Of a stretch of 55,549 bases of DNA, positions 1-55,549 are shown piece after piece. Position 1 is the first letter of the stretch; every line of letters starts with the position of its first letter. This DNA is from Lachnospiraceae bacterium (GTDB lineage Bacteria; Bacillota; Clostridia; Lachnospirales; Lachnospiraceae), in contig JAJQHZ010000008.1 of the NCBI GenBank assembly GCA_021199475.1, forward strand, positions 1-55,549. The letters run 5' to 3'. The position numbers were made by a program, and so were the translations under genes. Under the pieces are notes generated by a model. The model was not told where the DNA came from. It searched no databases and worked only from the letters and a program-made list of their open reading frames with translations.

Positions 1-15
1 GTATAAAGCTCACGA

Positions 16-123
16 CTATACATGACCCCGCCTCGCTTTTAGTTTTTCTAAAAATGATTTTAACGTTTTGGTAGCTTCCATGTCAATGCTCTCCGGATTA
101 CAATATAGCCACAAATCCAACAT
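16..123 (-). CDS. Small C-terminal coding remnant at the left edge, unknown family
   Basis: On the minus strand a 35-codon stretch starting at ATG 123-121 reads as a plausible charged helical tail (leucine, lysine and glutamate rich, ending GHV). Its TAG stop overlaps a further ATG (bases 20-18), which would begin another gene running off the window. That overlap suggests a translationally coupled gene pair. The long antisense frame that continues from here to base 810 lies opposite the aldo/keto reductase and is not a gene. No domain is recognised, and it may be the end of a truncated gene. Confidence 0.25.
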   Translation of the reverse strand: MLDLWLYCNPESIDMEATKTLKSFLEKLKARRGHV

Positions 124-198
124 GCGCAGCAAGCGAGATTTGCGCCTACTGGGTGGAGGACTGTGAATAGTAACGCCAGAGGCAAGGAGGTTTCCAAA

Positions 199-996
199 AT
201 GGAGTATGTAACATTGAATAATGGCGTCAAAATGCCAATGGTCGGATATGGGACTTATCAGACACCGGCAAGAATCACGGAAAAGTGTGTCGCTGAAGCA
301 CTGCGTGCAGGGTACCGTTCCATAGATACAGCACAATGCTACGGAAACGAGAGAGAAGTAGGCATGGCCTGCCGCAAATCCGGCATACCCAGAGAAGAGC
401 TGTTTATCACGACAAAGCTCTGGGGGTGTCATGGTTATCAGGATACGCTTCGTTCCATTGAAAGCTCTCTGAAAAGGATCAATATGGATTACATTGATCT
501 GCTGCTGATCCATGAGCCTACGGGCGATGTCCATGAGATTTACCGTGCTATGGAATCTTATTATAAGGATGGGAAAATTCGTGCAATCGGCATTTCCAAC
601 TTCATGGAAGAACGCTATCTGGATCTGGTCAATCACTGCAAGGTGATTCCTGCCATCAACCAGGTGGAAACCCACGTGTTCCGCCAGCAGAAAAAGCTGC
701 GGGAATTGGAGTGTCAGATTGGGACAAAGCCTGAAAGCTGGTCGCCGCTGGCCTGCGGTCAGAACAACATCTGGAATAACCCGGTATTGGTACGGATTGC
801 AAAAAGCCATGGCAGGAGCGTTTCACAGATTGCCCTGCGCTTTCTGGTTCAGCAGGGAATTATCGTAATTCCCAAAACTACGAATCCTGAACACATGAAA
901 GAAAATATCTCTGTTCTGGATTTTGACCTGGATGCAGAAGAAATGCAGGCGATTAAAGAGCTTGAGGTTGGGCGGAGCTTATTTGGCTGGTGGTAA
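199..996 (+). CDS. Aldo/keto reductase
   Basis: NADPH-dependent cytosolic reductase of aldehydes and ketones. The 265-residue protein has the usual AKR length. The catalytic tetrad can be placed at Asp43, Tyr48, Lys73 and His105, inside the motifs SIDTAQCYGNE, TTKLW and LLIHE. The cofactor-binding end is present near residues 232-245 (IPKTTNPEHMKEN). The start at 199 is chosen because AAGGAGG sits at 184-190; an upstream in-frame codon at 163 has no such site. The FMN reductase begins 22 bases after its stop, so the two are probably co-transcribed. The physiological substrate cannot be told from sequence. Confidence 0.93.
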   Translation: MEYVTLNNGVKMPMVGYGTYQTPARITEKCVAEALRAGYRSIDTAQCYGNEREVGMACRKSGIPREELFITTKLWGCHGYQDTLRSIESSLKRINMDYIDLLLIHEPTGDVHEIYRAMESYYKDGKIRAIGISNFMEERYLDLVNHCKVIPAINQVETHVFRQQKKLRELECQIGTKPESWSPLACGQNNIWNNPVLVRIAKSHGRSVSQIALRFLVQQGIIVIPKTTNPEHMKENISVLDFDLDAEEMQAIKELEVGRSLFGWW

Positions 997-1018
997 AACG
1001 AGAAAGGTGGTAAAACTT

Positions 1019-1528
1019 ATGGCAAAAAAGATTTTGATTCTCAATGGCGCGGCCAGAAAGAATGGCAGCACCGCGAAGCTGGTTCGCAGCTTCACCGAGG
1101 GTGCCCGCAGCGCCGGTCATTCCGTGGAGGAGTTTTATCTTGACGGCATGAACATCCATAGCTGCAAAGGCTGCCTGCACGCAGGACGGGACGCACACAG
1201 CCCATGCTCTCAGAAAGACGACATGGATCAGATTTATTCTGCTTTCGCAGACTGCGATGTCGTTGTGTTCGCTTCCCCGCTTTATTTCTGGACTATTACC
1301 GGGACGCTGAAAACAGCGGCAGACCGTTTGTATGCGGAGCTGGAATGTCTGGGCTACGGTAAATTTCCAAGGGAAAGCGTGCTGCTCATGACGGCGGACG
1401 GAGCCGATTATTCTCAGGCTGTCACATGGTATCGTACATACGAGCGCAATCTGGGTTGGAAAAACCGCGGCGAGGTTTTAGGAAAAGGCAAAACGGAAGC
1501 AGCCCGGCGGCTGGGTGCTTCCATGTAA
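1019..1528 (+). CDS. Flavodoxin-fold NAD(P)H-dependent FMN reductase family protein
   Basis: The 169-residue protein has the flavodoxin-like fold. The phosphate-binding loop follows the first strand (ILILNGAARKNGSTAKL, residues 5-21). The iron-sulfur-flavoprotein-like motif CKGC lies near residue 48 and the FMN-binding loop is SPLYFWTITG near residue 88. Members reduce quinones, metals or iron-sulfur partners using FMN; the substrate is unknown here. It follows the aldo/keto reductase closely, suggesting a small redox operon. The start at 1019 is the first methionine that gives the normal family N-terminus and is preceded by AAAGGTGG. Confidence 0.88.
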   Translation: MAKKILILNGAARKNGSTAKLVRSFTEGARSAGHSVEEFYLDGMNIHSCKGCLHAGRDAHSPCSQKDDMDQIYSAFADCDVVVFASPLYFWTITGTLKTAADRLYAELECLGYGKFPRESVLLMTADGADYSQAVTWYRTYERNLGWKNRGEVLGKGKTEAARRLGASM

Positions 1529-1537
1529 GTAAAGTTC

Positions 1538-1633
1538 ATAAATAACGGAGAGCCACGCCATTTATAGTCGCGCGTATGCGCGATGCGTGGCTTGCATCCT
1601 GCATCAAAAAACGATGCAGGATAAATAACGGAG
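1538..1633 (+). mobile_element. Double-hairpin palindromic element with 13-bp flanking direct repeats (element 1, MATE leader)
   Basis: A 70-bp element (1551-1620) is flanked by perfect 13-bp direct repeats ATAAATAACGGAG (1538-1550 and 1621-1633), so it looks transposed. Hairpin 1 pairs GCCACGC (1552-1558) with GCGTGGC (1585-1591) and encloses TCGCGC-GTAT-GCGCGA. Hairpin 2 pairs CCTGCATC (1598-1605) with GATGCAGG (1613-1620). The same hairpin 2 stem occurs in the recD2 element at 49469-49487. The right-hand direct repeat carries the ribosome binding site of the MATE gene, so the insertion sits in its leader. Confidence 0.8.
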
Positions 1634-1641
1634 GCATATCT

Positions 1642-3012
1642 ATGACAAATGAAACCTTGCTCACAGGCAGGCCATGGAAGGGAATTCTTACTTTTATGTT
1701 CCCGGTATTCATGGGGTTACTGCTTCAGCAATTCTATAATACGGCGGACACCATCATTGTCGGTAATTTTGCCGGTGAAACGGCGCTGGCGGCTGTTGGA
1801 GCCTGCGGCGTTTTGACTATGGCCTTTCTTGCACTGGCAAATGGCTTCTCTGCCGGTGCCTGTGTCCTGATTTCACAATTGTTTGGTGCAGGCGAGGATG
1901 AGAAAATGCGCCGCCAGGCATCCTCTTCTTTACTTCTTATGACTGGTATGGGACTGGCAGCGACGGTGGTGGGTGTACTCATCAGTCGTTTTGCGCTTCG
2001 CTATCTCCTTGCCACGCCGGAAAGCCTGATAGACATGGCAGACACCTATTTCAAAATATATTCACTGGGACTGGTATTCCAGTTCGGCTATAACATTATC
2101 GCAGGAATTCTGCGTGGAATTGGGGACAGCAAGGCGACGCTCTATTTTCTGCTGATTGCCAGTGTCATCAACATCGCACTGGACATCGTATTCGTCTACA
2201 ACTTTCGCATGGGGGTAACAGGTGCTGCCATCGCGACAGACATCGCTCAGATTGCTTCCTGCGTGGCTGCTTTTGCTTACATGATGAAAAAATATCCCCT
2301 GTTTCGGTGGAAACCCAAGGAGTTTACTTTTGAGTGGACGCTGGCCAGACAGACGTTACAGCGCGGTTTTCCAATGGCACTGCAGCAGTTGATCGTATCA
2401 CTTGGATTTGTGTTTATCCAGAGAGCGGTCAACAGCTATGGGGAAGCAATGACGGCATCTTTCTCCGTTGCCCAGAAAATCGAAACATACATGACGCTTC
2501 CCTCCAGCGCTTTGCTGACAACCCAGGCCACCTATACGGCGCAGAATATCGGTGCCGGAAAACCGGAGCGGGTGATAACCGGTGCAAAGCATACGGTTAT
2601 TCTCTCTGAACTCATTTCCATCTGCATTTTGTCCGTCGTATTTGTTTTTGCTGCCCCCATTGTAAACGCATTTGGGTTGGGTACGGAAGCTGCCGGTTAC
2701 TGCACCGCACATATCCGGTGCGTGGCGATTTGCCTGATTCCCTTTGCATCCTATTACCCAATATTGGGGCTGTTTCAGGGAGCGAATAACTCGTTGTACT
2801 CCACCTTTGTCGCCACCAGTGCACTGACTGTCAGGGTCATTTCCACCTATGTTTTACAGGAAGTCCCCGCTATCAGTTATCGAATGGTCTGGTGGAATGC
2901 ACTTTTCGGATGGGGACTTGGCTGTATTCTCACATGGGTACATTTTTTCAGAGGAAAATGGAAAAGGAATGCAAGCAGCCCTGTAGTTACCTCAGCTGCA
3001 GACCATCCTTAA
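1642..3012 (+). CDS. MATE family multidrug/Na+ antiporter (first copy)
   Basis: The 456-residue integral membrane protein has the length and about 12 hydrophobic segments of the MATE family, which exports drugs or toxic organic cations using Na+ or H+ gradients. The opening LLTGRPWKGILTFMFPVFMG and the following QQFYNTADTIIVGNFAGE are typical of the clostridial NorM/DinF-like branch. The start at 1642 follows ACGGAGGCATATCT. A palindromic element lies immediately upstream. It shares no close identity with the second MATE gene at 4293-5663, so they are not recent duplicates. The substrate is unknown. Confidence 0.92.
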   Translation: MTNETLLTGRPWKGILTFMFPVFMGLLLQQFYNTADTIIVGNFAGETALAAVGACGVLTMAFLALANGFSAGACVLISQLFGAGEDEKMRRQASSSLLLMTGMGLAATVVGVLISRFALRYLLATPESLIDMADTYFKIYSLGLVFQFGYNIIAGILRGIGDSKATLYFLLIASVINIALDIVFVYNFRMGVTGAAIATDIAQIASCVAAFAYMMKKYPLFRWKPKEFTFEWTLARQTLQRGFPMALQQLIVSLGFVFIQRAVNSYGEAMTASFSVAQKIETYMTLPSSALLTTQATYTAQNIGAGKPERVITGAKHTVILSELISICILSVVFVFAAPIVNAFGLGTEAAGYCTAHIRCVAICLIPFASYYPILGLFQGANNSLYSTFVATSALTVRVISTYVLQEVPAISYRMVWWNALFGWGLGCILTWVHFFRGKWKRNASSPVVTSAADHP

Positions 3013-3180
3013 ATGCATTCCCGTCGAATCAGTTATGATCTCGCACACATTGCCAGGAATAACGATAAAATCGCCGCTGCGAATAACGTTTAGTTCTGTG
3101 GTTCCATCCATCTGTCCTTTTATAAGCCCAACTGTGATCCCTGGAATTCCCCTTATTCGCAAATAGAAAAAATTCGCCAT
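2992..3180 (-). CDS. Possible 62-residue cupin-like remnant
   Basis: A short minus-strand frame encodes strand-rich sequence (SGDFIVIPGNVCEIITDSTG) resembling the second half of a cupin barrel. It overlaps the end of the MATE gene by 21 bases, lacks a convincing ribosome binding site and has no partner exons of a full cupin nearby. It could be a gene remnant or a chance frame. Bases 3013-3252 otherwise show nothing recognisable. Confidence 0.22.
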   Translation of the reverse strand: MANFFYLRIRGIPGITVGLIKGQMDGTTELNVIRSGDFIVIPGNVCEIITDSTGMHLRMVCS

Positions 3181-3252
3181 TCATAATGTTAACGCGATAT
3201 TATTATTTTATTCTCTCCTCGCCACCAGCTTTTCGTTCCGTATATCCAGTCG

Positions 3253-3732
3253 TTAAACGGAAGGTCTCAGATATTTATATAATGGGTGGTAAAGTCCTGT
3301 TGGTTTATAGTACTCGTCTGTTTCGTATTGAAACCCAAGTTTTAACAGAACTTTTTGAGATGCCGTATTATTCGGATTATGCCCTGCTTTTAACTCAACA
3401 GCACCTAATTTAGAAAATGCATAATCTATAACTGCTGTAGCACACTCCACTGCATATCCATTATGCCAATATTCTTTTCGCAGATGAAATCCGAGTTCAT
3501 AAATATCTTTTTTGTTTTTATATGGGCGAAGACCGCAGCACCCGATTAAATCACCACTATTTAATGAATAAATCGGAAAATACTGGACACCATACTTATC
3601 AAAAGTATGTATCTCCGCATGTAACCGACTTTCAATTTCGTCGGCCGTAAAAACACCACTTGCACAAATATATTTCCGATCCAAATTCCGTCCAGTCAAT
3701 CTTTCTGCCTTTGAAATAATACTCGCGGTCAT
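3253..3732 (-). pseudogene. GNAT (RimJ/RimL-type) acetyltransferase, N-terminus missing
   Basis: The C-terminal three quarters of a GNAT N-acetyltransferase is clear: the acetyl-CoA region (ELGFHLRKEYWHNGYAVECA) and the typical late motif NNTASQKVLLKLGFQY. The usual first 30 or so residues, containing the ERLxLR entry strand, are absent. Instead the frame runs into the 3' end of the upstream sugar acetyltransferase gene, which is read in another frame. This points to a deletion that joined the two genes. The domain would lack part of its core fold, so it is probably inactive. Confidence 0.7.
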
Positions 3733-4291
3733 GCTCGTTCACTTCCCGCAGCACCCGGCAGGGATTGCCGACCGCTATGGTGTTGGACGGCAGATCCTTT
3801 GTGACAACGCTCCCTGCGCCGATCACTACATTGTCACCGATGGTGATGCCCGGAAGGATCTGGACGCCCGCGCCGATCCAGCAGTTTTTGCCGATGTGGA
3901 CGGGCATATTATACTGATACCCTTTTGCCCGCAGTTCAGGCAGGATCGGATGACCGGCGGTCGCAACGGTCACGTTCGGACCAAACATGGTATAGTCGCC
4001 CACGTAGATATGAGTATCGTCCACCATCGTCACGCCAAAGTTGCAGTAAACGCCTTTTCCGAAATGGACATGGCCGCCGCCCATATTCGAGTAAAAGGGC
4101 GGTTCGATATAACAGCCTTCCCCGATTTCAGCGAACATTTCATTCATCAGAGCCTGCCGTTTGTCCATCTGAGTCGGACGGGTCTGGTTAAACTCATAAA
4201 GGCGGTCAAGCCGTTGCAGCTGGTCGCGCATGATCTCCTCATCACCTGGCAGATACAGTTCCCCTGTGTGCATTCTGTCTTTCATAGCCAT
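3632..4291 (-). CDS. Maltose/galactoside O-acetyltransferase family, altered C-terminus
   Basis: The 219-residue left-handed beta-helix (hexapeptide repeat) acetyltransferase transfers acetyl from acetyl-CoA to sugars. Visible are the N-terminal mac domain (MHTGELYLPGDEEI), hexapeptide coils (IGKNCWIGAGVQILPG, IGDNVVIGAGSVVTKDLP) and the catalytic-histidine region ATAGHP. After REYYFKGRKIDW the frame continues into sequence that belongs to the truncated GNAT, so the last 20 or so residues are foreign. The start is one base past the stop of the MATE gene, with GGAGG inside that gene's end, so translation is probably coupled. Confidence 0.82.
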   Translation of the reverse strand: MAMKDRMHTGELYLPGDEEIMRDQLQRLDRLYEFNQTRPTQMDKRQALMNEMFAEIGEGCYIEPPFYSNMGGGHVHFGKGVYCNFGVTMVDDTHIYVGDYTMFGPNVTVATAGHPILPELRAKGYQYNMPVHIGKNCWIGAGVQILPGITIGDNVVIGAGSVVTKDLPSNTIAVGNPCRVLREVNEHDREYYFKGRKIDWTEFGSEIYLCKWCFYGRRN

Positions 4292-4292
4292 A

Positions 4293-5663
4293 TTAAATTT
4301 CCTCCTTCATTGTCAGGTTTTTCACCCATCTGTATTTTTTATAATGAATATACACTGTCGGCAGCTTGATCATCTCGTCAAGACTGACGATGAAATACAC
4401 CGCAATAATCGGCAGTTTGATCACGAACGCGCTTAAAAAGCCAAGCGGAACAGAAATACACCACATCACTACTGTGTCGCAGAGAAAACCAAATTTAGAG
4501 TCTCCTCCTGCGCAGAAAATACCGGAAATGGTGGTGCTGTTGACCGATTTTCCTATCATGTAATACGAACAGATCAGGAGCATACTGCTCAGGTATCCTG
4601 TCGCGGCGTCGTTTAAAGCGGCAGCAGAGAGTATCAGCGGACGCAAAACGAGCAGAAGTATTCCGGATAGTATGCCGACAAGGACAGAGAGTACGCATAA
4701 CCGGTCGCCATAGTCCCCGGCTTGTTTCAGTCTTCCCGCGCCCAGCTCATTTCCAACCATGATCCCGCCGCCGCTTCCCAGACCGAGGCACAGGCAGCAG
4801 ACAAGGTTTTTCACAATACCTGCGACAGAGTTGGCGGCAACTGCATCGCTCCCCAGATGTCCCATGATGACCGAATACATGGTAAACCCGATTCCCCAGA
4901 CAATTTCATTTCCGAGCACAGGTGCTGTGTACTTCCAGAAATCCCTGCAAAGCACTTTGTCGTTTTTGAGGAAATTTCGGATACGCAGCTTCAGGCGTCC
5001 TTCTTTTGAAAGTGCCGCGGCACACCAGAGGACTTCGGCGCCTCTGGCAATCGTAGTGGCCATGGCAGCACCGGCAATTTCAAGGCGGGGGCAACCCCAA
5101 AGACCCAAAATTAACACCAGATTCAAGAACAGATTACCAATCATACATACGGAACTGATCAGGCTCGCCTTTTTAGCCCGGCCGCAGTTTTTTAACACGC
5201 ACAGGCAGACCTGGGATATGCCTGTCAGAAGATATGATGGCGAGACGATCCTGAGATATTCCGCTCCGCCCTCGATCAGCACCGGTTCATTGGTTAGCAC
5301 CCCCATGATGAGCCGCGGGCAGGCAAGCGACGCGATGAAAAACACGAAGCAAACTACCACAGTGATCTTCAGCACATAGGCGAAAATCTGTTCAACCGAT
5401 TTTACGTCTTTCCTGCCCCAATACTGCGCTGCCAGCATGGACAGGCCGATGGTCATGGCAGCCAGAAACAGATTCTCTACAAATGTGACCTGAGTGGCAA
5501 GGGACACCGCCGACATCTTATCCTGTGAGATCAGGTTGAGCATGATGGCATCCGAAGCACTTACCACGGCGAGCATGAACTGCTGCAACGCTATGGGAAA
5601 CACCAGAGATGTAAGTTTTCGGTTGAATTCCCGATCCTTAAATACCGCAAATATTTTCAACAA
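4293..5663 (-). CDS. MATE family efflux transporter (second copy)
   Basis: The 456-residue membrane protein has about 12 hydrophobic segments and the MATE hallmarks: an early QQFMLAVVSASDAIMLN segment, a GMSMLAAQYWG-like second helix, and a repeat of the pattern in the second half (VGNELGAGRLKQAGDYG). It should export organic cations or drugs. It heads a minus-strand run with the sugar acetyltransferase and GNAT remnant, and is divergent from an AraC regulator 190 bases away. That regulator is an obvious candidate to control it, by position only. Confidence 0.92.
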   Translation of the reverse strand: MLKIFAVFKDREFNRKLTSLVFPIALQQFMLAVVSASDAIMLNLISQDKMSAVSLATQVTFVENLFLAAMTIGLSMLAAQYWGRKDVKSVEQIFAYVLKITVVVCFVFFIASLACPRLIMGVLTNEPVLIEGGAEYLRIVSPSYLLTGISQVCLCVLKNCGRAKKASLISSVCMIGNLFLNLVLILGLWGCPRLEIAGAAMATTIARGAEVLWCAAALSKEGRLKLRIRNFLKNDKVLCRDFWKYTAPVLGNEIVWGIGFTMYSVIMGHLGSDAVAANSVAGIVKNLVCCLCLGLGSGGGIMVGNELGAGRLKQAGDYGDRLCVLSVLVGILSGILLLVLRPLILSAAALNDAATGYLSSMLLICSYYMIGKSVNSTTISGIFCAGGDSKFGFLCDTVVMWCISVPLGFLSAFVIKLPIIAVYFIVSLDEMIKLPTVYIHYKKYRWVKNLTMKEEI

Positions 5664-5678
5664 TGTTCCTTTCTCCTG

Positions 5679-5706
5679 TTGACTACCGCCGGTTTCTTTG
5701 TATAAT
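5679..5706 (+). promoter_or_regulatory. Sigma-A-type promoter for the AraC gene
   Basis: TTGACT (5679-5684) and TATAAT (5701-5706) are separated by 16 bases and point toward the AraC gene, leaving a leader of about 145 bases. The -35 box lies just beyond the start codon of the divergent MATE gene, so regulator binding here could affect both. Confidence 0.6.
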
Positions 5707-5855
5707 TATATAGTAAAGAATCGGGAAAAACTTTCATTATTTCGCAAAGAAATATAACAATATCGTTGACTTTGAACGCTGCTTCAGAAGGGGAATGGCG
5801 ATCGGCCATTCTGAAAACTCATAATACTCATAATTTTATATCAGGAAGGAAAAAC

Positions 5856-6740
5856 ATGGTACGGGTAGACATCCGAAAGGACGGAGCAGAAAATGTAAAA
5901 TACGATTATGACGGCTATTTTGCGTATGTACGCAGAGGTCTGCTGTCATCTTATCCCGGGTTTGCCGCTGACAGCCACTGGCATGACGACCTGGAGTTTA
6001 TATCTGTTCTATCAGGCGATATGTATTACAATGTCAATGGCGAAATTGTACATCTCGGCGCAGGACAGGGAATATGGGTGAATGCCAGGCAGCTTCATTA
6101 TGGCTTTTCGCCGGAGCATACGGAGTGCGATTTTTACTGTGTGCTGCTGCACCCCATGCTTCTTTGCGCTTCACAGCAGATAGACCGCGACTTTATTTCA
6201 CCGATCGTCTCGGATGAGTCCCTTCCTTATATCCTGCTTGACGGCCGAACTCTCTGGCAGGAACAGATACTGGAAGCGATCCAGTTCATTTATGAATGCC
6301 GGGAATCCCCTTTTGCGCCTCTGCACATCCAGAGTCTGTTCTACCAGATATGGGGACTGATGAGTGAAAACCTTCAGAACGTCAGCCGAAAAAGGGGCGT
6401 AAACGACCGCCGCCTGTCCATCCTGAAAGATATGCTGTCTTACATTCAGGACAACTACAGCGGTAAGGTGACGCTCAGTGACATAGCAGCTGCAGGAAAT
6501 GTAAGCGGCAGTACCTGTCTTGCGATATTTAAGAAATATCTGCGGGATACACCGGCAAATTACCTGATTAGATACCGGCTGAAAAAAGCGATGGAATTAT
6601 TGCAAAAAAGCGACTTTTCCATTACGGAAATTGCGTTTGATACAGGGTTCAGGGGAGCCAGTTATTTTGCGGAGACATTCAGAAAGAACTGCGGCTGTTC
6701 GCCGAGTGAGTACCGGCAAAGGATTAATCCGAAGTGTTAA
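5856..6740 (+). CDS. AraC family transcriptional regulator with N-terminal cupin
   Basis: The 294-residue regulator has a cupin-type sensing domain (HWHDDLEFISVLSGDMYYNVNGE region, then GQGIWVNARQLHYGF) at about residues 45-110. Two helix-turn-helix motifs form the C-terminal 100 residues, including the AraC signature ITEIAFDTGFRGASYFAETF and the ending CSPSEYRQR. It likely senses a small ligand and acts on nearby promoters; the divergent MATE operon is the positional candidate. The start at 5856 is chosen because AGGAAGGA is 7 bases upstream. A strong terminator follows the stop. Confidence 0.92.
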   Translation: MVRVDIRKDGAENVKYDYDGYFAYVRRGLLSSYPGFAADSHWHDDLEFISVLSGDMYYNVNGEIVHLGAGQGIWVNARQLHYGFSPEHTECDFYCVLLHPMLLCASQQIDRDFISPIVSDESLPYILLDGRTLWQEQILEAIQFIYECRESPFAPLHIQSLFYQIWGLMSENLQNVSRKRGVNDRRLSILKDMLSYIQDNYSGKVTLSDIAAAGNVSGSTCLAIFKKYLRDTPANYLIRYRLKKAMELLQKSDFSITEIAFDTGFRGASYFAETFRKNCGCSPSEYRQRINPKC

Positions 6741-6785
6741 AAATATCAGTCTGCGCCTTAAGTTGTGCGCAGACTGATATTTTCT
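6741..6785 (+). terminator. Rho-independent terminator after the AraC gene
   Basis: A 16-bp perfect stem pairs 6741-6756 with 6767-6782 across a 10-base loop. The A-rich left arm and T-rich right arm suggest it can act in both directions. Confidence 0.85.
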
Positions 6786-6937
6786 GCTTATCGCATTCAT
6801 CCGTACTACTTCAATTATCCATATACATCATCTTCCGTTGCAGCCACACCATTGTTTTTGCTTTCTGGATATGATATTGCAGGGAACTGTCCAGAATGCC
6901 CCTGCTCATGAATGCTGTGATCGTCACGATACAACGG

Positions 6938-7045
6938 TCACGCAAGAGTGACATTGTATTTCCCGCGGTGAAACAGCTTAATCCCCAGTTCGTCTTCCAG
7001 CTGCATCAGCTGGCGGGATAGTGTCGGCTGCGCCCGGAACGGACG
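6938..7045 (-). pseudogene. LysR-type regulator, helix-turn-helix stub
   Basis: Read on the minus strand, bases 7033-6938 encode AQPTLSRQLMQLEDELGIKL followed by FHRGKYNVTLA and a TGA. This is the recognition half of a LysR N-terminal winged helix-turn-helix. The first helix is disrupted by a frame change and the effector domain is absent, so only a scar of a LysR gene remains. It fills part of the otherwise empty stretch 6786-7059; no other feature is seen there. Confidence 0.75.
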
Positions 7046-7059
7046 CGGCCAGGCTGCAG

Positions 7060-7545
7060 TCACTCCTGCTTTCTCACTTCCTGTAAATCTGCGTCACACT
7101 TTCCTGCACGCAGATCCTTTAACAAGGGCTGCAGTTCCTCTTTCAGCGTTTCCAGTGTCACCTGTTCCAGACTCGATTTCATGGCATCGACTGCAGATGC
7201 CATATGCGGATGCAGGATCTGATAAAAATTTTTCCCGACGGGACAGGGATCGCTCCCCTCATACATTTTGAAAATTTCATCCACATTCGGCGTTTCCACC
7301 GCCTGATAAATGTCCCATAAGGTAATAGTCTTCGGCTCCCTGGCCAGCTGCACACCGCCGTTTTTTCCTGCTGTCGCGATCAGCAGCCCGCTGTCAGATA
7401 ATTCGAGAAATAAATTTCTGACAGTGACAGCATTTGTTCCGGTACTCTCTGCAACGAGTGTACTTGTCACGCGTTTTCCGGGCGATAAAACCGCAACAAA
7501 CAGCAGGGCGTGGACTGCTAATGGAAATCGTTTACTGACGCGCAT
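7060..7545 (-). CDS. Rrf2 family transcriptional regulator
   Basis: The 161-residue Rrf2-type winged-helix repressor begins MRVSKRFPLAVHALLFVA and has the second helix pair VAESTGTNAVTVRNLFLELS, the family DNA-binding segment. The wing GLLIATAGKNGGVQLAREP follows. Only one cysteine pair is loosely placed (Cys near 100 in GSDPCPVG), so iron-sulfur binding as in IscR is not evident; it is closer to the YwnA-like redox or nitrosative sensors. The start at 7543-7545 is preferred over an upstream in-frame codon because GAAGG precedes it and it matches the family start. It is divergent from the nitroreductase gene. Confidence 0.88.
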   Translation of the reverse strand: MRVSKRFPLAVHALLFVAVLSPGKRVTSTLVAESTGTNAVTVRNLFLELSDSGLLIATAGKNGGVQLAREPKTITLWDIYQAVETPNVDEIFKMYEGSDPCPVGKNFYQILHPHMASAVDAMKSSLEQVTLETLKEELQPLLKDLRAGKCDADLQEVRKQE

Positions 7546-7599
7546 ACCGCTACCTTCTTCCTTCGACATAAAGATTGGATTGAGTATATCAGATTCATC

Positions 7600-7672
7600 T
7601 GAGAAAATCAAATGTAGCTCTTGACATTACTTTTATATGGCAATATAATGTAGCTGCTTGAATTACATTAAG
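7600..7672 (+). promoter_or_regulatory. Consensus promoter with overlapping inverted repeats upstream of the nitroreductase
   Basis: TTGACA (7621-7626) and TATAAT (7644-7649) are separated by exactly 17 bases. Two AATGTA-type inverted repeats overlap it: AATGTAG...TGACATT around 7612-7629 and AATGTAG...TTACATT at about 7647-7670. The sites bracket both promoter boxes, which fits repression by the divergent Rrf2 protein. The binding itself is inference. Confidence 0.7.
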
Positions 7673-7684
7673 GAGGCAATTTTG

Positions 7685-8215
7685 ATGCAGACTTTAGAAG
7701 CGATTGCAAAAAGAAAATCAGCACGGGACTTTGACCCGGATAAGGCAGTTCCCGAGGAGATTATTGATACGATTGTAAAGGCAGGCTGCCAGGCTCCGAT
7801 TGGTGCGAATAAGAGGGACTCTCTTCATCTGACCGTGTGCCGGAATAAAGAAATCCTGAATGAGATCAACCAGACCACTGCGGCTGCCATGAAAATGGAG
7901 CCCAGAGATTTCTTTTATGCCGCACCCGTTGTGATCATTGTTTCCGCTTCGGAGAAACAGATGGCGCCGGGGATTGAATATGCGAATGCCGCGTGTGTGA
8001 TTGAGAATATGCTGATCGCCGCGACGGACGCCGGTGTAGACAACATTTATCTCTGGGGCGGTGTGCAGGCTCTGGCGAAGAATGCGGACCTGTGCGCGAA
8101 GATGGGCATTCCGGAGGGCTTTAGGCCGGTTTCCGCTGCTGCACTCGGATACAGTAAGAGCGGCAGCGCCGAGGCACGGGAATTATCAGTCTCTCTGTCA
8201 GTAAATTACATCTGA
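7685..8215 (+). CDS. Nitroreductase family protein (Rrf2-linked)
   Basis: The 176-residue FMN-dependent nitroreductase-fold protein starts with the classic helix and FMN phosphate contact IAKRKSARDFD (residues 6-16). It continues with the quinone/nitro pocket QAPIGANKRDSLHLTV and the late glycine segment IPEGFRPVSAAALGY. Such enzymes reduce nitroaromatics, quinones or flavins with NAD(P)H. AAGGAGG at 7671-7677 sets the start. It is divergent from an Rrf2 regulator with shared operator-like repeats and is followed 8 bases later by the broken sirtuin gene. A second nitroreductase of the same subfamily lies at 8821-9351. Confidence 0.92.
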   Translation: MQTLEAIAKRKSARDFDPDKAVPEEIIDTIVKAGCQAPIGANKRDSLHLTVCRNKEILNEINQTTAAAMKMEPRDFFYAAPVVIIVSASEKQMAPGIEYANAACVIENMLIAATDAGVDNIYLWGGVQALAKNADLCAKMGIPEGFRPVSAAALGYSKSGSAEARELSVSLSVNYI

Positions 8216-8223
8216 AATAATCA

Positions 8224-8731
8224 TTGAAAAAGGCTTTGAATGAGAGCCGGTATACCGTTGCCATCACCGGCGCCGGGATCTCCTTTTCCGCAGGCGGCAT
8301 GAACTTTGACCATGAAAATGTGGCGGAGCTTATGCCGCTGGCTTCAGAGGATACGCTTCGGAACGAACCGGATAAGACTCCAGGAACCTGCTTTGCAGAA
8401 CCCTGTCGTTGACTTGCGAAGTTCGCTCCCGCAAGCGCGGCGAACTTCTTGCAAGTCATATTATAAACTGCTCGATCATGCTTTTCTGCATTCCATGTTT
8501 GCCAATGAACCGTCCTATGCGCATAAAGCACTGAGAAGTCTGGAGATCAATGGACTTCTGCAGGGAATTATCACAACTAACGTGGACTGTATGCACACGA
8601 TAGCCGGATTGGAAAATGTGGCGGAAATCCAGGGGAGCCTTCAGATCAATCCGGGTAAAACCAATTTTGATTCGTATGCGTCCCTGAATATCCGTGCGGG
8701 CGCGGATGAGGTTTTCCGGTTGATTGTCTGA
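8224..8731 (+). pseudogene. Sirtuin (Sir2-type NAD-dependent deacetylase), disrupted by a palindromic insert
   Basis: The N-terminal Rossmann strand YTVAITGAGISFSAGG (from TTG 8224) is sirtuin-like. The later segment ITTNVDCMHTIAGLENVAEIQGS carries the conserved TxNxD and the region of the catalytic histidine. Between NEPDK and YYKLL the gene is split by a hairpin element (8377-8458) that introduces TGA at 8410 and shifts the frame by one. The 3' end is also frayed: a degenerate LCP-NDC zinc-like stretch is visible up to about 8800. The gene should be non-functional. Confidence 0.75.
8377..8458 (-). mobile_element. Palindromic element inside the sirtuin gene (element 2, reverse orientation)
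   Basis: TGACTTGC (8410-8417) pairs with GCAAGTCA (8451-8458), and the next layer GAAGTTCGC (8418-8426) pairs with GCGAACTTC (8440-8448). Together they form one 17-bp stem around CCCGCAAGCG. On the reverse strand the hairpin is followed by AAGTCAACGACAG, the same linker seen in the brxA-brxB element at about 14688-14700, and then a second weaker CAGG/CTGC stem (8380-8405). The insertion breaks the sirtuin reading frame. Confidence 0.7.
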
Positions 8732-8820
8732 TACGCCGTTAACCCCACTCTGCCAAATGACTGTGCGTACAGGCGGACATTCCGCTTATGGGATAAGGAG
8801 TAAAACAGGAGGTAATAACA

Positions 8821-9351
8821 GTGGATACACTCAATACAATTTTCAGCAGAAAATCAATCAGAAATTACACCGGCGAGGCGGTGTCTCCCGAACAGGAAGC
8901 GTTGATTTTGAAAGCGGCCAACGCTGCACCTGTTGGTATGGGACAATATGACACAGTTCATCTTACTATTATCAAAAATAAAGAACTGCTTTCTGAAATT
9001 GACAGCACAGCAGCAGCACTTATGAAGCGTCCGGATTCACATCCGCTTTACGGTGCACCAGAATTGATTGTTGTATCTGTGAAATTCAACCCTTCAACAG
9101 AAGGCGCCGGTCATGCAAACGCTGCTATGATAGATCATAATATGGCGCTTGCTGCTACAGAACTTGGTGTTGGCTGCGTCTATATTTATGGAGCGGTAGC
9201 CGCCATTCGGATGAAGCCCGATTTGCTGGCCAAACTTCATCTTCCGGAAGGATTTACACCCAGCGCAGGGCTGGCCATAGGTTTAACAGAGGAAAAGTAT
9301 GTTGAACGGGAGATCCCAACAGATCGGATCAGCCAAAATATAATCGTGTAA
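8821..9351 (+). CDS. Nitroreductase family protein (second copy)
   Basis: The 176-residue nitroreductase-fold protein starts at GTG 8821 with AGGAGG at 8809-8814. It has the FMN-binding opening IFSRKSIRNYTG and the closing LPEGFTPSAGLAIGL, and the same architecture as the 7685 gene, but the two have diverged strongly and have different inner helices. It probably reduces nitro or quinone compounds. It follows the broken sirtuin and ends in a strong terminator, so it is the last gene of this run. Confidence 0.9.
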   Translation: MDTLNTIFSRKSIRNYTGEAVSPEQEALILKAANAAPVGMGQYDTVHLTIIKNKELLSEIDSTAAALMKRPDSHPLYGAPELIVVSVKFNPSTEGAGHANAAMIDHNMALAATELGVGCVYIYGAVAAIRMKPDLLAKLHLPEGFTPSAGLAIGLTEEKYVEREIPTDRISQNIIV

Positions 9352-9375
9352 GAAATCGAATCGCGAAAATATTGA

Positions 9376-9429
9376 AGCCTGCAGACATCTTTGATCATTC
9401 ACAAGACGTCTGTGGGCTGTATTTTTTTT
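9376..9429 (+). terminator. Rho-independent terminator after the nitroreductase
   Basis: A 16-bp stem with two G-U pairs joins 9376-9391 and 9403-9418, and is followed by eight T residues at 9422-9429. Confidence 0.85.
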
Positions 9430-9455
9430 GCAGAATTTCGTAAAAGCATTCCTCC

Positions 9456-9600
9456 GGGCGCTGGACGTCCAGCGCCCTTGTAGGATGCCAGCTCATCATC
9501 AAATCGCGCGTCGAAATCATATCCGTCCCTGCGGTAATTCGCGAAGTCCGGGAACCACTCCACTCTGATGAATGCCACTTTATTCTCAAAAAATCAGGAA
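9456..9600 (-). pseudogene. Fragment of an AlkZ-related gene ending at a perfect palindrome
   Basis: On the minus strand bases 9600-9481 encode VAFIRVEWFPDFANYRRDGY and DFDARFDDELASYK. This is clearly paralogous to residues about 90-128 of the intact gene at 9753-10475 (SLEWFPVFANYRRDGYDFDA). The coding similarity stops at a perfect 22-bp palindrome (9456-9477; arm GGGCGCTGGAC), which looks like the breakpoint or insertion that destroyed the rest. Nothing else is recognised between 9430 and 9752. Confidence 0.75.
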
Positions 9601-9752
9601 GCTCATGTTTGCGTGCTGTTGATTGCACATTGATTTGTATTTGTCTGTGGAAGAATGGATGAATTTATGATAGTATTGCATCACGATAGAAGCAGAACAT
9701 CTATAAGGAATGAATGCTGCAGCTCTGGCTGAAACAGAAGATCGAATGAATT

Positions 9753-10475
9753 ATGGCTAATAAAAACGGAGAGTGGATTATGTACGGAATGGACTGGAAC
9801 GACCCTATGCGGATTCGCAGCTGGCACGATTTGATCAACTGGATCAATGAGATTGGCTTTCTTCCGCTGTTCAAGAATGAGATCGAAGGCTTTTCGGTAG
9901 AAGAGCATACATCGAATCTGTTCTGGTGGACGGGAGATCCGGAGCAGGACCCGTGGGAATGGCGGGAGTTGATTGCCAGGAGTCATGAGGTCGCATACGG
10001 GAAGTTTTTCGGAAAAAAGTCGGCTTTTGTGAGCCTGGAATGGTTTCCGGTTTTCGCGAATTACCGCAGAGACGGCTATGACTTTGATGCCAGATGGGAT
10101 GATGAGTTGGCGAATATCCGCAGTAAGAAGATTATGGATTGCTTTGAGGAACAGGACGAGTATATCGGTCTTGAATTGAAGAGACACGCCGACTTTGGCA
10201 AAGGCGGGGAAAAGAACTTCAACGGGATTCTGACGGATCTTCAGATGCAGACCTATCTGGTGATCAAAGACTTTCGCCGCAAGGTAAACAAGCGAGGTGG
10301 AGAATATGGAATGCCAGTATGTGTTTATTCAAAGCCAGAAGACTTGTGGGGTTATGACATGGTGACCGCGAATTATAAGGAAGAGCCATCAGAGAGCCGG
10401 AAAAGGATTTATGAACATTTAAGCTGCAGCTATCCGTTTGCAACAGAAGCGCAGCTGAAAAAGCTTTTGAAATAG
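9753..10475 (+). CDS. AlkZ-related family protein
   Basis: The 240-residue soluble protein belongs to a widespread Firmicutes family that I recall as annotated AlkZ-related, i.e. distantly linked to winged-helix DNA glycosylases for interstrand crosslinks. Visible hallmarks are the opening SWHDLINWINEIGFLPLF, the tryptophan-rich WWTGDPEQDPWEWRELIA, KFFGKKSAFVSLEWFP and GGEKNFNGILTDLQMQTY. The function is not proven; a role in nucleic-acid repair is inferred only from the family name. A fragment of a paralogue lies upstream on the opposite strand. The start is the first in-frame methionine; a second, GEWIMYGM, is possible. Confidence 0.65.
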   Translation: MANKNGEWIMYGMDWNDPMRIRSWHDLINWINEIGFLPLFKNEIEGFSVEEHTSNLFWWTGDPEQDPWEWRELIARSHEVAYGKFFGKKSAFVSLEWFPVFANYRRDGYDFDARWDDELANIRSKKIMDCFEEQDEYIGLELKRHADFGKGGEKNFNGILTDLQMQTYLVIKDFRRKVNKRGGEYGMPVCVYSKPEDLWGYDMVTANYKEEPSESRKRIYEHLSCSYPFATEAQLKKLLK

Positions 10476-10512
10476 AATCGTGTATTTTTGCGCATGAAAG
10501 AGGATGATTTTT

Positions 10513-11655
10513 ATGGGAACGGATGAAACGAATAAGACAGAAAATAATCAGGCGCAGCTTGAAGCATCTTTCGGAATGGCTCTTGTAGATGCGTTGCCGG
10601 TCATATGTTTCAGCATCTCAATAGCTATGATTGCGTCAATGTATGATTCAGCAGTATTTTTGATCGGCGCATTGTTGTGTATCATAGCCGGTCTTGGAAA
10701 AGTATTGTGGAAATTAATACTGGCTGCTGCCCATAAGGATATTCAGCTGTTATACAGGCAGTTTCACTATCTGATGCCGGGCGGTTTTGTATTGATTCTT
10801 CTTTCCCTGATTATCAGCCGTCCGTCTTTGTCAGAACTGTGGAAAAACATATCTTCATTTCCGTGCAATATCCTGTTTCTGTTAGCTATAGTCGGATTTG
10901 CTGTGATGGGAATTCTTGGCGTAAAGATGAGTGCATCGGATAAACGAGCAAACTGGATCGAGCAGCTGGTAAATCTGGCAGCGCAGCTTTGTATTTTGTT
11001 TGGTATGCTGATGATCTGGTACGCGAGCGATTACTACAGGGCTGATGCGGAAGTCACAGAGTATCTGGAAAGCAGCGGCAGTGTAGAGGTAATCGAGATA
11101 GACAATGGACTCTATTTTGACGGAGCAGGAGAAGAGAGCGCGATTATTTTCTATCCGGGAGCCAAGGTTGAGTATACGGCATATGCACCGCTGATGATGA
11201 AGCTGGCGGAGAATGGCGTGGACTGCTTTTTACTCGAAATGCCTTACAACATGGCTATTTTCGGTATCAACAGAGCCGATGACGTGATGAAAGACTTTGA
11301 TTACGAGCATTGGTACATCTCCGGTCATTCTCTGGGAGGCGCAATGGCTGCGTCCTATGCGGCAGGAAATACAGAGAAACTGGACGGCGTTATCCTGCTG
11401 GCCGCTTACGCAACAAAAGATCTGGGAGATCTTGCAGTGGTTTCCATTTACGGCAGCAATGATGGTGTCCTGAGTATGGAAAAGGTCGAAACTGGAAGAG
11501 CGTATTCAACAAATTATACGGAAGTATGTATAGAGGGCGGCTGTCACGCATGGTTCGGCATCTATGGAGAACAGGATGGGGATGGAACCGCTTCGATTTC
11601 CAGAGAGGAGCAATGGCAGCAGACCGTGGATGCAGTGTTGGCACTGGTTGGATGA
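10513..11655 (+). CDS. Membrane-anchored alpha/beta hydrolase
   Basis: The N-terminal 165 residues hold four to five hydrophobic segments (for example FSISIAMIASMYDSAVFLIG and LLAIVGFAVMGILGV). An alpha/beta-hydrolase domain follows, with nucleophile elbow GHSLGG near residue 274, an aspartate-bearing strand AVVSIYGSNDGVL and a histidine in GGCHAWFG. The catalytic domain probably lies outside the membrane. The substrate is unknown; similar domains are called alpha/beta hydrolase or dienelactone-hydrolase-like. Methionine at 10513 is chosen since AGAGGA is about 8 bases upstream; the ATG at 10504 is too close to it. Confidence 0.8.
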   Translation: MGTDETNKTENNQAQLEASFGMALVDALPVICFSISIAMIASMYDSAVFLIGALLCIIAGLGKVLWKLILAAAHKDIQLLYRQFHYLMPGGFVLILLSLIISRPSLSELWKNISSFPCNILFLLAIVGFAVMGILGVKMSASDKRANWIEQLVNLAAQLCILFGMLMIWYASDYYRADAEVTEYLESSGSVEVIEIDNGLYFDGAGEESAIIFYPGAKVEYTAYAPLMMKLAENGVDCFLLEMPYNMAIFGINRADDVMKDFDYEHWYISGHSLGGAMAASYAAGNTEKLDGVILLAAYATKDLGDLAVVSIYGSNDGVLSMEKVETGRAYSTNYTEVCIEGGCHAWFGIYGEQDGDGTASISREEQWQQTVDAVLALVG

Positions 11656-11820
11656 GTATAGCATGATTTTAGACGGAGGACTAACAGTATGGATGAAAAG
11701 CACCTGGAACGGGTTCGCTCTTTTATAGAGGAGCGGGGCTGGAATTATAATTATTCCGAAGAGGATGGATGCGGAAGTATTGATTTTGAATATCGCGGCC
11801 TTGCTTATCATATATATTGT

Positions 11821-11938
11821 CCGTGATTTGCGAAGCAAATCATGGACGTAGGCCGAGCCATTGCGCGTAAGCGCAATTTGGAATGGTTTATCCCGTCCGC
11901 AGGATGGGATGCCACCCGGCGAGGGCGAGGCTCTCCTT
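11821..11938 (-). mobile_element. Palindromic element in the small gene (element 3, reverse orientation)
   Basis: TGATTTGC-GAA-GCAAATCA (11824-11842) is followed by TGGACGTAGG and ATTGCGC-GTAA-GCGCAAT (11860-11877). The outer arms are GAGCC/GGCTC. Read in reverse it matches the metallo-hydrolase element (51738-51756 hairpin and its CCTGCGTCC linker) base for base apart from two changes in the stem and a transition in the linker. It introduces a stop but keeps the reading frame length. Confidence 0.75.
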
Positions 11939-12002
11939 GTATCTGGGAGTTTGATGATGGAGAACGCGGAGTGGAGACCAATCTGCGGCATGGAGGACGG
12001 AA

Positions 12003-12096
12003 CATGGAGCACCTGCATTTAAATCGCCTTTGGCGATGGGCAGGTGCGTAGGTGGCAAGGTATCCTCCCGCAAGCGGGTCCCTCCTTACCACAAAT
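12003..12096 (-). mobile_element. Palindromic element in the small gene (element 4, reverse orientation)
   Basis: Two hairpins are joined by a short linker. GCACCTGC (12009-12016) pairs with GCAGGTGC (12040-12047) around ATCGCC-TTT-GGCGAT. GTGGCAAGG (12052-12060) pairs with CCTTACCAC (12084-12092) around CCCGC-AA-GCGGG. The reverse-strand core AAGGAGGGACCCGCTTGCGG resembles the brxA-brxB element. The order hairpin-linker-hairpin is the family pattern. Confidence 0.7.
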
Positions 12097-12209
12097 TTCG
12101 GAGATTACGAGGCTGAGATACTCGCGATTATGCAGAACTGGCATTAAGGCACATATCGGAATTCAGTCAAGTTTCAATTGAAATCAGTTGAAATCTTCGA
12201 AAAAACATA

Positions 12210-12238
12210 TTGACAATAAATTAACAAAGATGTATAAT
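12210..12238 (+). promoter_or_regulatory. Consensus sigma-A promoter for a structured leader
   Basis: TTGACA (12210-12215), a 17-base spacer and TATAAT (12233-12238) form a perfect promoter. It drives the structured leader at about 12245-12372. Confidence 0.8.
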
Positions 12239-12244
12239 TCGATT

Positions 12245-12372
12245 CATCAAAAGGGAGTAGTTGGCCGACAGGCTTTCGCACCGACTATCATGCAGAACCG
12301 TTCTTCTGCACGGGATGAATTAAAAACAAGACTTTTGCGACAACGTATATTGTGGCAGAAGTCTTGTTTTCA
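12245..12372 (+). ncRNA. Structured leader ending in a terminator; possible yybP-ykoY (Mn2+) riboswitch-like RNA
   Basis: The transcript from the 12210 promoter begins near GGGAGTAGTTGG and has paired segments (GCAGAA...TTCTGC at about 12292-12310). It ends with a 12-bp perfect stem (12323-12334 with 12359-12370) rich in A on the left and T on the right, which reads as an intrinsic terminator. The GGGAGTAG entry and the late terminator resemble the manganese-sensing yybP-ykoY family from memory, but I cannot fold or search it. The gene it once controlled is not present in intact form; a broken reading frame follows. Confidence 0.35.
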
Positions 12373-12418
12373 TATATAGACGTAGACATCTGCCACCAAA
12401 CAGAGAAAGGGAAAAACA

Positions 12419-12594
12419 ATGGGAATGAATGATGCTCAGAGAAAAGAGATTGATGAGGCAATCGTGGCAGGGAAAGGACACATCCTAACATGAATGATGC
12501 CATAGACAAGTGGCAACGAGATTACGAACACATTCAAAATTACAGATTGGGTTCGGCAACAAGAGCGATAGTTGGAAAAATCATAATCCATTAA
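12419..12594 (+). pseudogene. Remnants of one or two small genes downstream of the structured leader
   Basis: ATG 12419 opens MGMNDAQRKEIDEAIVAGKG and stops after 24 codons. I recall a Firmicutes protein family starting this way and continuing for about 100 residues, so this looks truncated. An overlapping frame from 12490 gives 34 residues (MNDAIDKWQRDYEHIQNYRL...) that might be the tail of another gene. From 12595 to 12703 short fragments without a ribosome binding site continue; nothing else is recognised there. Confidence 0.4.
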
Positions 12595-12703
12595 TAAATG
12601 GTCTCTTAGTGAATTATTTGAGTATGATTTCATTACGGGCCGGGTACTCTCTGCGTGATACTGCCTGGCAAAGTTATTATCACAATACGAAAGAGGGACG
12701 ACG

Positions 12704-13018
12704 ATGGCAAACAAGAATAGTGAAAAGAATGGCAGACAGGACGATCATCCTGATGAGCTTGATATGATGATTAGGATGCATTTGCTTCAGGAGGATATAG
12801 AAAAACAGTCACCGCCGCGGAGAAATTCGAACACAGATGTTTCCTGGCTGGAAGTGATCCTGTATTTTGTCGGCGGATTCTTTCTTGAATTCTTTATTCT
12901 GTATTTTCTCGGAGTTGATTCCGCTAATCTTCCGGGAGCTGTTGTATTGATTTTGTGGTTCGTGTGTTCCATAGTGGTTATGGTTGCAGTGATCAGCTTT
13001 GGTTCAAGAAAGCGCTAA
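12704..13018 (+). CDS. Small membrane protein, unknown function
   Basis: 104 residues: a hydrophilic, acidic N-terminal half (PDELDMMIRMHLLQEDIEKQ), then two hydrophobic segments (VILYFVGGFFLEFFILYFLG and VVLILWFVCSIVVMVAVISF) and a basic tail SRKR. The topology suggests a hairpin in the membrane with the charged N-terminus in the cytoplasm. GAGGGACG lies upstream of the start. No family is recognised. Confidence 0.6.
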   Translation: MANKNSEKNGRQDDHPDELDMMIRMHLLQEDIEKQSPPRRNSNTDVSWLEVILYFVGGFFLEFFILYFLGVDSANLPGAVVLILWFVCSIVVMVAVISFGSRKR

Positions 13019-13096
13019 TGATAAAGGACAGCTCTAATTGTAAAGCTTTGGATTATCCATAGATAGGCTGACAGGCGAAAAGGGGAGGTGGTACCG

Positions 13097-13204
13097 TTGC
13101 GGTTCCGGTATTGGATTCGGAAGACATTGCACGGTAACAGACAATGCAGCAAGTGCTGTTTGATGTGTCAGTACTTTGAAATATGTATAAATGATGCGGG
13201 ATAA
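13097..13204 (+). CDS. Candidate 35-residue cysteine-rich small protein
   Basis: From TTG 13097, preceded by GGGGAGG at 13082-13088, a 35-residue frame has a basic N-terminus (RFRYWIRKTLHGNRQ) followed by CSKCCLMCQYFEIC. The CxxCCxxC-x5-C spacing is a plausible zinc or iron-sulfur ligand set and resembles small cysteine-cluster proteins of clostridia. It is too short to be certain. It is the only coding signal I see in the gap 13019-13313. Confidence 0.4.
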   Translation: MRFRYWIRKTLHGNRQCSKCCLMCQYFEICINDAG

Positions 13205-13313
13205 CAGGCTGCGGAATAATAGCAAAGGGCAGTAGACATTATTGCTGGTTCTTCAAAAGGAACCAGAGAATGAAACCTGATGGCAACATGATTAAAATGA
13301 GAGGAGATCGACT

Positions 13314-13634
13314 ATGAGGAAAAAAGAAGGTTACAGCAGAGAGGGAGCTTTTGGCACGATCAATCATTATGACTCCAGGGGAAAGAAGATCGGGGAGAGC
13401 AGGCCGGGGCTGTTCGGCGAGGTGAATAACTATGACGCGAAAGGCCACAAGGTGGGTAGCAGCACACCGAATCTGACCGGCGGATTGACTCATCGCGACA
13501 ATCATGGGCACAAAGTCGGCAGAAGCGATCCGGGCGCAGTCAGTGACTGGAAACACTATGATGCGAAAGGGCATAAAACCGGATATAGTGACTGGGGATT
13601 GTTTGGGGAGATGAAGCATTATAAGAAAAAATAG
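13314..13634 (+). CDS. Tandem-repeat protein, unknown function
   Basis: 106 residues made almost entirely of five imperfect repeats of about 20 residues, with consensus HYDAKGHKxGxSxPGxxG (for example NNYDAKGHKVGSSTPNLTGG). The regular aromatic-Asp-x-x-Gly-x-Lys pattern suggests a beta-rich repeat similar in style to MORN or YD repeats, but I do not recognise a named family. It is basic, has no signal peptide or membrane segment, and starts after AGGAG near 13300. It lies just upstream of the BREX promoter. Confidence 0.6.
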   Translation: MRKKEGYSREGAFGTINHYDSRGKKIGESRPGLFGEVNNYDAKGHKVGSSTPNLTGGLTHRDNHGHKVGRSDPGAVSDWKHYDAKGHKTGYSDWGLFGEMKHYKKK

Positions 13635-13701
13635 GTACAAAATTAGGGAAATCAAAATCACTCAAACATGGAAGAAACCTGTGCGAACAGAAATGTTCTA
13701 A

Positions 13702-13730
13702 TTGTAAAATTTACTGCAATATGGTATGAT
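13702..13730 (+). promoter_or_regulatory. Promoter of the BREX operon
   Basis: TTGTAA (13702-13707), a 17-base spacer and TATGAT (13725-13730) lie about 60 bases upstream of the XRE gene. It is the only good promoter before brxA, so the regulator and the BREX genes probably share it. Confidence 0.55.
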
Positions 13731-13788
13731 TACAGGCAGTTGTTTATGAAAATTTACAAAAATCATCTTTGAGTGAGGTGAAGTCGGA

Positions 13789-14016
13789 ATGGTTAGCTAC
13801 AATAAACTATGGAAGTTACTCATTGATAAACGGATGAAAAAGAAAGATCTGGCGGAAGCTGCAGGTATCAGTGCGAATACAATAGCCAAAATGGGGCGGG
13901 ATGCTTTGGTGTCTTTGGAAGTATTAGTACGTATTTGCCGGGCATTGAAGTGCGATATAGGAGATATTGTGGAAGTCCTTCCAAATAGTTTGGTTCCTGG
14001 GGAGGCTAGTGAATGA
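13789..14016 (+). CDS. XRE/Cro-type transcriptional regulator of the BREX operon
   Basis: 75 residues form a single helix-turn-helix domain: LWKLLIDKRMKKKDLAEAAG, then ISANTIAKMGRDALVSLEVL, ending with the Cro/C1 signature CRALKCDIGDIVEVL. Its stop overlaps the brxA start (ATGA), so both are made from one message and translation is coupled. By position it is likely an autoregulator of the operon. Many BREX loci instead have the larger WYL-type regulator BrxR, so this is an alternative controller. It carries no effector domain; how it senses anything is unknown. Confidence 0.85.
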   Translation: MVSYNKLWKLLIDKRMKKKDLAEAAGISANTIAKMGRDALVSLEVLVRICRALKCDIGDIVEVLPNSLVPGEASE

Positions 14017-14642
14017 CGATAAAGAATACAGTGGCCTTGAAAGGAACTAGCCCATACAGTGCTGTGATTACGAGGGAGCAATTCCTTTTTTATGAGACGA
14101 GGACGACGGCGAAGCTGGTGACCGAAGGACTCTCAAGAGAGGAAATTGTGAATCGGATTATTGCAGATAATTTGTTCCAGTATCCGACGGAAAAATCCGT
14201 GCGACGGATGGCTGTTACATGCCTGAGACGTCTGGATGCTTTGGAGGATGATTCTCTTGTGGAGGCGATTGCCAACCGCCCACAGGACACGGCAAAGCAA
14301 ATCTGCCTGTACGCGATGATGAAGCAGTATCGGCTGATTTGGGATTTTATGATTACGGTAATTGGCGAGAAGTACCGTTTATTGGACACTTCATTTGGTA
14401 AAATAGATATCAACGGATACTTTTTGCGTCTGCAGGAGCAGGATGACTGGGTGGCGTCCTGGAGCGATTCTACCATAACGAAGCTTAAACAGGTCATGAT
14501 TAAGCTCCTAGTGGACAATGAATATCTGGACAACACGAAATCAGAAAAGCTGAACCCGGTGCTGATCAGCCCCATACTTGAGGCTGCTATCCGGGAAAGC
14601 GGAAACACACAGGCACTCACGGCATTTAATTGCTTTGGATAA
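14013..14642 (+). CDS. brxA: BrxA, BREX protein of the DUF1819 family
   Basis: 209 residues, the normal length for BrxA, a small helical DNA-binding protein needed in type I BREX defence. Family features seen: the opening GTSPYSAVITREQFLFYETR and TAKLVTEGLSREEIVNRIIA, then a late helical block EAAIRESGN near the C-terminus. First core gene of the operon, overlapping the XRE regulator by 4 bases. The order brxA-brxB-brxC-pglX confirms the identity. A palindromic element lies between it and brxB. Confidence 0.92.
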   Translation: MTIKNTVALKGTSPYSAVITREQFLFYETRTTAKLVTEGLSREEIVNRIIADNLFQYPTEKSVRRMAVTCLRRLDALEDDSLVEAIANRPQDTAKQICLYAMMKQYRLIWDFMITVIGEKYRLLDTSFGKIDINGYFLRLQEQDDWVASWSDSTITKLKQVMIKLLVDNEYLDNTKSEKLNPVLISPILEAAIRESGNTQALTAFNCFG

Positions 14643-14643
14643 T

Positions 14644-14757
14644 GTGACTTATCGGAAGGAGGGGACGCTTGCGTACCCGGAACCGATAAGTCAACGACAG
14701 AATCGCCAAATTCTGGAGAATTATGCGAAGTGTTTTTCTTCGCATAATTCGTATGGT
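14644..14757 (+). mobile_element. Palindromic element between brxA and brxB (element 5)
   Basis: Hairpin 1 has perfect 10-bp arms GACTTATCGG (14646-14655) and CCGATAAGTC (14683-14692) around AAGGAGGGGACGCTTGCGT. The linker AACGACAG matches the sirtuin element. Hairpin 2 has perfect 13-bp arms (14718-14730 and 14738-14750; arm GAATTATGCGAAG) around TGTTTTT. Near-repeats ATGTGAC and ATGTCAC at the two edges may be a worn target duplication. As part of the BREX message it could affect RNA stability or the brxA to brxB ratio; that is inference. Confidence 0.7.
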
Positions 14758-14788
14758 AAATGTCACGCCATGAGGAGGAATGCGTAAC

Positions 14789-15346
14789 ATGGGTAATCTA
14801 AACGAGCGACTCGACAGCTTAAGGGCTTTGATCCAGGAGCCGGATTTTCTGGATGGCAAGGGATTAAGCAATGAGGTCAACATCCGCATCTTCTGTTATG
14901 ATGCTGCGGATGAGATGGCAGTCCGGCACTTTGTGGGGCAGCTGAAAACAGACCAGTCATTGAAATGCCATCTGGTGGAATATGATTTATACAAGCTGTT
15001 CCTTTCCCTCTGTGATGACATGGGAATTACAGAGGAAATATTGGGTGTAGAGGAAAATGACGGTTCGGAGTATCTTCTGGAACAGCTTCACGGCTCAATA
15101 GGCGAAGGCGAGTTTATAGAGAAAATGATGTATTCTCCCCATGAACGAGGGGATGTGATATTGCTCACGGGAGTTGGCGACGTGTTTCCGTTTATGCGGG
15201 TTCATGCATTGCTGGAATCCATGCAGGTTGATTTCTCAGATGTTCCCATTCTGGTGATGTATCCGGGTGAATTTGACGGGCGGCATTTGAAATTGTTTGA
15301 CCGACTGAAACCAAATGACTATTACAGGGCATTTAACGTACTGTAA
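14789..15346 (+). CDS. brxB: BrxB, BREX protein of the DUF1788 family
   Basis: 185 residues beginning MGNLNERLDSLRALIQEPDF, the standard BrxB opening. The DUF1788 ATP-less fold is recognised from YDAADEMAVRHFVGQL, DVILLTGVGDVFPFMRVHAL and the closing YPGEFDGRHLKLFDRLKPND. BrxB is an essential core component of type I BREX. ATG 14789 is preferred, since GAGGAGG at 14772-14778 is 10 bases upstream, whereas ATG 14780 is too close. Next gene: brxC after 68 bases. Confidence 0.92.
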   Translation: MGNLNERLDSLRALIQEPDFLDGKGLSNEVNIRIFCYDAADEMAVRHFVGQLKTDQSLKCHLVEYDLYKLFLSLCDDMGITEEILGVEENDGSEYLLEQLHGSIGEGEFIEKMMYSPHERGDVILLTGVGDVFPFMRVHALLESMQVDFSDVPILVMYPGEFDGRHLKLFDRLKPNDYYRAFNVL

Positions 15347-15414
15347 AAGCGTTCACAATAGATAATCAGAAAACCTTTTACTAATAAAAATGAACGACAG
15401 GGAGGGACACTGGT

Positions 15415-18400
15415 ATGCAGATAAGAGAAATGTTTGAGGATGACATCAACCGCCCGATAAATGGTGTTATCAAGGTGGATCAGGATGCGCAGGATGTTAT
15501 TAAGGATGAAGTACAGGAATATGTCATTACAAAAGAACTGAAAAAACATATGATCCACTTTTTTGATTATTACAGTGAATCCTTCGATACACCAACAGCG
15601 GATACCGGTGTCTGGATTTCCGGATTCTTTGGAAGCGGCAAATCGCATTTTTTAAAAATGCTGTCTTACATATTGGAAAATAAGATGGTGGATGGTGTGC
15701 CGACCGTCGAGCGGTTCCGCGGCAAGTTTGCGGATGACCCGGCCACCTTTATGCTGATCGACCGTTCGACACGGTATGAAACGGAAACGATTCTTTTTGA
15801 TATTGATATTGAAGGCTCGATTAACAAGAACAGGACTGCGGTTTTGCGCGTTTTTGCAAAGATGTTCTATAAGCATCTGGGCTTTTATGGCGAAAATCTG
15901 AAAGTGGCTTTGTTGGAGCAGTATATCGACCAGCAGGGAAAGACCGAGGAATTCCGCCGTGTTTTTGAAGAGAAAAAGGGCAGGCCCTGGTTGGAGCAGC
16001 GCAAGGCATTTGCCTTTAATGGAAAGACGATCATTCCTACTTTGATGGAAGTGTTGGACATGAGCGAAGAGGATGCCCGTGACTGGTTTCAGGATAAGTC
16101 TTCTGTAGAATATTCTATTTCCAGTCTGGTAGAAGATGTCAAAGCTTATGTTGATAACAAACCGGCGAATTTTCGCCTGCTCTTTATGGTGGATGAGGTC
16201 GGTCAGTATGCCGGCACCGATACAGATATGCTTTTGAACCTCCAGTCTTTGGTTGAAAAGTTTGGCAGCGAGTGCATGGGAAAAGTCTGGGTTGTATGCA
16301 CTGGTCAGGAAGCAATTGATGAGATTATTAAAGTGCGCTCGGATGAGTTCTCCCGCATTCAGGCCCGCTTTAAGACGAGGCTTTCCCTCTCTTCTTCTTC
16401 CGTAGATGAGGTGATCCAGAAGCGTGTGCTGAAAAAGAAGCCGGATTATGAGAAGCGTCTGCAGCAGGTTTATGATATCAACGATTCCACTCTCCGGAAT
16501 CTGTATACGTTCCGTGACTCTATTCTTGATATCAAAGGATTTGAAGGCCCCCAGGAATTCTCTGATGATTTTCCGTTTGTGCCTTATCAGTTTATTATTA
16601 TGCAGAAAGTGTTCACGGAAATTCGTAAGCATGGCAACGCTGGCAAGCATATGTCCGGTGGTGAACGCTCTATGCTTTCCGGATTCCAGGAGGCGGCACA
16701 GAAGGTGCAGGAGAAGGACGAGTTTGCCCTCGTGCCGTTCTTCCGCTTTTATGATACCGTACATACCTTCCTCGACGGTTCTATCCGTCGGGTAATCGAA
16801 CGCTGCCAGAGGGCAGCCGACAATAACCTTGGTCTGAAGCAGCAGGATGTGGATGTATTAAAGCTCCTGTATCTCATCCGCTATGTGGATGACATTCCGG
16901 CAAACCTTGATAATATTGTGATTCTGATGGCGGATGATATTCGCACGGATAAAATTGAGCTTCGTGAGAAGATGCGCGGCAGTCTTGACCGCCTGCTTAG
17001 CCAGAACTATATCGGACGGAACGGTGAAGTATATAACTTCCTGACCGATGAGGAGCAGGATATTGCGAGGGAGATTCGTAATACAAACGTGGACACCTCT
17101 GCCATCGTGACGCAGCTTGGTCGTATGATTTTCGGTGATATTTATCAGACGAAGAAGTACCGTTACGGCAAGTATGACTTTGACTTCGACAAGATGGTGG
17201 ACGGCATGGCAGTCGGTGCGGTGACAGGCGGCATGCGCCTCCGCTTCCTGACAATGGCGACAGACGCTACAGAGAAAAATGAACTGCATCTCCTGACACA
17301 GTCCAAGGGGCAGGCTCTCGTGGTGCTTCCGGACGCGAAGTATTACGAATCAATAGAAAATGCGATGAAGATCCGCAAGTATGTGAAACAGCGCAACGTG
17401 TCACAGCTTCCCGGCTCCATGCAGACGATTATAAAAAAGCAGCAGGAAGAGGCGGATGCGTATGAGACCTCCTCGATGGATGAATTGAAAGAGGCAATTG
17501 AGAATGCTGCCTTCTATGTGGACGGCGAACATCTGGTAATTAAGGGCGGCGATGCCAAATCAAAGATTGACCAGGCGTTGGAGTATCTCGTTGTCCATGT
17601 ATACAGTGGCCTTGACCTGATTACCAAAAACGCAGAGACTGACGCCGACATCTATTCGATTCTGCGGAAGGAAGAAGTCATGCTCCCCGGCACGGAGCCA
17701 AACCGCGATGCAGCGGCAAAGATGGAGGAATATCTGGAGGTTCAGTACAAGCGAAATCTTCCGACTTCTATGGCGGATGTGCAGAGCCGGTACCAGGGAA
17801 TTCCCTATGGCTGGCGCGAGATTGATATCGCCGCTGTAGCCGCACAGCTGATTGTTGACCAGAAGGTCACCATCAAATATGCCGGTACCACCATCCAACC
17901 GGATAATCCGAAGCTGCCGGATATGCTGCGCAAAAAGAGCGAAATTGGGAAAACCATCATCTCCAAGCGTATTCTGAACTCTGCAGCTAACATCCGCGAC
18001 GCGAGGGATTTCCTGCGGGAATATTTTGACGTGATGGATGTGCCACAGGATGAGGACGGGCTGATTGCATTTATTATAAAGAAATTTAGTGAGCAGCGTG
18101 ATTATTACGCTGAATTGGATAAGAAATACGCAGGGCATAAATATCCTGACCACGCTCTTGTGTCGCAGGCAATCCAGCTGACGGATGATGTCTTAAGCCA
18201 GCAGAAGGACAATATCGCCCTTGTGCAGAGATTGCTGAAGCGCATGGATGACCTTGACGACAACAAAGAAAAGATGCAGCGTGTGGAGAACTTCTTCAAA
18301 AGTCAGGTGAAGGTGTTTGATGCGGCGGTCAAACTGGAAGCTGACCTGCGTCATGAGTTGGACTACCTCTCCCATGAGCCGGAAGCCAATGATGCCCTGA

Positions 18401-18978
18401 ATCAGATTCGGCTGATTTGCATCGTGCAGCCTGGTGGGAAGTTTGATTACAAGCGTATCCCGGAACTGAATGGGCTGATGTCTAAAGTTCACGAAGGGCA
18501 TGACCGCCTGCTTGCTGCCAAGCGCGAGGAGCTTTTGGAGATGGTACGCCAGTGCATGGAGGCAATCCACACGGCAGCAGATGGAGATTTCAATTCGAAG
18601 AATATCATCCAGACGGCTGATAACTTCTATACGGCAAAGAAACAGCAGATAGCGGAATATGAAAGCCTGGCTCTGCTGGACGGCCTGATTCCGCCGATGC
18701 TCCAGGAGAAGGACAAGGCGGTGGACAGACTGGAAGCCGCAAAACGCCCGAAGGAGCCGCCGAAGCCGCCCGTGGAGCCGAATGCTGTGCATGAGCCGCC
18801 ATTTCCTTATGGTACGAAGAAGACAGCTCCGAAGAAAGTCTATAAAAGCCTGAACCGCTCCATCGTCTTTCCTGCAAAGCGGTTGGAGAGCGAGGAGGAC
18901 ATCAAAGCCTATGTTGAAAAAATGCAGGATACGCTGCAGCAGCTTTTGAAGAACTGTGACGGCATTGATTTGAAGTGA
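15415..18978 (+). CDS. brxC: BrxC, large P-loop ATPase of BREX
   Basis: 1187 residues, typical for BrxC, the large ATPase core of type I BREX. The Walker A motif GFFGSGKS is at residues 70-77 and the Walker B segment LLFMVDEVGQ is near residues 255-264. A sensor-like WVVCTGQEA follows near 300 and a long helical C-terminal half with a proline-rich stretch (PKEPPKPPVEPNAVHEPP) near 1115-1135. GGGAGGG precedes the start. The pglX gene begins across its stop codon, so the two are tightly coupled. Confidence 0.95.
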   Translation: MQIREMFEDDINRPINGVIKVDQDAQDVIKDEVQEYVITKELKKHMIHFFDYYSESFDTPTADTGVWISGFFGSGKSHFLKMLSYILENKMVDGVPTVERFRGKFADDPATFMLIDRSTRYETETILFDIDIEGSINKNRTAVLRVFAKMFYKHLGFYGENLKVALLEQYIDQQGKTEEFRRVFEEKKGRPWLEQRKAFAFNGKTIIPTLMEVLDMSEEDARDWFQDKSSVEYSISSLVEDVKAYVDNKPANFRLLFMVDEVGQYAGTDTDMLLNLQSLVEKFGSECMGKVWVVCTGQEAIDEIIKVRSDEFSRIQARFKTRLSLSSSSVDEVIQKRVLKKKPDYEKRLQQVYDINDSTLRNLYTFRDSILDIKGFEGPQEFSDDFPFVPYQFIIMQKVFTEIRKHGNAGKHMSGGERSMLSGFQEAAQKVQEKDEFALVPFFRFYDTVHTFLDGSIRRVIERCQRAADNNLGLKQQDVDVLKLLYLIRYVDDIPANLDNIVILMADDIRTDKIELREKMRGSLDRLLSQNYIGRNGEVYNFLTDEEQDIAREIRNTNVDTSAIVTQLGRMIFGDIYQTKKYRYGKYDFDFDKMVDGMAVGAVTGGMRLRFLTMATDATEKNELHLLTQSKGQALVVLPDAKYYESIENAMKIRKYVKQRNVSQLPGSMQTIIKKQQEEADAYETSSMDELKEAIENAAFYVDGEHLVIKGGDAKSKIDQALEYLVVHVYSGLDLITKNAETDADIYSILRKEEVMLPGTEPNRDAAAKMEEYLEVQYKRNLPTSMADVQSRYQGIPYGWREIDIAAVAAQLIVDQKVTIKYAGTTIQPDNPKLPDMLRKKSEIGKTIISKRILNSAANIRDARDFLREYFDVMDVPQDEDGLIAFIIKKFSEQRDYYAELDKKYAGHKYPDHALVSQAIQLTDDVLSQQKDNIALVQRLLKRMDDLDDNKEKMQRVENFFKSQVKVFDAAVKLEADLRHELDYLSHEPEANDALNQIRLICIVQPGGKFDYKRIPELNGLMSKVHEGHDRLLAAKREELLEMVRQCMEAIHTAADGDFNSKNIIQTADNFYTAKKQQIAEYESLALLDGLIPPMLQEKDKAVDRLEAAKRPKEPPKPPVEPNAVHEPPFPYGTKKTAPKKVYKSLNRSIVFPAKRLESEEDIKAYVEKMQDTLQQLLKNCDGIDLK

Positions 18979-18989
18979 GGGAACTGGTA

Positions 18990-21900
18990 ATGGATAAGAA
19001 TGCGATAAAAAAATATGCGACATGGGCAAGGCGTGAACTGATTTCTCGTGTATCTCAGAAAGCGGAATTCTATGGCGTAACGGCGAAGGGATACGGCGAT
19101 TTCAATGCGGACAGTATTGACGGTCGTGTCCTGTCGTCTACCGAGAAAGAGCAGAGACAGGCGCTGATTCATAAAGTTCGCTCGGAAGGTTATGAGCAGG
19201 CAATGGAGGAAGTTGCATACACCTGGTTTAACCGCTTTTCTGCCCTGCGCTATATGGAGGTCAACAACTACTTTCCTACCCGTGTGCGCGTCTTTACCAA
19301 TGAGAACGGCGAATTCAAGCCGCAGATTATTGACGAAGCCATCCATCTGGAACTGGATGGGTTGGACATGGAGAAAGTCTATTCTCTCAAGGATGCAAAT
19401 GACACAGAGGCACTGTATCGCTATTTGTTGATTACTCAGTGCAATGCTTTAAGCAAAATCATGCCGGTTATGTTCCAGAAGATTGATGATTACACGGAGC
19501 TTCTTCTGCCGGATTATCTTCTCCGTGAGGGAAGCGTAATCGAGCAGATGGTTACTTCTATCCCGGAAGAAGACTGGACTGACCAGGTGCAGATTATTGG
19601 ATGGCTGTACCAGTATTATAATGCGGAGAAAAAGGATGAGGTTTTCGCTGCGCTTAAGAAGAACGTAAAGATTACAAAGGAGAATATTCCTGCTGCTACG
19701 CAGCTTTTTACCCCGGACTGGATCGTACGTTATATGGTAGAAAACTCTCTTGGCCGTCTTTGGGTGGAAGGGCATCCAAATGAGCAGTTGAAATCCGGGT
19801 GGAAATACTACCTGGAGGAAGCCGAGCAGGAGGCGGATGTCGAAGCACAGCTGGCAGAGATTCGCAAGGAATATGCTGTGCTGAAACCAGAAGAAATTTT
19901 GTGCATCGACCCCTGTGCAGGCAGCGGCCATATACTCGACTACCTGTTCGACATTTTGATGCAGATTTACACGGACTATGGCTATACGACATCGGAAGCG
20001 GTCAGGTCAATCGTTGAGAATAATCTCTACGGTCTTGACATTGATGAGCGTGCGGCACAGCTTGCCTATTTCTCTGTGATGATGAAGGCAAGAAGCTATG
20101 ACCGTCGGTTCCTGACCAGAAAGGATGAGGACGGCAATCCTAACATTCCACAGCCCTATGTGTATGCCATCGTGGAGAGCAACCATCTGAACCAACTGGA
20201 TATCGAATACTTCACGAACAATGACCCGAAGCTGAAGAAGGACTTCGGAGTGTTGGTGGATGAACTGCATGATGCGAAGGAGTATGGCTCTATCCTGAAT
20301 GTTTCGCAGGTGGATTTTGTTGCTCTTTATGCGAGAATGGATGAGGTACGCAGCGACATCAGTATGTACAAAGAGCCCACGCTGAAGACCATCCTGCCGC
20401 TGATTCAGGTGGCAGAGGCTTTGGCGCAGAAGTACCACGTGGTTTGTACAAATCCGCCTTATATGGGTTCTAGCGGCATGGGAGCAAAGCTGGGGAAATA
20501 TGTGAAGGACAACTACCCGGACAGCAAGAGCGACTTGTTCGCTGTGTTTATTGAGCGGTGTGGAGTAATGACTGCCAAGAAAGGCTATCAGGCAATGATT
20601 ACCCAGCACGCGTGGATGTTTCTGTCCAGTTTTGAAAAGCTCCGGGGAAAGTTGCTGCAAAAAGATACAGTCAATATGGCTCATTTGGGACCAAGAGCGT
20701 TTGAAGAAATCTGCGGCGAGGTTGTACAGACCACAAGCTTTGTGCTGTGCAACGGCCACAACACTGACTATAAGGGCACCTACTGCCGCCTGATTGAACC
20801 AACCACCCAGCAGGGCAAGGAACATATGTTTTTGACTGGTGAAAACCGCTACACTGCTCAGCAGTCGAACTTTGCCCAAATTCCTGGTTCTCCGGTAGCA
20901 TATTGGATTTCAGAGAACTATATCAAAGTTTTTGAAGGCAAACGTATGTCTGATTTTGGTGCTTCGTGCATTGGGATGCGAACAGGTGATAATGAAAGAT
21001 TCTTGCGCTTTTGGTTTGAGGTAAGCGAAACCAAGTTCGGAGTAGGTTTTTCAAATGCAGATGAAGCGCAAGGAAGTGGAAAGAAATGGTTTCCGTACTG
21101 CAAGGGAGGCAGTTTTAGAAAATGGTACGGAAACAACGATTATGTTGTTAATTGGGAGAATAATGGGTTTGAAATCAAAGAAAACACCAAAAGAGTCTAT
21201 CCGTATCTTGGCGATAACCTTGGTTGGAAGATTAGCAATGAAAGCTATTATTTCAAATCTGGCTTAACATGGTCTGGTGTCGGGGCTAGGGTTTTTGGCG
21301 TGAGAGCTTACCCATCTGGCATGATATTTGATTCGGGGGCAAACAGCTATTTTGTTAATGATGCTGATGACTATGAGTATTTTGCGGGTTTATTGAATTG
21401 TAATGTAATCAATAATACCATCAATATTATAAATCCGACAATAAACACAGGTTGTGGCGTTATTGCACAACTTCCTGCTATCTATTCTAAGCGCCAGAAA
21501 CCTGATATTAAAGAAAAAGTTATTCAATGTATAGATATCTCACATAACGACTGGGATGCCTTTGAAACTTCTTGGGATTTTAAACGGCACCCGCTCATTC
21601 CTACCATGCAAGATAAGCAGGAACAGGAAAATTCGCAATTTGTTTCTTCGCGTATGGAGAAGTTCGGACGGATTTCGTGGCATTACGATAAATGGGTGAA
21701 CGAGTGCGCTGACCGCTTTGCTCAACTGAAAGCCAATGAGGAGGAACTGAACCGCATCTTCATTAACATCTATGGTTTGCAGGATGAGCTTGCCCCAGAG
21801 GTCGAGGATAAGGATGTGACTGTGCGTCTGGCAGATAAAGCTCGTGACATTCGCTCTTTCATTTCCTATGCGGTTGGTTGTATGTTTGGACGCTACTCTC

Positions 21901-22547
21901 TGGATGTTGATGGGCTTGCTTATGCCGGAGGCGAGTGGGATGCTTCAAAGTACAGCACTTACATTCCTGACAAGGATGGAATTATCCCCATTTGCGATGA
22001 TGAGTATTTTGAGGATGACATTGCAAACAGGTTCGTGGATTTCGTCCGTGTCGTTTACGGAAAGAATACGTTGGAGGAGAATCTGAAATTTATTGCGGAT
22101 GCGCTCGGCGGCAAGGGTGCGCCGCGTCAGGTCATCCGGAACTATTTTATGAATGATTTCTATGCCGACCACCTGAAGGTTTATCAGAAGCGCCCGATTT
22201 ACTGGCTCTTCGACAGCGGCAGGAAGAATGGCTTCAAGTGCCTGATTTATATCCACAGGTACAAGCCGGACACCATTGCTCGTATCCGCACGGATTATGT
22301 GCATGAGCAGCAGGCGCGTTATCGCACCGCGATTGCCGGATTGGAAAACCAGATTGCAAATGCAGGTACCGGCGAACGTGTGAAGCTGAATAAGCAGCTC
22401 AAAAAGCTGCAGGATCAGGCGGACGAGCTGCACGGATACGAGGAGAAAATACACCATCTGGCTGACCAGTTCATCTCGATTGATTTGGACGATGGTGTGA
22501 AGCACAACTATGAAATATTTAAGGATGTCCTGGCAAAAATAAAGTAG
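18990..22547 (+). CDS. pglX: PglX (BrxX), BREX adenine-N6 DNA methyltransferase
   Basis: About 1185 residues. S-adenosylmethionine motif I is DPCAGSG (residues 306-312) and catalytic motif IV is NPPY (488-491), as in gamma-class N6-adenine methyltransferases. The enzyme marks host DNA at a non-palindromic site and takes part in exclusion of unmodified phage DNA. ATG 18990 is chosen over the GTG at 18975, since GAGGGAAC lies between them. A segment at about 630-870 (bases 20880-21600), the expected target-recognition region, is visibly richer in A and T than the flanks, suggesting domain exchange. The C-terminal part is coiled-coil-like (ENQIANAG...KQLKKLQDQADEL). Confidence 0.95.
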   Translation: MDKNAIKKYATWARRELISRVSQKAEFYGVTAKGYGDFNADSIDGRVLSSTEKEQRQALIHKVRSEGYEQAMEEVAYTWFNRFSALRYMEVNNYFPTRVRVFTNENGEFKPQIIDEAIHLELDGLDMEKVYSLKDANDTEALYRYLLITQCNALSKIMPVMFQKIDDYTELLLPDYLLREGSVIEQMVTSIPEEDWTDQVQIIGWLYQYYNAEKKDEVFAALKKNVKITKENIPAATQLFTPDWIVRYMVENSLGRLWVEGHPNEQLKSGWKYYLEEAEQEADVEAQLAEIRKEYAVLKPEEILCIDPCAGSGHILDYLFDILMQIYTDYGYTTSEAVRSIVENNLYGLDIDERAAQLAYFSVMMKARSYDRRFLTRKDEDGNPNIPQPYVYAIVESNHLNQLDIEYFTNNDPKLKKDFGVLVDELHDAKEYGSILNVSQVDFVALYARMDEVRSDISMYKEPTLKTILPLIQVAEALAQKYHVVCTNPPYMGSSGMGAKLGKYVKDNYPDSKSDLFAVFIERCGVMTAKKGYQAMITQHAWMFLSSFEKLRGKLLQKDTVNMAHLGPRAFEEICGEVVQTTSFVLCNGHNTDYKGTYCRLIEPTTQQGKEHMFLTGENRYTAQQSNFAQIPGSPVAYWISENYIKVFEGKRMSDFGASCIGMRTGDNERFLRFWFEVSETKFGVGFSNADEAQGSGKKWFPYCKGGSFRKWYGNNDYVVNWENNGFEIKENTKRVYPYLGDNLGWKISNESYYFKSGLTWSGVGARVFGVRAYPSGMIFDSGANSYFVNDADDYEYFAGLLNCNVINNTINIINPTINTGCGVIAQLPAIYSKRQKPDIKEKVIQCIDISHNDWDAFETSWDFKRHPLIPTMQDKQEQENSQFVSSRMEKFGRISWHYDKWVNECADRFAQLKANEEELNRIFINIYGLQDELAPEVEDKDVTVRLADKARDIRSFISYAVGCMFGRYSLDVDGLAYAGGEWDASKYSTYIPDKDGIIPICDDEYFEDDIANRFVDFVRVVYGKNTLEENLKFIADALGGKGAPRQVIRNYFMNDFYADHLKVYQKRPIYWLFDSGRKNGFKCLIYIHRYKPDTIARIRTDYVHEQQARYRTAIAGLENQIANAGTGERVKLNKQLKKLQDQADELHGYEEKIHHLADQFISIDLDDGVKHNYEIFKDVLAKIK

Positions 22548-22561
22548 CAGAGGAGGGATGA

Positions 22562-23683
22562 ATGATGCCGATTAAATCGATTAAGGTATCGAATGTTATG
22601 GCTTTTCAGCGCCAGTGGCGTAAGAATAACGGAGATCCGAAAGAAGGAGAACTGAAATCCGGGGACAGAATCCATGATGCGTTTATGCTGGATTTCTCGG
22701 ATGGTATTAATGTTGTGATTGGAGAGAACGGAACCGGGAAAACGACTCTTCTCAAAATGATCTATGCTGCTACACAGTGGTCGAACGAAAAAACGGATGC
22801 TGGAAAAACTGACAGATTTTATAAGTTCTTCTCTAATAACCTGTCTGATTCGGATTTGTTAAAAAATGAAGATCATAAAGAAGGGTTTTGCTATTTTGAA
22901 GTATCAGATGGAGAACACAGTTTTCAATATAGTTTGTCTCATAAAGCCATTTTTAATTTTGACAACTGGCTGGGTTTGAATATTTCATCCGTTATGATCC
23001 CTACGACGGAGATGCTTTCTCACTCGAAAGGTTTTCTGGCGTTGAATAACAAGTACAAAATGCCCTTTGACGGAACACAGGTGGACATCATTGTAAACGC
23101 CTCTTTGCCGGAAGCGCGCAATGTTCCTGCATATATGCAGGCTATTCTTGACCAGATCAGTGAGGTGATTGATGGGGAAGTCATTCAGGAAGATGATACC
23201 TTCTATGTTGTAAAAAAGGATGGAAGAAAGATTGATTTTTCGCTGGAAGCAGAAGGACTTCGGAAACTGGCATTGCTTTGGAAGCTGATACGAAACGGAT
23301 TGCTGGAAAAAGGAACGGTTCTGCTTTGGGACGAACCGGAATCGAATTTAAATCCGGAGCTATTTCCTCTTGTCGCCCAGATTTTACTGGAACTTCAGAA
23401 AAACGGGATTCAGATTTTTGCGGCAACACACAGCTATAATTTTGCGAAATATCTGGAGATTCTCAGAAGTGAAAAAGAACAGGTGAAATTTCATAGCCTT
23501 TATAAAGGGACATCTGAACTGCCAGACAGATTAAAAGGTGCGTTTTCGGATGTGAACCATCGTAATGATGAAGTCTATGGAAGTTCTGCTTTTTCAATGG
23601 AAGAGTTACAGCCGAATCATATCATGCAGGCAGATGAAAAACTGTTGGATATGGTTTATGAGGATATGGTGGGGAGAAAATGA
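22562..23683 (+). CDS. AAA (ABC/OLD-like) ATPase embedded in the BREX operon
   Basis: 373 residues with Walker A GENGTGKTT at 54-62, a signature region near 228-240 (FSLEAEGLRKLALLWKL) and Walker B VLLWDEPESNLNPE near 257-270. A switch histidine sits in AATHSYNFAKYL, so it is an SMC/OLD-type ATPase of the AAA_15/AAA_21 kind. No TOPRIM domain is fused; the partner gene starts 4 bases before its stop and carries a nuclease-like signature instead. Base composition is clearly more A/T-rich than the BREX core genes. It is not a core BREX gene; it is probably the sensor ATPase of a second defence module. Confidence 0.85.
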   Translation: MMPIKSIKVSNVMAFQRQWRKNNGDPKEGELKSGDRIHDAFMLDFSDGINVVIGENGTGKTTLLKMIYAATQWSNEKTDAGKTDRFYKFFSNNLSDSDLLKNEDHKEGFCYFEVSDGEHSFQYSLSHKAIFNFDNWLGLNISSVMIPTTEMLSHSKGFLALNNKYKMPFDGTQVDIIVNASLPEARNVPAYMQAILDQISEVIDGEVIQEDDTFYVVKKDGRKIDFSLEAEGLRKLALLWKLIRNGLLEKGTVLLWDEPESNLNPELFPLVAQILLELQKNGIQIFAATHSYNFAKYLEILRSEKEQVKFHSLYKGTSELPDRLKGAFSDVNHRNDEVYGSSAFSMEELQPNHIMQADEKLLDMVYEDMVGRK

Positions 23684-24216
23684 CACAGGTTTATCAGGAA
23701 GAGAATGGAATTTATCAGTTTGATTTTTCAGCGGCAGGATGGTCTTCTGACCAGATTCATGATATTTTCCAGAGAAATGGGGCTGGAATTTTGAGCGATG
23801 TAGATTTTGCTGCGGAAACGGCTGAAAGAATACTTTTGGTGGAATACAAGAATGCAAATGTTCTTGGCGCGTCGCACCCGGAGGCGTTTGATCCTTCAGG
23901 GCAAAAACTAAAAAACAAAATTGCGTATAAATATTATGATAGCTGGATTTATTTAAAGGCTATACAAAAGAGTAAACCGATTAGCTACGTGTATATTCTT
24001 GAATATCCCAAAGGGGATGTTGTGACAAGAAAGCGAATAAGAAATGAGATTGCAAGTTTGCTGCCATTTCGTTTACAGAAACTGAAAGAAATACAATACG
24101 AATTAATAAACAGCTTTGAGGTTCTTTCCATAGATGAATGGAATAAGCACGAGGAGTATGGTGCTTTTCCAATATCGAAGGTACATACAACTGACCATGA
24201 GGAGAGTGCGACCTGA
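23680..24216 (+). CDS. Small PD-(D/E)xK-like putative nuclease paired with the embedded ATPase
   Basis: 178 residues, overlapping the ATPase gene by 4 bases. Residues 38-60 read ILSDVDF, a helix-forming stretch, then ILLVEYKNANV. The spacing D40/D42 ... E55-x-K57 on a hydrophobic strand is the core signature of the PD-(D/E)xK nuclease fold. No family is recognised beyond that. As ATPase partner it is the likely effector of a two-gene anti-phage module. A strong hairpin sits directly at its stop codon. The nuclease reading is inference from the motif only; no catalytic proof. Confidence 0.55.
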   Translation: MTQVYQEENGIYQFDFSAAGWSSDQIHDIFQRNGAGILSDVDFAAETAERILLVEYKNANVLGASHPEAFDPSGQKLKNKIAYKYYDSWIYLKAIQKSKPISYVYILEYPKGDVVTRKRIRNEIASLLPFRLQKLKEIQYELINSFEVLSIDEWNKHEEYGAFPISKVHTTDHEESAT

Positions 24217-24243
24217 ATATCCGAACCGGTGGTTCGGATATTC
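24215..24243 (+). promoter_or_regulatory. 12-bp perfect hairpin between the nuclease-like gene and pglZ
   Basis: GAATATCCGAAC (24215-24226) and GTTCGGATATTC (24232-24243) pair around CGGTG and begin inside the stop codon of the upstream gene. There is no T run, so it is not a simple terminator. It may protect or process the message, or tune pglZ level. Confidence 0.6.
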
Positions 24244-24277
24244 GATAAAGGCGAACTGAAGCAGGAGACAGGAAATT

Positions 24278-26881
24278 ATGTCAAGTGTAGACACAGATAA
24301 GATTATACGTGATTTGAACGCCAGGTTTGCGGCGCCCCTTTCGGAGTTTTATAAGCGTCGTATTATTTTCTGGTATGATGAGGAACGGGAATTCGAGGAC
24401 AAGCTGGACGAAATCGTCCTCGATAATGCAAAGATTGTCGCCCTGACGGGGACGAATACATTCGCTGTGAAAAAGCTGCTCTGTTTGGAGGATACCTCTA
24501 CGAATTACCTTGTGTATTTCCCGCTCTCCTTTGCGCAGGATGACGATAACTGGCTTATCAATGTGCAGCTTTACAGTGAGGAATACCGTGCCGATTTGCA
24601 GTCCATCTGGATGGATGAGATGGGGCTTCCGGCGACGCCGGTTGTCCGTAAGCAGGTAAAGAATTACCGTAAGTTCTTCAACAATCAGGACAGACGGGCA
24701 AAGGTCAAAGCGTACAGTCAGAGCATCTCCACGGCATCGCAAGTGCATCTTGCTGTCATGGCGGCTATCTGCGGCAATAAGGACACACAGCCGGGACATA
24801 TCATTCAGTCTGTCTTGAGCGCTGGGCTGGATTTGGACACGAATAAAATCTATCAGGACATGGTGTATTACGGAGCGCAGAACGCGTTCTGGGTGATGGT
24901 GTCGCAGGCGACCGGCTATAGCGAAGGCGCGGACTCCGGCTTGTCAAGGCTCGCCATCCATATTCTGCTGACGGCATTAACACGGACAATGCATCAGGAC
25001 CACCTGTCTGGTTTGGATTCCTACATCTCCACGCCACATCAGGCGTTTTGCTTCGATACCGTGTCCGACTGGATGAACGGCGACATGAAGACGCAGATGT
25101 ATGAGACTGCTCGTTTCGTGGAAGATGAGATGCGGCTGTCCAGACGCTTTCAGAACATGAATCTGGAGGAGCTGGCTGATACAGAAATCTTCCCTTGTGT
25201 GAATGAGTGCATTCTGACCTCTATGATGACGGAAATCAGCGACCAGATTATTCAGGTTGATGTCATCCGAGGAATTGTGGAGAAGCGCAGAACTTTTGCA
25301 TGGTACGATGCGGTCTCCTGTTATTACGAGGGGATTTTGCAGGTTGCAAATATGCAGAGCTTCTTCCTGGAACACGCAGAGGGATTCCACACGGTGGAAC
25401 CGGCGAAGGTCTGGAAGGAATACACAACCGAGTATTATAAGATGGACACCTACTACCGGCAGTTCCATCTTTGCTTCCAGCGCAGCCTGAAAGAATCAAA
25501 TCCAAATCTGGATGACCTGTTCAAGCGTGTGACGGAGAAGGTTGAAGGGCTTTATTCGCATTGGTTTCTGGGGCAGCTTGGAGAGAACTGGTCGGATGCG
25601 TGTGCGGAGAACCTGGCACAGTATGGTCGGGTTTTGGAGGTGCCGCAGCAAACCGAGTTCTATCGCAGCAAGGTCAAGAACGAGGACAATCGTATTTTTG
25701 TCATCATATCCGATGCCCTGCGGTATGAAGTCGCAGCCACACTTGCGGAGCAGCTTCGCAGAGAGACGCAGAGCAAGGTGAACTTAAACAGCTGTGAGGC
25801 TATCTTCCCAACCGTCACAAAATTTGGTATGGCGGCACTTCTGCCAAACCAGAATATTTCCGTGGCAGAAAAGTCAGGCAGTGAGCTTGCGGTTCTGGCA
25901 GATGGACAGTCCACGGATGCTGGTTATCGGGACAAGGTGCTGAAATCTGCGAATTCGAAAAGCGTGGCGCTGAAATACGATAACATCATCGGCATGAAGC
26001 GTGCCGAGCGGTCTGCCTTGGTGAAGGGCATGGATGTTGTCTACATCTACCATGATAAAATAGACGAGGCAAGCCATACATCGGACAGCTCTGTATTCCC
26101 GGCCTGTGATGAGGCTATAACAGAGATTAAGAATCTGGTGCGGATCATTGTGAATGAGTTTGGTGGTACCAAGATTATCATCACTGCGGATCATGGTTTT
26201 CTTTATACATACAGTCCTCTCAATGAAGACAGCAAAGTGGACAAGACCACACCATCTGAACAGGATGTGGAGATTGACCGCAGATATCTGATTACCAGAA
26301 AAGGTGCGAATCCAGAGTACCTTCTGCCAGTGAAGTTTATAGATGAGAATTATGATGCCTTTGCTCCGAGAGAAAGCGTCCGCATCAAAAAGAAAGGCGG
26401 CGGACTGAACTTTGTGCATGGCGGCATCAGTCTGCAGGAGATGGTCATACCAGTGATTGAGTACCATTTCCTTCGTTCCAGCACGAGTGCTTACAAGCGC
26501 AACAAGGATAAGATTGATACGAAGCCGGTGAGTCTGAATCTTCTGTCTGCGAACCGGAAGATCAGTAATATGATTTTCTCACTGAACTTCTACCAGAAGG
26601 AAGCTGTGGGCGGGAACCGTGAGGCGGCAACTTACCTGTTATATTTTGTGGATGCAGAAGGGAAACAGATCAGTGATACAGGGAAGATTATTGCAGACAA
26701 GACCAGTGAGAACGGGCAGGAGCGGACATTCCGGTGCAGCTTTAACCTTCGTTCACAGAAGTATGACAGCCACGCATCCTATTATCTGGTGATTGCGGAT
26801 GAGAGCGGGCTGCAGGCTCCGCAGAAAGAGGAATTTCAGATTGACATAGCGTTCGCAGTGGACGATTTTGACTTTTTCTGA
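24278..26881 (+). CDS. pglZ: PglZ (BrxZ), alkaline-phosphatase-superfamily BREX protein
   Basis: 867 residues, typical for PglZ of type I BREX. The PglZ domain carries the metal-binding features of the alkaline phosphatase superfamily: IISDALRYEVA near residue 475-485 with the metal-binding aspartate, a long insert, and ITADHGFLYT near 633-642. A C-terminal beta-rich extension follows. The N-terminal region (KRRIIFWYDEEREFEDKLDE) is the usual opening. AGGAGA is upstream of the start. It is needed for BREX activity; phosphatase or nuclease activity has been discussed for the family, and its exact role is not settled. Confidence 0.95.
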   Translation: MSSVDTDKIIRDLNARFAAPLSEFYKRRIIFWYDEEREFEDKLDEIVLDNAKIVALTGTNTFAVKKLLCLEDTSTNYLVYFPLSFAQDDDNWLINVQLYSEEYRADLQSIWMDEMGLPATPVVRKQVKNYRKFFNNQDRRAKVKAYSQSISTASQVHLAVMAAICGNKDTQPGHIIQSVLSAGLDLDTNKIYQDMVYYGAQNAFWVMVSQATGYSEGADSGLSRLAIHILLTALTRTMHQDHLSGLDSYISTPHQAFCFDTVSDWMNGDMKTQMYETARFVEDEMRLSRRFQNMNLEELADTEIFPCVNECILTSMMTEISDQIIQVDVIRGIVEKRRTFAWYDAVSCYYEGILQVANMQSFFLEHAEGFHTVEPAKVWKEYTTEYYKMDTYYRQFHLCFQRSLKESNPNLDDLFKRVTEKVEGLYSHWFLGQLGENWSDACAENLAQYGRVLEVPQQTEFYRSKVKNEDNRIFVIISDALRYEVAATLAEQLRRETQSKVNLNSCEAIFPTVTKFGMAALLPNQNISVAEKSGSELAVLADGQSTDAGYRDKVLKSANSKSVALKYDNIIGMKRAERSALVKGMDVVYIYHDKIDEASHTSDSSVFPACDEAITEIKNLVRIIVNEFGGTKIIITADHGFLYTYSPLNEDSKVDKTTPSEQDVEIDRRYLITRKGANPEYLLPVKFIDENYDAFAPRESVRIKKKGGGLNFVHGGISLQEMVIPVIEYHFLRSSTSAYKRNKDKIDTKPVSLNLLSANRKISNMIFSLNFYQKEAVGGNREAATYLLYFVDAEGKQISDTGKIIADKTSENGQERTFRCSFNLRSQKYDSHASYYLVIADESGLQAPQKEEFQIDIAFAVDDFDFF

Positions 26882-26908
26882 TGTCTTATGTTTTAAGGGG
26901 ATTTTGGC

Positions 26909-27106
26909 ATGTGGATATTTATTTTAATCTTAATCTTGATTGCTCTAATCGTGGGCTTTATCGCATTGATTGTAAAATTGATCAAATGGCTGGCAATGCC
27001 TACATATTGGCATAAGACATCGTTTGGCTGGTATGGAACTGGGAACAGGCAACTTACAGAGAAGGATAAAAAACATATTCGTAAAATGGAGAACAGGAAA
27101 AGTTGA
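26909..27106 (+). CDS. Small single-span membrane protein inside the BREX operon
   Basis: 65 residues: an N-terminal hydrophobic helix (MWIFILILILIALIVGFIAL with IVKL after it), then a basic tail ending KHIRKMENRKS. It is likely anchored in the membrane with the basic tail inside the cell. AGGGGA lies about 10 bases upstream. It starts 28 bases after pglZ. It is not part of the known BREX core; some BREX and other defence systems use membrane-anchored small proteins, but no family is recognised. Confidence 0.55.
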   Translation: MWIFILILILIALIVGFIALIVKLIKWLAMPTYWHKTSFGWYGTGNRQLTEKDKKHIRKMENRKS

Positions 27107-27203
27107 TTACAGAATTCCGGGCGGAGATAAAATTTATATGTATCGAAATGAAACCTGAAATCGGTTTAAGGCGGATCCTTGCAAATTAGAATGGGGTAAG
27201 AAT

Positions 27204-27437
27204 ATGAAACGTGCTACTGAGGCGGGTATTAAAAAAGCGCTGAAGCCTTTTTACAGTGTAGAAGAAGGTATTTATGTAATGTCTGAAGGAGAGGCAGACT
27301 CTGCGTCAAATGAGATAATGTCAAATTTTTCTGGCGTTTATTGCTCTACTTTGCCCACGAAAGCTGGAACATACGTCTTTTCCGTGGTATCACTTGCAAA
27401 ATCAAAGAAGACGTTTTTTAAAGCTTTAATCCGATAA
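27204..27437 (+). CDS. Small unknown protein between pglZ and brxL
   Basis: 77 residues (MKRATEAGIKKALKPFYSVE...), mixed alpha/beta with a hydrophobic strand TYVFSVVSLAKS near the C-terminus, no membrane segment and no recognised motif. GGGGTAAG precedes the start. The stop lies 17 bases before the brxL start, so it is probably in the same transcript. Both this and the 26909 gene are absent from the standard six-gene type I BREX layout. Confidence 0.5.
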   Translation: MKRATEAGIKKALKPFYSVEEGIYVMSEGEADSASNEIMSNFSGVYCSTLPTKAGTYVFSVVSLAKSKKTFFKALIR

Positions 27438-27454
27438 AAGGAGATTTGATTCGA

Positions 27455-29515
27455 ATGGACGAAAATGTAGAAAAAAGCCGTCGTGAGATTATAAAAGAGA
27501 AATTACGTCAGAATTTTGAAGGCCGCATTGTGCGAAAGGATCTGACAAAGAAGATAAAGGAAGGAGCGAACGTTCCGGTTTATGTACTGGAATTCCTTCT
27601 GGGACAGTACTGCAGCTCGGATGATGAGGAAATTATTGAACAAGGGGTACAGAATGTAAAACAGATTCTGTCGGAGAATTTTGTCCGACCGGATGAAGCA
27701 CAGAAAATCTTATCCAGACTGCGGAGCCGCGGCACTCATACTATTATTGATATGATAACGGTACGCCTGGATATTAAGAAAAATATTTATGTGGCGGATT
27801 TTTCCAATCTTGGGTTGACAAACATCCCGATTCCTGATGAGTATCCTGAAAAATATGATAGGCTGCTTTGTGGCGGAATCTGGGGTATCGTTCATCTGCA
27901 ATATGAATATGTGGAGGAAGAAAAAAAGAACGGAAATCCGATTCAGATACGGAAAGTGTCTCCGATCCAGATGCCGCATGTGGAAATGTCGGAACTGAAG
28001 GAAGGGCGCAAGGCATTCACGAAGGAAGAATGGATGGACGTGCTTATGCGATCTATCGGAATGGAACCGGATGAACTGACTGGACGTGAAAAGTGGCTGT
28101 TATTGACCCGAATGATTCCATTGATAGAGAATAATTTCAATCTCTGTGAGCTGGGACCGCGCAGCACAGGAAAATCCCATCTGTATAAGGAAATATCACC
28201 GAACAGCATTCTGGTGTCTGGCGGCCAGACAACAGTGGCCAATTTGTTTTATAACATGGGGAGAAGAACCGTCGGTCTGGTTGGCCTGTGGGACTGCGTG
28301 GCTTTCGATGAGGTAGCTGGAATTCGGTTTAAAGATAAAGATGGTGTGCAGATCATGAAGGATTACATGGCATCTGGATCCTTTGCCCGTGGCAAAGAAG
28401 AAAAAGCAGCATCTGCGTCCATGGTATTTGTGGGGAACATCAATCAGGAAGTGGATGTACTTCTGAAAACTTCCAGCCTGTTTGATCCCTTTCCGCCCGA
28501 AATGGGAACGGACACGGCGTTTCTTGATAGAATCCATTGTTATTTGCCGGGATGGGAAGTGCCGAAATTCCGACCAGAGCATTTTACAGATGATTATGGA
28601 TTCATTACAGATTACTTGTCGGAATTCATTCGGGAATTGCGGAAGGAACAGTATGGGGATGCTCTTGACCGATATTTCCGATTAGGAAAGAATCTGAATC
28701 AGCGCGATACCATCGCTGTCAGAAAGATGGTGGACGGTTATCTGAAACTGATGTATCCGGATGGGGAATTCACAAAGGAACAGCTGGAAGAAATATTGAA
28801 GCTTGCACTGGAGATGCGGCGCCGTGTCAAAGAGCAACTGAAAAAGCTGGGCGGAATGGAATTTTATGATGTGAATTTTTCCTACATAGATCTGGAAGAT
28901 ATGTCCGAGCATTATGTTTCGGTACCGGAACAGGGCAGCGGAAAACTTATTCCGGAAGGAATGTGTAATCCGGGACAGGTTTATACCGTATCCCGCGGGA
29001 GATCCGGAATGCTTGGTGTTTTTCGCTTAGAGAGCCAGATGCTTCCGGGTAACGGCAAGTTTGAACGAACAGGGATTGGATCAGACCGGGAAGCGAAAGA
29101 AGCAGCAAACACAGCATTTAACTTCCTGAAAGCAAACGGGAACCGGATCAGCGGAGCCATCAGCACCACGACAAAGGACTATATAATTAATTATCAGGAT
29201 TTGCAGGGGATCGGAATGACCGGGAAATTGGCATTGCCAACATTGATTGCACTTTGTTCAATTGCACTGGGGAGATCAACGCTTAGTTCGCTGGCTGTGC
29301 TTGGGGAAATCAGTATTAGTGGAACACTGATAAAAGTTGATGAATTGGCGAACACATTACAGGTATGTGCTGACTGTGGAGCAAAAAAAGTATTAATACC
29401 TTCCATTTCGATGATCGAATTTGCAACGGTTCCTTCAGATTTGATGAGCGCATTTCAGCTGATACCTTATCAGAGCGCGGAAGATGCGGTGTTTAAGGCG
29501 CTTGGGGTAGAGTAA
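27455..29515 (+). CDS. brxL: BrxL, Lon-like AAA+ protein of BREX
   Basis: About 686 residues. A helical N-terminal domain is followed by an AAA+ core with Walker A GPRSTGKSH near 233-241 and Walker B CVAFDEVAG near 281-289. The C-terminal domain is Lon-like (KLALPTLIALCSIALGRSTL...CGAKKVLIP). The Lon catalytic serine (GPSAG) and lysine (GGLKEK) positions are replaced, here GIGMTG and VDELAN, so peptidase activity is not expected; this fits published views of BrxL as a DNA-binding AAA+ restriction factor. ATG 27455 is taken as start because AGGAGA at 27440 is well spaced; the TTG at 27446 is too close. Confidence 0.93.
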   Translation: MDENVEKSRREIIKEKLRQNFEGRIVRKDLTKKIKEGANVPVYVLEFLLGQYCSSDDEEIIEQGVQNVKQILSENFVRPDEAQKILSRLRSRGTHTIIDMITVRLDIKKNIYVADFSNLGLTNIPIPDEYPEKYDRLLCGGIWGIVHLQYEYVEEEKKNGNPIQIRKVSPIQMPHVEMSELKEGRKAFTKEEWMDVLMRSIGMEPDELTGREKWLLLTRMIPLIENNFNLCELGPRSTGKSHLYKEISPNSILVSGGQTTVANLFYNMGRRTVGLVGLWDCVAFDEVAGIRFKDKDGVQIMKDYMASGSFARGKEEKAASASMVFVGNINQEVDVLLKTSSLFDPFPPEMGTDTAFLDRIHCYLPGWEVPKFRPEHFTDDYGFITDYLSEFIRELRKEQYGDALDRYFRLGKNLNQRDTIAVRKMVDGYLKLMYPDGEFTKEQLEEILKLALEMRRRVKEQLKKLGGMEFYDVNFSYIDLEDMSEHYVSVPEQGSGKLIPEGMCNPGQVYTVSRGRSGMLGVFRLESQMLPGNGKFERTGIGSDREAKEAANTAFNFLKANGNRISGAISTTTKDYIINYQDLQGIGMTGKLALPTLIALCSIALGRSTLSSLAVLGEISISGTLIKVDELANTLQVCADCGAKKVLIPSISMIEFATVPSDLMSAFQLIPYQSAEDAVFKALGVE

Positions 29516-29517
29516 GC

Positions 29518-29628
29518 ATGAGAGAAGATGGAAGTGAATACGGCATTGATCCGGAGGATTATGAAACAGAAATCGATTATAATTATTATCTGGAAATGGC
29601 AAAAGATGATGCGGAAAGAAGATGGTGA
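29518..29628 (+). CDS. Very small acidic protein after brxL
   Basis: 36 residues (REDGSEYGIDPEDYETEIDY then NYYLEMAKDDAERRW), starting 2 bases after the brxL stop. Strongly acidic with aromatic residues. Codon use looks normal, but no clear ribosome binding site separate from the brxL end is seen. It resembles the acidic tyrosine-rich tails of other proteins in this window (35525 gene), so it could be a gene remnant or a real coupled small protein. Confidence 0.4.
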   Translation: MREDGSEYGIDPEDYETEIDYNYYLEMAKDDAERRW

Positions 29629-29672
29629 GCGATATCAAAAACTATCGGTGTTATAGTCAGGGGGAATAACCT

Positions 29673-30653
29673 ATGCCTTTTACTATCGTCCGACAGGACA
29701 TAACAAAAATGAATGTAGATGCGGTCGTAAACGCTGCAAATACCGATCTCCGTATGGGCGGAGGCGTGTGCGGCGCTATCTTTCATGCGGCTGGACCGGA
29801 GCAGCTGCAGAATGCCTGTGATAAGCTGGCGCCGATTCAGACCGGTCAGGCGGCAATCACGCCGGGATTTCGTTTGCCGGCGAGGTATGTGATTCATGCA
29901 GTCGGCCCGGCCTATCAAAGAGAAGACGCCAAACGGTGTGAGGAAGAGCTTCACTCGGCTTATACAGAAGCTCTGACTTTGGCGAAACAGCATAAATGCG
30001 GCAGTATTGCCTTTCCGCTGATTTCTTCTGGCATCTATGGTTATCCGAAAAAAGAGGCCATGCAGGTGGCGGTATCCTCGATTAGGGAGTTCCTCGAACA
30101 AAATGACATGGACATTTATCTTGCCGTTTTCGATAAGGAAGCGCTCTCTGTGGGAGAGAAGCTGCAGGGAGCCATCAGACAATACATTGATGAAAACTAT
30201 GTAGAACGCCGGCATCTTTCAAAAAGAAAACTGCTTGACGTAGAAAAGCAGGCATTGAGGAATGAATCGGTGCCTTTTGGTGGTTCTCTGGATGACTGGA
30301 TGATGGATCTTGATGAGCCGTTTGGAGATACGCTTTTGCGTCTGATTGATGCGAAGGGGAAAACGGATGCAGAGGTATACAAGCGGGCGAATATTGACCG
30401 GCGGCTTTTTTCGAAGATCAGAAGCGGGAATGGATATCTTCCCGGCAAGCGGACGATAATAGCACTGGCAATTGCGCTGGAGCTTTCCCTTTCGGAAACC
30501 GATGACCTTCTGGAGAGGGCCGGATATGCCCTGTCTCACAGCCAGAAATTCGATGTCATCGTTGAATTTTTTATTGTGAACGGCATTTATGACATTTATC
30601 AGATCAACGAGGTTTTGTTCGAGTACGATCAGCCTTTGCTGGGGAGCAAATGA
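29673..30653 (+). CDS. Macro-domain protein with C-terminal helix-turn-helix-like domain
   Basis: 326 residues. Residues 1-150 form a macro domain (ADP-ribose binding or hydrolysis): the nucleotide-binding strand DVVVNAAN-type motif is VDAVVNAANTDLRMGGGVCG and the distal loop is PLISSGIYGYP. Residues about 195-325 hold an XRE-like helical domain (RRLFSKIRSGNGYLPGKRTI, then LELSLSETDDLLERAGYAL), a fusion common in Lachnospiraceae. It probably removes or reads ADP-ribose marks. It lies 45 bases downstream of the acidic mini-gene, possibly on the BREX transcript. Substrate unknown. Confidence 0.88.
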   Translation: MPFTIVRQDITKMNVDAVVNAANTDLRMGGGVCGAIFHAAGPEQLQNACDKLAPIQTGQAAITPGFRLPARYVIHAVGPAYQREDAKRCEEELHSAYTEALTLAKQHKCGSIAFPLISSGIYGYPKKEAMQVAVSSIREFLEQNDMDIYLAVFDKEALSVGEKLQGAIRQYIDENYVERRHLSKRKLLDVEKQALRNESVPFGGSLDDWMMDLDEPFGDTLLRLIDAKGKTDAEVYKRANIDRRLFSKIRSGNGYLPGKRTIIALAIALELSLSETDDLLERAGYALSHSQKFDVIVEFFIVNGIYDIYQINEVLFEYDQPLLGSK

Positions 30654-30780
30654 TAATTTTGTCGCTTTGAAAGCGACCGATCCGAATGGCTCCTGTGCTA
30701 TTTTATGAATAAATACATCGCAGGTGTGAAGACACAAAGAAGTAACGGTGTAATCATAAAACACAGGAGGACGAAAGAAA

Positions 30781-31460
30781 TGAAGAAAAATCTGACAGAG
30801 CTGGTATTTATTTTGGATAAAAGCGGATCGATGGCTGGGTTGGAAAGTGACACGATTGGCGGTTACAACGCCATGCTGCAGAAGCAGAAGGCAATCGATG
30901 GCGAGTGTGTAATTACAACGGTTTTGTTTGACAATCGCTATGAGCTGCTGCATGATCGGATTGACATCCGGGCGGTGAAACCGATTACTGACAGGGAATA
31001 TTGTGTGGGCGGATCGACGGCTTTGCTCGATGCTATCGGTAAGACCATTCATAAAATCGGAATGGCGCAGAAGAATACTTCGGAAGACTATCGCGCGGAG
31101 AAGGTGATGTTTGTGATTATCACAGATGGTCAGGAGAATGCCAGCCGGGAGTACTCGCTGCAAACGGTCAGGCATCAGATTGAGAGACAGAAAGAACGAT
31201 ATGGCTGGGAGTTTATCTTTCTTGGAGCCAATATGGATGCGGTCACTACAGCCGGACAGTTTGGAATCAGCGCGAACCGCGCGGCAGATTATGTGCCGGA
31301 TGGAGAGGGGACAGAGCTGAATTTCCGTGTGATGAGCGAGGCAGTCGCGAGCTTCCGTGCATGCGGAGAGGTTCCGGAGGAGTGTCTGGAGCCAATCTGG
31401 GAGGATGTGCAGAAAAGGAAAGGCAGCGAACGAAAAGCTGGCAAACGAATCGCCAATTAA
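30781..31460 (+). CDS. VWA-domain protein (TerY-like)
   Basis: 226 residues made of a von Willebrand factor A domain. The MIDAS motif DKSGSM is at residues 13-18, the threonine lies in GGSTALLDAIG near 78-88 and the aspartate in ITDGQENAS near 118-126. Metal-bound adhesion-type domains of this class act as protein scaffolds in the cytoplasm, for instance in tellurite or stress clusters. AGGAGGA precedes the start. It sits just beyond the macro protein; together they may form a stress module, but the link is positional. Confidence 0.85.
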
Positions 31461-31507
31461 GCGGTTGTGTAAAAAGCTATGAAACTGTGAAGTAGATCAG
31501 GGCATAT

Positions 31508-31620
31508 CGGGACCGGGTACCATTATATATTTGCTGCAAAAGGATTTCACCCTCTGTAATGGTGCCTGACCACGTTGTGCCGATTACTCACAAGTGACTT
31601 CTTACAAAACAAAGGATTTC
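31508..31620 (+). repeat. 110-bp direct repeat, first copy (matches 35460-35568)
   Basis: GGGACCGGG...TTCACCCTCTGTAATGGTG...GTGCCGATTACTCACAAGTG and then ACTTCTTACAAAACAAA is repeated almost base for base at 35460-35568. It marks the left end of a segmental duplication. It has no coding sense of its own that I recognise. It fills the otherwise empty stretch 31461-31686. Confidence 0.85.
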
Positions 31621-31639
31621 TTCAGTTCCTTTTTTAATA

Positions 31640-32013
31640 ATTGGTGGTAATACGGCAAAACCGCTCTGGGAGAGCCGTCTTCCACGGTGCGGCACAATAC
31701 GGAAATGATAAACGGAAAAGCGTATACGGCGAATCTGTACGACTTTAAAAGTGGAAACAAAACGATATTTACGGCCCGCTGTGTGCAGGGAGAGGTGATT
31801 CAGGTTTGGGATAAGCGCGACAGTGCTTCTTCCGGGAGTTCCTCGTCATCGTCCAGTTCCGGAAGCAGTTCCAAAAAGAGTTCGGGCAGCAGTTCCGGCA
31901 GCGATGAGTATAATGCATCGAATTATGACGATCCGGAGGAGTTCTATTACGACCACTATGATGACTTCGATGGGTACGAGGATGCGGAAGTATACTGGGA
32001 GGATGCGCAGTAG
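31640..32013 (+). pseudogene. 3' fragment of a serine-rich, acidic-tail protein gene
   Basis: From about 31640 the sequence matches the last 120 residues of the gene at 35525-36472: AYTANLYDFKSGNKTIFTAR, a serine-rich linker, and the acidic tail DDPEEFYYDHYDDFDGYEDA. The 5' two thirds are missing; the 110-bp repeat is joined directly to this tail through a short scar. It is an internal-deletion copy and lacks a proper start. Confidence 0.8.
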
Positions 32014-32100
32014 TAATGTTGTGTATGGTGTTCTGCCACTAGAAAATTATCTAAGTACAGTAAATAATACGACAATGAGCAAAACGGGAGGAAAAATAAA

Positions 32101-32682
32101 ATGAGCGAGATGCTGCAGACAATCATGGAACGCCGTTCCACACGGAAATATAATGACAAACCGGTCACGGAGGAACAGCTGGCCGATATTCTGGAGGCCG
32201 GACGTTATGCTCCGACCGGCGGTAATTGCCAGACAGTGCACTTTGTTGTGATTATGAATACGGAAATGAGAGAGAAACTGCGTAGCTTGGTTCAGGAAGC
32301 TTTTTTACAGATGGAGCTTTCCGATGATCAATACGCCAGCATTCAGAATTCTATCCGGTTATCCAGACGTGGGAATTATGCGTTTGATTACCATGCGCCG
32401 ATTTTGGTCGTGGTTGCAAACCGGAAAGGATATCCGAATGCGGTCGCGGACTCTGCCTGTGCACTACAAAATATGATGCTGGAAGCAGAAAGTTTGGGTG
32501 TGGGCTCATGTTGGATCAATCAGCTGCACTGGCTGGATGAAAATTCATCTATTCGTGAATTTCTGGAGCCGTTGGGAATTACAGCGGAAGAAACGATATG
32601 CGGTGCGCTGGCTCTTGGAAATTATGATGAGAAACAGCCTGTAAAGCCACGAACCGGAATGCAGGTAGATTATATCAGATGA
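32101..32682 (+). CDS. Nitroreductase family protein (third copy)
   Basis: 193 residues with the FMN-binding opening MERRSTRKYNDKPVTEEQLA, the pocket segment GRYAPTGGNCQTVHFVV and the closing LGVGSCWINQLHWLDEN plus LALGNYDEKQP. It reduces nitro compounds, quinones or flavins using NAD(P)H. GGGAGG is 8 bases upstream. A decayed copy lies at 38063-38496. It follows the fragment of the serine-rich protein gene in the duplicated segment. Confidence 0.92.
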   Translation: MSEMLQTIMERRSTRKYNDKPVTEEQLADILEAGRYAPTGGNCQTVHFVVIMNTEMREKLRSLVQEAFLQMELSDDQYASIQNSIRLSRRGNYAFDYHAPILVVVANRKGYPNAVADSACALQNMMLEAESLGVGSCWINQLHWLDENSSIREFLEPLGITAEETICGALALGNYDEKQPVKPRTGMQVDYIR

Positions 32683-32746
32683 CCAGCGGCTAATAACGGA
32701 GCAATCTCCGAAAAGGATTCCGCAGCTGTAAGGAAAAGGGACTGCT

Positions 32747-33340
32747 GTGAAACAGATAAAAGAGTTGAAACTGAATGAACTGAAGCAGATTTACAAAACG
32801 CATGTGAAAGAGGATTTTCCCCGCAATGAGCGCCGACCGTACTCGTCCATGGAAAAAATGACAAACGAAGGAAAATACGCCAGCTATGGCTACTATGACG
32901 ATGACAGTTTGCTGGCTTATGCCTGCTATATTCTGACTGAGGACGGTATGTATGCACTTTTGGATTATTTTGCAGTGATTCCTGAACTGCGTGGTCATGG
33001 AACCGGCAGTGAATTTCTACAGAAACTGGAGGATACGTATCCGGCCCAAAACGGCGTTTTCATTGAGGCAGAAAGTCCTGATACGGCAAAGACTTATGAG
33101 GAAGTAACTCTCCGCCGAAGACGAATACATTTTTATCTTTCAAACGGCGCTGTGTTGACAAATACAAAATGCCTGCTGTTTGGCATGGATTATAATATTT
33201 TATATATTGGACGATCTGGTATTGATTTACCAGCGGCTCAGCTGCACTGCGCAGTACAGGATTTGTATCGGGAAATATATCGTCCATTCTATGGTCGACT
33301 GTGCAAACCTTATGTGCTAAATGAAAATCAGTGTCCTTGA
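32747..33340 (+). CDS. GNAT family N-acetyltransferase
   Basis: 197 residues from GTG 32747. The acetyl-CoA-binding core is LLDYFAVIPELRGHGTGSEF, where the RGHGTGS loop is the pyrophosphate-binding motif A. The upstream strand pair GYYDDDSLLAYACYIL is typical. It acetylates an amine of unknown nature. It is present only in the first copy of the duplicated segment; the corresponding spot in the second copy goes straight from nitroreductase to NUDIX. Confidence 0.8.
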   Translation: MKQIKELKLNELKQIYKTHVKEDFPRNERRPYSSMEKMTNEGKYASYGYYDDDSLLAYACYILTEDGMYALLDYFAVIPELRGHGTGSEFLQKLEDTYPAQNGVFIEAESPDTAKTYEEVTLRRRRIHFYLSNGAVLTNTKCLLFGMDYNILYIGRSGIDLPAAQLHCAVQDLYREIYRPFYGRLCKPYVLNENQCP

Positions 33341-33384
33341 TGCCAACGATCATTTGATCTGGTTTTGGATGACAATAGATATCA

Positions 33385-33731
33385 AATATAAATGGTGATG
33401 CGAATGAAAAATCATGAAAAAAATGATGTTCGCGAAATTTGACCCGCATAATATTCCGGAGGTGATTCACTGCGGACTTATGAAACTTGGAAGAGCGTAT
33501 GCACAGTCTGTTCTGGATGTGGATGCTATTGAAGCAATCTGCTCTTATGATGGTCCGGTTCTGATTGTGCATGGGTCAAAGGACGAAATTGTGGATTGCA
33601 GCTATGCCCGGAAAGCGGCGGAAGCTTACAGAAATGCGGAGCTTGTGATCATTCCAGATGGGAAACATGGGTTTTCCAAAGAGCACGATAAGATCGCGCT
33701 GGAGGCTGTGGAGAGATTTGTGAAAGAGTAA
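33385..33731 (+). pseudogene. Alpha/beta hydrolase, C-terminal fragment fused to a NUDIX start scar
   Basis: Bases 33392-33416 match the first bases of the NUDIX gene region (ATGGTGATGC.AATGAAAAATC, compare 38513-38535). From 33417 the sequence matches the last 105 residues of the hydrolase at 40790-41548 (KMMFAKFDPHNIPEVIHCG ... GKHGFSKEH). So a deletion of about 2.7 kb relative to the second copy removed the NUDIX, phosphatase and following genes. The fragment keeps the aspartate (KDEIVDCSYARKA) and histidine but lacks the nucleophile. Confidence 0.85.
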
Positions 33732-33808
33732 AAGGCTTTTATCATTGTGACGGTATGCAATGCTGCGGGCCTGTAGTTTTGTTGAAATCACGGGGAAGGA
33801 GATCAGTA

Positions 33809-35446
33809 ATGGACTTAAAGACATTGAAATCGATTCTTACAATCGGAGAAACCGTGGCTGTTGAATTCAAACGCTGTGGCATTGGTATTGAATCAGACAC
33901 CTATGAGAGTGTCTGCTCTTTCCTGAACCGATTCGGGGGCGATTTGTTTATGGGTGTTCTGGATGACGGAACAATAGCTGGCGTGCCGGAAAATTCGGCC
34001 TCGGATATGGTGAAAAACTTTATCAGTGTAGTCAGCAATCCGGCATTGTTTTCGCCGACCGTCTATCTGTCTCCAAAGATCATAACGGACGAGGAAGGAC
34101 ATAAGGTTATTCATGTCCACGTGCCTCCCAGCGCAGAAGTGCACAGTTATAAAAGGGTCATTTACGATCGGGTAGATGACGCGGATGTGAAGGTTACGGC
34201 TACCTCTGCGATTGCGCAGATGTATATTCGCAAGCAGAATATTTATACAGAGAAGAAAATCTATCCGTATGCCCAGATAACAGATTTGAGACTGGATTTG
34301 CTTCCCAGAGTGCGGCAGATGGCAGTGAATCATGCGGGCGGAGTGCATCCGTGGAAGGACTTAAGTGATGAGGAATTGTTGAAGAGTGCAGGATTGTATG
34401 GAACAGATATGGCTACTGGAGAAAGCGGATATAATCTGGCTGCTATTTTGCTCCTCGGAAAGGACGATGTAATTCTGAATGTTTGTCCGGCATATTTGAC
34501 CGATGCGCTTCTTCGAAAAGTGAATGTAGACCGTTATGATGACCGGGAGATTGTCCGGACGAATCTGATTGAGAGCTACGACCGGTTGATGGAGTTCGCA
34601 AGGAAACATCTTTTAGACAAATTTTTTCTGGAGGATGATGCCAGAGTTAGCCTGAGAAATATTCTGGCACGTGAGATGATCAGCAATGTGCTGATGCACC
34701 GGGAATTTACGAGTCCTTATATGGCGAAATTTGTCATTGAGAAAGACCAGATGTATGTGGAAAATGCAAACAGGGCAGCAGGCGGAGGATTCATCACGCC
34801 GGATAATCTGGAACCGAATCCCAAAAATCCGATTATTGCTTCATTTTTCCGCAATATTGGACTGGCGGATACGCTGGGTTCCGGTACCAGAAAGCTGTTC
34901 AAATACAGCAAATATTATTCTGGCCAGAATCCGGAATTCAAGGAAGGCGATGTGTTTCGGATTATAGTGCCGCTGGATGATTCCTATTCATTTGATTATC
35001 ATTTTGAAACCTTGATAAAATCAGATATGGGCACAAATACTTCCGATAAAATGCCAGTAGTTCCTGAAATAACTCCGGTAACTGAGACAGAAGTTTTTTT
35101 AGAAAATGGAAAGGAGTCAGAAACGAGGCAGAAAGTGCCAGAAACAAGTAAGAAAGTGTCGGAAACAAACGGAAAAATGCCGATAATCGGTGGAATAGTG
35201 CCAGTAACAAGCGAAAAAGTGCCAATAAAAAATGCCGAAAAAAAAGTCCAGAAAAAAACACAGGAACAATACGCTGCTATTTTAGCATATATGTCTACCG
35301 TGCCAGAGTGCTCATCTAATGAACTGTGCGGAGTTTTAAATGTAAAAGGCAGACGGATAAGAGAGCTATTAAAAGAACTGGAGGATGCTGGACAGATAGA
35401 AGCTACGGCCGCATATCGGAATCGCAGGTATAGAATCAAAAAATGA
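33809..35446 (+). CDS. AlbA_2 (Schlafen-like) and GHKL-ATPase-fold regulator with winged helix
   Basis: 545 residues. N-terminal AlbA_2 nucleic-acid-binding domain (VAVEFKRCGIGIESDTYESV, FLNRFGGDLFMGVLDDG). The middle HATPase_c_4 region (LAREMISNVLMHREFTSPYM ... LGSGTRKLFKYSK) has the GHKL-type asparagine and glycine box. C-terminal winged helix (SSNELCGVLNVKGRRIRELL). Between 420 and 480 a low-complexity linker repeats the pattern VPETSKKV/SETNGKMP several times. Such proteins are called putative DNA-binding or RecG-like regulators. GGGAAGGAG precedes the start at 33809. Confidence 0.85.
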   Translation: MDLKTLKSILTIGETVAVEFKRCGIGIESDTYESVCSFLNRFGGDLFMGVLDDGTIAGVPENSASDMVKNFISVVSNPALFSPTVYLSPKIITDEEGHKVIHVHVPPSAEVHSYKRVIYDRVDDADVKVTATSAIAQMYIRKQNIYTEKKIYPYAQITDLRLDLLPRVRQMAVNHAGGVHPWKDLSDEELLKSAGLYGTDMATGESGYNLAAILLLGKDDVILNVCPAYLTDALLRKVNVDRYDDREIVRTNLIESYDRLMEFARKHLLDKFFLEDDARVSLRNILAREMISNVLMHREFTSPYMAKFVIEKDQMYVENANRAAGGGFITPDNLEPNPKNPIIASFFRNIGLADTLGSGTRKLFKYSKYYSGQNPEFKEGDVFRIIVPLDDSYSFDYHFETLIKSDMGTNTSDKMPVVPEITPVTETEVFLENGKESETRQKVPETSKKVSETNGKMPIIGGIVPVTSEKVPIKNAEKKVQKKTQEQYAAILAYMSTVPECSSNELCGVLNVKGRRIRELLKELEDAGQIEATAAYRNRRYRIKK

Positions 35447-35459
35447 AATAATGCACATT

Positions 35460-35568
35460 GGGACCGGGGACTATTACATATTTTTGCAAAAATATTTCAC
35501 CCTCTGTAATGGTGTTCGACCAAGATGTGCCGATTACTCACAAGTGACTTCTTACAAAACAAAAGACT
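35460..35568 (+). repeat. 110-bp direct repeat, second copy (matches 31508-31620)
   Basis: Second copy of the repeat that opens the duplicated segment. Here it runs into the first codons of the serine-rich protein frame, so that gene's apparent start lies inside the repeat and is probably not its original start. Confidence 0.85.
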
Positions 35569-36472
35569 CTGGAAGAAATATTCGAAGATTAAGGTGGGAA
35601 AGGCTTTGAAAGAATCAGAAAATTTTAATTTGGCTGAAATGGAGATCCGGAATTTCCGCACAGAACGTTTTGAGGCGGAGGTGAGGGAAACCTATCGGCA
35701 GGCGGAGGAGTTGATCAAGCAGGACCTTTATGAGGAAGCGGATGAGAAGTTAGAGCAGATCAGAGGACTGCAATATACAGAATTGGAAATTGATAAGCTG
35801 CTTTCGCTGTGTGAGGCTCATATGAGTTACGATGACGGTGATCTTACCTCGGCCTACGAAACGGTATCCTCTCTGGAGATGGAATACGCCGGATCTGCGA
35901 TACAGACAGAACTGGATGCATTTAAAGCGCAGGTGTCGGAGGAGTATGACCTTTATCTGGAAGAGAAGGCAATCGCAGAATCGGAAGCACAAGTTCAGCG
36001 GGAAAAGGAAGCAGCGGAACGGGCTGCGGAGAAGGAGAAGTCTTTTCTTGAGAGCCTGAAAAAGAAGGTTCCTTATGTAGGGCTTGCCGAGGAGTATATC
36101 GGCAAAACGGCTCTGGGAGCACCTTCTTCGACAGTGCGACACAATACGGAAATGGTAAATGGAAAAGCGTATACGGCGAACCTGTACGATTTTAAAAGTG
36201 GAAACAAAACGATATTTACTGCCCGCTGTGTGCAGGGAGAGGTGATTCAGGTCTGGGATAAGCGCAACAGTACTTCTTCCGGAAGCTCCTCGTCATCATC
36301 AAGTTCCGGAAGCAGTTCAAAGAAGGGTTTGGGCGGCAGCTCGGGCAGTAGTTCCGGCAGCGATGAGTACAATGCGTCGGATTATGACGACCCGGAGGAG
36401 TTCTATTACGACCACTATGATGACTTTGATGGGTACGAGGATGCGGAAGTATACTGGGAGGATTCGCAGTAG
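35525..36472 (+). CDS. Coiled-coil protein with serine-rich linker and acidic tyrosine-rich tail, probably 5'-truncated
   Basis: 315 residues as read. Residues 25-190 are helical and charged, with coiled-coil or TPR-like character (YRQAEELIKQDLYEEADEKL, EAQVQREKEAAERAAEKEKS). A beta segment AYTANLYDFKSGNKTIFTAR follows, then a linker with runs of serine, and a tail very rich in Asp, Glu and Tyr. The first 15 codons come from the 110-bp repeat, so the natural N-terminus, perhaps a zinc ribbon or lipoprotein signal, is lost. Function unknown. A short 40-base scar resembling the AlbA_2 gene (KLFKYSK region) follows at 36478-36517. Confidence 0.6.
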   Translation: MCRLLTSDFLQNKRLWKKYSKIKVGKALKESENFNLAEMEIRNFRTERFEAEVRETYRQAEELIKQDLYEEADEKLEQIRGLQYTELEIDKLLSLCEAHMSYDDGDLTSAYETVSSLEMEYAGSAIQTELDAFKAQVSEEYDLYLEEKAIAESEAQVQREKEAAERAAEKEKSFLESLKKKVPYVGLAEEYIGKTALGAPSSTVRHNTEMVNGKAYTANLYDFKSGNKTIFTARCVQGEVIQVWDKRNSTSSGSSSSSSSSGSSSKKGLGGSSGSSSGSDEYNASDYDDPEEFYYDHYDDFDGYEDAEVYWEDSQ

Positions 36473-36550
36473 TATGTTTGATTCCGGTACAGAAAACGGT
36501 TCAAATACAGCAACTATGAAAGGGTTTCATTTGGAATAGGGAGGAATCCA

Positions 36551-38050
36551 ATGACAGTTGAGGAAATTTTAACAGGCGAAAAGGATAATACAGAATACAA
36601 AGTTGATATACCGCCCAAAAGTGAAACTTATATGCGTACCATTGTTGCATTTGCGAATGGGAAAGGCGGTCGGCTTGTATTTGGCATCGAGAATGATACA
36701 TGGAAGGTCGTTGGCTTCGGAAAAGAACAGGTTTTTCGGAAAATGGATGCTGTTACGAATGCTATTTATGATAGCTGTGAGCCTAAGATCACACCCAGCG
36801 TAGGTATCCAGGATTTTGATGGGAAATACATTATTATTGTTGATATTCCTGCAGGGATGCAATGTCCTTATTATATTAAGAGTCAGGGAATATTGGAGGG
36901 AACCTATATCCGTGTTGCCGGAACGACGCGGAAAGCTGCCAGATACCAAATAAAAGAACTGATTTTATCAGCGGAGAACCGCAGTTATGATCAGGAAAAA
37001 ACAGACAGAGAACTGTCGGATGAGGAGATAGAGACTTTTTGCGAAAGGCTTTATCAGCATGCGTTGGAACTTTGTACCAGCGAAGAAGGAAAGAAATCAC
37101 TAAAACGGATTGGAAAGAATCAGCTGCTTTCTTTTAAAGTCGTAATAAAGGAAAATGACAAGTATTATGCAGCAAACTCATATCAGCTGTTAGACGGAAA
37201 GCTGGAAGATTATCCTGACGCAGCGATCCAGTGTGCTGTCTTTAAGGGAACAACGCGCAATTATTTTATTACGAAAAAGGAATACAAAGACTGCATTGAT
37301 GTGGAAATTGAGCAGGCCTATGCGTTTGTTTTAGAGCATATTGATGTTGGAGCAAGGATAGAGGGACTGGCAAGGCAGGATATTTATGAACTGCCGATTC
37401 GTTCAATCCGTGAGATGATCACAAATTCCGTATGCCATCGGTCGTATTTGTCCCCAGGCAAGATACAGGTTGCAATTTTTGATGACAGGGTTGAAGTGAC
37501 GACTCCTGGAATGTTAGATAAAGATATCTCTATAGAGCAAATGAAAACCGGAATGTCTAAAATCAGAAACCGCGGTATAGCGGAAGTGTTTTCATATATG
37601 AATCTGATCGAAGCATGGGGAAGCGGGATTCCCAAAATCATGGACGAGGCAAAAGAATATGGTCTGCGAGAGCCGGAGCTGCTTGACAGGGGAAGTGATT
37701 TCCGTATGAATCTGTTTCGGAAGAAACCGGTGTTTGATCAATATGGCGTTGTTGATCCGCGATTAGTTGCACATGCAAAAGAGACCGATGAGACTAATCT
37801 CGGAACTGATGAGACTAATCTTGAGACTAATGAGACTGATGAGAGCGTGACGAAGGCTCAATTAAGCAGGGAAGAAGAATGCTTACTGGAAGCAATTCGG
37901 AAAAAGCCGGAGATTACACAAAAACAGCTTCATGAATCAACAGGTATTTCTCTGGCAACCGTTAAAAGGTCACTTCCGAAATTGCAGCAAATCGGGAAAT
38001 TGAAACGGATCGGAAATCGTCGTTCGGGCAAGTGGGAGGTAAAAGACTAA
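36551..38050 (+). CDS. AlbA_2 / GHKL-ATPase-fold putative transcriptional regulator (second)
   Basis: 499 residues. AlbA_2 domain at the N-terminus (EEILTGEKDNTEYKVDIPPK, FANGKGGRLVFGIEND), HATPase_c_4-type region (IREMITNSVCHRSYLSPGKI, NLIEAWGSGIPKIMDEA) and a C-terminal winged helix (KPEITQKQLHESTGISLATV). A short threonine/asparagine/aspartate repeat (TDETNLGTDETNLETNETDE) links the last two. It shares the layout of the 33809 gene but is not a close copy. GGGAGG is 8 bases upstream. Its 3' end is joined directly to the nitroreductase pseudogene. Confidence 0.85.
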   Translation: MTVEEILTGEKDNTEYKVDIPPKSETYMRTIVAFANGKGGRLVFGIENDTWKVVGFGKEQVFRKMDAVTNAIYDSCEPKITPSVGIQDFDGKYIIIVDIPAGMQCPYYIKSQGILEGTYIRVAGTTRKAARYQIKELILSAENRSYDQEKTDRELSDEEIETFCERLYQHALELCTSEEGKKSLKRIGKNQLLSFKVVIKENDKYYAANSYQLLDGKLEDYPDAAIQCAVFKGTTRNYFITKKEYKDCIDVEIEQAYAFVLEHIDVGARIEGLARQDIYELPIRSIREMITNSVCHRSYLSPGKIQVAIFDDRVEVTTPGMLDKDISIEQMKTGMSKIRNRGIAEVFSYMNLIEAWGSGIPKIMDEAKEYGLREPELLDRGSDFRMNLFRKKPVFDQYGVVDPRLVAHAKETDETNLGTDETNLETNETDESVTKAQLSREEECLLEAIRKKPEITQKQLHESTGISLATVKRSLPKLQQIGKLKRIGNRRSGKWEVKD

Positions 38051-38496
38051 GAGCATTTTGTTGTGCTTATGAATGCTGAAATCAGAGAGAATCTACGGGG
38101 ATTGGTTCAGGAAGCTTTTTACAGATGGAGTTTTCCGACGATCAGTACGCCAGCATCCAGAATTCCATCCGGTTGTCCAGGCGTGGAAATTATGCGTTTG
38201 ATTACCATGCACCGATCCTGGTCGTGGTTGCTAATCGGAAAGGATATCCGAATGCGGTTGCGGACTCCGCCTGAGCACTGCAGAATATGATGCTGGAAGC
38301 GGAAAGTCTGGGCGTCGGCTCCTGCTGGATCAATCAGCTGCACTGGCTGGATGAAAATCCTTCCATTCGTGAATTCCTGGAACCATTGGGAATCAAAGCG
38401 AAGGAAACGATATGCGGCGCGCTGGCACTGGGAAATTATGATGAGAAGCAGCCTGTAATGCCCAGAACTGGGATGAAGGTGGATTATATCAGATAG
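38051..38496 (+). pseudogene. Nitroreductase pseudogene (copy of the 32101 gene)
   Basis: The sequence follows the intact nitroreductase from its residue about 49 to the end (RENLRGLVQEAF..., MLEAESLGVGSCWINQLHWL, LALGNYDEKQP). The first third is missing, replaced by the AlbA_2 gene's end. One T is lost in the T run near 38115, shifting the frame, and TGT (Cys) of the parent has become TGA at 38272-38274. It is clearly dead. Confidence 0.9.
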
Positions 38497-38524
38497 CTTG
38501 TATATAATTAAGATGGTGATGCAA

Positions 38525-39001
38525 ATGAAAAATCATGAAAAGGCGGAGAAACATCCGCCGGAAAAAGTAATTTTCATGAATATGTGTATGCTGTGCGATG
38601 GGGATCAGATACTTGCCTTGGATAAAACAGGCAGTAATTACAGCGGTACAACATTCCCCGGAGGCCATGTGGAAGCCGGGGAGACATTTACGGAAGCGGT
38701 CATCCGGGAAATGAAGGAAGAAACGGGCCTGACGATTCATCATCCGGTGCTGAAAGGGATCTATCACTGGTATCGGGATGGTTTACATAACGTCGGTCTG
38801 CTTTACCGTGCAGAGTCATTCGAGGGAGATTTGAAAAGCTCCGAAGAAGGACAGGTATACTGGATTACTCGAGAAGAATATGAGAAAAAGGAACTGGCCG
38901 GTGGGATGCGGCAAGTGCTGCAGATCATGTATGATGATAATCTGACGGAATGCTTTGAGGAATTACAGCCGGATGGAAGTTATCTGGAGCATTTGTACTA
39001 G
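38525..39001 (+). CDS. NUDIX hydrolase (MutT-like)
   Basis: 158 residues. The full Nudix box GGHVEAGETFTEAVIREMKE followed by ETGL is present near residues 52-75, with the GX5EX7REUXEEXGU pattern intact. It hydrolyses a nucleoside diphosphate linked to another moiety; 8-oxo-dGTP-type clean-up is one possibility, but substrate is not predictable. ATG 38525 is chosen with GGTGATG upstream; the TTG frame start at 38498 overlaps the pseudogene. Followed after 12 bases by a phosphatase gene, so likely co-transcribed. Confidence 0.88.
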   Translation: MKNHEKAEKHPPEKVIFMNMCMLCDGDQILALDKTGSNYSGTTFPGGHVEAGETFTEAVIREMKEETGLTIHHPVLKGIYHWYRDGLHNVGLLYRAESFEGDLKSSEEGQVYWITREEYEKKELAGGMRQVLQIMYDDNLTECFEELQPDGSYLEHLY

Positions 39002-39013
39002 GAGGAGAGAATC

Positions 39014-39547
39014 GTGGGAACACTTTATTTCACAAGACATGGCGAGACAATCTGGAATGTCGAAAATAAGATCTGCGGCGCTACGGATATTGCCCTTACG
39101 GAGCGTGGGCATGAACAGGCAATCGCACTTGGCAAACAGCTTGCCGCTGAAAAACTGCCAATAGACGAAATCCTGTATTCACCCTTGGTGCGGGCTTCTG
39201 AGACAGCAAGGCATATTTCAGAAGAAACCGGTATCCCTATGCGGATGGAGCCTCGGCTGAAAGAACAGAATTTTGGCCGATATGAATCTACGCCCAGAGA
39301 TGGACAGGAATTCCGGGCAGCGAAAGCCCATTTTCTGGATCGTTATGATGGTGGGGAGTCGATGATGCAACTATGTCAGCGGGTGTATAACCTGATCGAT
39401 GACATCCGGACAAATGGTCGAACTTATTTACTGGTGGCTCATAATGGGATTGCCCGCGTGGTGTATTCTTATTTCCACGATATGAGCAATGAGGAATATG
39501 CAGCGTTTGGGATCGGGAATTGTGAAGTAAAAGTTTATACATGGTGA
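39014..39547 (+). CDS. Histidine phosphatase family protein (phosphoglycerate-mutase-like)
   Basis: 177 residues from GTG 39014, preceded by GGAGGAGAG. Catalytic motif TRHGETIWN at residues 7-15, with the phosphate-binding arginine in SPLVRASETARH and the second histidine in LLVAHNGIARV. A broad-specificity phosphatase of the cobC/gpmB type. The next gene overlaps it by 7 bases. Substrate unknown. Confidence 0.9.
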   Translation: MGTLYFTRHGETIWNVENKICGATDIALTERGHEQAIALGKQLAAEKLPIDEILYSPLVRASETARHISEETGIPMRMEPRLKEQNFGRYESTPRDGQEFRAAKAHFLDRYDGGESMMQLCQRVYNLIDDIRTNGRTYLLVAHNGIARVVYSYFHDMSNEEYAAFGIGNCEVKVYTW

Positions 39548-39858
39548 AACAGAACAGGAAGTTGGCGGAGCATATGAAACCAAAATCAGAATTGAGTCAG
39601 GAACTGTATCAGATTATGCTGGAAAAAGGATATGAAGAACGGTTTTGCGACTTGATAACCCAGAACCTGAATACAGATTTTACAGCACAGAGGATGATCT
39701 ATTATCTTTCTCATTACAGCGAACTGCCGGAAGGCGAGATTGTGGATGAGATGCTGGCAATTCTCGGAGACAGGAACCGGATTATGCAGAAAAAGCAGTT
39801 GGAACACAGCAACGCAGTATATAATGAATACCTAAACAGCCGGAGGGAGACGGAATAA
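39541..39858 (+). CDS. Conserved small helical protein, unknown function
   Basis: 105 residues (72% helical-looking), with MLEKGYEERFCDLITQNLNT and MIYYLSHYSELPEGEIVDEM. No domain is recognised. It overlaps the phosphatase gene, implying coupling; an internal ATG at 39574 with GGCGGAG upstream is an alternative start. It could act with the phosphatase, but that is positional inference. Confidence 0.6.
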   Translation: MVKQNRKLAEHMKPKSELSQELYQIMLEKGYEERFCDLITQNLNTDFTAQRMIYYLSHYSELPEGEIVDEMLAILGDRNRIMQKKQLEHSNAVYNEYLNSRRETE

Positions 39859-39924
39859 AAACTTTGTTATTGTATTACTGAACATTGCAAACACCCGATA
39901 TTTTGATGCGTAATCCCATGAGAT

Positions 39925-40347
39925 TTACGGTTCAGCATCCTGAATAAAAAGGTAAGCAAATTCAATCGCCTGGCAGGTAATGGACTCGCATAAATGCGGC
40001 GGATCATTTTTTGAGAATCCGCCCGGGCGAAGTTCCCGGCAAGTTAATGAACCGAATGTTTTTTCAAACTCCCTGGCATACTGATAGCAGATAGATACAA
40101 TTTTCTTTTCGCTCATGTGTGCCGCGGAAAAGTACAGGCTGATAAACATCAGGGCACCTTCGATCAGACCACACTGTGCTCTGTAACCACCGGCACCATG
40201 CATTCCAATGGCTGCAGTGTAAACATCATCGCTGACTGGAAAGTTATACAGTTCCGACAGGCAAGTCAGCGTTGTACGTGCGCAGTTCATATCATACTGA
40301 TAGTACAGGCTGTGTACTTTGTTCCAAATGTATTCCTTATAATTCAT
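39925..40347 (-). CDS. C_GCAxxG_C_C family putative redox-active protein
   Basis: About 140 residues. The family signature is seen as NCARTTLTCL near residue 20, then AAIGMHGAGGYRAQCGLIEG near residue 48 and late cysteines in TCRELR and CESITCQAIEF. The motif cysteines suggest a redox or metal-binding function in the cytoplasm. The ATG at 40347-40345 is preferred, with GGAAGGTGG upstream on this strand. It stands alone between plus-strand genes. Confidence 0.8.
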   Translation of the reverse strand: MNYKEYIWNKVHSLYYQYDMNCARTTLTCLSELYNFPVSDDVYTAAIGMHGAGGYRAQCGLIEGALMFISLYFSAAHMSEKKIVSICYQYAREFEKTFGSLTCRELRPGGFSKNDPPHLCESITCQAIEFAYLFIQDAEP

Positions 40348-40451
40348 ATCTGATTCCACCTTCCGAGGTTCTGATGGACAGTGTAGCAGATTGCAGGATG
40401 GATGGCAAGAATGATATTATTTTTAAGATTTGAAAAGGACAGTGATGCATA

Positions 40452-40776
40452 ATGGGCAGATTCATAAGCCTGTTGCTCGGATATGTGTTTGGTAATTTTC
40501 TGACAGCAGAGATTGTCTCGAGACGGATTTCCGGTTGCCTGCATAATAGGACTGATTGGAGTATTGATTAGTCATTACCTGCCGGTTGGGGCTGTTTTGA
40601 TACCCGCTGCGTTTATCCTGCCGGCATTTTACTTTTATGGAAATGAAGCAGGGATTCTCACAGTTATCATGGCGTTGGTGATGCTGCAGCGACATATGCC
40701 GGGCCTGAAAAACATTCCGTCCGGGACGGAGCCGAGGAAAGATTTGTTGAAAGCTCTGAGACGAAAGAAAGGTTAA
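40452..40776 (+). pseudogene. PlsY-like glycerol-3-phosphate acyltransferase, internally deleted and frameshifted
   Basis: The N-terminal membrane segment MGRFISLLLGYVFGNFLTAE with IVSRRISG is the PlsY opening. The sequence then jumps, in another frame, to the C-terminal part (IIGLIGVLISHYLPVGAVLI, VMLQRHMPGLKNIPSGTEPR). The central 80-90 residues with the conserved glycine-rich and lysine-rich loops are gone. PlsY makes lysophosphatidate for membrane lipids; this copy must be non-functional, so an active one is expected elsewhere. Confidence 0.75.
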
Positions 40777-40789
40777 AATGGTGATATAA

Positions 40790-41548
40790 ATGAACATTTC
40801 AAAAAAGAGATTTTTATGCAGACGAGATGGGATGACGATTCAGGGGCTTGCTTTTATTCCGGAAGGAGAGAATCTTCCGATAGCAATAGTCAGCCACGGT
40901 TTTATGGCAAACTACAAAACCACGGAAGGGTATGCGAAATTTCTTGCAGAACGTGGCTTTGCGGCATTTTGCTTTGACTTCAATAGCGGCTGCATCCATG
41001 GAAAAAGTGATAATGATACAACCAAAATGACTGTATTTACGGAGAAAGAAGATCTGAAAGCAGTGATTGCCTATACCAGAAAGCTTTCCTTTGTAAACAA
41101 GGACGATATTACCCTGATGGGCTGCAGTCAGGGCGGTTTCGTGTCCGCACTTACCGGGGCAGAGCTTGGTGAAAAAATCAGGCGTTTGATTCTGTTTTAT
41201 CCGGCTCTGTGTATTCCGGATGATGCCAGGGCGGGTAAGATGATGTTTGCGAAATTTGACCCGCAGAATATTCCGGAAGTGATTCACTGCGGACCGATGA
41301 AACTTGGAAGAGCGTATGCACAGTCTGTTCTGGATGTGGATGCAGTTGAAACAATTTCCTCTTATAATGGACCGGTTCTGATTGTGCATGGGTCAAAAGA
41401 CGAAATTGTGGATTGCAGCTATGCCCGGAAAGCAGCGGAAGCTTACAGCAATGCAGAGCTTGTGATTATTCCGGATGGAAAGCATGGGTTTTCCAAAGAG
41501 CACAATAAGATAGCGCTGGAGGCTGTGGAAAGGTTTGTGAAAGAGTAA
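40790..41548 (+). CDS. Alpha/beta hydrolase (serine esterase-like)
   Basis: 252 residues. Nucleophile elbow GCSQGG near residue 108, oxyanion-side strand PIAIVSHGFMANYK near 27-40, catalytic aspartate in VHGSKDEIVDCSYARKA and histidine in PDGKHGFSKEH. Similar to cytosolic dienelactone-hydrolase/feruloyl-esterase-like proteins. SD-like GGTGATATAA is just upstream of the start. A C-terminal fragment of a copy is at 33385-33731. Confidence 0.9.
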   Translation: MNISKKRFLCRRDGMTIQGLAFIPEGENLPIAIVSHGFMANYKTTEGYAKFLAERGFAAFCFDFNSGCIHGKSDNDTTKMTVFTEKEDLKAVIAYTRKLSFVNKDDITLMGCSQGGFVSALTGAELGEKIRRLILFYPALCIPDDARAGKMMFAKFDPQNIPEVIHCGPMKLGRAYAQSVLDVDAVETISSYNGPVLIVHGSKDEIVDCSYARKAAEAYSNAELVIIPDGKHGFSKEHNKIALEAVERFVKE

Positions 41549-41628
41549 AAGGCTTTTAATCGCTGTGGCGGCATGCGATGTTATGTTCCTGCAGCTTTGC
41601 TGAAATTCCGGGGAAGGAGGTAAATCGC

Positions 41629-43136
41629 TTGCCGGATCGTTCTTATATTGCCATTGACTTGAAATCTTTTTATGCCTCGGTGGAGTGCGCGGAACGCGGT
41701 CTTGATCCGCTGACCACGAATCTGGTGGTCGCAGACTTAAGCCGCACGGAGAAAACGATCTGCCTCGCGGTTTCCCCATCTCTGAAATCTTATGGAATCC
41801 CCGGCCGGGCCAGACTGTTTGAAGTCGTTCAGCGGGTGAAGCAGGTAAATGAAGAGCGGCAGCGGCGCGCACCCGGACGAGCTTTTACCGGTTCTTCTTG
41901 TAATATTGATGAACTGAATGCAGACCCTTCGCTGTCTCTGGATTACATTGTGGCCACGCCGCAGATGGCACATTATATCCAGCGAAGCACAGAGATTTAT
42001 CAGGTTTATCTGCGCTACATTGCACCGGAAGATATCCATGTTTACAGTATTGACGAGGTGTTCATGGATGTGACCGATTATCTGCAGACTTACCATCTTA
42101 CGCCCCATGAACTGGCTATGAAGATGATTCGGGAAGTCCTGAAAGAAACTGGGATTACGGCTACCGCAGGAATCGGTACGAACCTTTATCTCTGTAAGAT
42201 TGCGATGGATATCGTGGCGAAACACATTCCCGCGGATAAAGACGGTGTGCGTATTGCGGAATTGGATGAGAGGAGCTACCGCCGGGAGTTGTGGGCACAT
42301 CAGCCCATCACGGATTTCTGGCGTGTGGGCCGCGGCTATGCCCGACGATTGGGAAAAATGGGCCTATACACGATGGGCGATATTGCCAGATGCAGTCTGA
42401 GCAGCTATGGTGAAGATCAGCTTTATAAGGAATTTGGCATTAATGCGGAGCTTCTGATTGACCACGCATGGGGCTGGGAACCATGCCGTATTTCTGACAT
42501 TAAATCATTCAAGCCGGAGAACAACAGCATCAGCTCCGGGCAGGTACTTCAATCTCCCTATGAATTTGACAAGGCAAAGCTTGTCGTCCGGGAAATGGCA
42601 GACGCTCTCTCACTGGACCTCGTGGATAAGGGACTGGTTACTGATCAGATTGTGCTGACCATCGGATATGATACAGAAAATCTGAATGATCCTGAGCGTA
42701 GAAAATCATACAAAGGAGAAGTCACAACGGATTACTACGGCAGAAAAATTCCAAAGCAGGCGCATGGTTCCATCAATCTTGAAAGGCAGACAGCATCCAC
42801 CCGCCTGATTACTGATGCGGCAATGGAATTGTTTGACCGTATAGTTGACCACAATCTGCTGGTGCGCCGGATGTATGTTTCGCCAACCATGTTGTCAGCG
42901 AAGACAAGATCAGACCGCCGGAACCGGAACAGCTTGACTTATTCACAGACTACGCAGAGCTTGAAAAACAGCGCGAAGCGGAACAGGCCGAGATGGAAAG
43001 AGAAAAGCGCAGACAGAAAGCAGTTTTGGAAATTCAGAAGAAATTCGGGAAGAACGCATTGTTGAAGGGCATGAATCTGGAAGAAGGAGCCACCGGTCGT
43101 GACCGCAATGCCCAGATTGGCGGACATAAAAAGTAG
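41629..43136 (+). pseudogene. Y-family DNA polymerase (UmuC/DinB-like), C-terminal frameshift
   Basis: From TTG 41629 (AAGGAGG at 41614-41620) the frame encodes a translesion polymerase: catalytic carboxylates in SYIAIDLKSFYASVECAERG and DIHVYSIDEVFMDV, the little-finger region in the C-terminal half. At about 42880-42882 one base appears missing: VRRMYVS is followed in this frame by PTM, while the -1 related frame gives ANHVVSEDKI, PPEPEQLDLFTDYAELEKQR and then GGHKK, stop at 43136. The catalytic core is whole, so a shortened active polymerase with a changed tail is possible. YolD-like gene follows. Confidence 0.8.
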
Positions 43137-43204
43137 CTGGTCGGACAGAGCGACAGAGAAGACACAGATCGGCGGACAAAGAATTACGAGGAGGTACAGG
43201 AGCA

Positions 43205-43651
43205 ATGGTTGCCAGAAAAATAGAAGATTATCAGGACATCCTCGACCTGCCTCATCATGTATCGGAGCATCGGACACATATGTCTATGACGGACAGAGCA
43301 GCACAGTTTTCGCCGTTCGCGGCACTCACCGGTTACGATGCTGCTGTTAAAGAAACCGAACGACTGACAGATCAGCGTCTGGAACTGGACGAAAGCGAAC
43401 AACAGAAGCTTTCGGAACGGCTCAATCTGCTCAGATCACACCTGAACGATTCACCGATAGTCGAGATCACTTATTTCGTGCCGGACGAACAGAAGAGCGG
43501 CGGTGAGTATACTACTGTGACAGGCGTTGTGAAAAAACTGGATGAGTTTCAACGGACACTTATTATGATGGACGGCACCATTATTCCGGTTGAGGAGATT
43601 GCGGAACTAAACGGTGCGTTGTTCCGCTCTATGGATGAATCGTTTGCGTGA
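43205..43651 (+). CDS. YolD-like family protein
   Basis: 148 residues beginning with the usual polymerase-partner region EHRTHMSMTDRAAQFSPFAA and ending with a beta domain (VTGVVKKLDEFQRTLIMMDG). In Gram-positive bacteria YolD-like proteins are encoded next to UmuC/UvrX-type polymerases and are thought to assist them as UmuD analogues. AGGAGG is 12 bases upstream. Its conserved position after the polymerase supports the identification. Confidence 0.85.
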   Translation: MVARKIEDYQDILDLPHHVSEHRTHMSMTDRAAQFSPFAALTGYDAAVKETERLTDQRLELDESEQQKLSERLNLLRSHLNDSPIVEITYFVPDEQKSGGEYTTVTGVVKKLDEFQRTLIMMDGTIIPVEEIAELNGALFRSMDESFA

Positions 43652-43728
43652 AAAATTATCTTGATTTACAGCTGATTGAGCTGGTGACAAAAGATTTATC
43701 AATGAATATGAAGATAAACGGAGAACAA

Positions 43729-44082
43729 ATGGGGAACGTAATTATTGTTTGTATCATCATAGTATGTGTCATTATAGGCATACGGGAAACAGTGAAACAT
43801 ATGAAAGGCCAGAGTGCCTGCTGCGGAGGCACCCAGGGGATGAGCAGGGAAAAACATAAGCTGGAAGGGAAAAAGCTTGGAGATTATACGTTGAAAATTT
43901 CCGATATGAAATGTGAGAACTGCGAAATCCGCATTGAAAATGCCATTTGCCGGAGCCAGCCAGGATTATCTGCAAGAGCCAGTCATAAAAAAGGCAGAGT
44001 CATTATTAGCTTTGATCGGGAAATTGACAGAGAAAAGGTAAAACAGGCAATTCAGAATGCGGGATATCACGTAGTAGAATAA
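43729..44082 (+). CDS. Membrane-anchored heavy-metal-associated (HMA) domain protein
   Basis: 117 residues from ATG 43729 (GGAG just upstream). An N-terminal hydrophobic helix (VIIVCIIIVCVIIGIRETVK) is followed by a small cysteine cluster SACCGG, as in FeoB-associated proteins. A ferredoxin-like HMA domain follows with metal motif MKCENCE. The domain probably binds copper or another soft metal at the inner face of the membrane. The longer frame from 43648 overlaps the YolD gene and lacks a better start. Confidence 0.75.
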   Translation: MGNVIIVCIIIVCVIIGIRETVKHMKGQSACCGGTQGMSREKHKLEGKKLGDYTLKISDMKCENCEIRIENAICRSQPGLSARASHKKGRVIISFDREIDREKVKQAIQNAGYHVVE

Positions 44083-44149
44083 CGTGAGAAAACCGATTCC
44101 TGGAGAGCAGTATCAGGACGGCGCGTGCTGCTATTAGCGAATTTATGAA

Positions 44150-44197
44150 GGAAATGGAGATGTCGCTTGTCGAACGACCATTTCCTTTTTCTTTTTT
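44150..44197 (+). terminator. Rho-independent terminator after the HMA gene
   Basis: GGAAATGG (44150-44157) pairs with CCATTTCC (44178-44185), with an inner TCG/CGA step, followed by a 12-base T-rich run. Confidence 0.8.
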
Positions 44198-44262
44198 GGT
44201 AGACTCAGGCTATCAGATGGCAAACACACAAACAGACCAGCTAAGGACAGGAGGTACAGCAA

Positions 44263-45123
44263 ATGTATGGAGCAATTTTAGGAGACATCATTGGAAGTCC
44301 GTATGAATTTGATCAGGGAGACAAGACGAAAGAGTTTGAGTTGTTCGGTAAGGACGCGCATTTTACGGATGACAGTGTGATGACGATAGCTGTGGCGGAG
44401 GCACTTCTTGACGCAGGAAAGAATGCGCCGGCGGCTCGGATCAGGGAACTTGTGACGGCATCCATGCAAAAATGGGGACGAAAATATCCTCATGCCGGAT
44501 ATGGCGGAAGATTTCTCGTCTGGCTGAAGGAGAAAAACCCGGCACCTTACGGGAGCTTTGGAAATGGTTCCGCCATGCGCGTGTCGGCGGCCGGATGGCT
44601 GTATGATACACTGGAGAGGACAGAAGAAGTCGCCAGAGCAACAGCGGAAGTGACGCACAATCATCCGGAGGGGATCAAGGGCGCTCAGGTCGTTGCCGGT
44701 ATCATTTTTCTGGCGCGGACAGGAAACACGAAAGAACAGCTCCGGGAATACGTTGCAGAGCGATATGGCTATGATTTAAGTCGAACTTGCGATGAAATCC
44801 GGCCGGATTATCATCATGTGGAGAGCTGCCAGCAGACCGTGCCGGAGGCCATCACGGCATTCCTGGAGGGAAATGATTTTGAGGATGTGATCCGGACGGC
44901 GGTCTCTTTAGGCGGGGATTGTGATACCCTGACAGCAATCGCGGGAAGTATGGCGGAGGCGTTTTATGGTATCCCGGCATTGCTGATCTGTGAATGTCAG
45001 GACCGTGTATCTGAGGATATGCAGAGCATATTGAACCGGTTTGATGATGCGCTTGGCCGCAGCAAAAAAGCTGTAAAATCAAAAGATAATGAATGCCAAA
45101 GCCTCCGCGTCATGGATTTATAA
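44263..45123 (+). CDS. ADP-ribosylglycohydrolase family protein
   Basis: 286 residues. Metal-binding motifs of the ARH/DraG family are present: GAILGDIIGSPYEFD at the N-terminus, FTDDSVMTIAVAEAL near residues 37-51 and GGDCDTLTAIAGSMAEA near 228-244, giving the aspartates that hold two magnesium ions. It removes ADP-ribose from proteins or small molecules. AGGAGG is 9 bases upstream. Together with the macro-domain protein at 29673 it hints at ADP-ribose chemistry in the region, though the two are far apart. Confidence 0.92.
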   Translation: MYGAILGDIIGSPYEFDQGDKTKEFELFGKDAHFTDDSVMTIAVAEALLDAGKNAPAARIRELVTASMQKWGRKYPHAGYGGRFLVWLKEKNPAPYGSFGNGSAMRVSAAGWLYDTLERTEEVARATAEVTHNHPEGIKGAQVVAGIIFLARTGNTKEQLREYVAERYGYDLSRTCDEIRPDYHHVESCQQTVPEAITAFLEGNDFEDVIRTAVSLGGDCDTLTAIAGSMAEAFYGIPALLICECQDRVSEDMQSILNRFDDALGRSKKAVKSKDNECQSLRVMDL

Positions 45124-45130
45124 AATAGTC

Positions 45131-45159
45131 TTTACATTTTTATCCTGATTTCCTATAAT
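45131..45159 (+). promoter_or_regulatory. Promoter of the flavodoxin gene
   Basis: TTTACA (45131-45136), a 17-base spacer and TATAAT (45154-45159). The leader to the flavodoxin start is about 200 bases long and structured. Confidence 0.7.
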
Positions 45160-45169
45160 GTGACCCAAA

Positions 45170-45310
45170 GAGGTGATTTGCGGCGCTGGCGGCAGGAAGT
45201 CTCGAGGGTCAACAAGCAGCTGTGCTGCGAGTATGAAGAAATATGCGCGCTTGCGCCAGAAAATTTCTATGTTCAACGAGCAACGCAGTTGTGAGCAGGA
45301 AAAATGAACG
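45170..45310 (+). repeat. Two degenerate palindromic elements in the flavodoxin leader (elements 6a, 6b)
   Basis: The leader has GGGTCAACAAGCAGC-TGT-GCTGC (about 45208-45227) and then AGAAAT...ATTTCT arms around GCGCGCTTGCGC (about 45237-45268), followed by TTCAACGAGCAACGCAG. The TCAAC(A/G)AGCA linker and CGCTTGCG core recall the sirtuin and brxA-brxB elements. The match is weaker, so these may be old copies. Confidence 0.4.
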
Positions 45311-45365
45311 GGAGGTTCTAATGGCAGATTAGAATTGTAATAAGTTGCAAGCGAGGAGGCTGCAT

Positions 45366-45812
45366 ATGAAGAATTTAATCGCATATTTTTCACTTTCGGG
45401 CGTAACAAAGAAAGCTGCTGAAAGAATTCAGTCCCAGACAGGTGGTGATCTGTTTGAAATCAAAGGGAAAAAGGACTATGGGAGCTACATGAAGGCGGTA
45501 GCCATTGGCGGTAAGGAGATTGCGACAAAAGAAAAACCGGAGGTGACAACTCATGTAAAGAATTTTGCTTCCTATGACCGTATTTATATTGGCTTCCCGG
45601 TTTGGTATGGCAATTGTCCTCGCCTGATCCGGACATTTGCGGAGGAATACGATTTTTCAGGAAAAGAGGTTTATGTTTTCTGCACAAGCGGTTCCTCAGG
45701 CCCAGAAAAATCAGGGCAGACAATAGCAGAAATCTGTAAAGGCGCGAACGTTCACCCGGCGATTCGTATCAGTAACCAGAGCGATAATGAGATAAAAGCC
45801 TGGGCGAAATAG
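45366..45812 (+). CDS. Flavodoxin family protein
   Basis: 148 residues with the flavodoxin FMN phosphate loop modified to FSLSGVTKKAAE near residues 8-19 and the ring-binding loops GFPVWYGNCPRLIRTF (near 78-93) and CTSGSSGPEKSG (near 112-123). It serves as a small electron carrier or FMN-dependent reductase. AGGAGG precedes the start. The next gene starts 20 bases after its stop. Confidence 0.9.
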   Translation: MKNLIAYFSLSGVTKKAAERIQSQTGGDLFEIKGKKDYGSYMKAVAIGGKEIATKEKPEVTTHVKNFASYDRIYIGFPVWYGNCPRLIRTFAEEYDFSGKEVYVFCTSGSSGPEKSGQTIAEICKGANVHPAIRISNQSDNEIKAWAK

Positions 45813-45832
45813 GCAGTTGGAGAGGGCAGAAT

Positions 45833-46675
45833 ATGGAACAGCCGGAAAATGTTACGACACTCTATCATTATACAGATTTTGGCGCACTGGATGGCATCCT
45901 GAGTAATGCGGAGCTTCGCCTGAATAACGTATTGAATATGAATGATGCTTCAGAAATGACGCTTTTTATGAGCAGTCTCTGTAAAGCGGTTGTAGAACGT
46001 TTTCAGAATGACGGCGATCTGATCCGGGCACGATGGACAGAAAAGCTTTTTGCTGCGGAAAAAGAAAAGGAATTTATCTATTCTGCTTACGCAGCCTGTT
46101 TTTCCTGCTTTCGGGACGATGCCGCGCAGTGGGAACGCTACGCGAATCATGGACGTGGAGTCTGCATGGCATTTCAGTATGATTTATTAAAAAAGATGGC
46201 TGTTGAGCCGTTATCGCTTCAGACGGTATTCTATCGGGATGACGTAGGTGAGCATGAACTGGTCGATATTATATATCGCCTGATACGCCGTCACAAGGCT
46301 CCCTGGGACACATCGCCGGCGATTCGGGCAGCATTGAATCATGCCTGGGCAGCGTCGGCGGCATTTAAGCATCCCTCTTTCCAGAGCGAAAAAGAAGTGC
46401 GCCTGGTCGTCTCTCCATTTGAACAGGGCTTTTTCAACGTACAGCCCAGGTATCATATTTCAAACGAACGCATTAAGAAGTATTATCCGGTGGATTTGCA
46501 TAAGCTTTGCCAGCTAGCAGATACACACATGGAGAATGTTATTACAGAGCTGATGGTCGGACCAGAATCCACGCAGTCTGTACCCATTCTGCAGGATTAT
46601 CTGAGAGATATGGGCTATGAAAAACTGGCTGAGAAAGTGACCCATTCGGCTTGCCCGTTGCGGCAGAAATTGTAA
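45833..46675 (+). CDS. DUF2971 family protein
   Basis: 280 residues. The DUF2971 pattern is visible: opening LYHYTDFGALDGILSNAELR, then LNNVLNMNDASEM, a mid-protein CFSCFRDDAAQWERYANHGR with GVCMAF, and FKHPSFQSEKEVRLVV. Proteins of this family are found in phage-defence and toxin-like settings, but the biochemical role is not known. GGAGAGGG precedes the start. Confidence 0.85.
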   Translation: MEQPENVTTLYHYTDFGALDGILSNAELRLNNVLNMNDASEMTLFMSSLCKAVVERFQNDGDLIRARWTEKLFAAEKEKEFIYSAYAACFSCFRDDAAQWERYANHGRGVCMAFQYDLLKKMAVEPLSLQTVFYRDDVGEHELVDIIYRLIRRHKAPWDTSPAIRAALNHAWAASAAFKHPSFQSEKEVRLVVSPFEQGFFNVQPRYHISNERIKKYYPVDLHKLCQLADTHMENVITELMVGPESTQSVPILQDYLRDMGYEKLAEKVTHSACPLRQKL

Positions 46676-46718
46676 GAAATACAAATAATCAGAAAATTCA
46701 CAGTTTTTTCACACAAAT

Positions 46719-46761
46719 TTAGCACTCGAGCCTTGACGTGGCTAACAAAATGTGTTATAAC
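46719..46761 (+). promoter_or_regulatory. hsp20 promoter overlapping a degenerate CIRCE-like operator
   Basis: TTGACG (46733-46738), 17-base spacer, TATAAC (46756-46761). Over the -35 box lies TTAGCACTC (46719-46727), nine bases, then CGTGGCTAA (46737-46745). The left half is a perfect CIRCE half-site and the right half keeps the last five bases (GCTAA). This points to HrcA control of the heat-shock gene; binding is inferred. Confidence 0.65.
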
Positions 46762-46784
46762 TCTTGTAGAACAAAGGAGAAGAG

Positions 46785-46880
46785 ATGGAAAGTAAAAACA
46801 GATTCCATTTTGAATCCGGTTCCAATACAGATAATAACAAAGTTGTTGTGTATGATAAAAGGAGAGATGACATATGTTGA
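46785..46880 (+). CDS. 31-residue leader peptide overlapping the hsp20 start
   Basis: ATG 46785 with AAAGGAGAAG upstream opens MESKNRFHFESGSNTDNNKV plus VVYDKRRDDIC, ending in TGA at 46878-46880. The Hsp20 start (46874) lies inside its last codons, so ribosomes finishing the peptide could begin hsp20. The good ribosome binding site argues it is translated. Confidence 0.5.
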   Translation: MESKNRFHFESGSNTDNNKVVVYDKRRDDIC

Positions 46881-47314
46881 GACCAAGTATTTACAGAGAA
46901 AATTTGTGGGATGAGTTTTTTGATGATTTCTTTCATGAGCCGTTTTACCGTACAAGCACATCCAGAGGGCAGACAGATATGATGAGAACGGATGTAAAAG
47001 AGAACGAAAACGCTTATGAGCTGACGATGAATCTTCCGGGAATCAAGAAGGAGGATGTGAAAGCCGAACTGAAGGATGGATATCTGACAATCCAGGCATC
47101 CACGAACACAAATAATGATCAGAAAGACAGCAACGGTAAGTATGTTCGCCGTGAGCGTTATGCTGGTACCTTCAGCAGATCCTTCTATGTGGGAGAAGAT
47201 GTAAAGCAGGAAGACATCAAGGCGAAGTTCGAGAACGGCACCCTGATCCTTACCGTGCCGAAGAAAGTACAGCAGCCGGTGGTTGAAGAAAATAAGTATA
47301 TCGCCATTGAGTAA
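46874..47314 (+). CDS. Hsp20/alpha-crystallin small heat-shock protein
   Basis: 146 residues with the alpha-crystallin domain from about residue 38 (DMMRTDVKENENAYELTMNL, PGIKKEDVKAELKDGYLTIQ) and the closing AKFENGTLILTVPKK, followed by a short C-terminal extension. It holds unfolded proteins for refolding. AAAGGAGAG is upstream. A CIRCE-like site and promoter precede it, and a terminator follows. Confidence 0.93.
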   Translation: MLRPSIYRENLWDEFFDDFFHEPFYRTSTSRGQTDMMRTDVKENENAYELTMNLPGIKKEDVKAELKDGYLTIQASTNTNNDQKDSNGKYVRRERYAGTFSRSFYVGEDVKQEDIKAKFENGTLILTVPKKVQQPVVEENKYIAIE

Positions 47315-47358
47315 TGGAATATGCAGCGGAAAAGCTGCAAATGATTTTCCTCTTCTCT

Positions 47359-47393
47359 GCGGTGTAGCCTGAGCGGTTGCACCGCTTTTTTTT
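47359..47393 (+). terminator. Rho-independent terminator after hsp20
   Basis: GCGGTG (47359-47364) pairs with CACCGC (47380-47385) and is followed by eight T residues. Confidence 0.75.
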
Positions 47394-47474
47394 GTATTCC
47401 GCGAACTTTTATGATTTAACGGAGAAATCGTTCATAGAAGTCAGTGTTGAATGTGTTTTATGATTCGAGGGAGT

Positions 47475-47631
47475 GCCTGGCAGCGTGTGGGGGCTGCCAG
47501 GCGTGAGTTATGAAATGACGTTGGAATAAATCCAACATCTATATACTGTTTAACACTGATTTTTGACCAAAGTATGTCAGAATTATAAAATTTCAAATAG
47601 GTGGCTTCTTTGTTGAAGCTGCCTGTTTTTT
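47475..47631 (+). other. Hairpin, promoter and early terminator in the gap before the PNPOx gene
   Basis: In the 403-base gap 47315-47717, a perfect 10-bp hairpin GCCTGGCAGC/GCTGCCAGGC (47475-47502) has no T run. Then TTGACC (47563-47568), 17 bases and TAAAAT (47586-47591) make a promoter. Only about 8 bases after it a stem 47599-47608/47615-47624 with T6 forms a terminator. Transcripts from this promoter would therefore end at once unless antitermination occurs. Confidence 0.45.
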
Positions 47632-47717
47632 ATGGTAAGATGTTTTCGGCTTACGGCTCAGAATGAAGAATGTACCGCAGGTGTTTTCCTGTGATCTAAG
47701 AAAGTGAGGATAAAAGG

Positions 47718-48113
47718 ATGCAAAAGGTATATGAGTTTTTAAAAGGTGCAGGCACGTATTATCTGGCAACTGTTGACGGAGATCAGGCCAGGGTCAGACC
47801 GTTTGGCACAATTCACATTTATGATGGCAATCTCTATATTCAGACAGGAAAGACGAAAGATGTGGCGAAAAAGATTGCGGCGAATCCAAAAGTGGAAATC
47901 TGCGCAATGTCAAAGGGAGACTGGATTCGTGTTTGCGGAACGTTAGTATTAGATGAGCGAGTAGAAGCACAGGAATCTATGCTGGACGCATATCCGAATC
48001 TGAGAAAAACGTATACGACAGGTTCGGAAGGAAATACGGCGGTATATTATTTTAAGGATGCTGTAGCGACGATTTCATCCTTTAGCCATGAACCGGAAAT
48101 CATTCGTTTCTAA
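47718..48113 (+). CDS. Pyridoxamine 5'-phosphate oxidase-like FMN-binding protein
   Basis: 131 residues with the split-barrel fold: opening VYEFLKGAGTYYLATVDGDQ then ARVRPFGTIHIYDGNLYIQT, and the basic turn GKTKDVAKKIAANPKVEICA. Such proteins bind FMN or F420-like cofactors and act as small reductases or flavin carriers; the true PNPOx activity is not implied. It precedes the recD2 remnant. Confidence 0.85.
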   Translation: MQKVYEFLKGAGTYYLATVDGDQARVRPFGTIHIYDGNLYIQTGKTKDVAKKIAANPKVEICAMSKGDWIRVCGTLVLDERVEAQESMLDAYPNLRKTYTTGSEGNTAVYYFKDAVATISSFSHEPEIIRF

Positions 48114-48893
48114 ACAAAATTATTAAGGCAGGGTGGCGGCGTTATGGATAATCTTCGTTGTGTGGTGGAACGAATTACATATCAGAACGCGGAAAACGGT
48201 TTTTCTGTGATCAAATGCCGCGCAAAAGGCTACAGTGACCTGGTGACAGTGGTCGGAAACATGCCGGATGTCCATGTCGGCTCGGTACTGTCTATACAGG
48301 GGCAGTGGAAGATTGACGGCAAGTATGGGCGGCAGTTCTCGGCTGAGAAGTGGGAGGAGACGCTTCCGGCTACAACTTACGGAATCGAGAAGTATCTGGG
48401 CAGCGGTTTGATTAAAGGTGTTGGCCCGAAGTTTGCGAAACGGATTGTTCAACAGTTCGGAAAGGATACGCTGGAGATCATCGAGACGGAGCCGGATCGG
48501 CTGCTTGAAGTGGCTGGTATAGGGCAGAAACGTGTGAACCAGGTCAAGAAAAGCTGGCAGGAACAGAAAGAGATCAAGAACATCATGTTATTCCTGCAGA
48601 GCAATGATGTCAGCACTGCCCATGCCGCGAAGATTTACCGTACCTATGGAAATGAAAGCATCAAAATTGTCAAAGAAAATCCATACAAGCTGGCAGATGA
48701 TATATGGGGCATCGGCTTTAAAACAGCAGACACGATTGCATCAAAGCTTGGGATTGAAAAAGACCGCTTTATCCGACTGCGGAGCGGCATCATGTATACG
48801 CTTAACAAGCTTTCGGAGAGTGGACATTGCTATGCGGGTCGGGAACAGCTGATTGATGCTGCTGTGAAGCTCTTGGATTTGGAAACGGCACGC

Positions 48894-49029
48894 GCGCCTG
48901 AAGGCGCACCTGCCAGGACGAAGCCGCCAACGGAGTTTGCTCTACACTCCGTTTCGGTCGGCGCTAAACGAACGTCCACTGGACGTTCGTTTAGCGCCGC
49001 AAAGGGCGGCTTCTGTAGAGGCTCCTGAG
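48894..49029 (+). mobile_element. Palindromic element in recD2 (element 7)
   Basis: Near-identical ends GCGCCTGAA (48894-48902) and GCTCCTGAG (49021-49029), both coding APE, look like a target duplication. Within lie outer arms AAGCCGCC (48921-48928) / GGCGGCTT (49005-49012), a 7-bp ACGGAGT/ACTCCGT stem and an 18-bp perfect stem (48960-48977 with 48981-48998). The net 127-base insertion shifts the frame by one; 126 would have kept it, so a later one-base change is likely. Confidence 0.7.
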
Positions 49030-49411
49030 CTGGAGATGACGTTGGATGAAATGCTGCGTACCTCTGATGTGATTAAAGATGATGACGCGATTTATCTGCC
49101 GCCATTCTATTTTTCAGAGACCGGCTGCGCGAAACGTCTGATACGCCTGATGAAGGGTGAACGGCGTGTATCACTGGATGTGGAAAAAGTCATGCGGGAG
49201 ATCGAATCAGATTCCAGGATTCGCTATGACGAGATTCAGTTGCAGGCGATTCGAGAAGCGATATCATCAAAAGTGATGGTATTAACCGGTGGCCCCGGCA
49301 CGGGGAAAACAACAACGACGCTGGGGATTATCTCTGCTTATCGGAAAGCAGGCTGCAGGATTATCCTTGCGGCTCCAACCTGACGCGCTGCGAAGAGGAT
49401 GTCGGAAGCAA

Positions 49412-49497
49412 TACGGGAAAGCCGCGTCATGCAGAATCGCGCGGATGGCGCGATGACGCGGCCTGCGTCCTGCATCGAAGATGCAGGACAGGTAATG
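49412..49497 (+). mobile_element. Palindromic element in recD2 (element 8), in frame
   Basis: GCCGCGTCAT (49421-49430) pairs with ATGACGCGGC (49453-49462) around TCGCGC/GCGCGA. The linker CTGCGTC leads to hairpin CCTGCATC-GAA-GATGCAGG (49469-49487). It inserts about 26 codons between MSEA and MEAKTIHR without a stop. Both the arms and the second stem match element 1. Confidence 0.8.
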
Positions 49498-51094
49498 GAA
49501 GCGAAAACGATTCACCGTCTGCTGGAATACAAGCCCCCGGAAGGCTATCAGAAAAACGAGGAGCATCCGCTGGAAGGTGATGTCCTGATTCTGGATGAGT
49601 GCTCGATGATCGATATTATGCTCATGTACAATCTTTTGAAAGCGCTTCCGGAAGAAATGACGCTGATACTGGTCGGCGATACCGACCAGCTGCCGAGTGT
49701 GGGAGCCGGAAATGTTCTGAAGGACATTATTGCATCCGGGAGCATCCCGGTTGTCCGCCTCACCCGTATTTTCCGGCAGGCGCAGGGGAGCCGGATTATC
49801 ATGAACGCGCATCGAATCAACAAAGGCGAAATGCCGGATCTGCGTGGCGGTCGGGATTCCGATTTCTTTTTTGCTGCAAAAGACACGAATGAAGAAGTTG
49901 TTGATCTGCTCGTAAAATACTGTACGAAGAACCTGCCTTCTTACTATCATGTGAATGCATTTTCGGATATACAGGTATTGACACCGATGCAGCGCGGCGT
50001 TTGCGGTGCAGCGAATCTGAATCAGGTTTTACAGGAGGCTTTGAACCCTGGAACAATCTTTCTGAAGCGCGGCGGTACGCAGTACCGGCTGCACGATAAG
50101 GTGATGCAGCAGCGCAACAATTACGACAAGGAAGTGTTCAATGGGGATATCGGCATCATCTCAAATGTAGATATGGAAGAAAATGAGTTGACCGTAGACT
50201 TTGATGGACGGAGTATTACCTATGATGTGACGGAGCTGGATGAGTTGACGCTCGCTTATGCTTCAACGATTCATAAAGCGCAGGGGTCTGAATATCCGAT
50301 TGTAGTCATGCCGTTTACCATGAGTCACTATGTGATGCTGCAGCGGAATCTGTTATATACCGGCATTACCCGTGCAAAAAAGATTCTTGTGCTGATTGGC
50401 GAGAAAAAAGCGATCGCCTATGCTACACACAACGAAACGACAACATCCAGAAATACAAAGCTCGCGGAACGGATTGCAAACGGATGGAAAGATGCATCCA
50501 AAGCAGGAATGATGCAGAAAGATGCCGCTGGGACTAACAGTCACGATCAGAATAATCAGGATGCAGAAGATTTGCCGATGGTGGCCGAGCAGATAGCACC
50601 TTATGGAAGGAAATCGGATAATTCCAAAGTCAGATTTTCAGACAGATGCTCGGATGGGGTTCCGGATATCGCCTCAGATACCATCTCAGATCGATCTGCA
50701 GAGCTTTTTGCTGACTTATTTGACCGGCTGTCACGTTCTAAATTCCGCAGCAGCTTTTTTCTGAAATCAGCCGATGTCGCATATGTCAGGAATAAAGGGA
50801 TGGATACGATTCACTCTCATGCTTGTGATTTTATCCGCCAGAGACTGGCTCCTGCAGAGCCAAAGAATGATGGAAAGCAGACTCCGATGAGAGGGCATCC
50901 CGTTTTCATAGCGCAGCACGCGACCGGTTGCTGTTGCAGAGGCTGTCTGGAAAAATGGCATAGAATACCGAAAGGGAAAGAGTTGTCGGAAGAACAGCAG
51001 AAATATGTTGTAGATGTTTTGATGGCGTGGATTGAGAGACAGATGAAAGCGAACGAAGGGAGTTAAAATCATATATGATACAGATGGAGGAATT

Positions 51095-51871
51095 ATGTTG
51101 AGAATTACATGGATAGGGCATTCGTGTTTCAAATTGGAGAAGGATGGCTATACGATTATAACTGACCCGTATGCAGATGGAAGTGTGCCTGGATACACTC
51201 CGGTACACGAGAAAGCAGACATGGTTCTTTGCAGTCATGAATATGCAGACCACAACTTTCGTGATGGAGTTGAGTTGATCGAAAGGTCGGGGCTTCCGTT
51301 TCATGTGGAAGTAATTGAAACTTATCATGATGAAGTGTGTGGGAAAAAGCGTGGCCCGAATAAGATTTTCATTATTGATGATGGAGAAAACCGCGTTGCT
51401 CATTTTGGAGATTTAGGGTGTGAGCTTACGCCGGAGCAGATGGAAAAACTGCAGAATCTGGATGTGGCTATGGTTCCTGTCGGAGGTTATTTTACGATAG
51501 ACGCGAGACAGGCGGCAGATCTTGTCTGCTCATTGAAACCCGAAATTGTGATACCGATGCATTACAGGAGTGATAAGTACAGTTTTGGATATGATGTGAT
51601 TGGAACAGTTGACGAGTTTACTGAGATTATGGAGAGCCGCGCCGTGCAAAATCGCGCTAATGGCGCGGTGCTGAGCGCCAGTGGCGCTCGTTTAGCACCG
51701 ACCGGAGCGGGTAGCGTAGAGGCGCGGCCTGCGTCCATGATTCGCAAAGCGAATCACGGACATATTATGGATAACGTTAAAACATTATCCGGAAGTGAGA
51801 TCGAAATCGCATCAATGAATGCTTCAGGACCACAGGTAACCGTACTACAGCCCAGAAATATGGCAATATGA
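51095..51871 (+). CDS. UPF0173 metal-dependent hydrolase (MBL fold) with in-frame palindromic insert
   Basis: 258 residues. Metallo-beta-lactamase fold: opening LRITWIGHSCFKLEKDGYTI, metal motif CSHEYADHNF, then GDLGCELTPEQM, and metal histidine in IPMHYRSDKYS. The C-terminal part should read EFTEIMDNVKTLSGSEIEIA. Here a 46-codon insert lies between EIM and DNV without any stop (51634-51763). The catalytic core is upstream of it, so the protein may still fold with an extra surface loop. Substrate is unknown. AGGAGGAATT precedes the start. Confidence 0.88.
   Translation: MLRITWIGHSCFKLEKDGYTIITDPYADGSVPGYTPVHEKADMVLCSHEYADHNFRDGVELIERSGLPFHVEVIETYHDEVCGKKRGPNKIFIIDDGENRVAHFGDLGCELTPEQMEKLQNLDVAMVPVGGYFTIDARQAADLVCSLKPEIVIPMHYRSDKYSFGYDVIGTVDEFTEIMESRAVQNRANGAVLSASGARLAPTGAGSVEARPASMIRKANHGHIMDNVKTLSGSEIEIASMNASGPQVTVLQPRNMAI
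51626..51771 (+). mobile_element. Palindromic element in the MBL-fold gene (element 9), in frame with 8-bp duplication
   Basis: The 130-bp insert (51634-51763) is flanked by perfect 8-bp repeats ATTATGGA (51626-51633 and 51764-51771). Outer arms GCCGCGCC (51636-51643)/GGCGCGGC (51721-51728) enclose CGCGC/GCGCG and GAGCGCC-AGT-GGCGCTC stems. The linker CTGCGTCC then leads to TGATTCGC-AAA-GCGAATCA (51738-51756). Total insertion is 138 bases, a multiple of three. Confidence 0.85.
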
Positions 51872-51898
51872 AGCAGAACTTAAGCAGGAGGTTCGGGA

Positions 51899-52177
51899 AT
51901 GGAAATTGCGGAGATGCTGGATGAAATCAAGAAAAAAGCGCAGGAAGATGCCGATCTGAAGGAAGAACTGCTTCGCACAAGAAAGCAAAAAAATCCACTT
52001 TCCGCTTTCTGTGCGAAGTGCCGCGAACTGGGGTATCCTGTGTACGAAATGGATGTGATTGCTGCAGGAGAGGAATCCTATGCGGCAATGAGACGTAGTA
52101 CAAATGGTGGAGGAGAGAATTCTCCTATGCTGGAAGCAGAAGATGATTATTACGAGCTGTTTTTTGCTGGGCTGTAA
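51899..52177 (+). CDS. Small conserved protein with Nif11-like helical start, unknown function
   Basis: 92 residues: a helical acidic N-terminal half (IAEMLDEIKKKAQEDADLKE) then FCAKCRELGYPVYEMDVIAA and a conserved tail with RRSTNGGGENSPMLEAEDDY. The pattern of an N-terminal helical domain and a Gly-Gly-Gly tail recalls Nif11-type leader peptides, but no core peptide or modifying enzyme is nearby. AGGAGG is 9 bases upstream. A decayed copy of its 3' end is at 55150-55265. Confidence 0.55.
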   Translation: MEIAEMLDEIKKKAQEDADLKEELLRTRKQKNPLSAFCAKCRELGYPVYEMDVIAAGEESYAAMRRSTNGGGENSPMLEAEDDYYELFFAGL

Positions 52178-52216
52178 GAATGTGAGGACGGTGAAAACTG
52201 GCTTTAAGGATTTTAG

Positions 52217-53203
52217 ATGAAGATGGATATTGAAGAAGCAAAACGAATTCTGGGAATTACGGATGAAGATGATGGCAGAACGGCTAAGATAAAATTTCGG
52301 AGATTGATTGGGCGATATCATCCGGATGCAGCGGGAACGGATTCTAAAGAACACCAGGAATTTGCGCAGAGGATTAATGCTGCTTATTCTTTGCTCAAAA
52401 GTGAAGAATTTTTCCTGACGAAAGCCGTAGCAGAAGTCGTTTGGAGAGAGTGTGTAAATGAGTCTGTATTCACAGCGAGAAATATTTACGCCCCATACCA
52501 CATGGATATTGATTCAGAAGGGCTATATCAAAAGGTAACCAATGGAAAATACATGTGGGACCCGAATGAAGAAGAATTTCCATTGTTTCTGAGGAGTATT
52601 TATCATGCTGCGCGAGATTTACTGGATGCAGTCGAAGCAGAATGCAATGTTACCGGAAATACAGAAGCACTTCGCATCTCCTCTCAGGAACGCCTGTTTC
52701 ACTGCCTGGCGATGCAGTTTGTGGAACCGGCAGATTGCCTGCCAAAAATAGCCGAGCCGGACAAGGTTGATAAAGAGAATCGGAAAATTTATCGTTTTCG
52801 TGCCTATGTCGGAGAAAAGCAGAATCTGGAAATCATGAGAAGAATAGCTTCCCTGCGTGTCGCTGAAAGTGTCTATCCGGCTGCCCTCCGAAATGGACGA
52901 TTGATTATTGCTGATAAAAGCGGAGGCAGTCTCGGACATCTTTCTTTCGCAGAGGATGAACTGTATTATTGCCTGTTTCCATATATGAGCGCGCATATGG
53001 CTCAAGTCAGGCTGACAGTAAAGAACGTTCGGAGGAATAAAGGAAATTATCTGCGTCATGCAAAAGCAGAGATAGAGTTTTTGATACGTTTGAATCAAGA
53101 TGCGGAAAACTATCGGAATCCGGATATGAACAAACGAATAGAGAAAATCTTATCTGATTATCGGAATCAGCTCAGGGGAGCCGTATATGCAGGAAGATTG
53201 TAA
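52217..53203 (+). CDS. J-domain (DnaJ-like) protein with unknown C-terminal part
   Basis: 328 residues. Residues 3-60 are a J domain with the HPD triad in LIGRYHPDAAG, preceded by EEAKRILGITDEDDG. The remaining 265 residues contain no zinc finger or DnaJ C-terminal repeats; they are mixed alpha/beta and unlike known families I recognise. It should stimulate DnaK for a special client. The start at 52217 sits at the end of a TTTTAG stretch; RBS is weak. Confidence 0.75.
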   Translation: MKMDIEEAKRILGITDEDDGRTAKIKFRRLIGRYHPDAAGTDSKEHQEFAQRINAAYSLLKSEEFFLTKAVAEVVWRECVNESVFTARNIYAPYHMDIDSEGLYQKVTNGKYMWDPNEEEFPLFLRSIYHAARDLLDAVEAECNVTGNTEALRISSQERLFHCLAMQFVEPADCLPKIAEPDKVDKENRKIYRFRAYVGEKQNLEIMRRIASLRVAESVYPAALRNGRLIIADKSGGSLGHLSFAEDELYYCLFPYMSAHMAQVRLTVKNVRRNKGNYLRHAKAEIEFLIRLNQDAENYRNPDMNKRIEKILSDYRNQLRGAVYAGRL

Positions 53204-53268
53204 GTCTGCGGAAAAGACTAGTGCGGCAAAAAAATATAAATCAGTGCTTATATGGAGAGAAATGATGG

Positions 53269-53733
53269 ATGAATATTTTAGTTGATGCTGATGCCTGCCC
53301 AGTGATTTCCACTGTGGAGCGAGTTGCAAAAAAATATGATATTCCTGTTACTCTGTTATGTGATACGAATCATGTGTTGGAATCTGATTACAGTGAGATT
53401 CAGATCATCGGAGCCGGAGCTGATGCAGTGGATTTTGCGCTCGTCAATCAGTGCAAACGCGGCGATATTGTAGTAACTCAGGATTATGGTGTGGCAGCAA
53501 TGGCTCTTGGGAAGGGTGCGCATGCAATTCATCAGAGTGGACGTTGGTACACAGATGCAAACATAGACCAGATGCTGATGGAGCGCCACCTGAACAAGAA
53601 AGCCCGGAGGAGCAAAAGCAAAAATCATTTAAAAGGTCCAGCGAAGCGTACTCAGGAGGATGATCTGAGATTTGCAGAATCATTTGAGCAAATGATAAAA
53701 AAATGCATATTGAGTTGTTCAAAGACGGAATAG
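53269..53733 (+). CDS. YaiI/YqxD family (UPF0178) protein
   Basis: 154 residues with the full family pattern: MNILVDADACPV at the N-terminus, then LLCDTNHVLESDYSEIQIIG, GDIVVTQDYGVAAMALGKGA and the closing RFAESFEQMI. The acidic residues resemble NYN/PIN-type nucleases, so a nuclease role is suspected for the family, but no activity is established. GGAGAG lies upstream. Confidence 0.9.
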   Translation: MNILVDADACPVISTVERVAKKYDIPVTLLCDTNHVLESDYSEIQIIGAGADAVDFALVNQCKRGDIVVTQDYGVAAMALGKGAHAIHQSGRWYTDANIDQMLMERHLNKKARRSKSKNHLKGPAKRTQEDDLRFAESFEQMIKKCILSCSKTE

Positions 53734-53763
53734 TTTCTATGAATTATGAAAGAAGGCAACCAC

Positions 53764-54204
53764 ATGGAAGAAGGATTAAATCGATTTCTGTCTGCACAGG
53801 AGAAATCGTACAAGCGAGCCCTACAGGAAATCCGTTCAGGAAAGAAAATGAGTCATTGGATGTGGTACATTTTTCCGCAGATACAGGGGCTAGGATCCAG
53901 CCCAACCGCGCAATATTACGCGATATCCGGGCTGGATGAGGCAAAGGAATACATCAGCCCTCCCGTTCTGGGAGAACATCTGAGAGAAATATCTTCAGCC
54001 TTGTTGGAACTGGAGTCATCGGATGCAGAAGATGTGATAGGTTGGCCGGACAATCTTAAATTGCGCTCGTCTATGACTTTGTTTTCTATAGCAGACCCAG
54101 GCTGTGAGGTTTTCCAAAAGGTGCTGGATAAGTATTTTGACGGAGAGAAAGACCCGAAGACAATTGCTATCCTGGAGCGGCAAAATCCATCATTCAGGGA
54201 ATGA
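53764..54204 (+). CDS. DUF1810 family protein
   Basis: About 146 residues with DUF1810 features: FLSAQEKSYKRALQEIRSGK, then KMSHWMWYIFPQIQGLGSSP and the DVIGWPDNLKLRSSMTLFS motif, ending ILERQN. Function unknown; the family is helical and cytosolic. AGAAGG at 53751 places the start at 53764 rather than 53746. Confidence 0.9.
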   Translation: MEEGLNRFLSAQEKSYKRALQEIRSGKKMSHWMWYIFPQIQGLGSSPTAQYYAISGLDEAKEYISPPVLGEHLREISSALLELESSDAEDVIGWPDNLKLRSSMTLFSIADPGCEVFQKVLDKYFDGEKDPKTIAILERQNPSFRE

Positions 54205-54228
54205 AGGAGAGGAAAAAGAGCAAGTAAA

Positions 54229-55128
54229 ATGACAATGAAGTATGACCTTCGACCGGAATTTCAAAAATACAGCTGGATTTATTTGCCGACTCAGCCCTGG
54301 ATGCTAAAGGCGGCTAATGCATTAATGCCTGTAATACAGCATGGAAGGAAACTGGATGCCTGTTTGCAATCCAGAAAAATTAAAATCGGAGAATGCAGCG
54401 CAGACCTGATTTGGCCCATATCTGGCAGGAAAGATGCGCTGCTGATTTATTATCACGGCGGAGCATTTCTGATGAAAGCAGCTGCTTATCATAAGGATTT
54501 GGCGCAGACGTATGCCTTGAGGACAAATTGTACGGTGCTGTTCGTTGATTACCGTCTGGCTCCGGATCATAAATTTCCGGTTCCGGTGAAAGACTGCTTT
54601 CGGGCTTATTCATGGGCGCTGAAGAATTTATCATTTGAAAGAATGGCAATCGGCGGCGACAGTGCGGGAGCCGACCTGGCGATGTCGGTCATGCTTCTGG
54701 CAAAGAAAAACCGGATGAGGATGCCAGACGGTCAGATGCTGATTTATCCGGGTTGTGCGGGTGATCCGGCAACAGAGTCTATGCGCAGGTATACTGACAC
54801 GCCTTTGTGGAATTCAATATTGAATCGAAAAGCTCTGGCACTTTATGGGGTCGAAAAGGATTATCAGAATCCTCTGTTCAGGCCGATTTTGACTGGCTGC
54901 TTTTTTGGATTTCCAAAAGCGTATATAGAAACTGCAGAATTTGATTGTCTTCATGATGCGGGAGTTCAGATTGCTGAACGTTACCGTAAGGATAGGATAC
55001 CGGTTATCCGGAACGATACAAAACGAACCATGCATGGATATGACATTGCAGAGAAATCACCATATGTGCAGAAACAGGTGAATAAAAGAATTCGCTTTCT
55101 TAATGAGATTTTCAAAGAAGCTGATTAA
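54229..55128 (+). CDS. Alpha/beta hydrolase, hormone-sensitive-lipase-type esterase
   Basis: 299 residues. The HSL signature HGGAF (oxyanion hole, near residue 80) and nucleophile motif GGDSAGADLA near 142-151 are clear. The catalytic aspartate lies in ETAEFDCLHDAG and histidine in MHGYDI. These enzymes hydrolyse short-chain esters in the cytoplasm. GGAGAGG is about 16 bases upstream; a closer ATG at 54235 is possible. Confidence 0.9.
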   Translation: MTMKYDLRPEFQKYSWIYLPTQPWMLKAANALMPVIQHGRKLDACLQSRKIKIGECSADLIWPISGRKDALLIYYHGGAFLMKAAAYHKDLAQTYALRTNCTVLFVDYRLAPDHKFPVPVKDCFRAYSWALKNLSFERMAIGGDSAGADLAMSVMLLAKKNRMRMPDGQMLIYPGCAGDPATESMRRYTDTPLWNSILNRKALALYGVEKDYQNPLFRPILTGCFFGFPKAYIETAEFDCLHDAGVQIAERYRKDRIPVIRNDTKRTMHGYDIAEKSPYVQKQVNKRIRFLNEIFKEAD

Positions 55129-55149
55129 AATCGAGCAGATCATACAGCA

Positions 55150-55265
55150 TAGCGGAGATGAAAATTCTCCGATGCTGGAAGTGAAGTTGATTATTACAAG
55201 CTATTTTTTGCCAGGCTGTAAGAATAGGAAGACCGAAAAAATGGCTAAAAGAGCTTTTAATAGAT
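55150..55265 (+). pseudogene. Decayed copy of the tail of the 51899 gene and its downstream bases
   Basis: GATGAAAATTCTCCGATGCT, GGAAGT..., GGCTGTAAGAAT and the following untranslated bases match 52110-52205 with several changes and frame damage. It shows that the 51899 region was duplicated around the esterase gene. Confidence 0.6.
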
Positions 55266-55301
55266 AATAACCGGTTGTAGTGAAAAAGGAGGAAATTGAA
55301 A

Positions 55302-55370
55302 ATGGCTTTGATGGAAGCAAAAACAGACTGCGGACTTGTGCGTGGAGCGAGGGGCAACAACACTGGGCAT
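55302..55370 (+). pseudogene. N-terminal stub of a type B carboxylesterase
   Basis: ATG 55302 with AGGAGG upstream opens MALMEAKTDCGLVRGARGNN, the usual start of PnbA-like carboxylesterases (CGxVRG). The expected continuation into the FKGIPYA motif is absent; after residue 20 the sequence becomes unrelated and a stop follows. To the window end (55549) I see nothing else convincing; a minus-strand frame there is probably a shadow. Confidence 0.5.
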
Positions 55371-55549
55371 CTGCTGGAGGGATGCACATGGTATGTGCTG
55401 TGCGCCTTATTTTTATAATCGATAAACTCGCTTGTGTACGTGCGGTGAGCGCCATGTATGCGGAACGTCGGCACGATGCAGATATAGGTGCCGTTACCGT
55501 ACGGTTCTATGCTGAACGCCATGCACGCGGAATGTTGGTTTGATGCAGA

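Follow-up and report, generated by a model that had tools for sequence, protein, structure and literature searches.

Palindromic double hairpins recur along the window (the whole stretch of 55,549 nt of Lachnospiraceae DNA that was analysed), and the locus raises the question of whether they form one family, whether they move, and what might move them. An earlier note had listed nine such places as a single modular family present in both orientations. Eight of them hold strong paired hairpins that fold far better than shuffled sequences (z -3.6 to -7.4, with 0 of 200 shuffles folding as well at each), but the ninth, 45170..45310 (+), is rejected as an element on its z of +0.23 (112 of 200 shuffles fold as well or better), and it has no match to covariance models R1 (family A) or R2 (family B). 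The description as dispersed, modular double hairpins holds, as does the occurrence of both orientations, since covariance-model matches lie on either strand, but the proposed single family merges at least three sequence families. In the window, family A comprises 1546-1629, 11813-11940 (reversed), 49415-49496 and 51630-51767, and family B comprises 14642-14748 together with the divergent 8377-8460. The elements, with their nested modules and flanking repeats, are:

1539..1550, plus strand: left direct repeat TAAATAACGGAG abutting a family A element; right copy at 1622-1633
1546..1629, plus strand: family A element (R1 79.9 bits, E 6.5e-29; z -7.4)
8377..8460, minus strand: divergent family B element (R2 32.2 bits, E 1.3e-5, match 8356-8461; z -5.8)
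11813..11940, minus strand: family A element with nested module X (R1 31.6 bits; z -4.7)
11887..11925, minus strand: module X, a hairpin of 39 nt that lies within the first hairpin, delimited by sequence comparison
12003..12097, plus strand: third double-hairpin type, with stems GCACCTGC and GTGGCAAGG (z -3.6)
14642..14748, plus strand: family B triple hairpin (R2 126.1 bits, to be read as the score of one of the eight copies from which R2 was built; z -6.1)
48894..49029, plus strand: composite of several palindromes (z -7.2)
49415..49496, plus strand: family A element (R1 76.3 bits; z -5.9)
51626..51633, plus strand: left-hand target repeat ATTATGGA, with its right-hand copy at 51764-51771; empty sites have it once
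51630..51767, plus strand: family A element with nested module Z (R1 61.3 and 63.5 bits; z -5.8)
51668..51720, plus strand: module Z, net 51 nt, lying within the first hairpin (L172 compared with L190)

The element at 1546-1629 lies just upstream of the ribosome-binding site of the MatE gene 1642-3012 (PF01554), and its flanking repeats (1539-1550 and 1622-1633) are identical at 12 of 12 positions; no empty allele was seen at this site, where G032 and G030 have other DNA. The two family B members reside within a SIR2-like ORF (8377-8460 in 8306-8731; PF02146, 35.9 bits) and, in a BREX locus, between brxA and brxB (14642-14748; PF08849, PF08747); a BREX methylase gene occupies 18975-22547. The copy at 11813-11940 is inserted in a small reading frame; its site is empty in G060 and holds a simple form, missing module X, in G032 and G014. 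At 12003-12097, G032 is empty and G060 filled. A single recD2-like gene (PF14490) contains both the composite 48894-49029, where the first reading frame ends at 49028, and the family A element 49415-49496, which the downstream ORF 49399-51066 reads across in frame; both are absent from the corresponding sites in G026, G060 and G032. The element at 51630-51767 lies in frame within a metallo-beta-lactamase-fold hydrolase gene (51095-51871), and module Z is missing from the otherwise equivalent paralogue on contig C159. The impression that the window has no transposase is upheld by its Pfam-scanned ORFs, a set leaving out small or overlapping ones, 0 of 46 of which match a transposase or recombinase.

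Family A consists of two adjacent hairpins spanning approximately 80 bp, which read AGCCGCGC...GCGCGGCC, the linker TGCG, and then TCC-stem-GGACAT. Its ends, AGCC... and ...GGACAT, are not complementary, and the element thus has no terminal inverted repeats; GATTC is present in some second hairpins and missing in others. The family is marked by the linker CCTGCGTCC, and the genome that carries the window matches the linker pattern CGYGGCYTGCRTCC exactly at 34 places, and a reversed control at 0; no element surrounds at least two of these places (L024/L025 plus strand, L029). A covariance model of the kind suggested in the earlier note bears out a high copy number, with at least 134 matches in the same genome, at least 122 of them at E<1e-5; this is a lower bound, as 150 of 2121 candidates were scored. 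All but two of these matches (132 of 134) are given as 1-84, and short rows show that some are partial. At least three identical element pairs lie on contigs C75 and C141, so that a few of the 134 matches are assembly duplicates; counts made on 130 copies omit four matches (on C91, C157, C50 and C102). Family B is marked by the linker AAGTCAACGACAG, with 4 exact matches in this genome, and has 15 matches to R2 at E<=1e-4.

The view that no named family fits these elements also stands. At gathering scores Rfam gives 0 matches in the window, and at E<=0.5 none falls on the element in ten loci of the genome; no earlier description of the element was found in the openly licensed literature searched; one of four literal strings used in that search occurs in a paper on an acidophile. 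The closest comparisons come from those parts of PMC2229807 on which we draw. YPAL/RU-2 of Yersinia, about 168 bp long with target repeats of 3-26 bp, resembles family A in its small size, internal palindromes, variable target repeats, empty and filled sites and in-frame fusions; family A differs in its host group and in its length (80-90 versus ~168 bp), a comparison made by description rather than by sequence, and the nesting of hairpin modules seen here is not mentioned for YPAL/RU-2 in those parts (PMC2229807). CIR of Caulobacter and Brucella (about 110 bp, with a conserved GANTC site) shares the two hairpin arms joined by a linker and the intergenic copies but is described there as not lying inside genes, whereas family A inserts into genes as well (PMC2229807). 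The palindromic elements of Rickettsia are likewise found in frame in conserved proteins and between genes, but are described as having 12-bp terminal inverted repeats, which family A lacks (PMC2229807).

Comparison between relatives, which the earlier note had suggested, demonstrates that family A elements insert, since an empty counterpart exists in a relative at 15 distinct sites (28 of 37 filled/empty rows, with eight tandem-copy differences and one weak pair set aside). The net insert is 83-90 nt in simple copies and 78 nt in the recD2 copy at 49415-49496. At the hydrolase site, 16 of the 22 alleles listed are without the insert, four of them close (two in G026 and others in G060 and G009), and ATTATGGA, or a form one base off, occurs once in the close empty alleles and on both sides of the window copy. 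Coding insertions in the hydrolase, an alpha/beta-hydrolase and a recD2 paralogue on C14 are in frame, and the remaining coding insertions disrupt the reading frame; some copies adjoin promoter-like boxes and ribosome-binding sites, and others lie within genes. Hairpin modules reside within the first hairpin at two sites for which simple and empty alleles also exist, modules X and Z each being missing from a copy that is otherwise equivalent and lies at the same site or a paralogous one.

Stems were said to be kept while their sequence changes, and the alignment agrees, with a covariation score of 0.398, where shuffles give 0.131 +/- 0.006; it comprises 103 matches (E<=1e-7) drawn from 91 sources, and was fitted to the model, so that it leans that way. 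Cells changed on both sides number 353 in these 103 copies versus 115 in shuffles, and 19 of 21 pairs show both-side change versus 13.1. Family A stems contain 110 A-C mismatches and 60 G-U pairs, counts that are not independent events because the copies are related; a fixed A-C in hairpin 2 occurs in 34 copies, on 16 arm-pair sequences, and leaving it out lowers the counts to 76 and 59. A-C is therefore at least as common as G-U, which argues against selection as sense RNA, and a sense-RNA role as the reason for the kept stems is rejected for this want of a G-U excess.

The reading that we favour, with about as much confidence as doubt, is that these palindromes are mobile, non-autonomous and specific to one clade, and that a putative enzyme acting in trans reads them as DNA hairpins and moves them. 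Carriers are 13 of 28 genomes of the genus and form one clade apart from the 15 others, of which G016, G017, G019 and G023 are nearest (rpoB tree, support 100/100), and a single origin would have been followed by spread within that clade. An enzyme supplied in trans would recognise a few fixed bases and the shape of the folded DNA; this would account for the varied stem sequences together with the constant pairing and tips, and copies would decay after insertion without selection as RNA. Counting against this reading are that no mover was found, that flank repeats occur in a minority of copies, and that a Shine-Dalgarno bias suits a role as 5′ leader. A narrower version, which we hold only tentatively, is that an enzyme other than Y1, Y2 or reverse transcriptase uses hairpin shape to recognise DNA that is folded as a single strand or as a cruciform, letting modules of different sequence exchange and nest.

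The search for a mover centres on carrier G012, which is 100% complete, has 54 copies, and shows no Y1, reverse-transcriptase or Y2 match at E<=1e-5. Because G012 is without a match to any of the three, each is rejected as a mover that must be present, but such an enzyme may have been lost after the spread; the Y2 search was positive in 4 of 20 genomes of the genus, its only positive control, and in 0 of 14 control genomes. A full-length element coding for a mobilising enzyme, which the earlier note had said to look for, did not appear: in 912 kb of partly overlapping DNA, a crude two-half pattern found no element whose halves are separated by more than 174 nt. Of 133 matches to the left half, 53 had no right-half match, and the pattern missed the right half of many complete copies. 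Five distances above 400 nt represent four complete copies with a missed right half and one match in apparently coding DNA. Carriage by phage is rejected within a narrow test, as the one family A pattern used gave three IMG/VR contigs, none with an R1 match at E<=0.001; on one of these, L383, the ORFs code on a high-GC genome that looks unrelated.

Target duplications, a further property singled out for checking, are found only in part: direct repeats of 8-16 bp flank a minority of copies, and elsewhere (L162:1501, L342:4808, L336:4629 and L335:6595, among others) repeats are absent or imperfect, which leaves the junctions non-uniform. In an anchored test of 87 non-tandem copies, from a set brought to 120 by adding copies of relatives, eight reach a score of 8 versus 0.9 expected (permutation p<=5e-5); one of the eight, L165, has a partial second copy after it, leaving seven. 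An unanchored test on the 83 of 130 copies that met boundary and flank rules again points to a minority, with 11 of 45 single copies scoring at least 8 versus about 2 expected.

An unlikely alternative needs no dedicated enzyme and has the palindromes spread by template switching, by slippage during replication or by homologous exchange where flanks are alike. In some filled alleles several target bases beside the left junction are replaced, GGA is frequently common to element and target, and tandem copy number varies at one site, with two copies in the window's genome and one in G032. On the other hand, the dispersed copies number more than 100, their parts follow one common order and their ends recur; in some of them the flank repeats are clean and 12-16 bp long.

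Derivation from a DDE transposon, in the manner of a MITE, seems quite doubtful. The elements are short and non-coding with 8-16 bp flank repeats in some copies, and like RUP and Correia/NEMIS, as described in the parts of PMC2229807 used here, they are about 100 bp, dispersed and without a transposase gene; but those MITEs have terminal inverted repeats and TA ends (PMC2229807), neither of which family A possesses, its AGCC/GGACAT ends not being inverted repeats. The length of the flank repeat also varies, and the crude pattern yielded no widely split parent element in the 912 kb.

We regard as distinctly improbable a REPIN-like system moved by a Y1 transposase (RAYT or IS200/IS605) acting on single-stranded DNA. 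Hairpins that adjoin the ends without terminal repeats, the fixed mismatch in hairpin 2 and structure that is kept despite sequence change would all suit it, as would the Y1 match in eight of 13 carriers; high copy number, GC-rich hairpins, clusters and complementary changes are shared with REP/BIME/REPIN and their RAYTs, at least in the portions of that literature considered (PMC2817692, PMC3116915, PMC6006769). Yet PF01797 (Y1) has no match at E<=1e-5 in the carriers G012, G014, G027, G030 and G035, of which G027 is 65% complete and the other four 90-100%. Only two of 30 Y1 loci hold an element at E<0.001, one of these inside the Y1 gene, and REPs inside tnpA genes have been described (same partial sources). 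Moreover, the two dissimilar hairpins stand in direct order rather than as the inverted doublets of REPINs, and most copies lack the GT(A/G)G head of REPs: before GCC, 53 of the 69 non-tandem copies meeting the rules of the head survey read TGAAA, GGAGA or GGAA-type, and a mixed set makes up the other 16, single heads of GTA type among them.

SINE-like retroposition, by which a structured RNA would be copied at the target by reverse transcriptase, is very hard to credit: a structured unit without terminal inverted repeats and with flank repeats varying over 8-16 bp would fit it, but PF00078 has 0 matches and 0 candidates in the complete G012 despite its 54 copies, 0 of 30 reverse-transcriptase loci hold an element at E<=0.01, and the stems show no G-U excess. 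Least probable of all is a non-mobile RNA leader that acts in cis and is maintained because selection acts on its fold. The fold z-scores speak for it, as does a sense bias to just before ribosome-binding sites (of the 121 copies used out of 130, 47 have a start codon with a Shine-Dalgarno-like site no more than 60 nt downstream in sense, versus 15 of 121 on the other side). It is at odds with the empty alleles, the frame-breaking insertions, the modules that have entered copies, the variable presence of elements at orthologous sites of close relatives and, again, the lack of a G-U excess.

On the favoured reading as mobile palindromes, the elements add a high-copy mobile palindrome system for which no description was found in the openly licensed literature, and one that offers empty and filled alleles, nesting and a single carrier clade. 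How small palindromic repeats move without terminal repeats is an old question that now becomes testable within one clade; a mover that still exists would be a gene that carriers have and that sisters may lack. For their hosts, the elements provide both peptide insertions in frame and new 5′ leaders.

Eight of the nine places listed in the earlier note fold far better than dinucleotide shuffles (z -3.6 to -7.4; 0 of 200 shuffles equally good), and 45170-45310, the remaining place, folds no better than they do (z +0.23, with 112 of 200 shuffles equally good) and is rejected as an element. The proposal of a single double-hairpin family does not survive, as the eight folding places comprise two families, a third type and a composite:

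1546-1629, family A
49415-49496, family A
51630-51767, family A
11813-11940, family A, reversed
14642-14748, family B, three hairpins (126 bits with R2, the family-B covariance model, of which this copy is a founder)
8377-8460, family B, divergent (32 bits with R2)
12003-12097, third type of element
48894-49029, composite of several palindromes

Family A is ordered as AGCCGCGC-inner hairpin-GCGCGGCC, the linker TGCG, and TCC-stem-GGACAT; the family B linker is AAGTCAACGACAG. The absence of a visible transposase is borne out by a Pfam scan of 46 window ORFs, which gave no transposase or recombinase match. Rfam yields no match in the window at gathering scores and none to the element itself in ten element loci at E<=0.5; a single own-genome locus has two GA-cis RNA (RF02987) matches above gathering score, one per strand (L040:405-487, +, and 2257-2339, -). 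Several direct-repeat pairs in window 31535-41619 (about 70-300 nt, 74-94% identity) resemble duplicated gene stretches.

The family-A linker pattern matches 34 times, and its reversal not at all, in the 3.80-Mb draft genome (165 contigs) to which the window belongs as contig C155. R1, a covariance model of family A built on 15 copies from this genome, finds at least 134 matches there at E<=0.1 and at least 122 at E<1e-5, from the scoring of 150 out of 2121 candidates. A separate 165-bp repeat on own contig C117 (L344:17889-18054), with no R1 match inside, has near-full-length copies, 96-99% identical, in G030 (at least nine), G060 (at least five) and G032 (at least one). That stems are kept while their sequence varies, as the earlier note held, is upheld in 103 family-A copies by covariation far above shuffles: the score is 0.398 versus 0.131 +/- 0.006, both sides are changed in 353 cells versus 115, and 89.3% of cells are paired (shuffles 72.5%, slid controls 31-53%), in an alignment that was fitted to the R1 model and is thus biased towards its fold. 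The second hairpin has many distinct stem sequences that can pair.

Comparison of relatives for presence and absence, a check that the earlier note had proposed, identifies empty counterparts for 15 distinct family-A sites (37 compared rows: 28 on these sites, eight tandem-copy differences and one weak pair). Simple family-A copies are net inserts of 83-90 nt, or 78 in recD2. Of 22 alleles of a metallo-hydrolase gene, the own genome, G014 and G032 each contribute two filled ones, six in total, and the remaining 16 have no insert. The four close ones among these 16 (G026 with two, G060 and G009 with one apiece) read GAGAT(T/A)ATGGATAA, and the window copy is flanked on both sides by ATTATGGA. 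Five window elements have empty alleles: those at 11813, 49412 and 51630, together with 12003 and 48894. The comparison revealed none for the window's family-B copies or for the 1546 element, where two relatives have other DNA.

The elements have no terminal inverted repeats. Repeats abutting both ends exceed permutation (mean score 3.26 versus 1.95, p<=5e-5), and a score of 8 is reached by eight of 87 non-tandem copies, with 0.9 expected, one of the eight (L165) being better classed as tandem. Clear flank repeats span 8 to 16 bp; other sites have a clean junction without repeat, or a few bases replaced at the left junction. Target duplication is therefore genuine in certain copies without being the rule.

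Smaller hairpins are nested within some copies. At 11813-11940, G032 and G014 have the simple element, G060 is empty, and the window has the element plus module X, a 39-nt hairpin within the first hairpin. Of the copies in the hydrolase gene, the paralogous one on contig C159 is a simple element, the window's adds another nested hairpin, module Z (net 51 nt), and that of G032 holds module X in the 5' arm; other own-genome copies bear module X in the 3' arm and in the opposite direction. An additional hairpin separates GCGCGG from the linker in still other copies.

Single matches aside, family A is restricted to one clade among the genomes searched. Matches at E<=0.001 occur in 16 of 60 genomes, own included: 14 of 36 within the genus (12 with 13 to at least 75 matches, two with one each) and two of 24 from other families, with one match apiece. 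In an rpoB tree of 28 genomes (30 requested), a branch supported at 100/100 separates the 13 carriers (including G060, scored as such from matches in its loci) from the 15 other genomes, which include the two single-match genus genomes; the distribution requires a single change of state. Family B is distributed differently, being present in 23 of 40 genus genomes; the own genome has 15 matches, and G003, in which family A has none, has 17.

Copies reading TGAAAGCC lie directly 3' of a -10-like TANNWT box in 12 of 14 cases, versus 47 of 638 background windows. Among the 121 copies flanked by enough sequence, a Shine-Dalgarno-like site with a start codon lies no more than 60 nt downstream in the sense direction of 47, and on the opposite side of 15; two of these copies have both. 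Coding insertions differ in their effect on the frame: those in the hydrolase, the alpha/beta-hydrolase and the recD2 paralogue on C14 leave it intact, and others break it. In G032, a copy within a Y1 transposase gene, with a 12-bp flank repeat, ends that gene's frame. The hydrolase gene is multicopy in several of the genomes compared, and in a 9.2-kb locus of G014 (L335, contig C26) eight family-A matches surround it. The window's recD2-like gene (48144-51066) is fragmented: the composite palindrome ends its first reading frame, an in-frame stop lies upstream of the family-A copy, and the last ORF has an additional DUF4186 domain. A family-B element sits between brxA and brxB of a BREX locus (14013-29515; by Pfam, BrxA, BrxB, BrxC, an Eco57I-type methylase in the PglX position, an AAA protein, PglZ and BrxL).

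Selection of the fold as sense RNA would be expected, as in RNA covariation generally, to leave more G-U pairs than A-C mismatches. The copies contain 60 G-U and 110 A-C cells (20 and 23, 25 and 26, and 15 and 61 by helix), which are cells of related copies and not independent events. One hairpin-2 position with a fixed A-C, which looks like a recognised feature, contributes 34 A-C cells across 16 arm-pair sequences, some near-identical; its removal leaves 59 G-U versus 76 A-C. This pattern fits palindromes made perfect as DNA and then decaying, or recognised on the complementary strand.

A crude pattern test of 912 kb of retrieved DNA, some of it overlapping, recognised no coding copy of the element. 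Carrier G012 (100% complete, 54 matches) has no Y1 (PF01797), reverse transcriptase (PF00078) or Y2 (PF04986) match at E<=1e-5, so copies can persist without any of the three; a mover may have been present earlier and then lost. Carriers G014, G027, G030 and G035 likewise show no Y1 match, and the other eight have one or more. The element is inferred to be moved in trans by an enzyme that would read hairpin shape.

By the descriptions in a review (PMC2229807) and three papers (PMC2817692, PMC3116915, PMC6006769), YPAL/RU-2 and REPINs are closest in working and CIR in appearance. The family-A element fails defining tests of REP/RAYT elements and of MITEs, and is therefore classed among small palindromic mobile repeats, outside any named family: a set of small insertions, high in copy number, in which structure is kept and nesting occurs.
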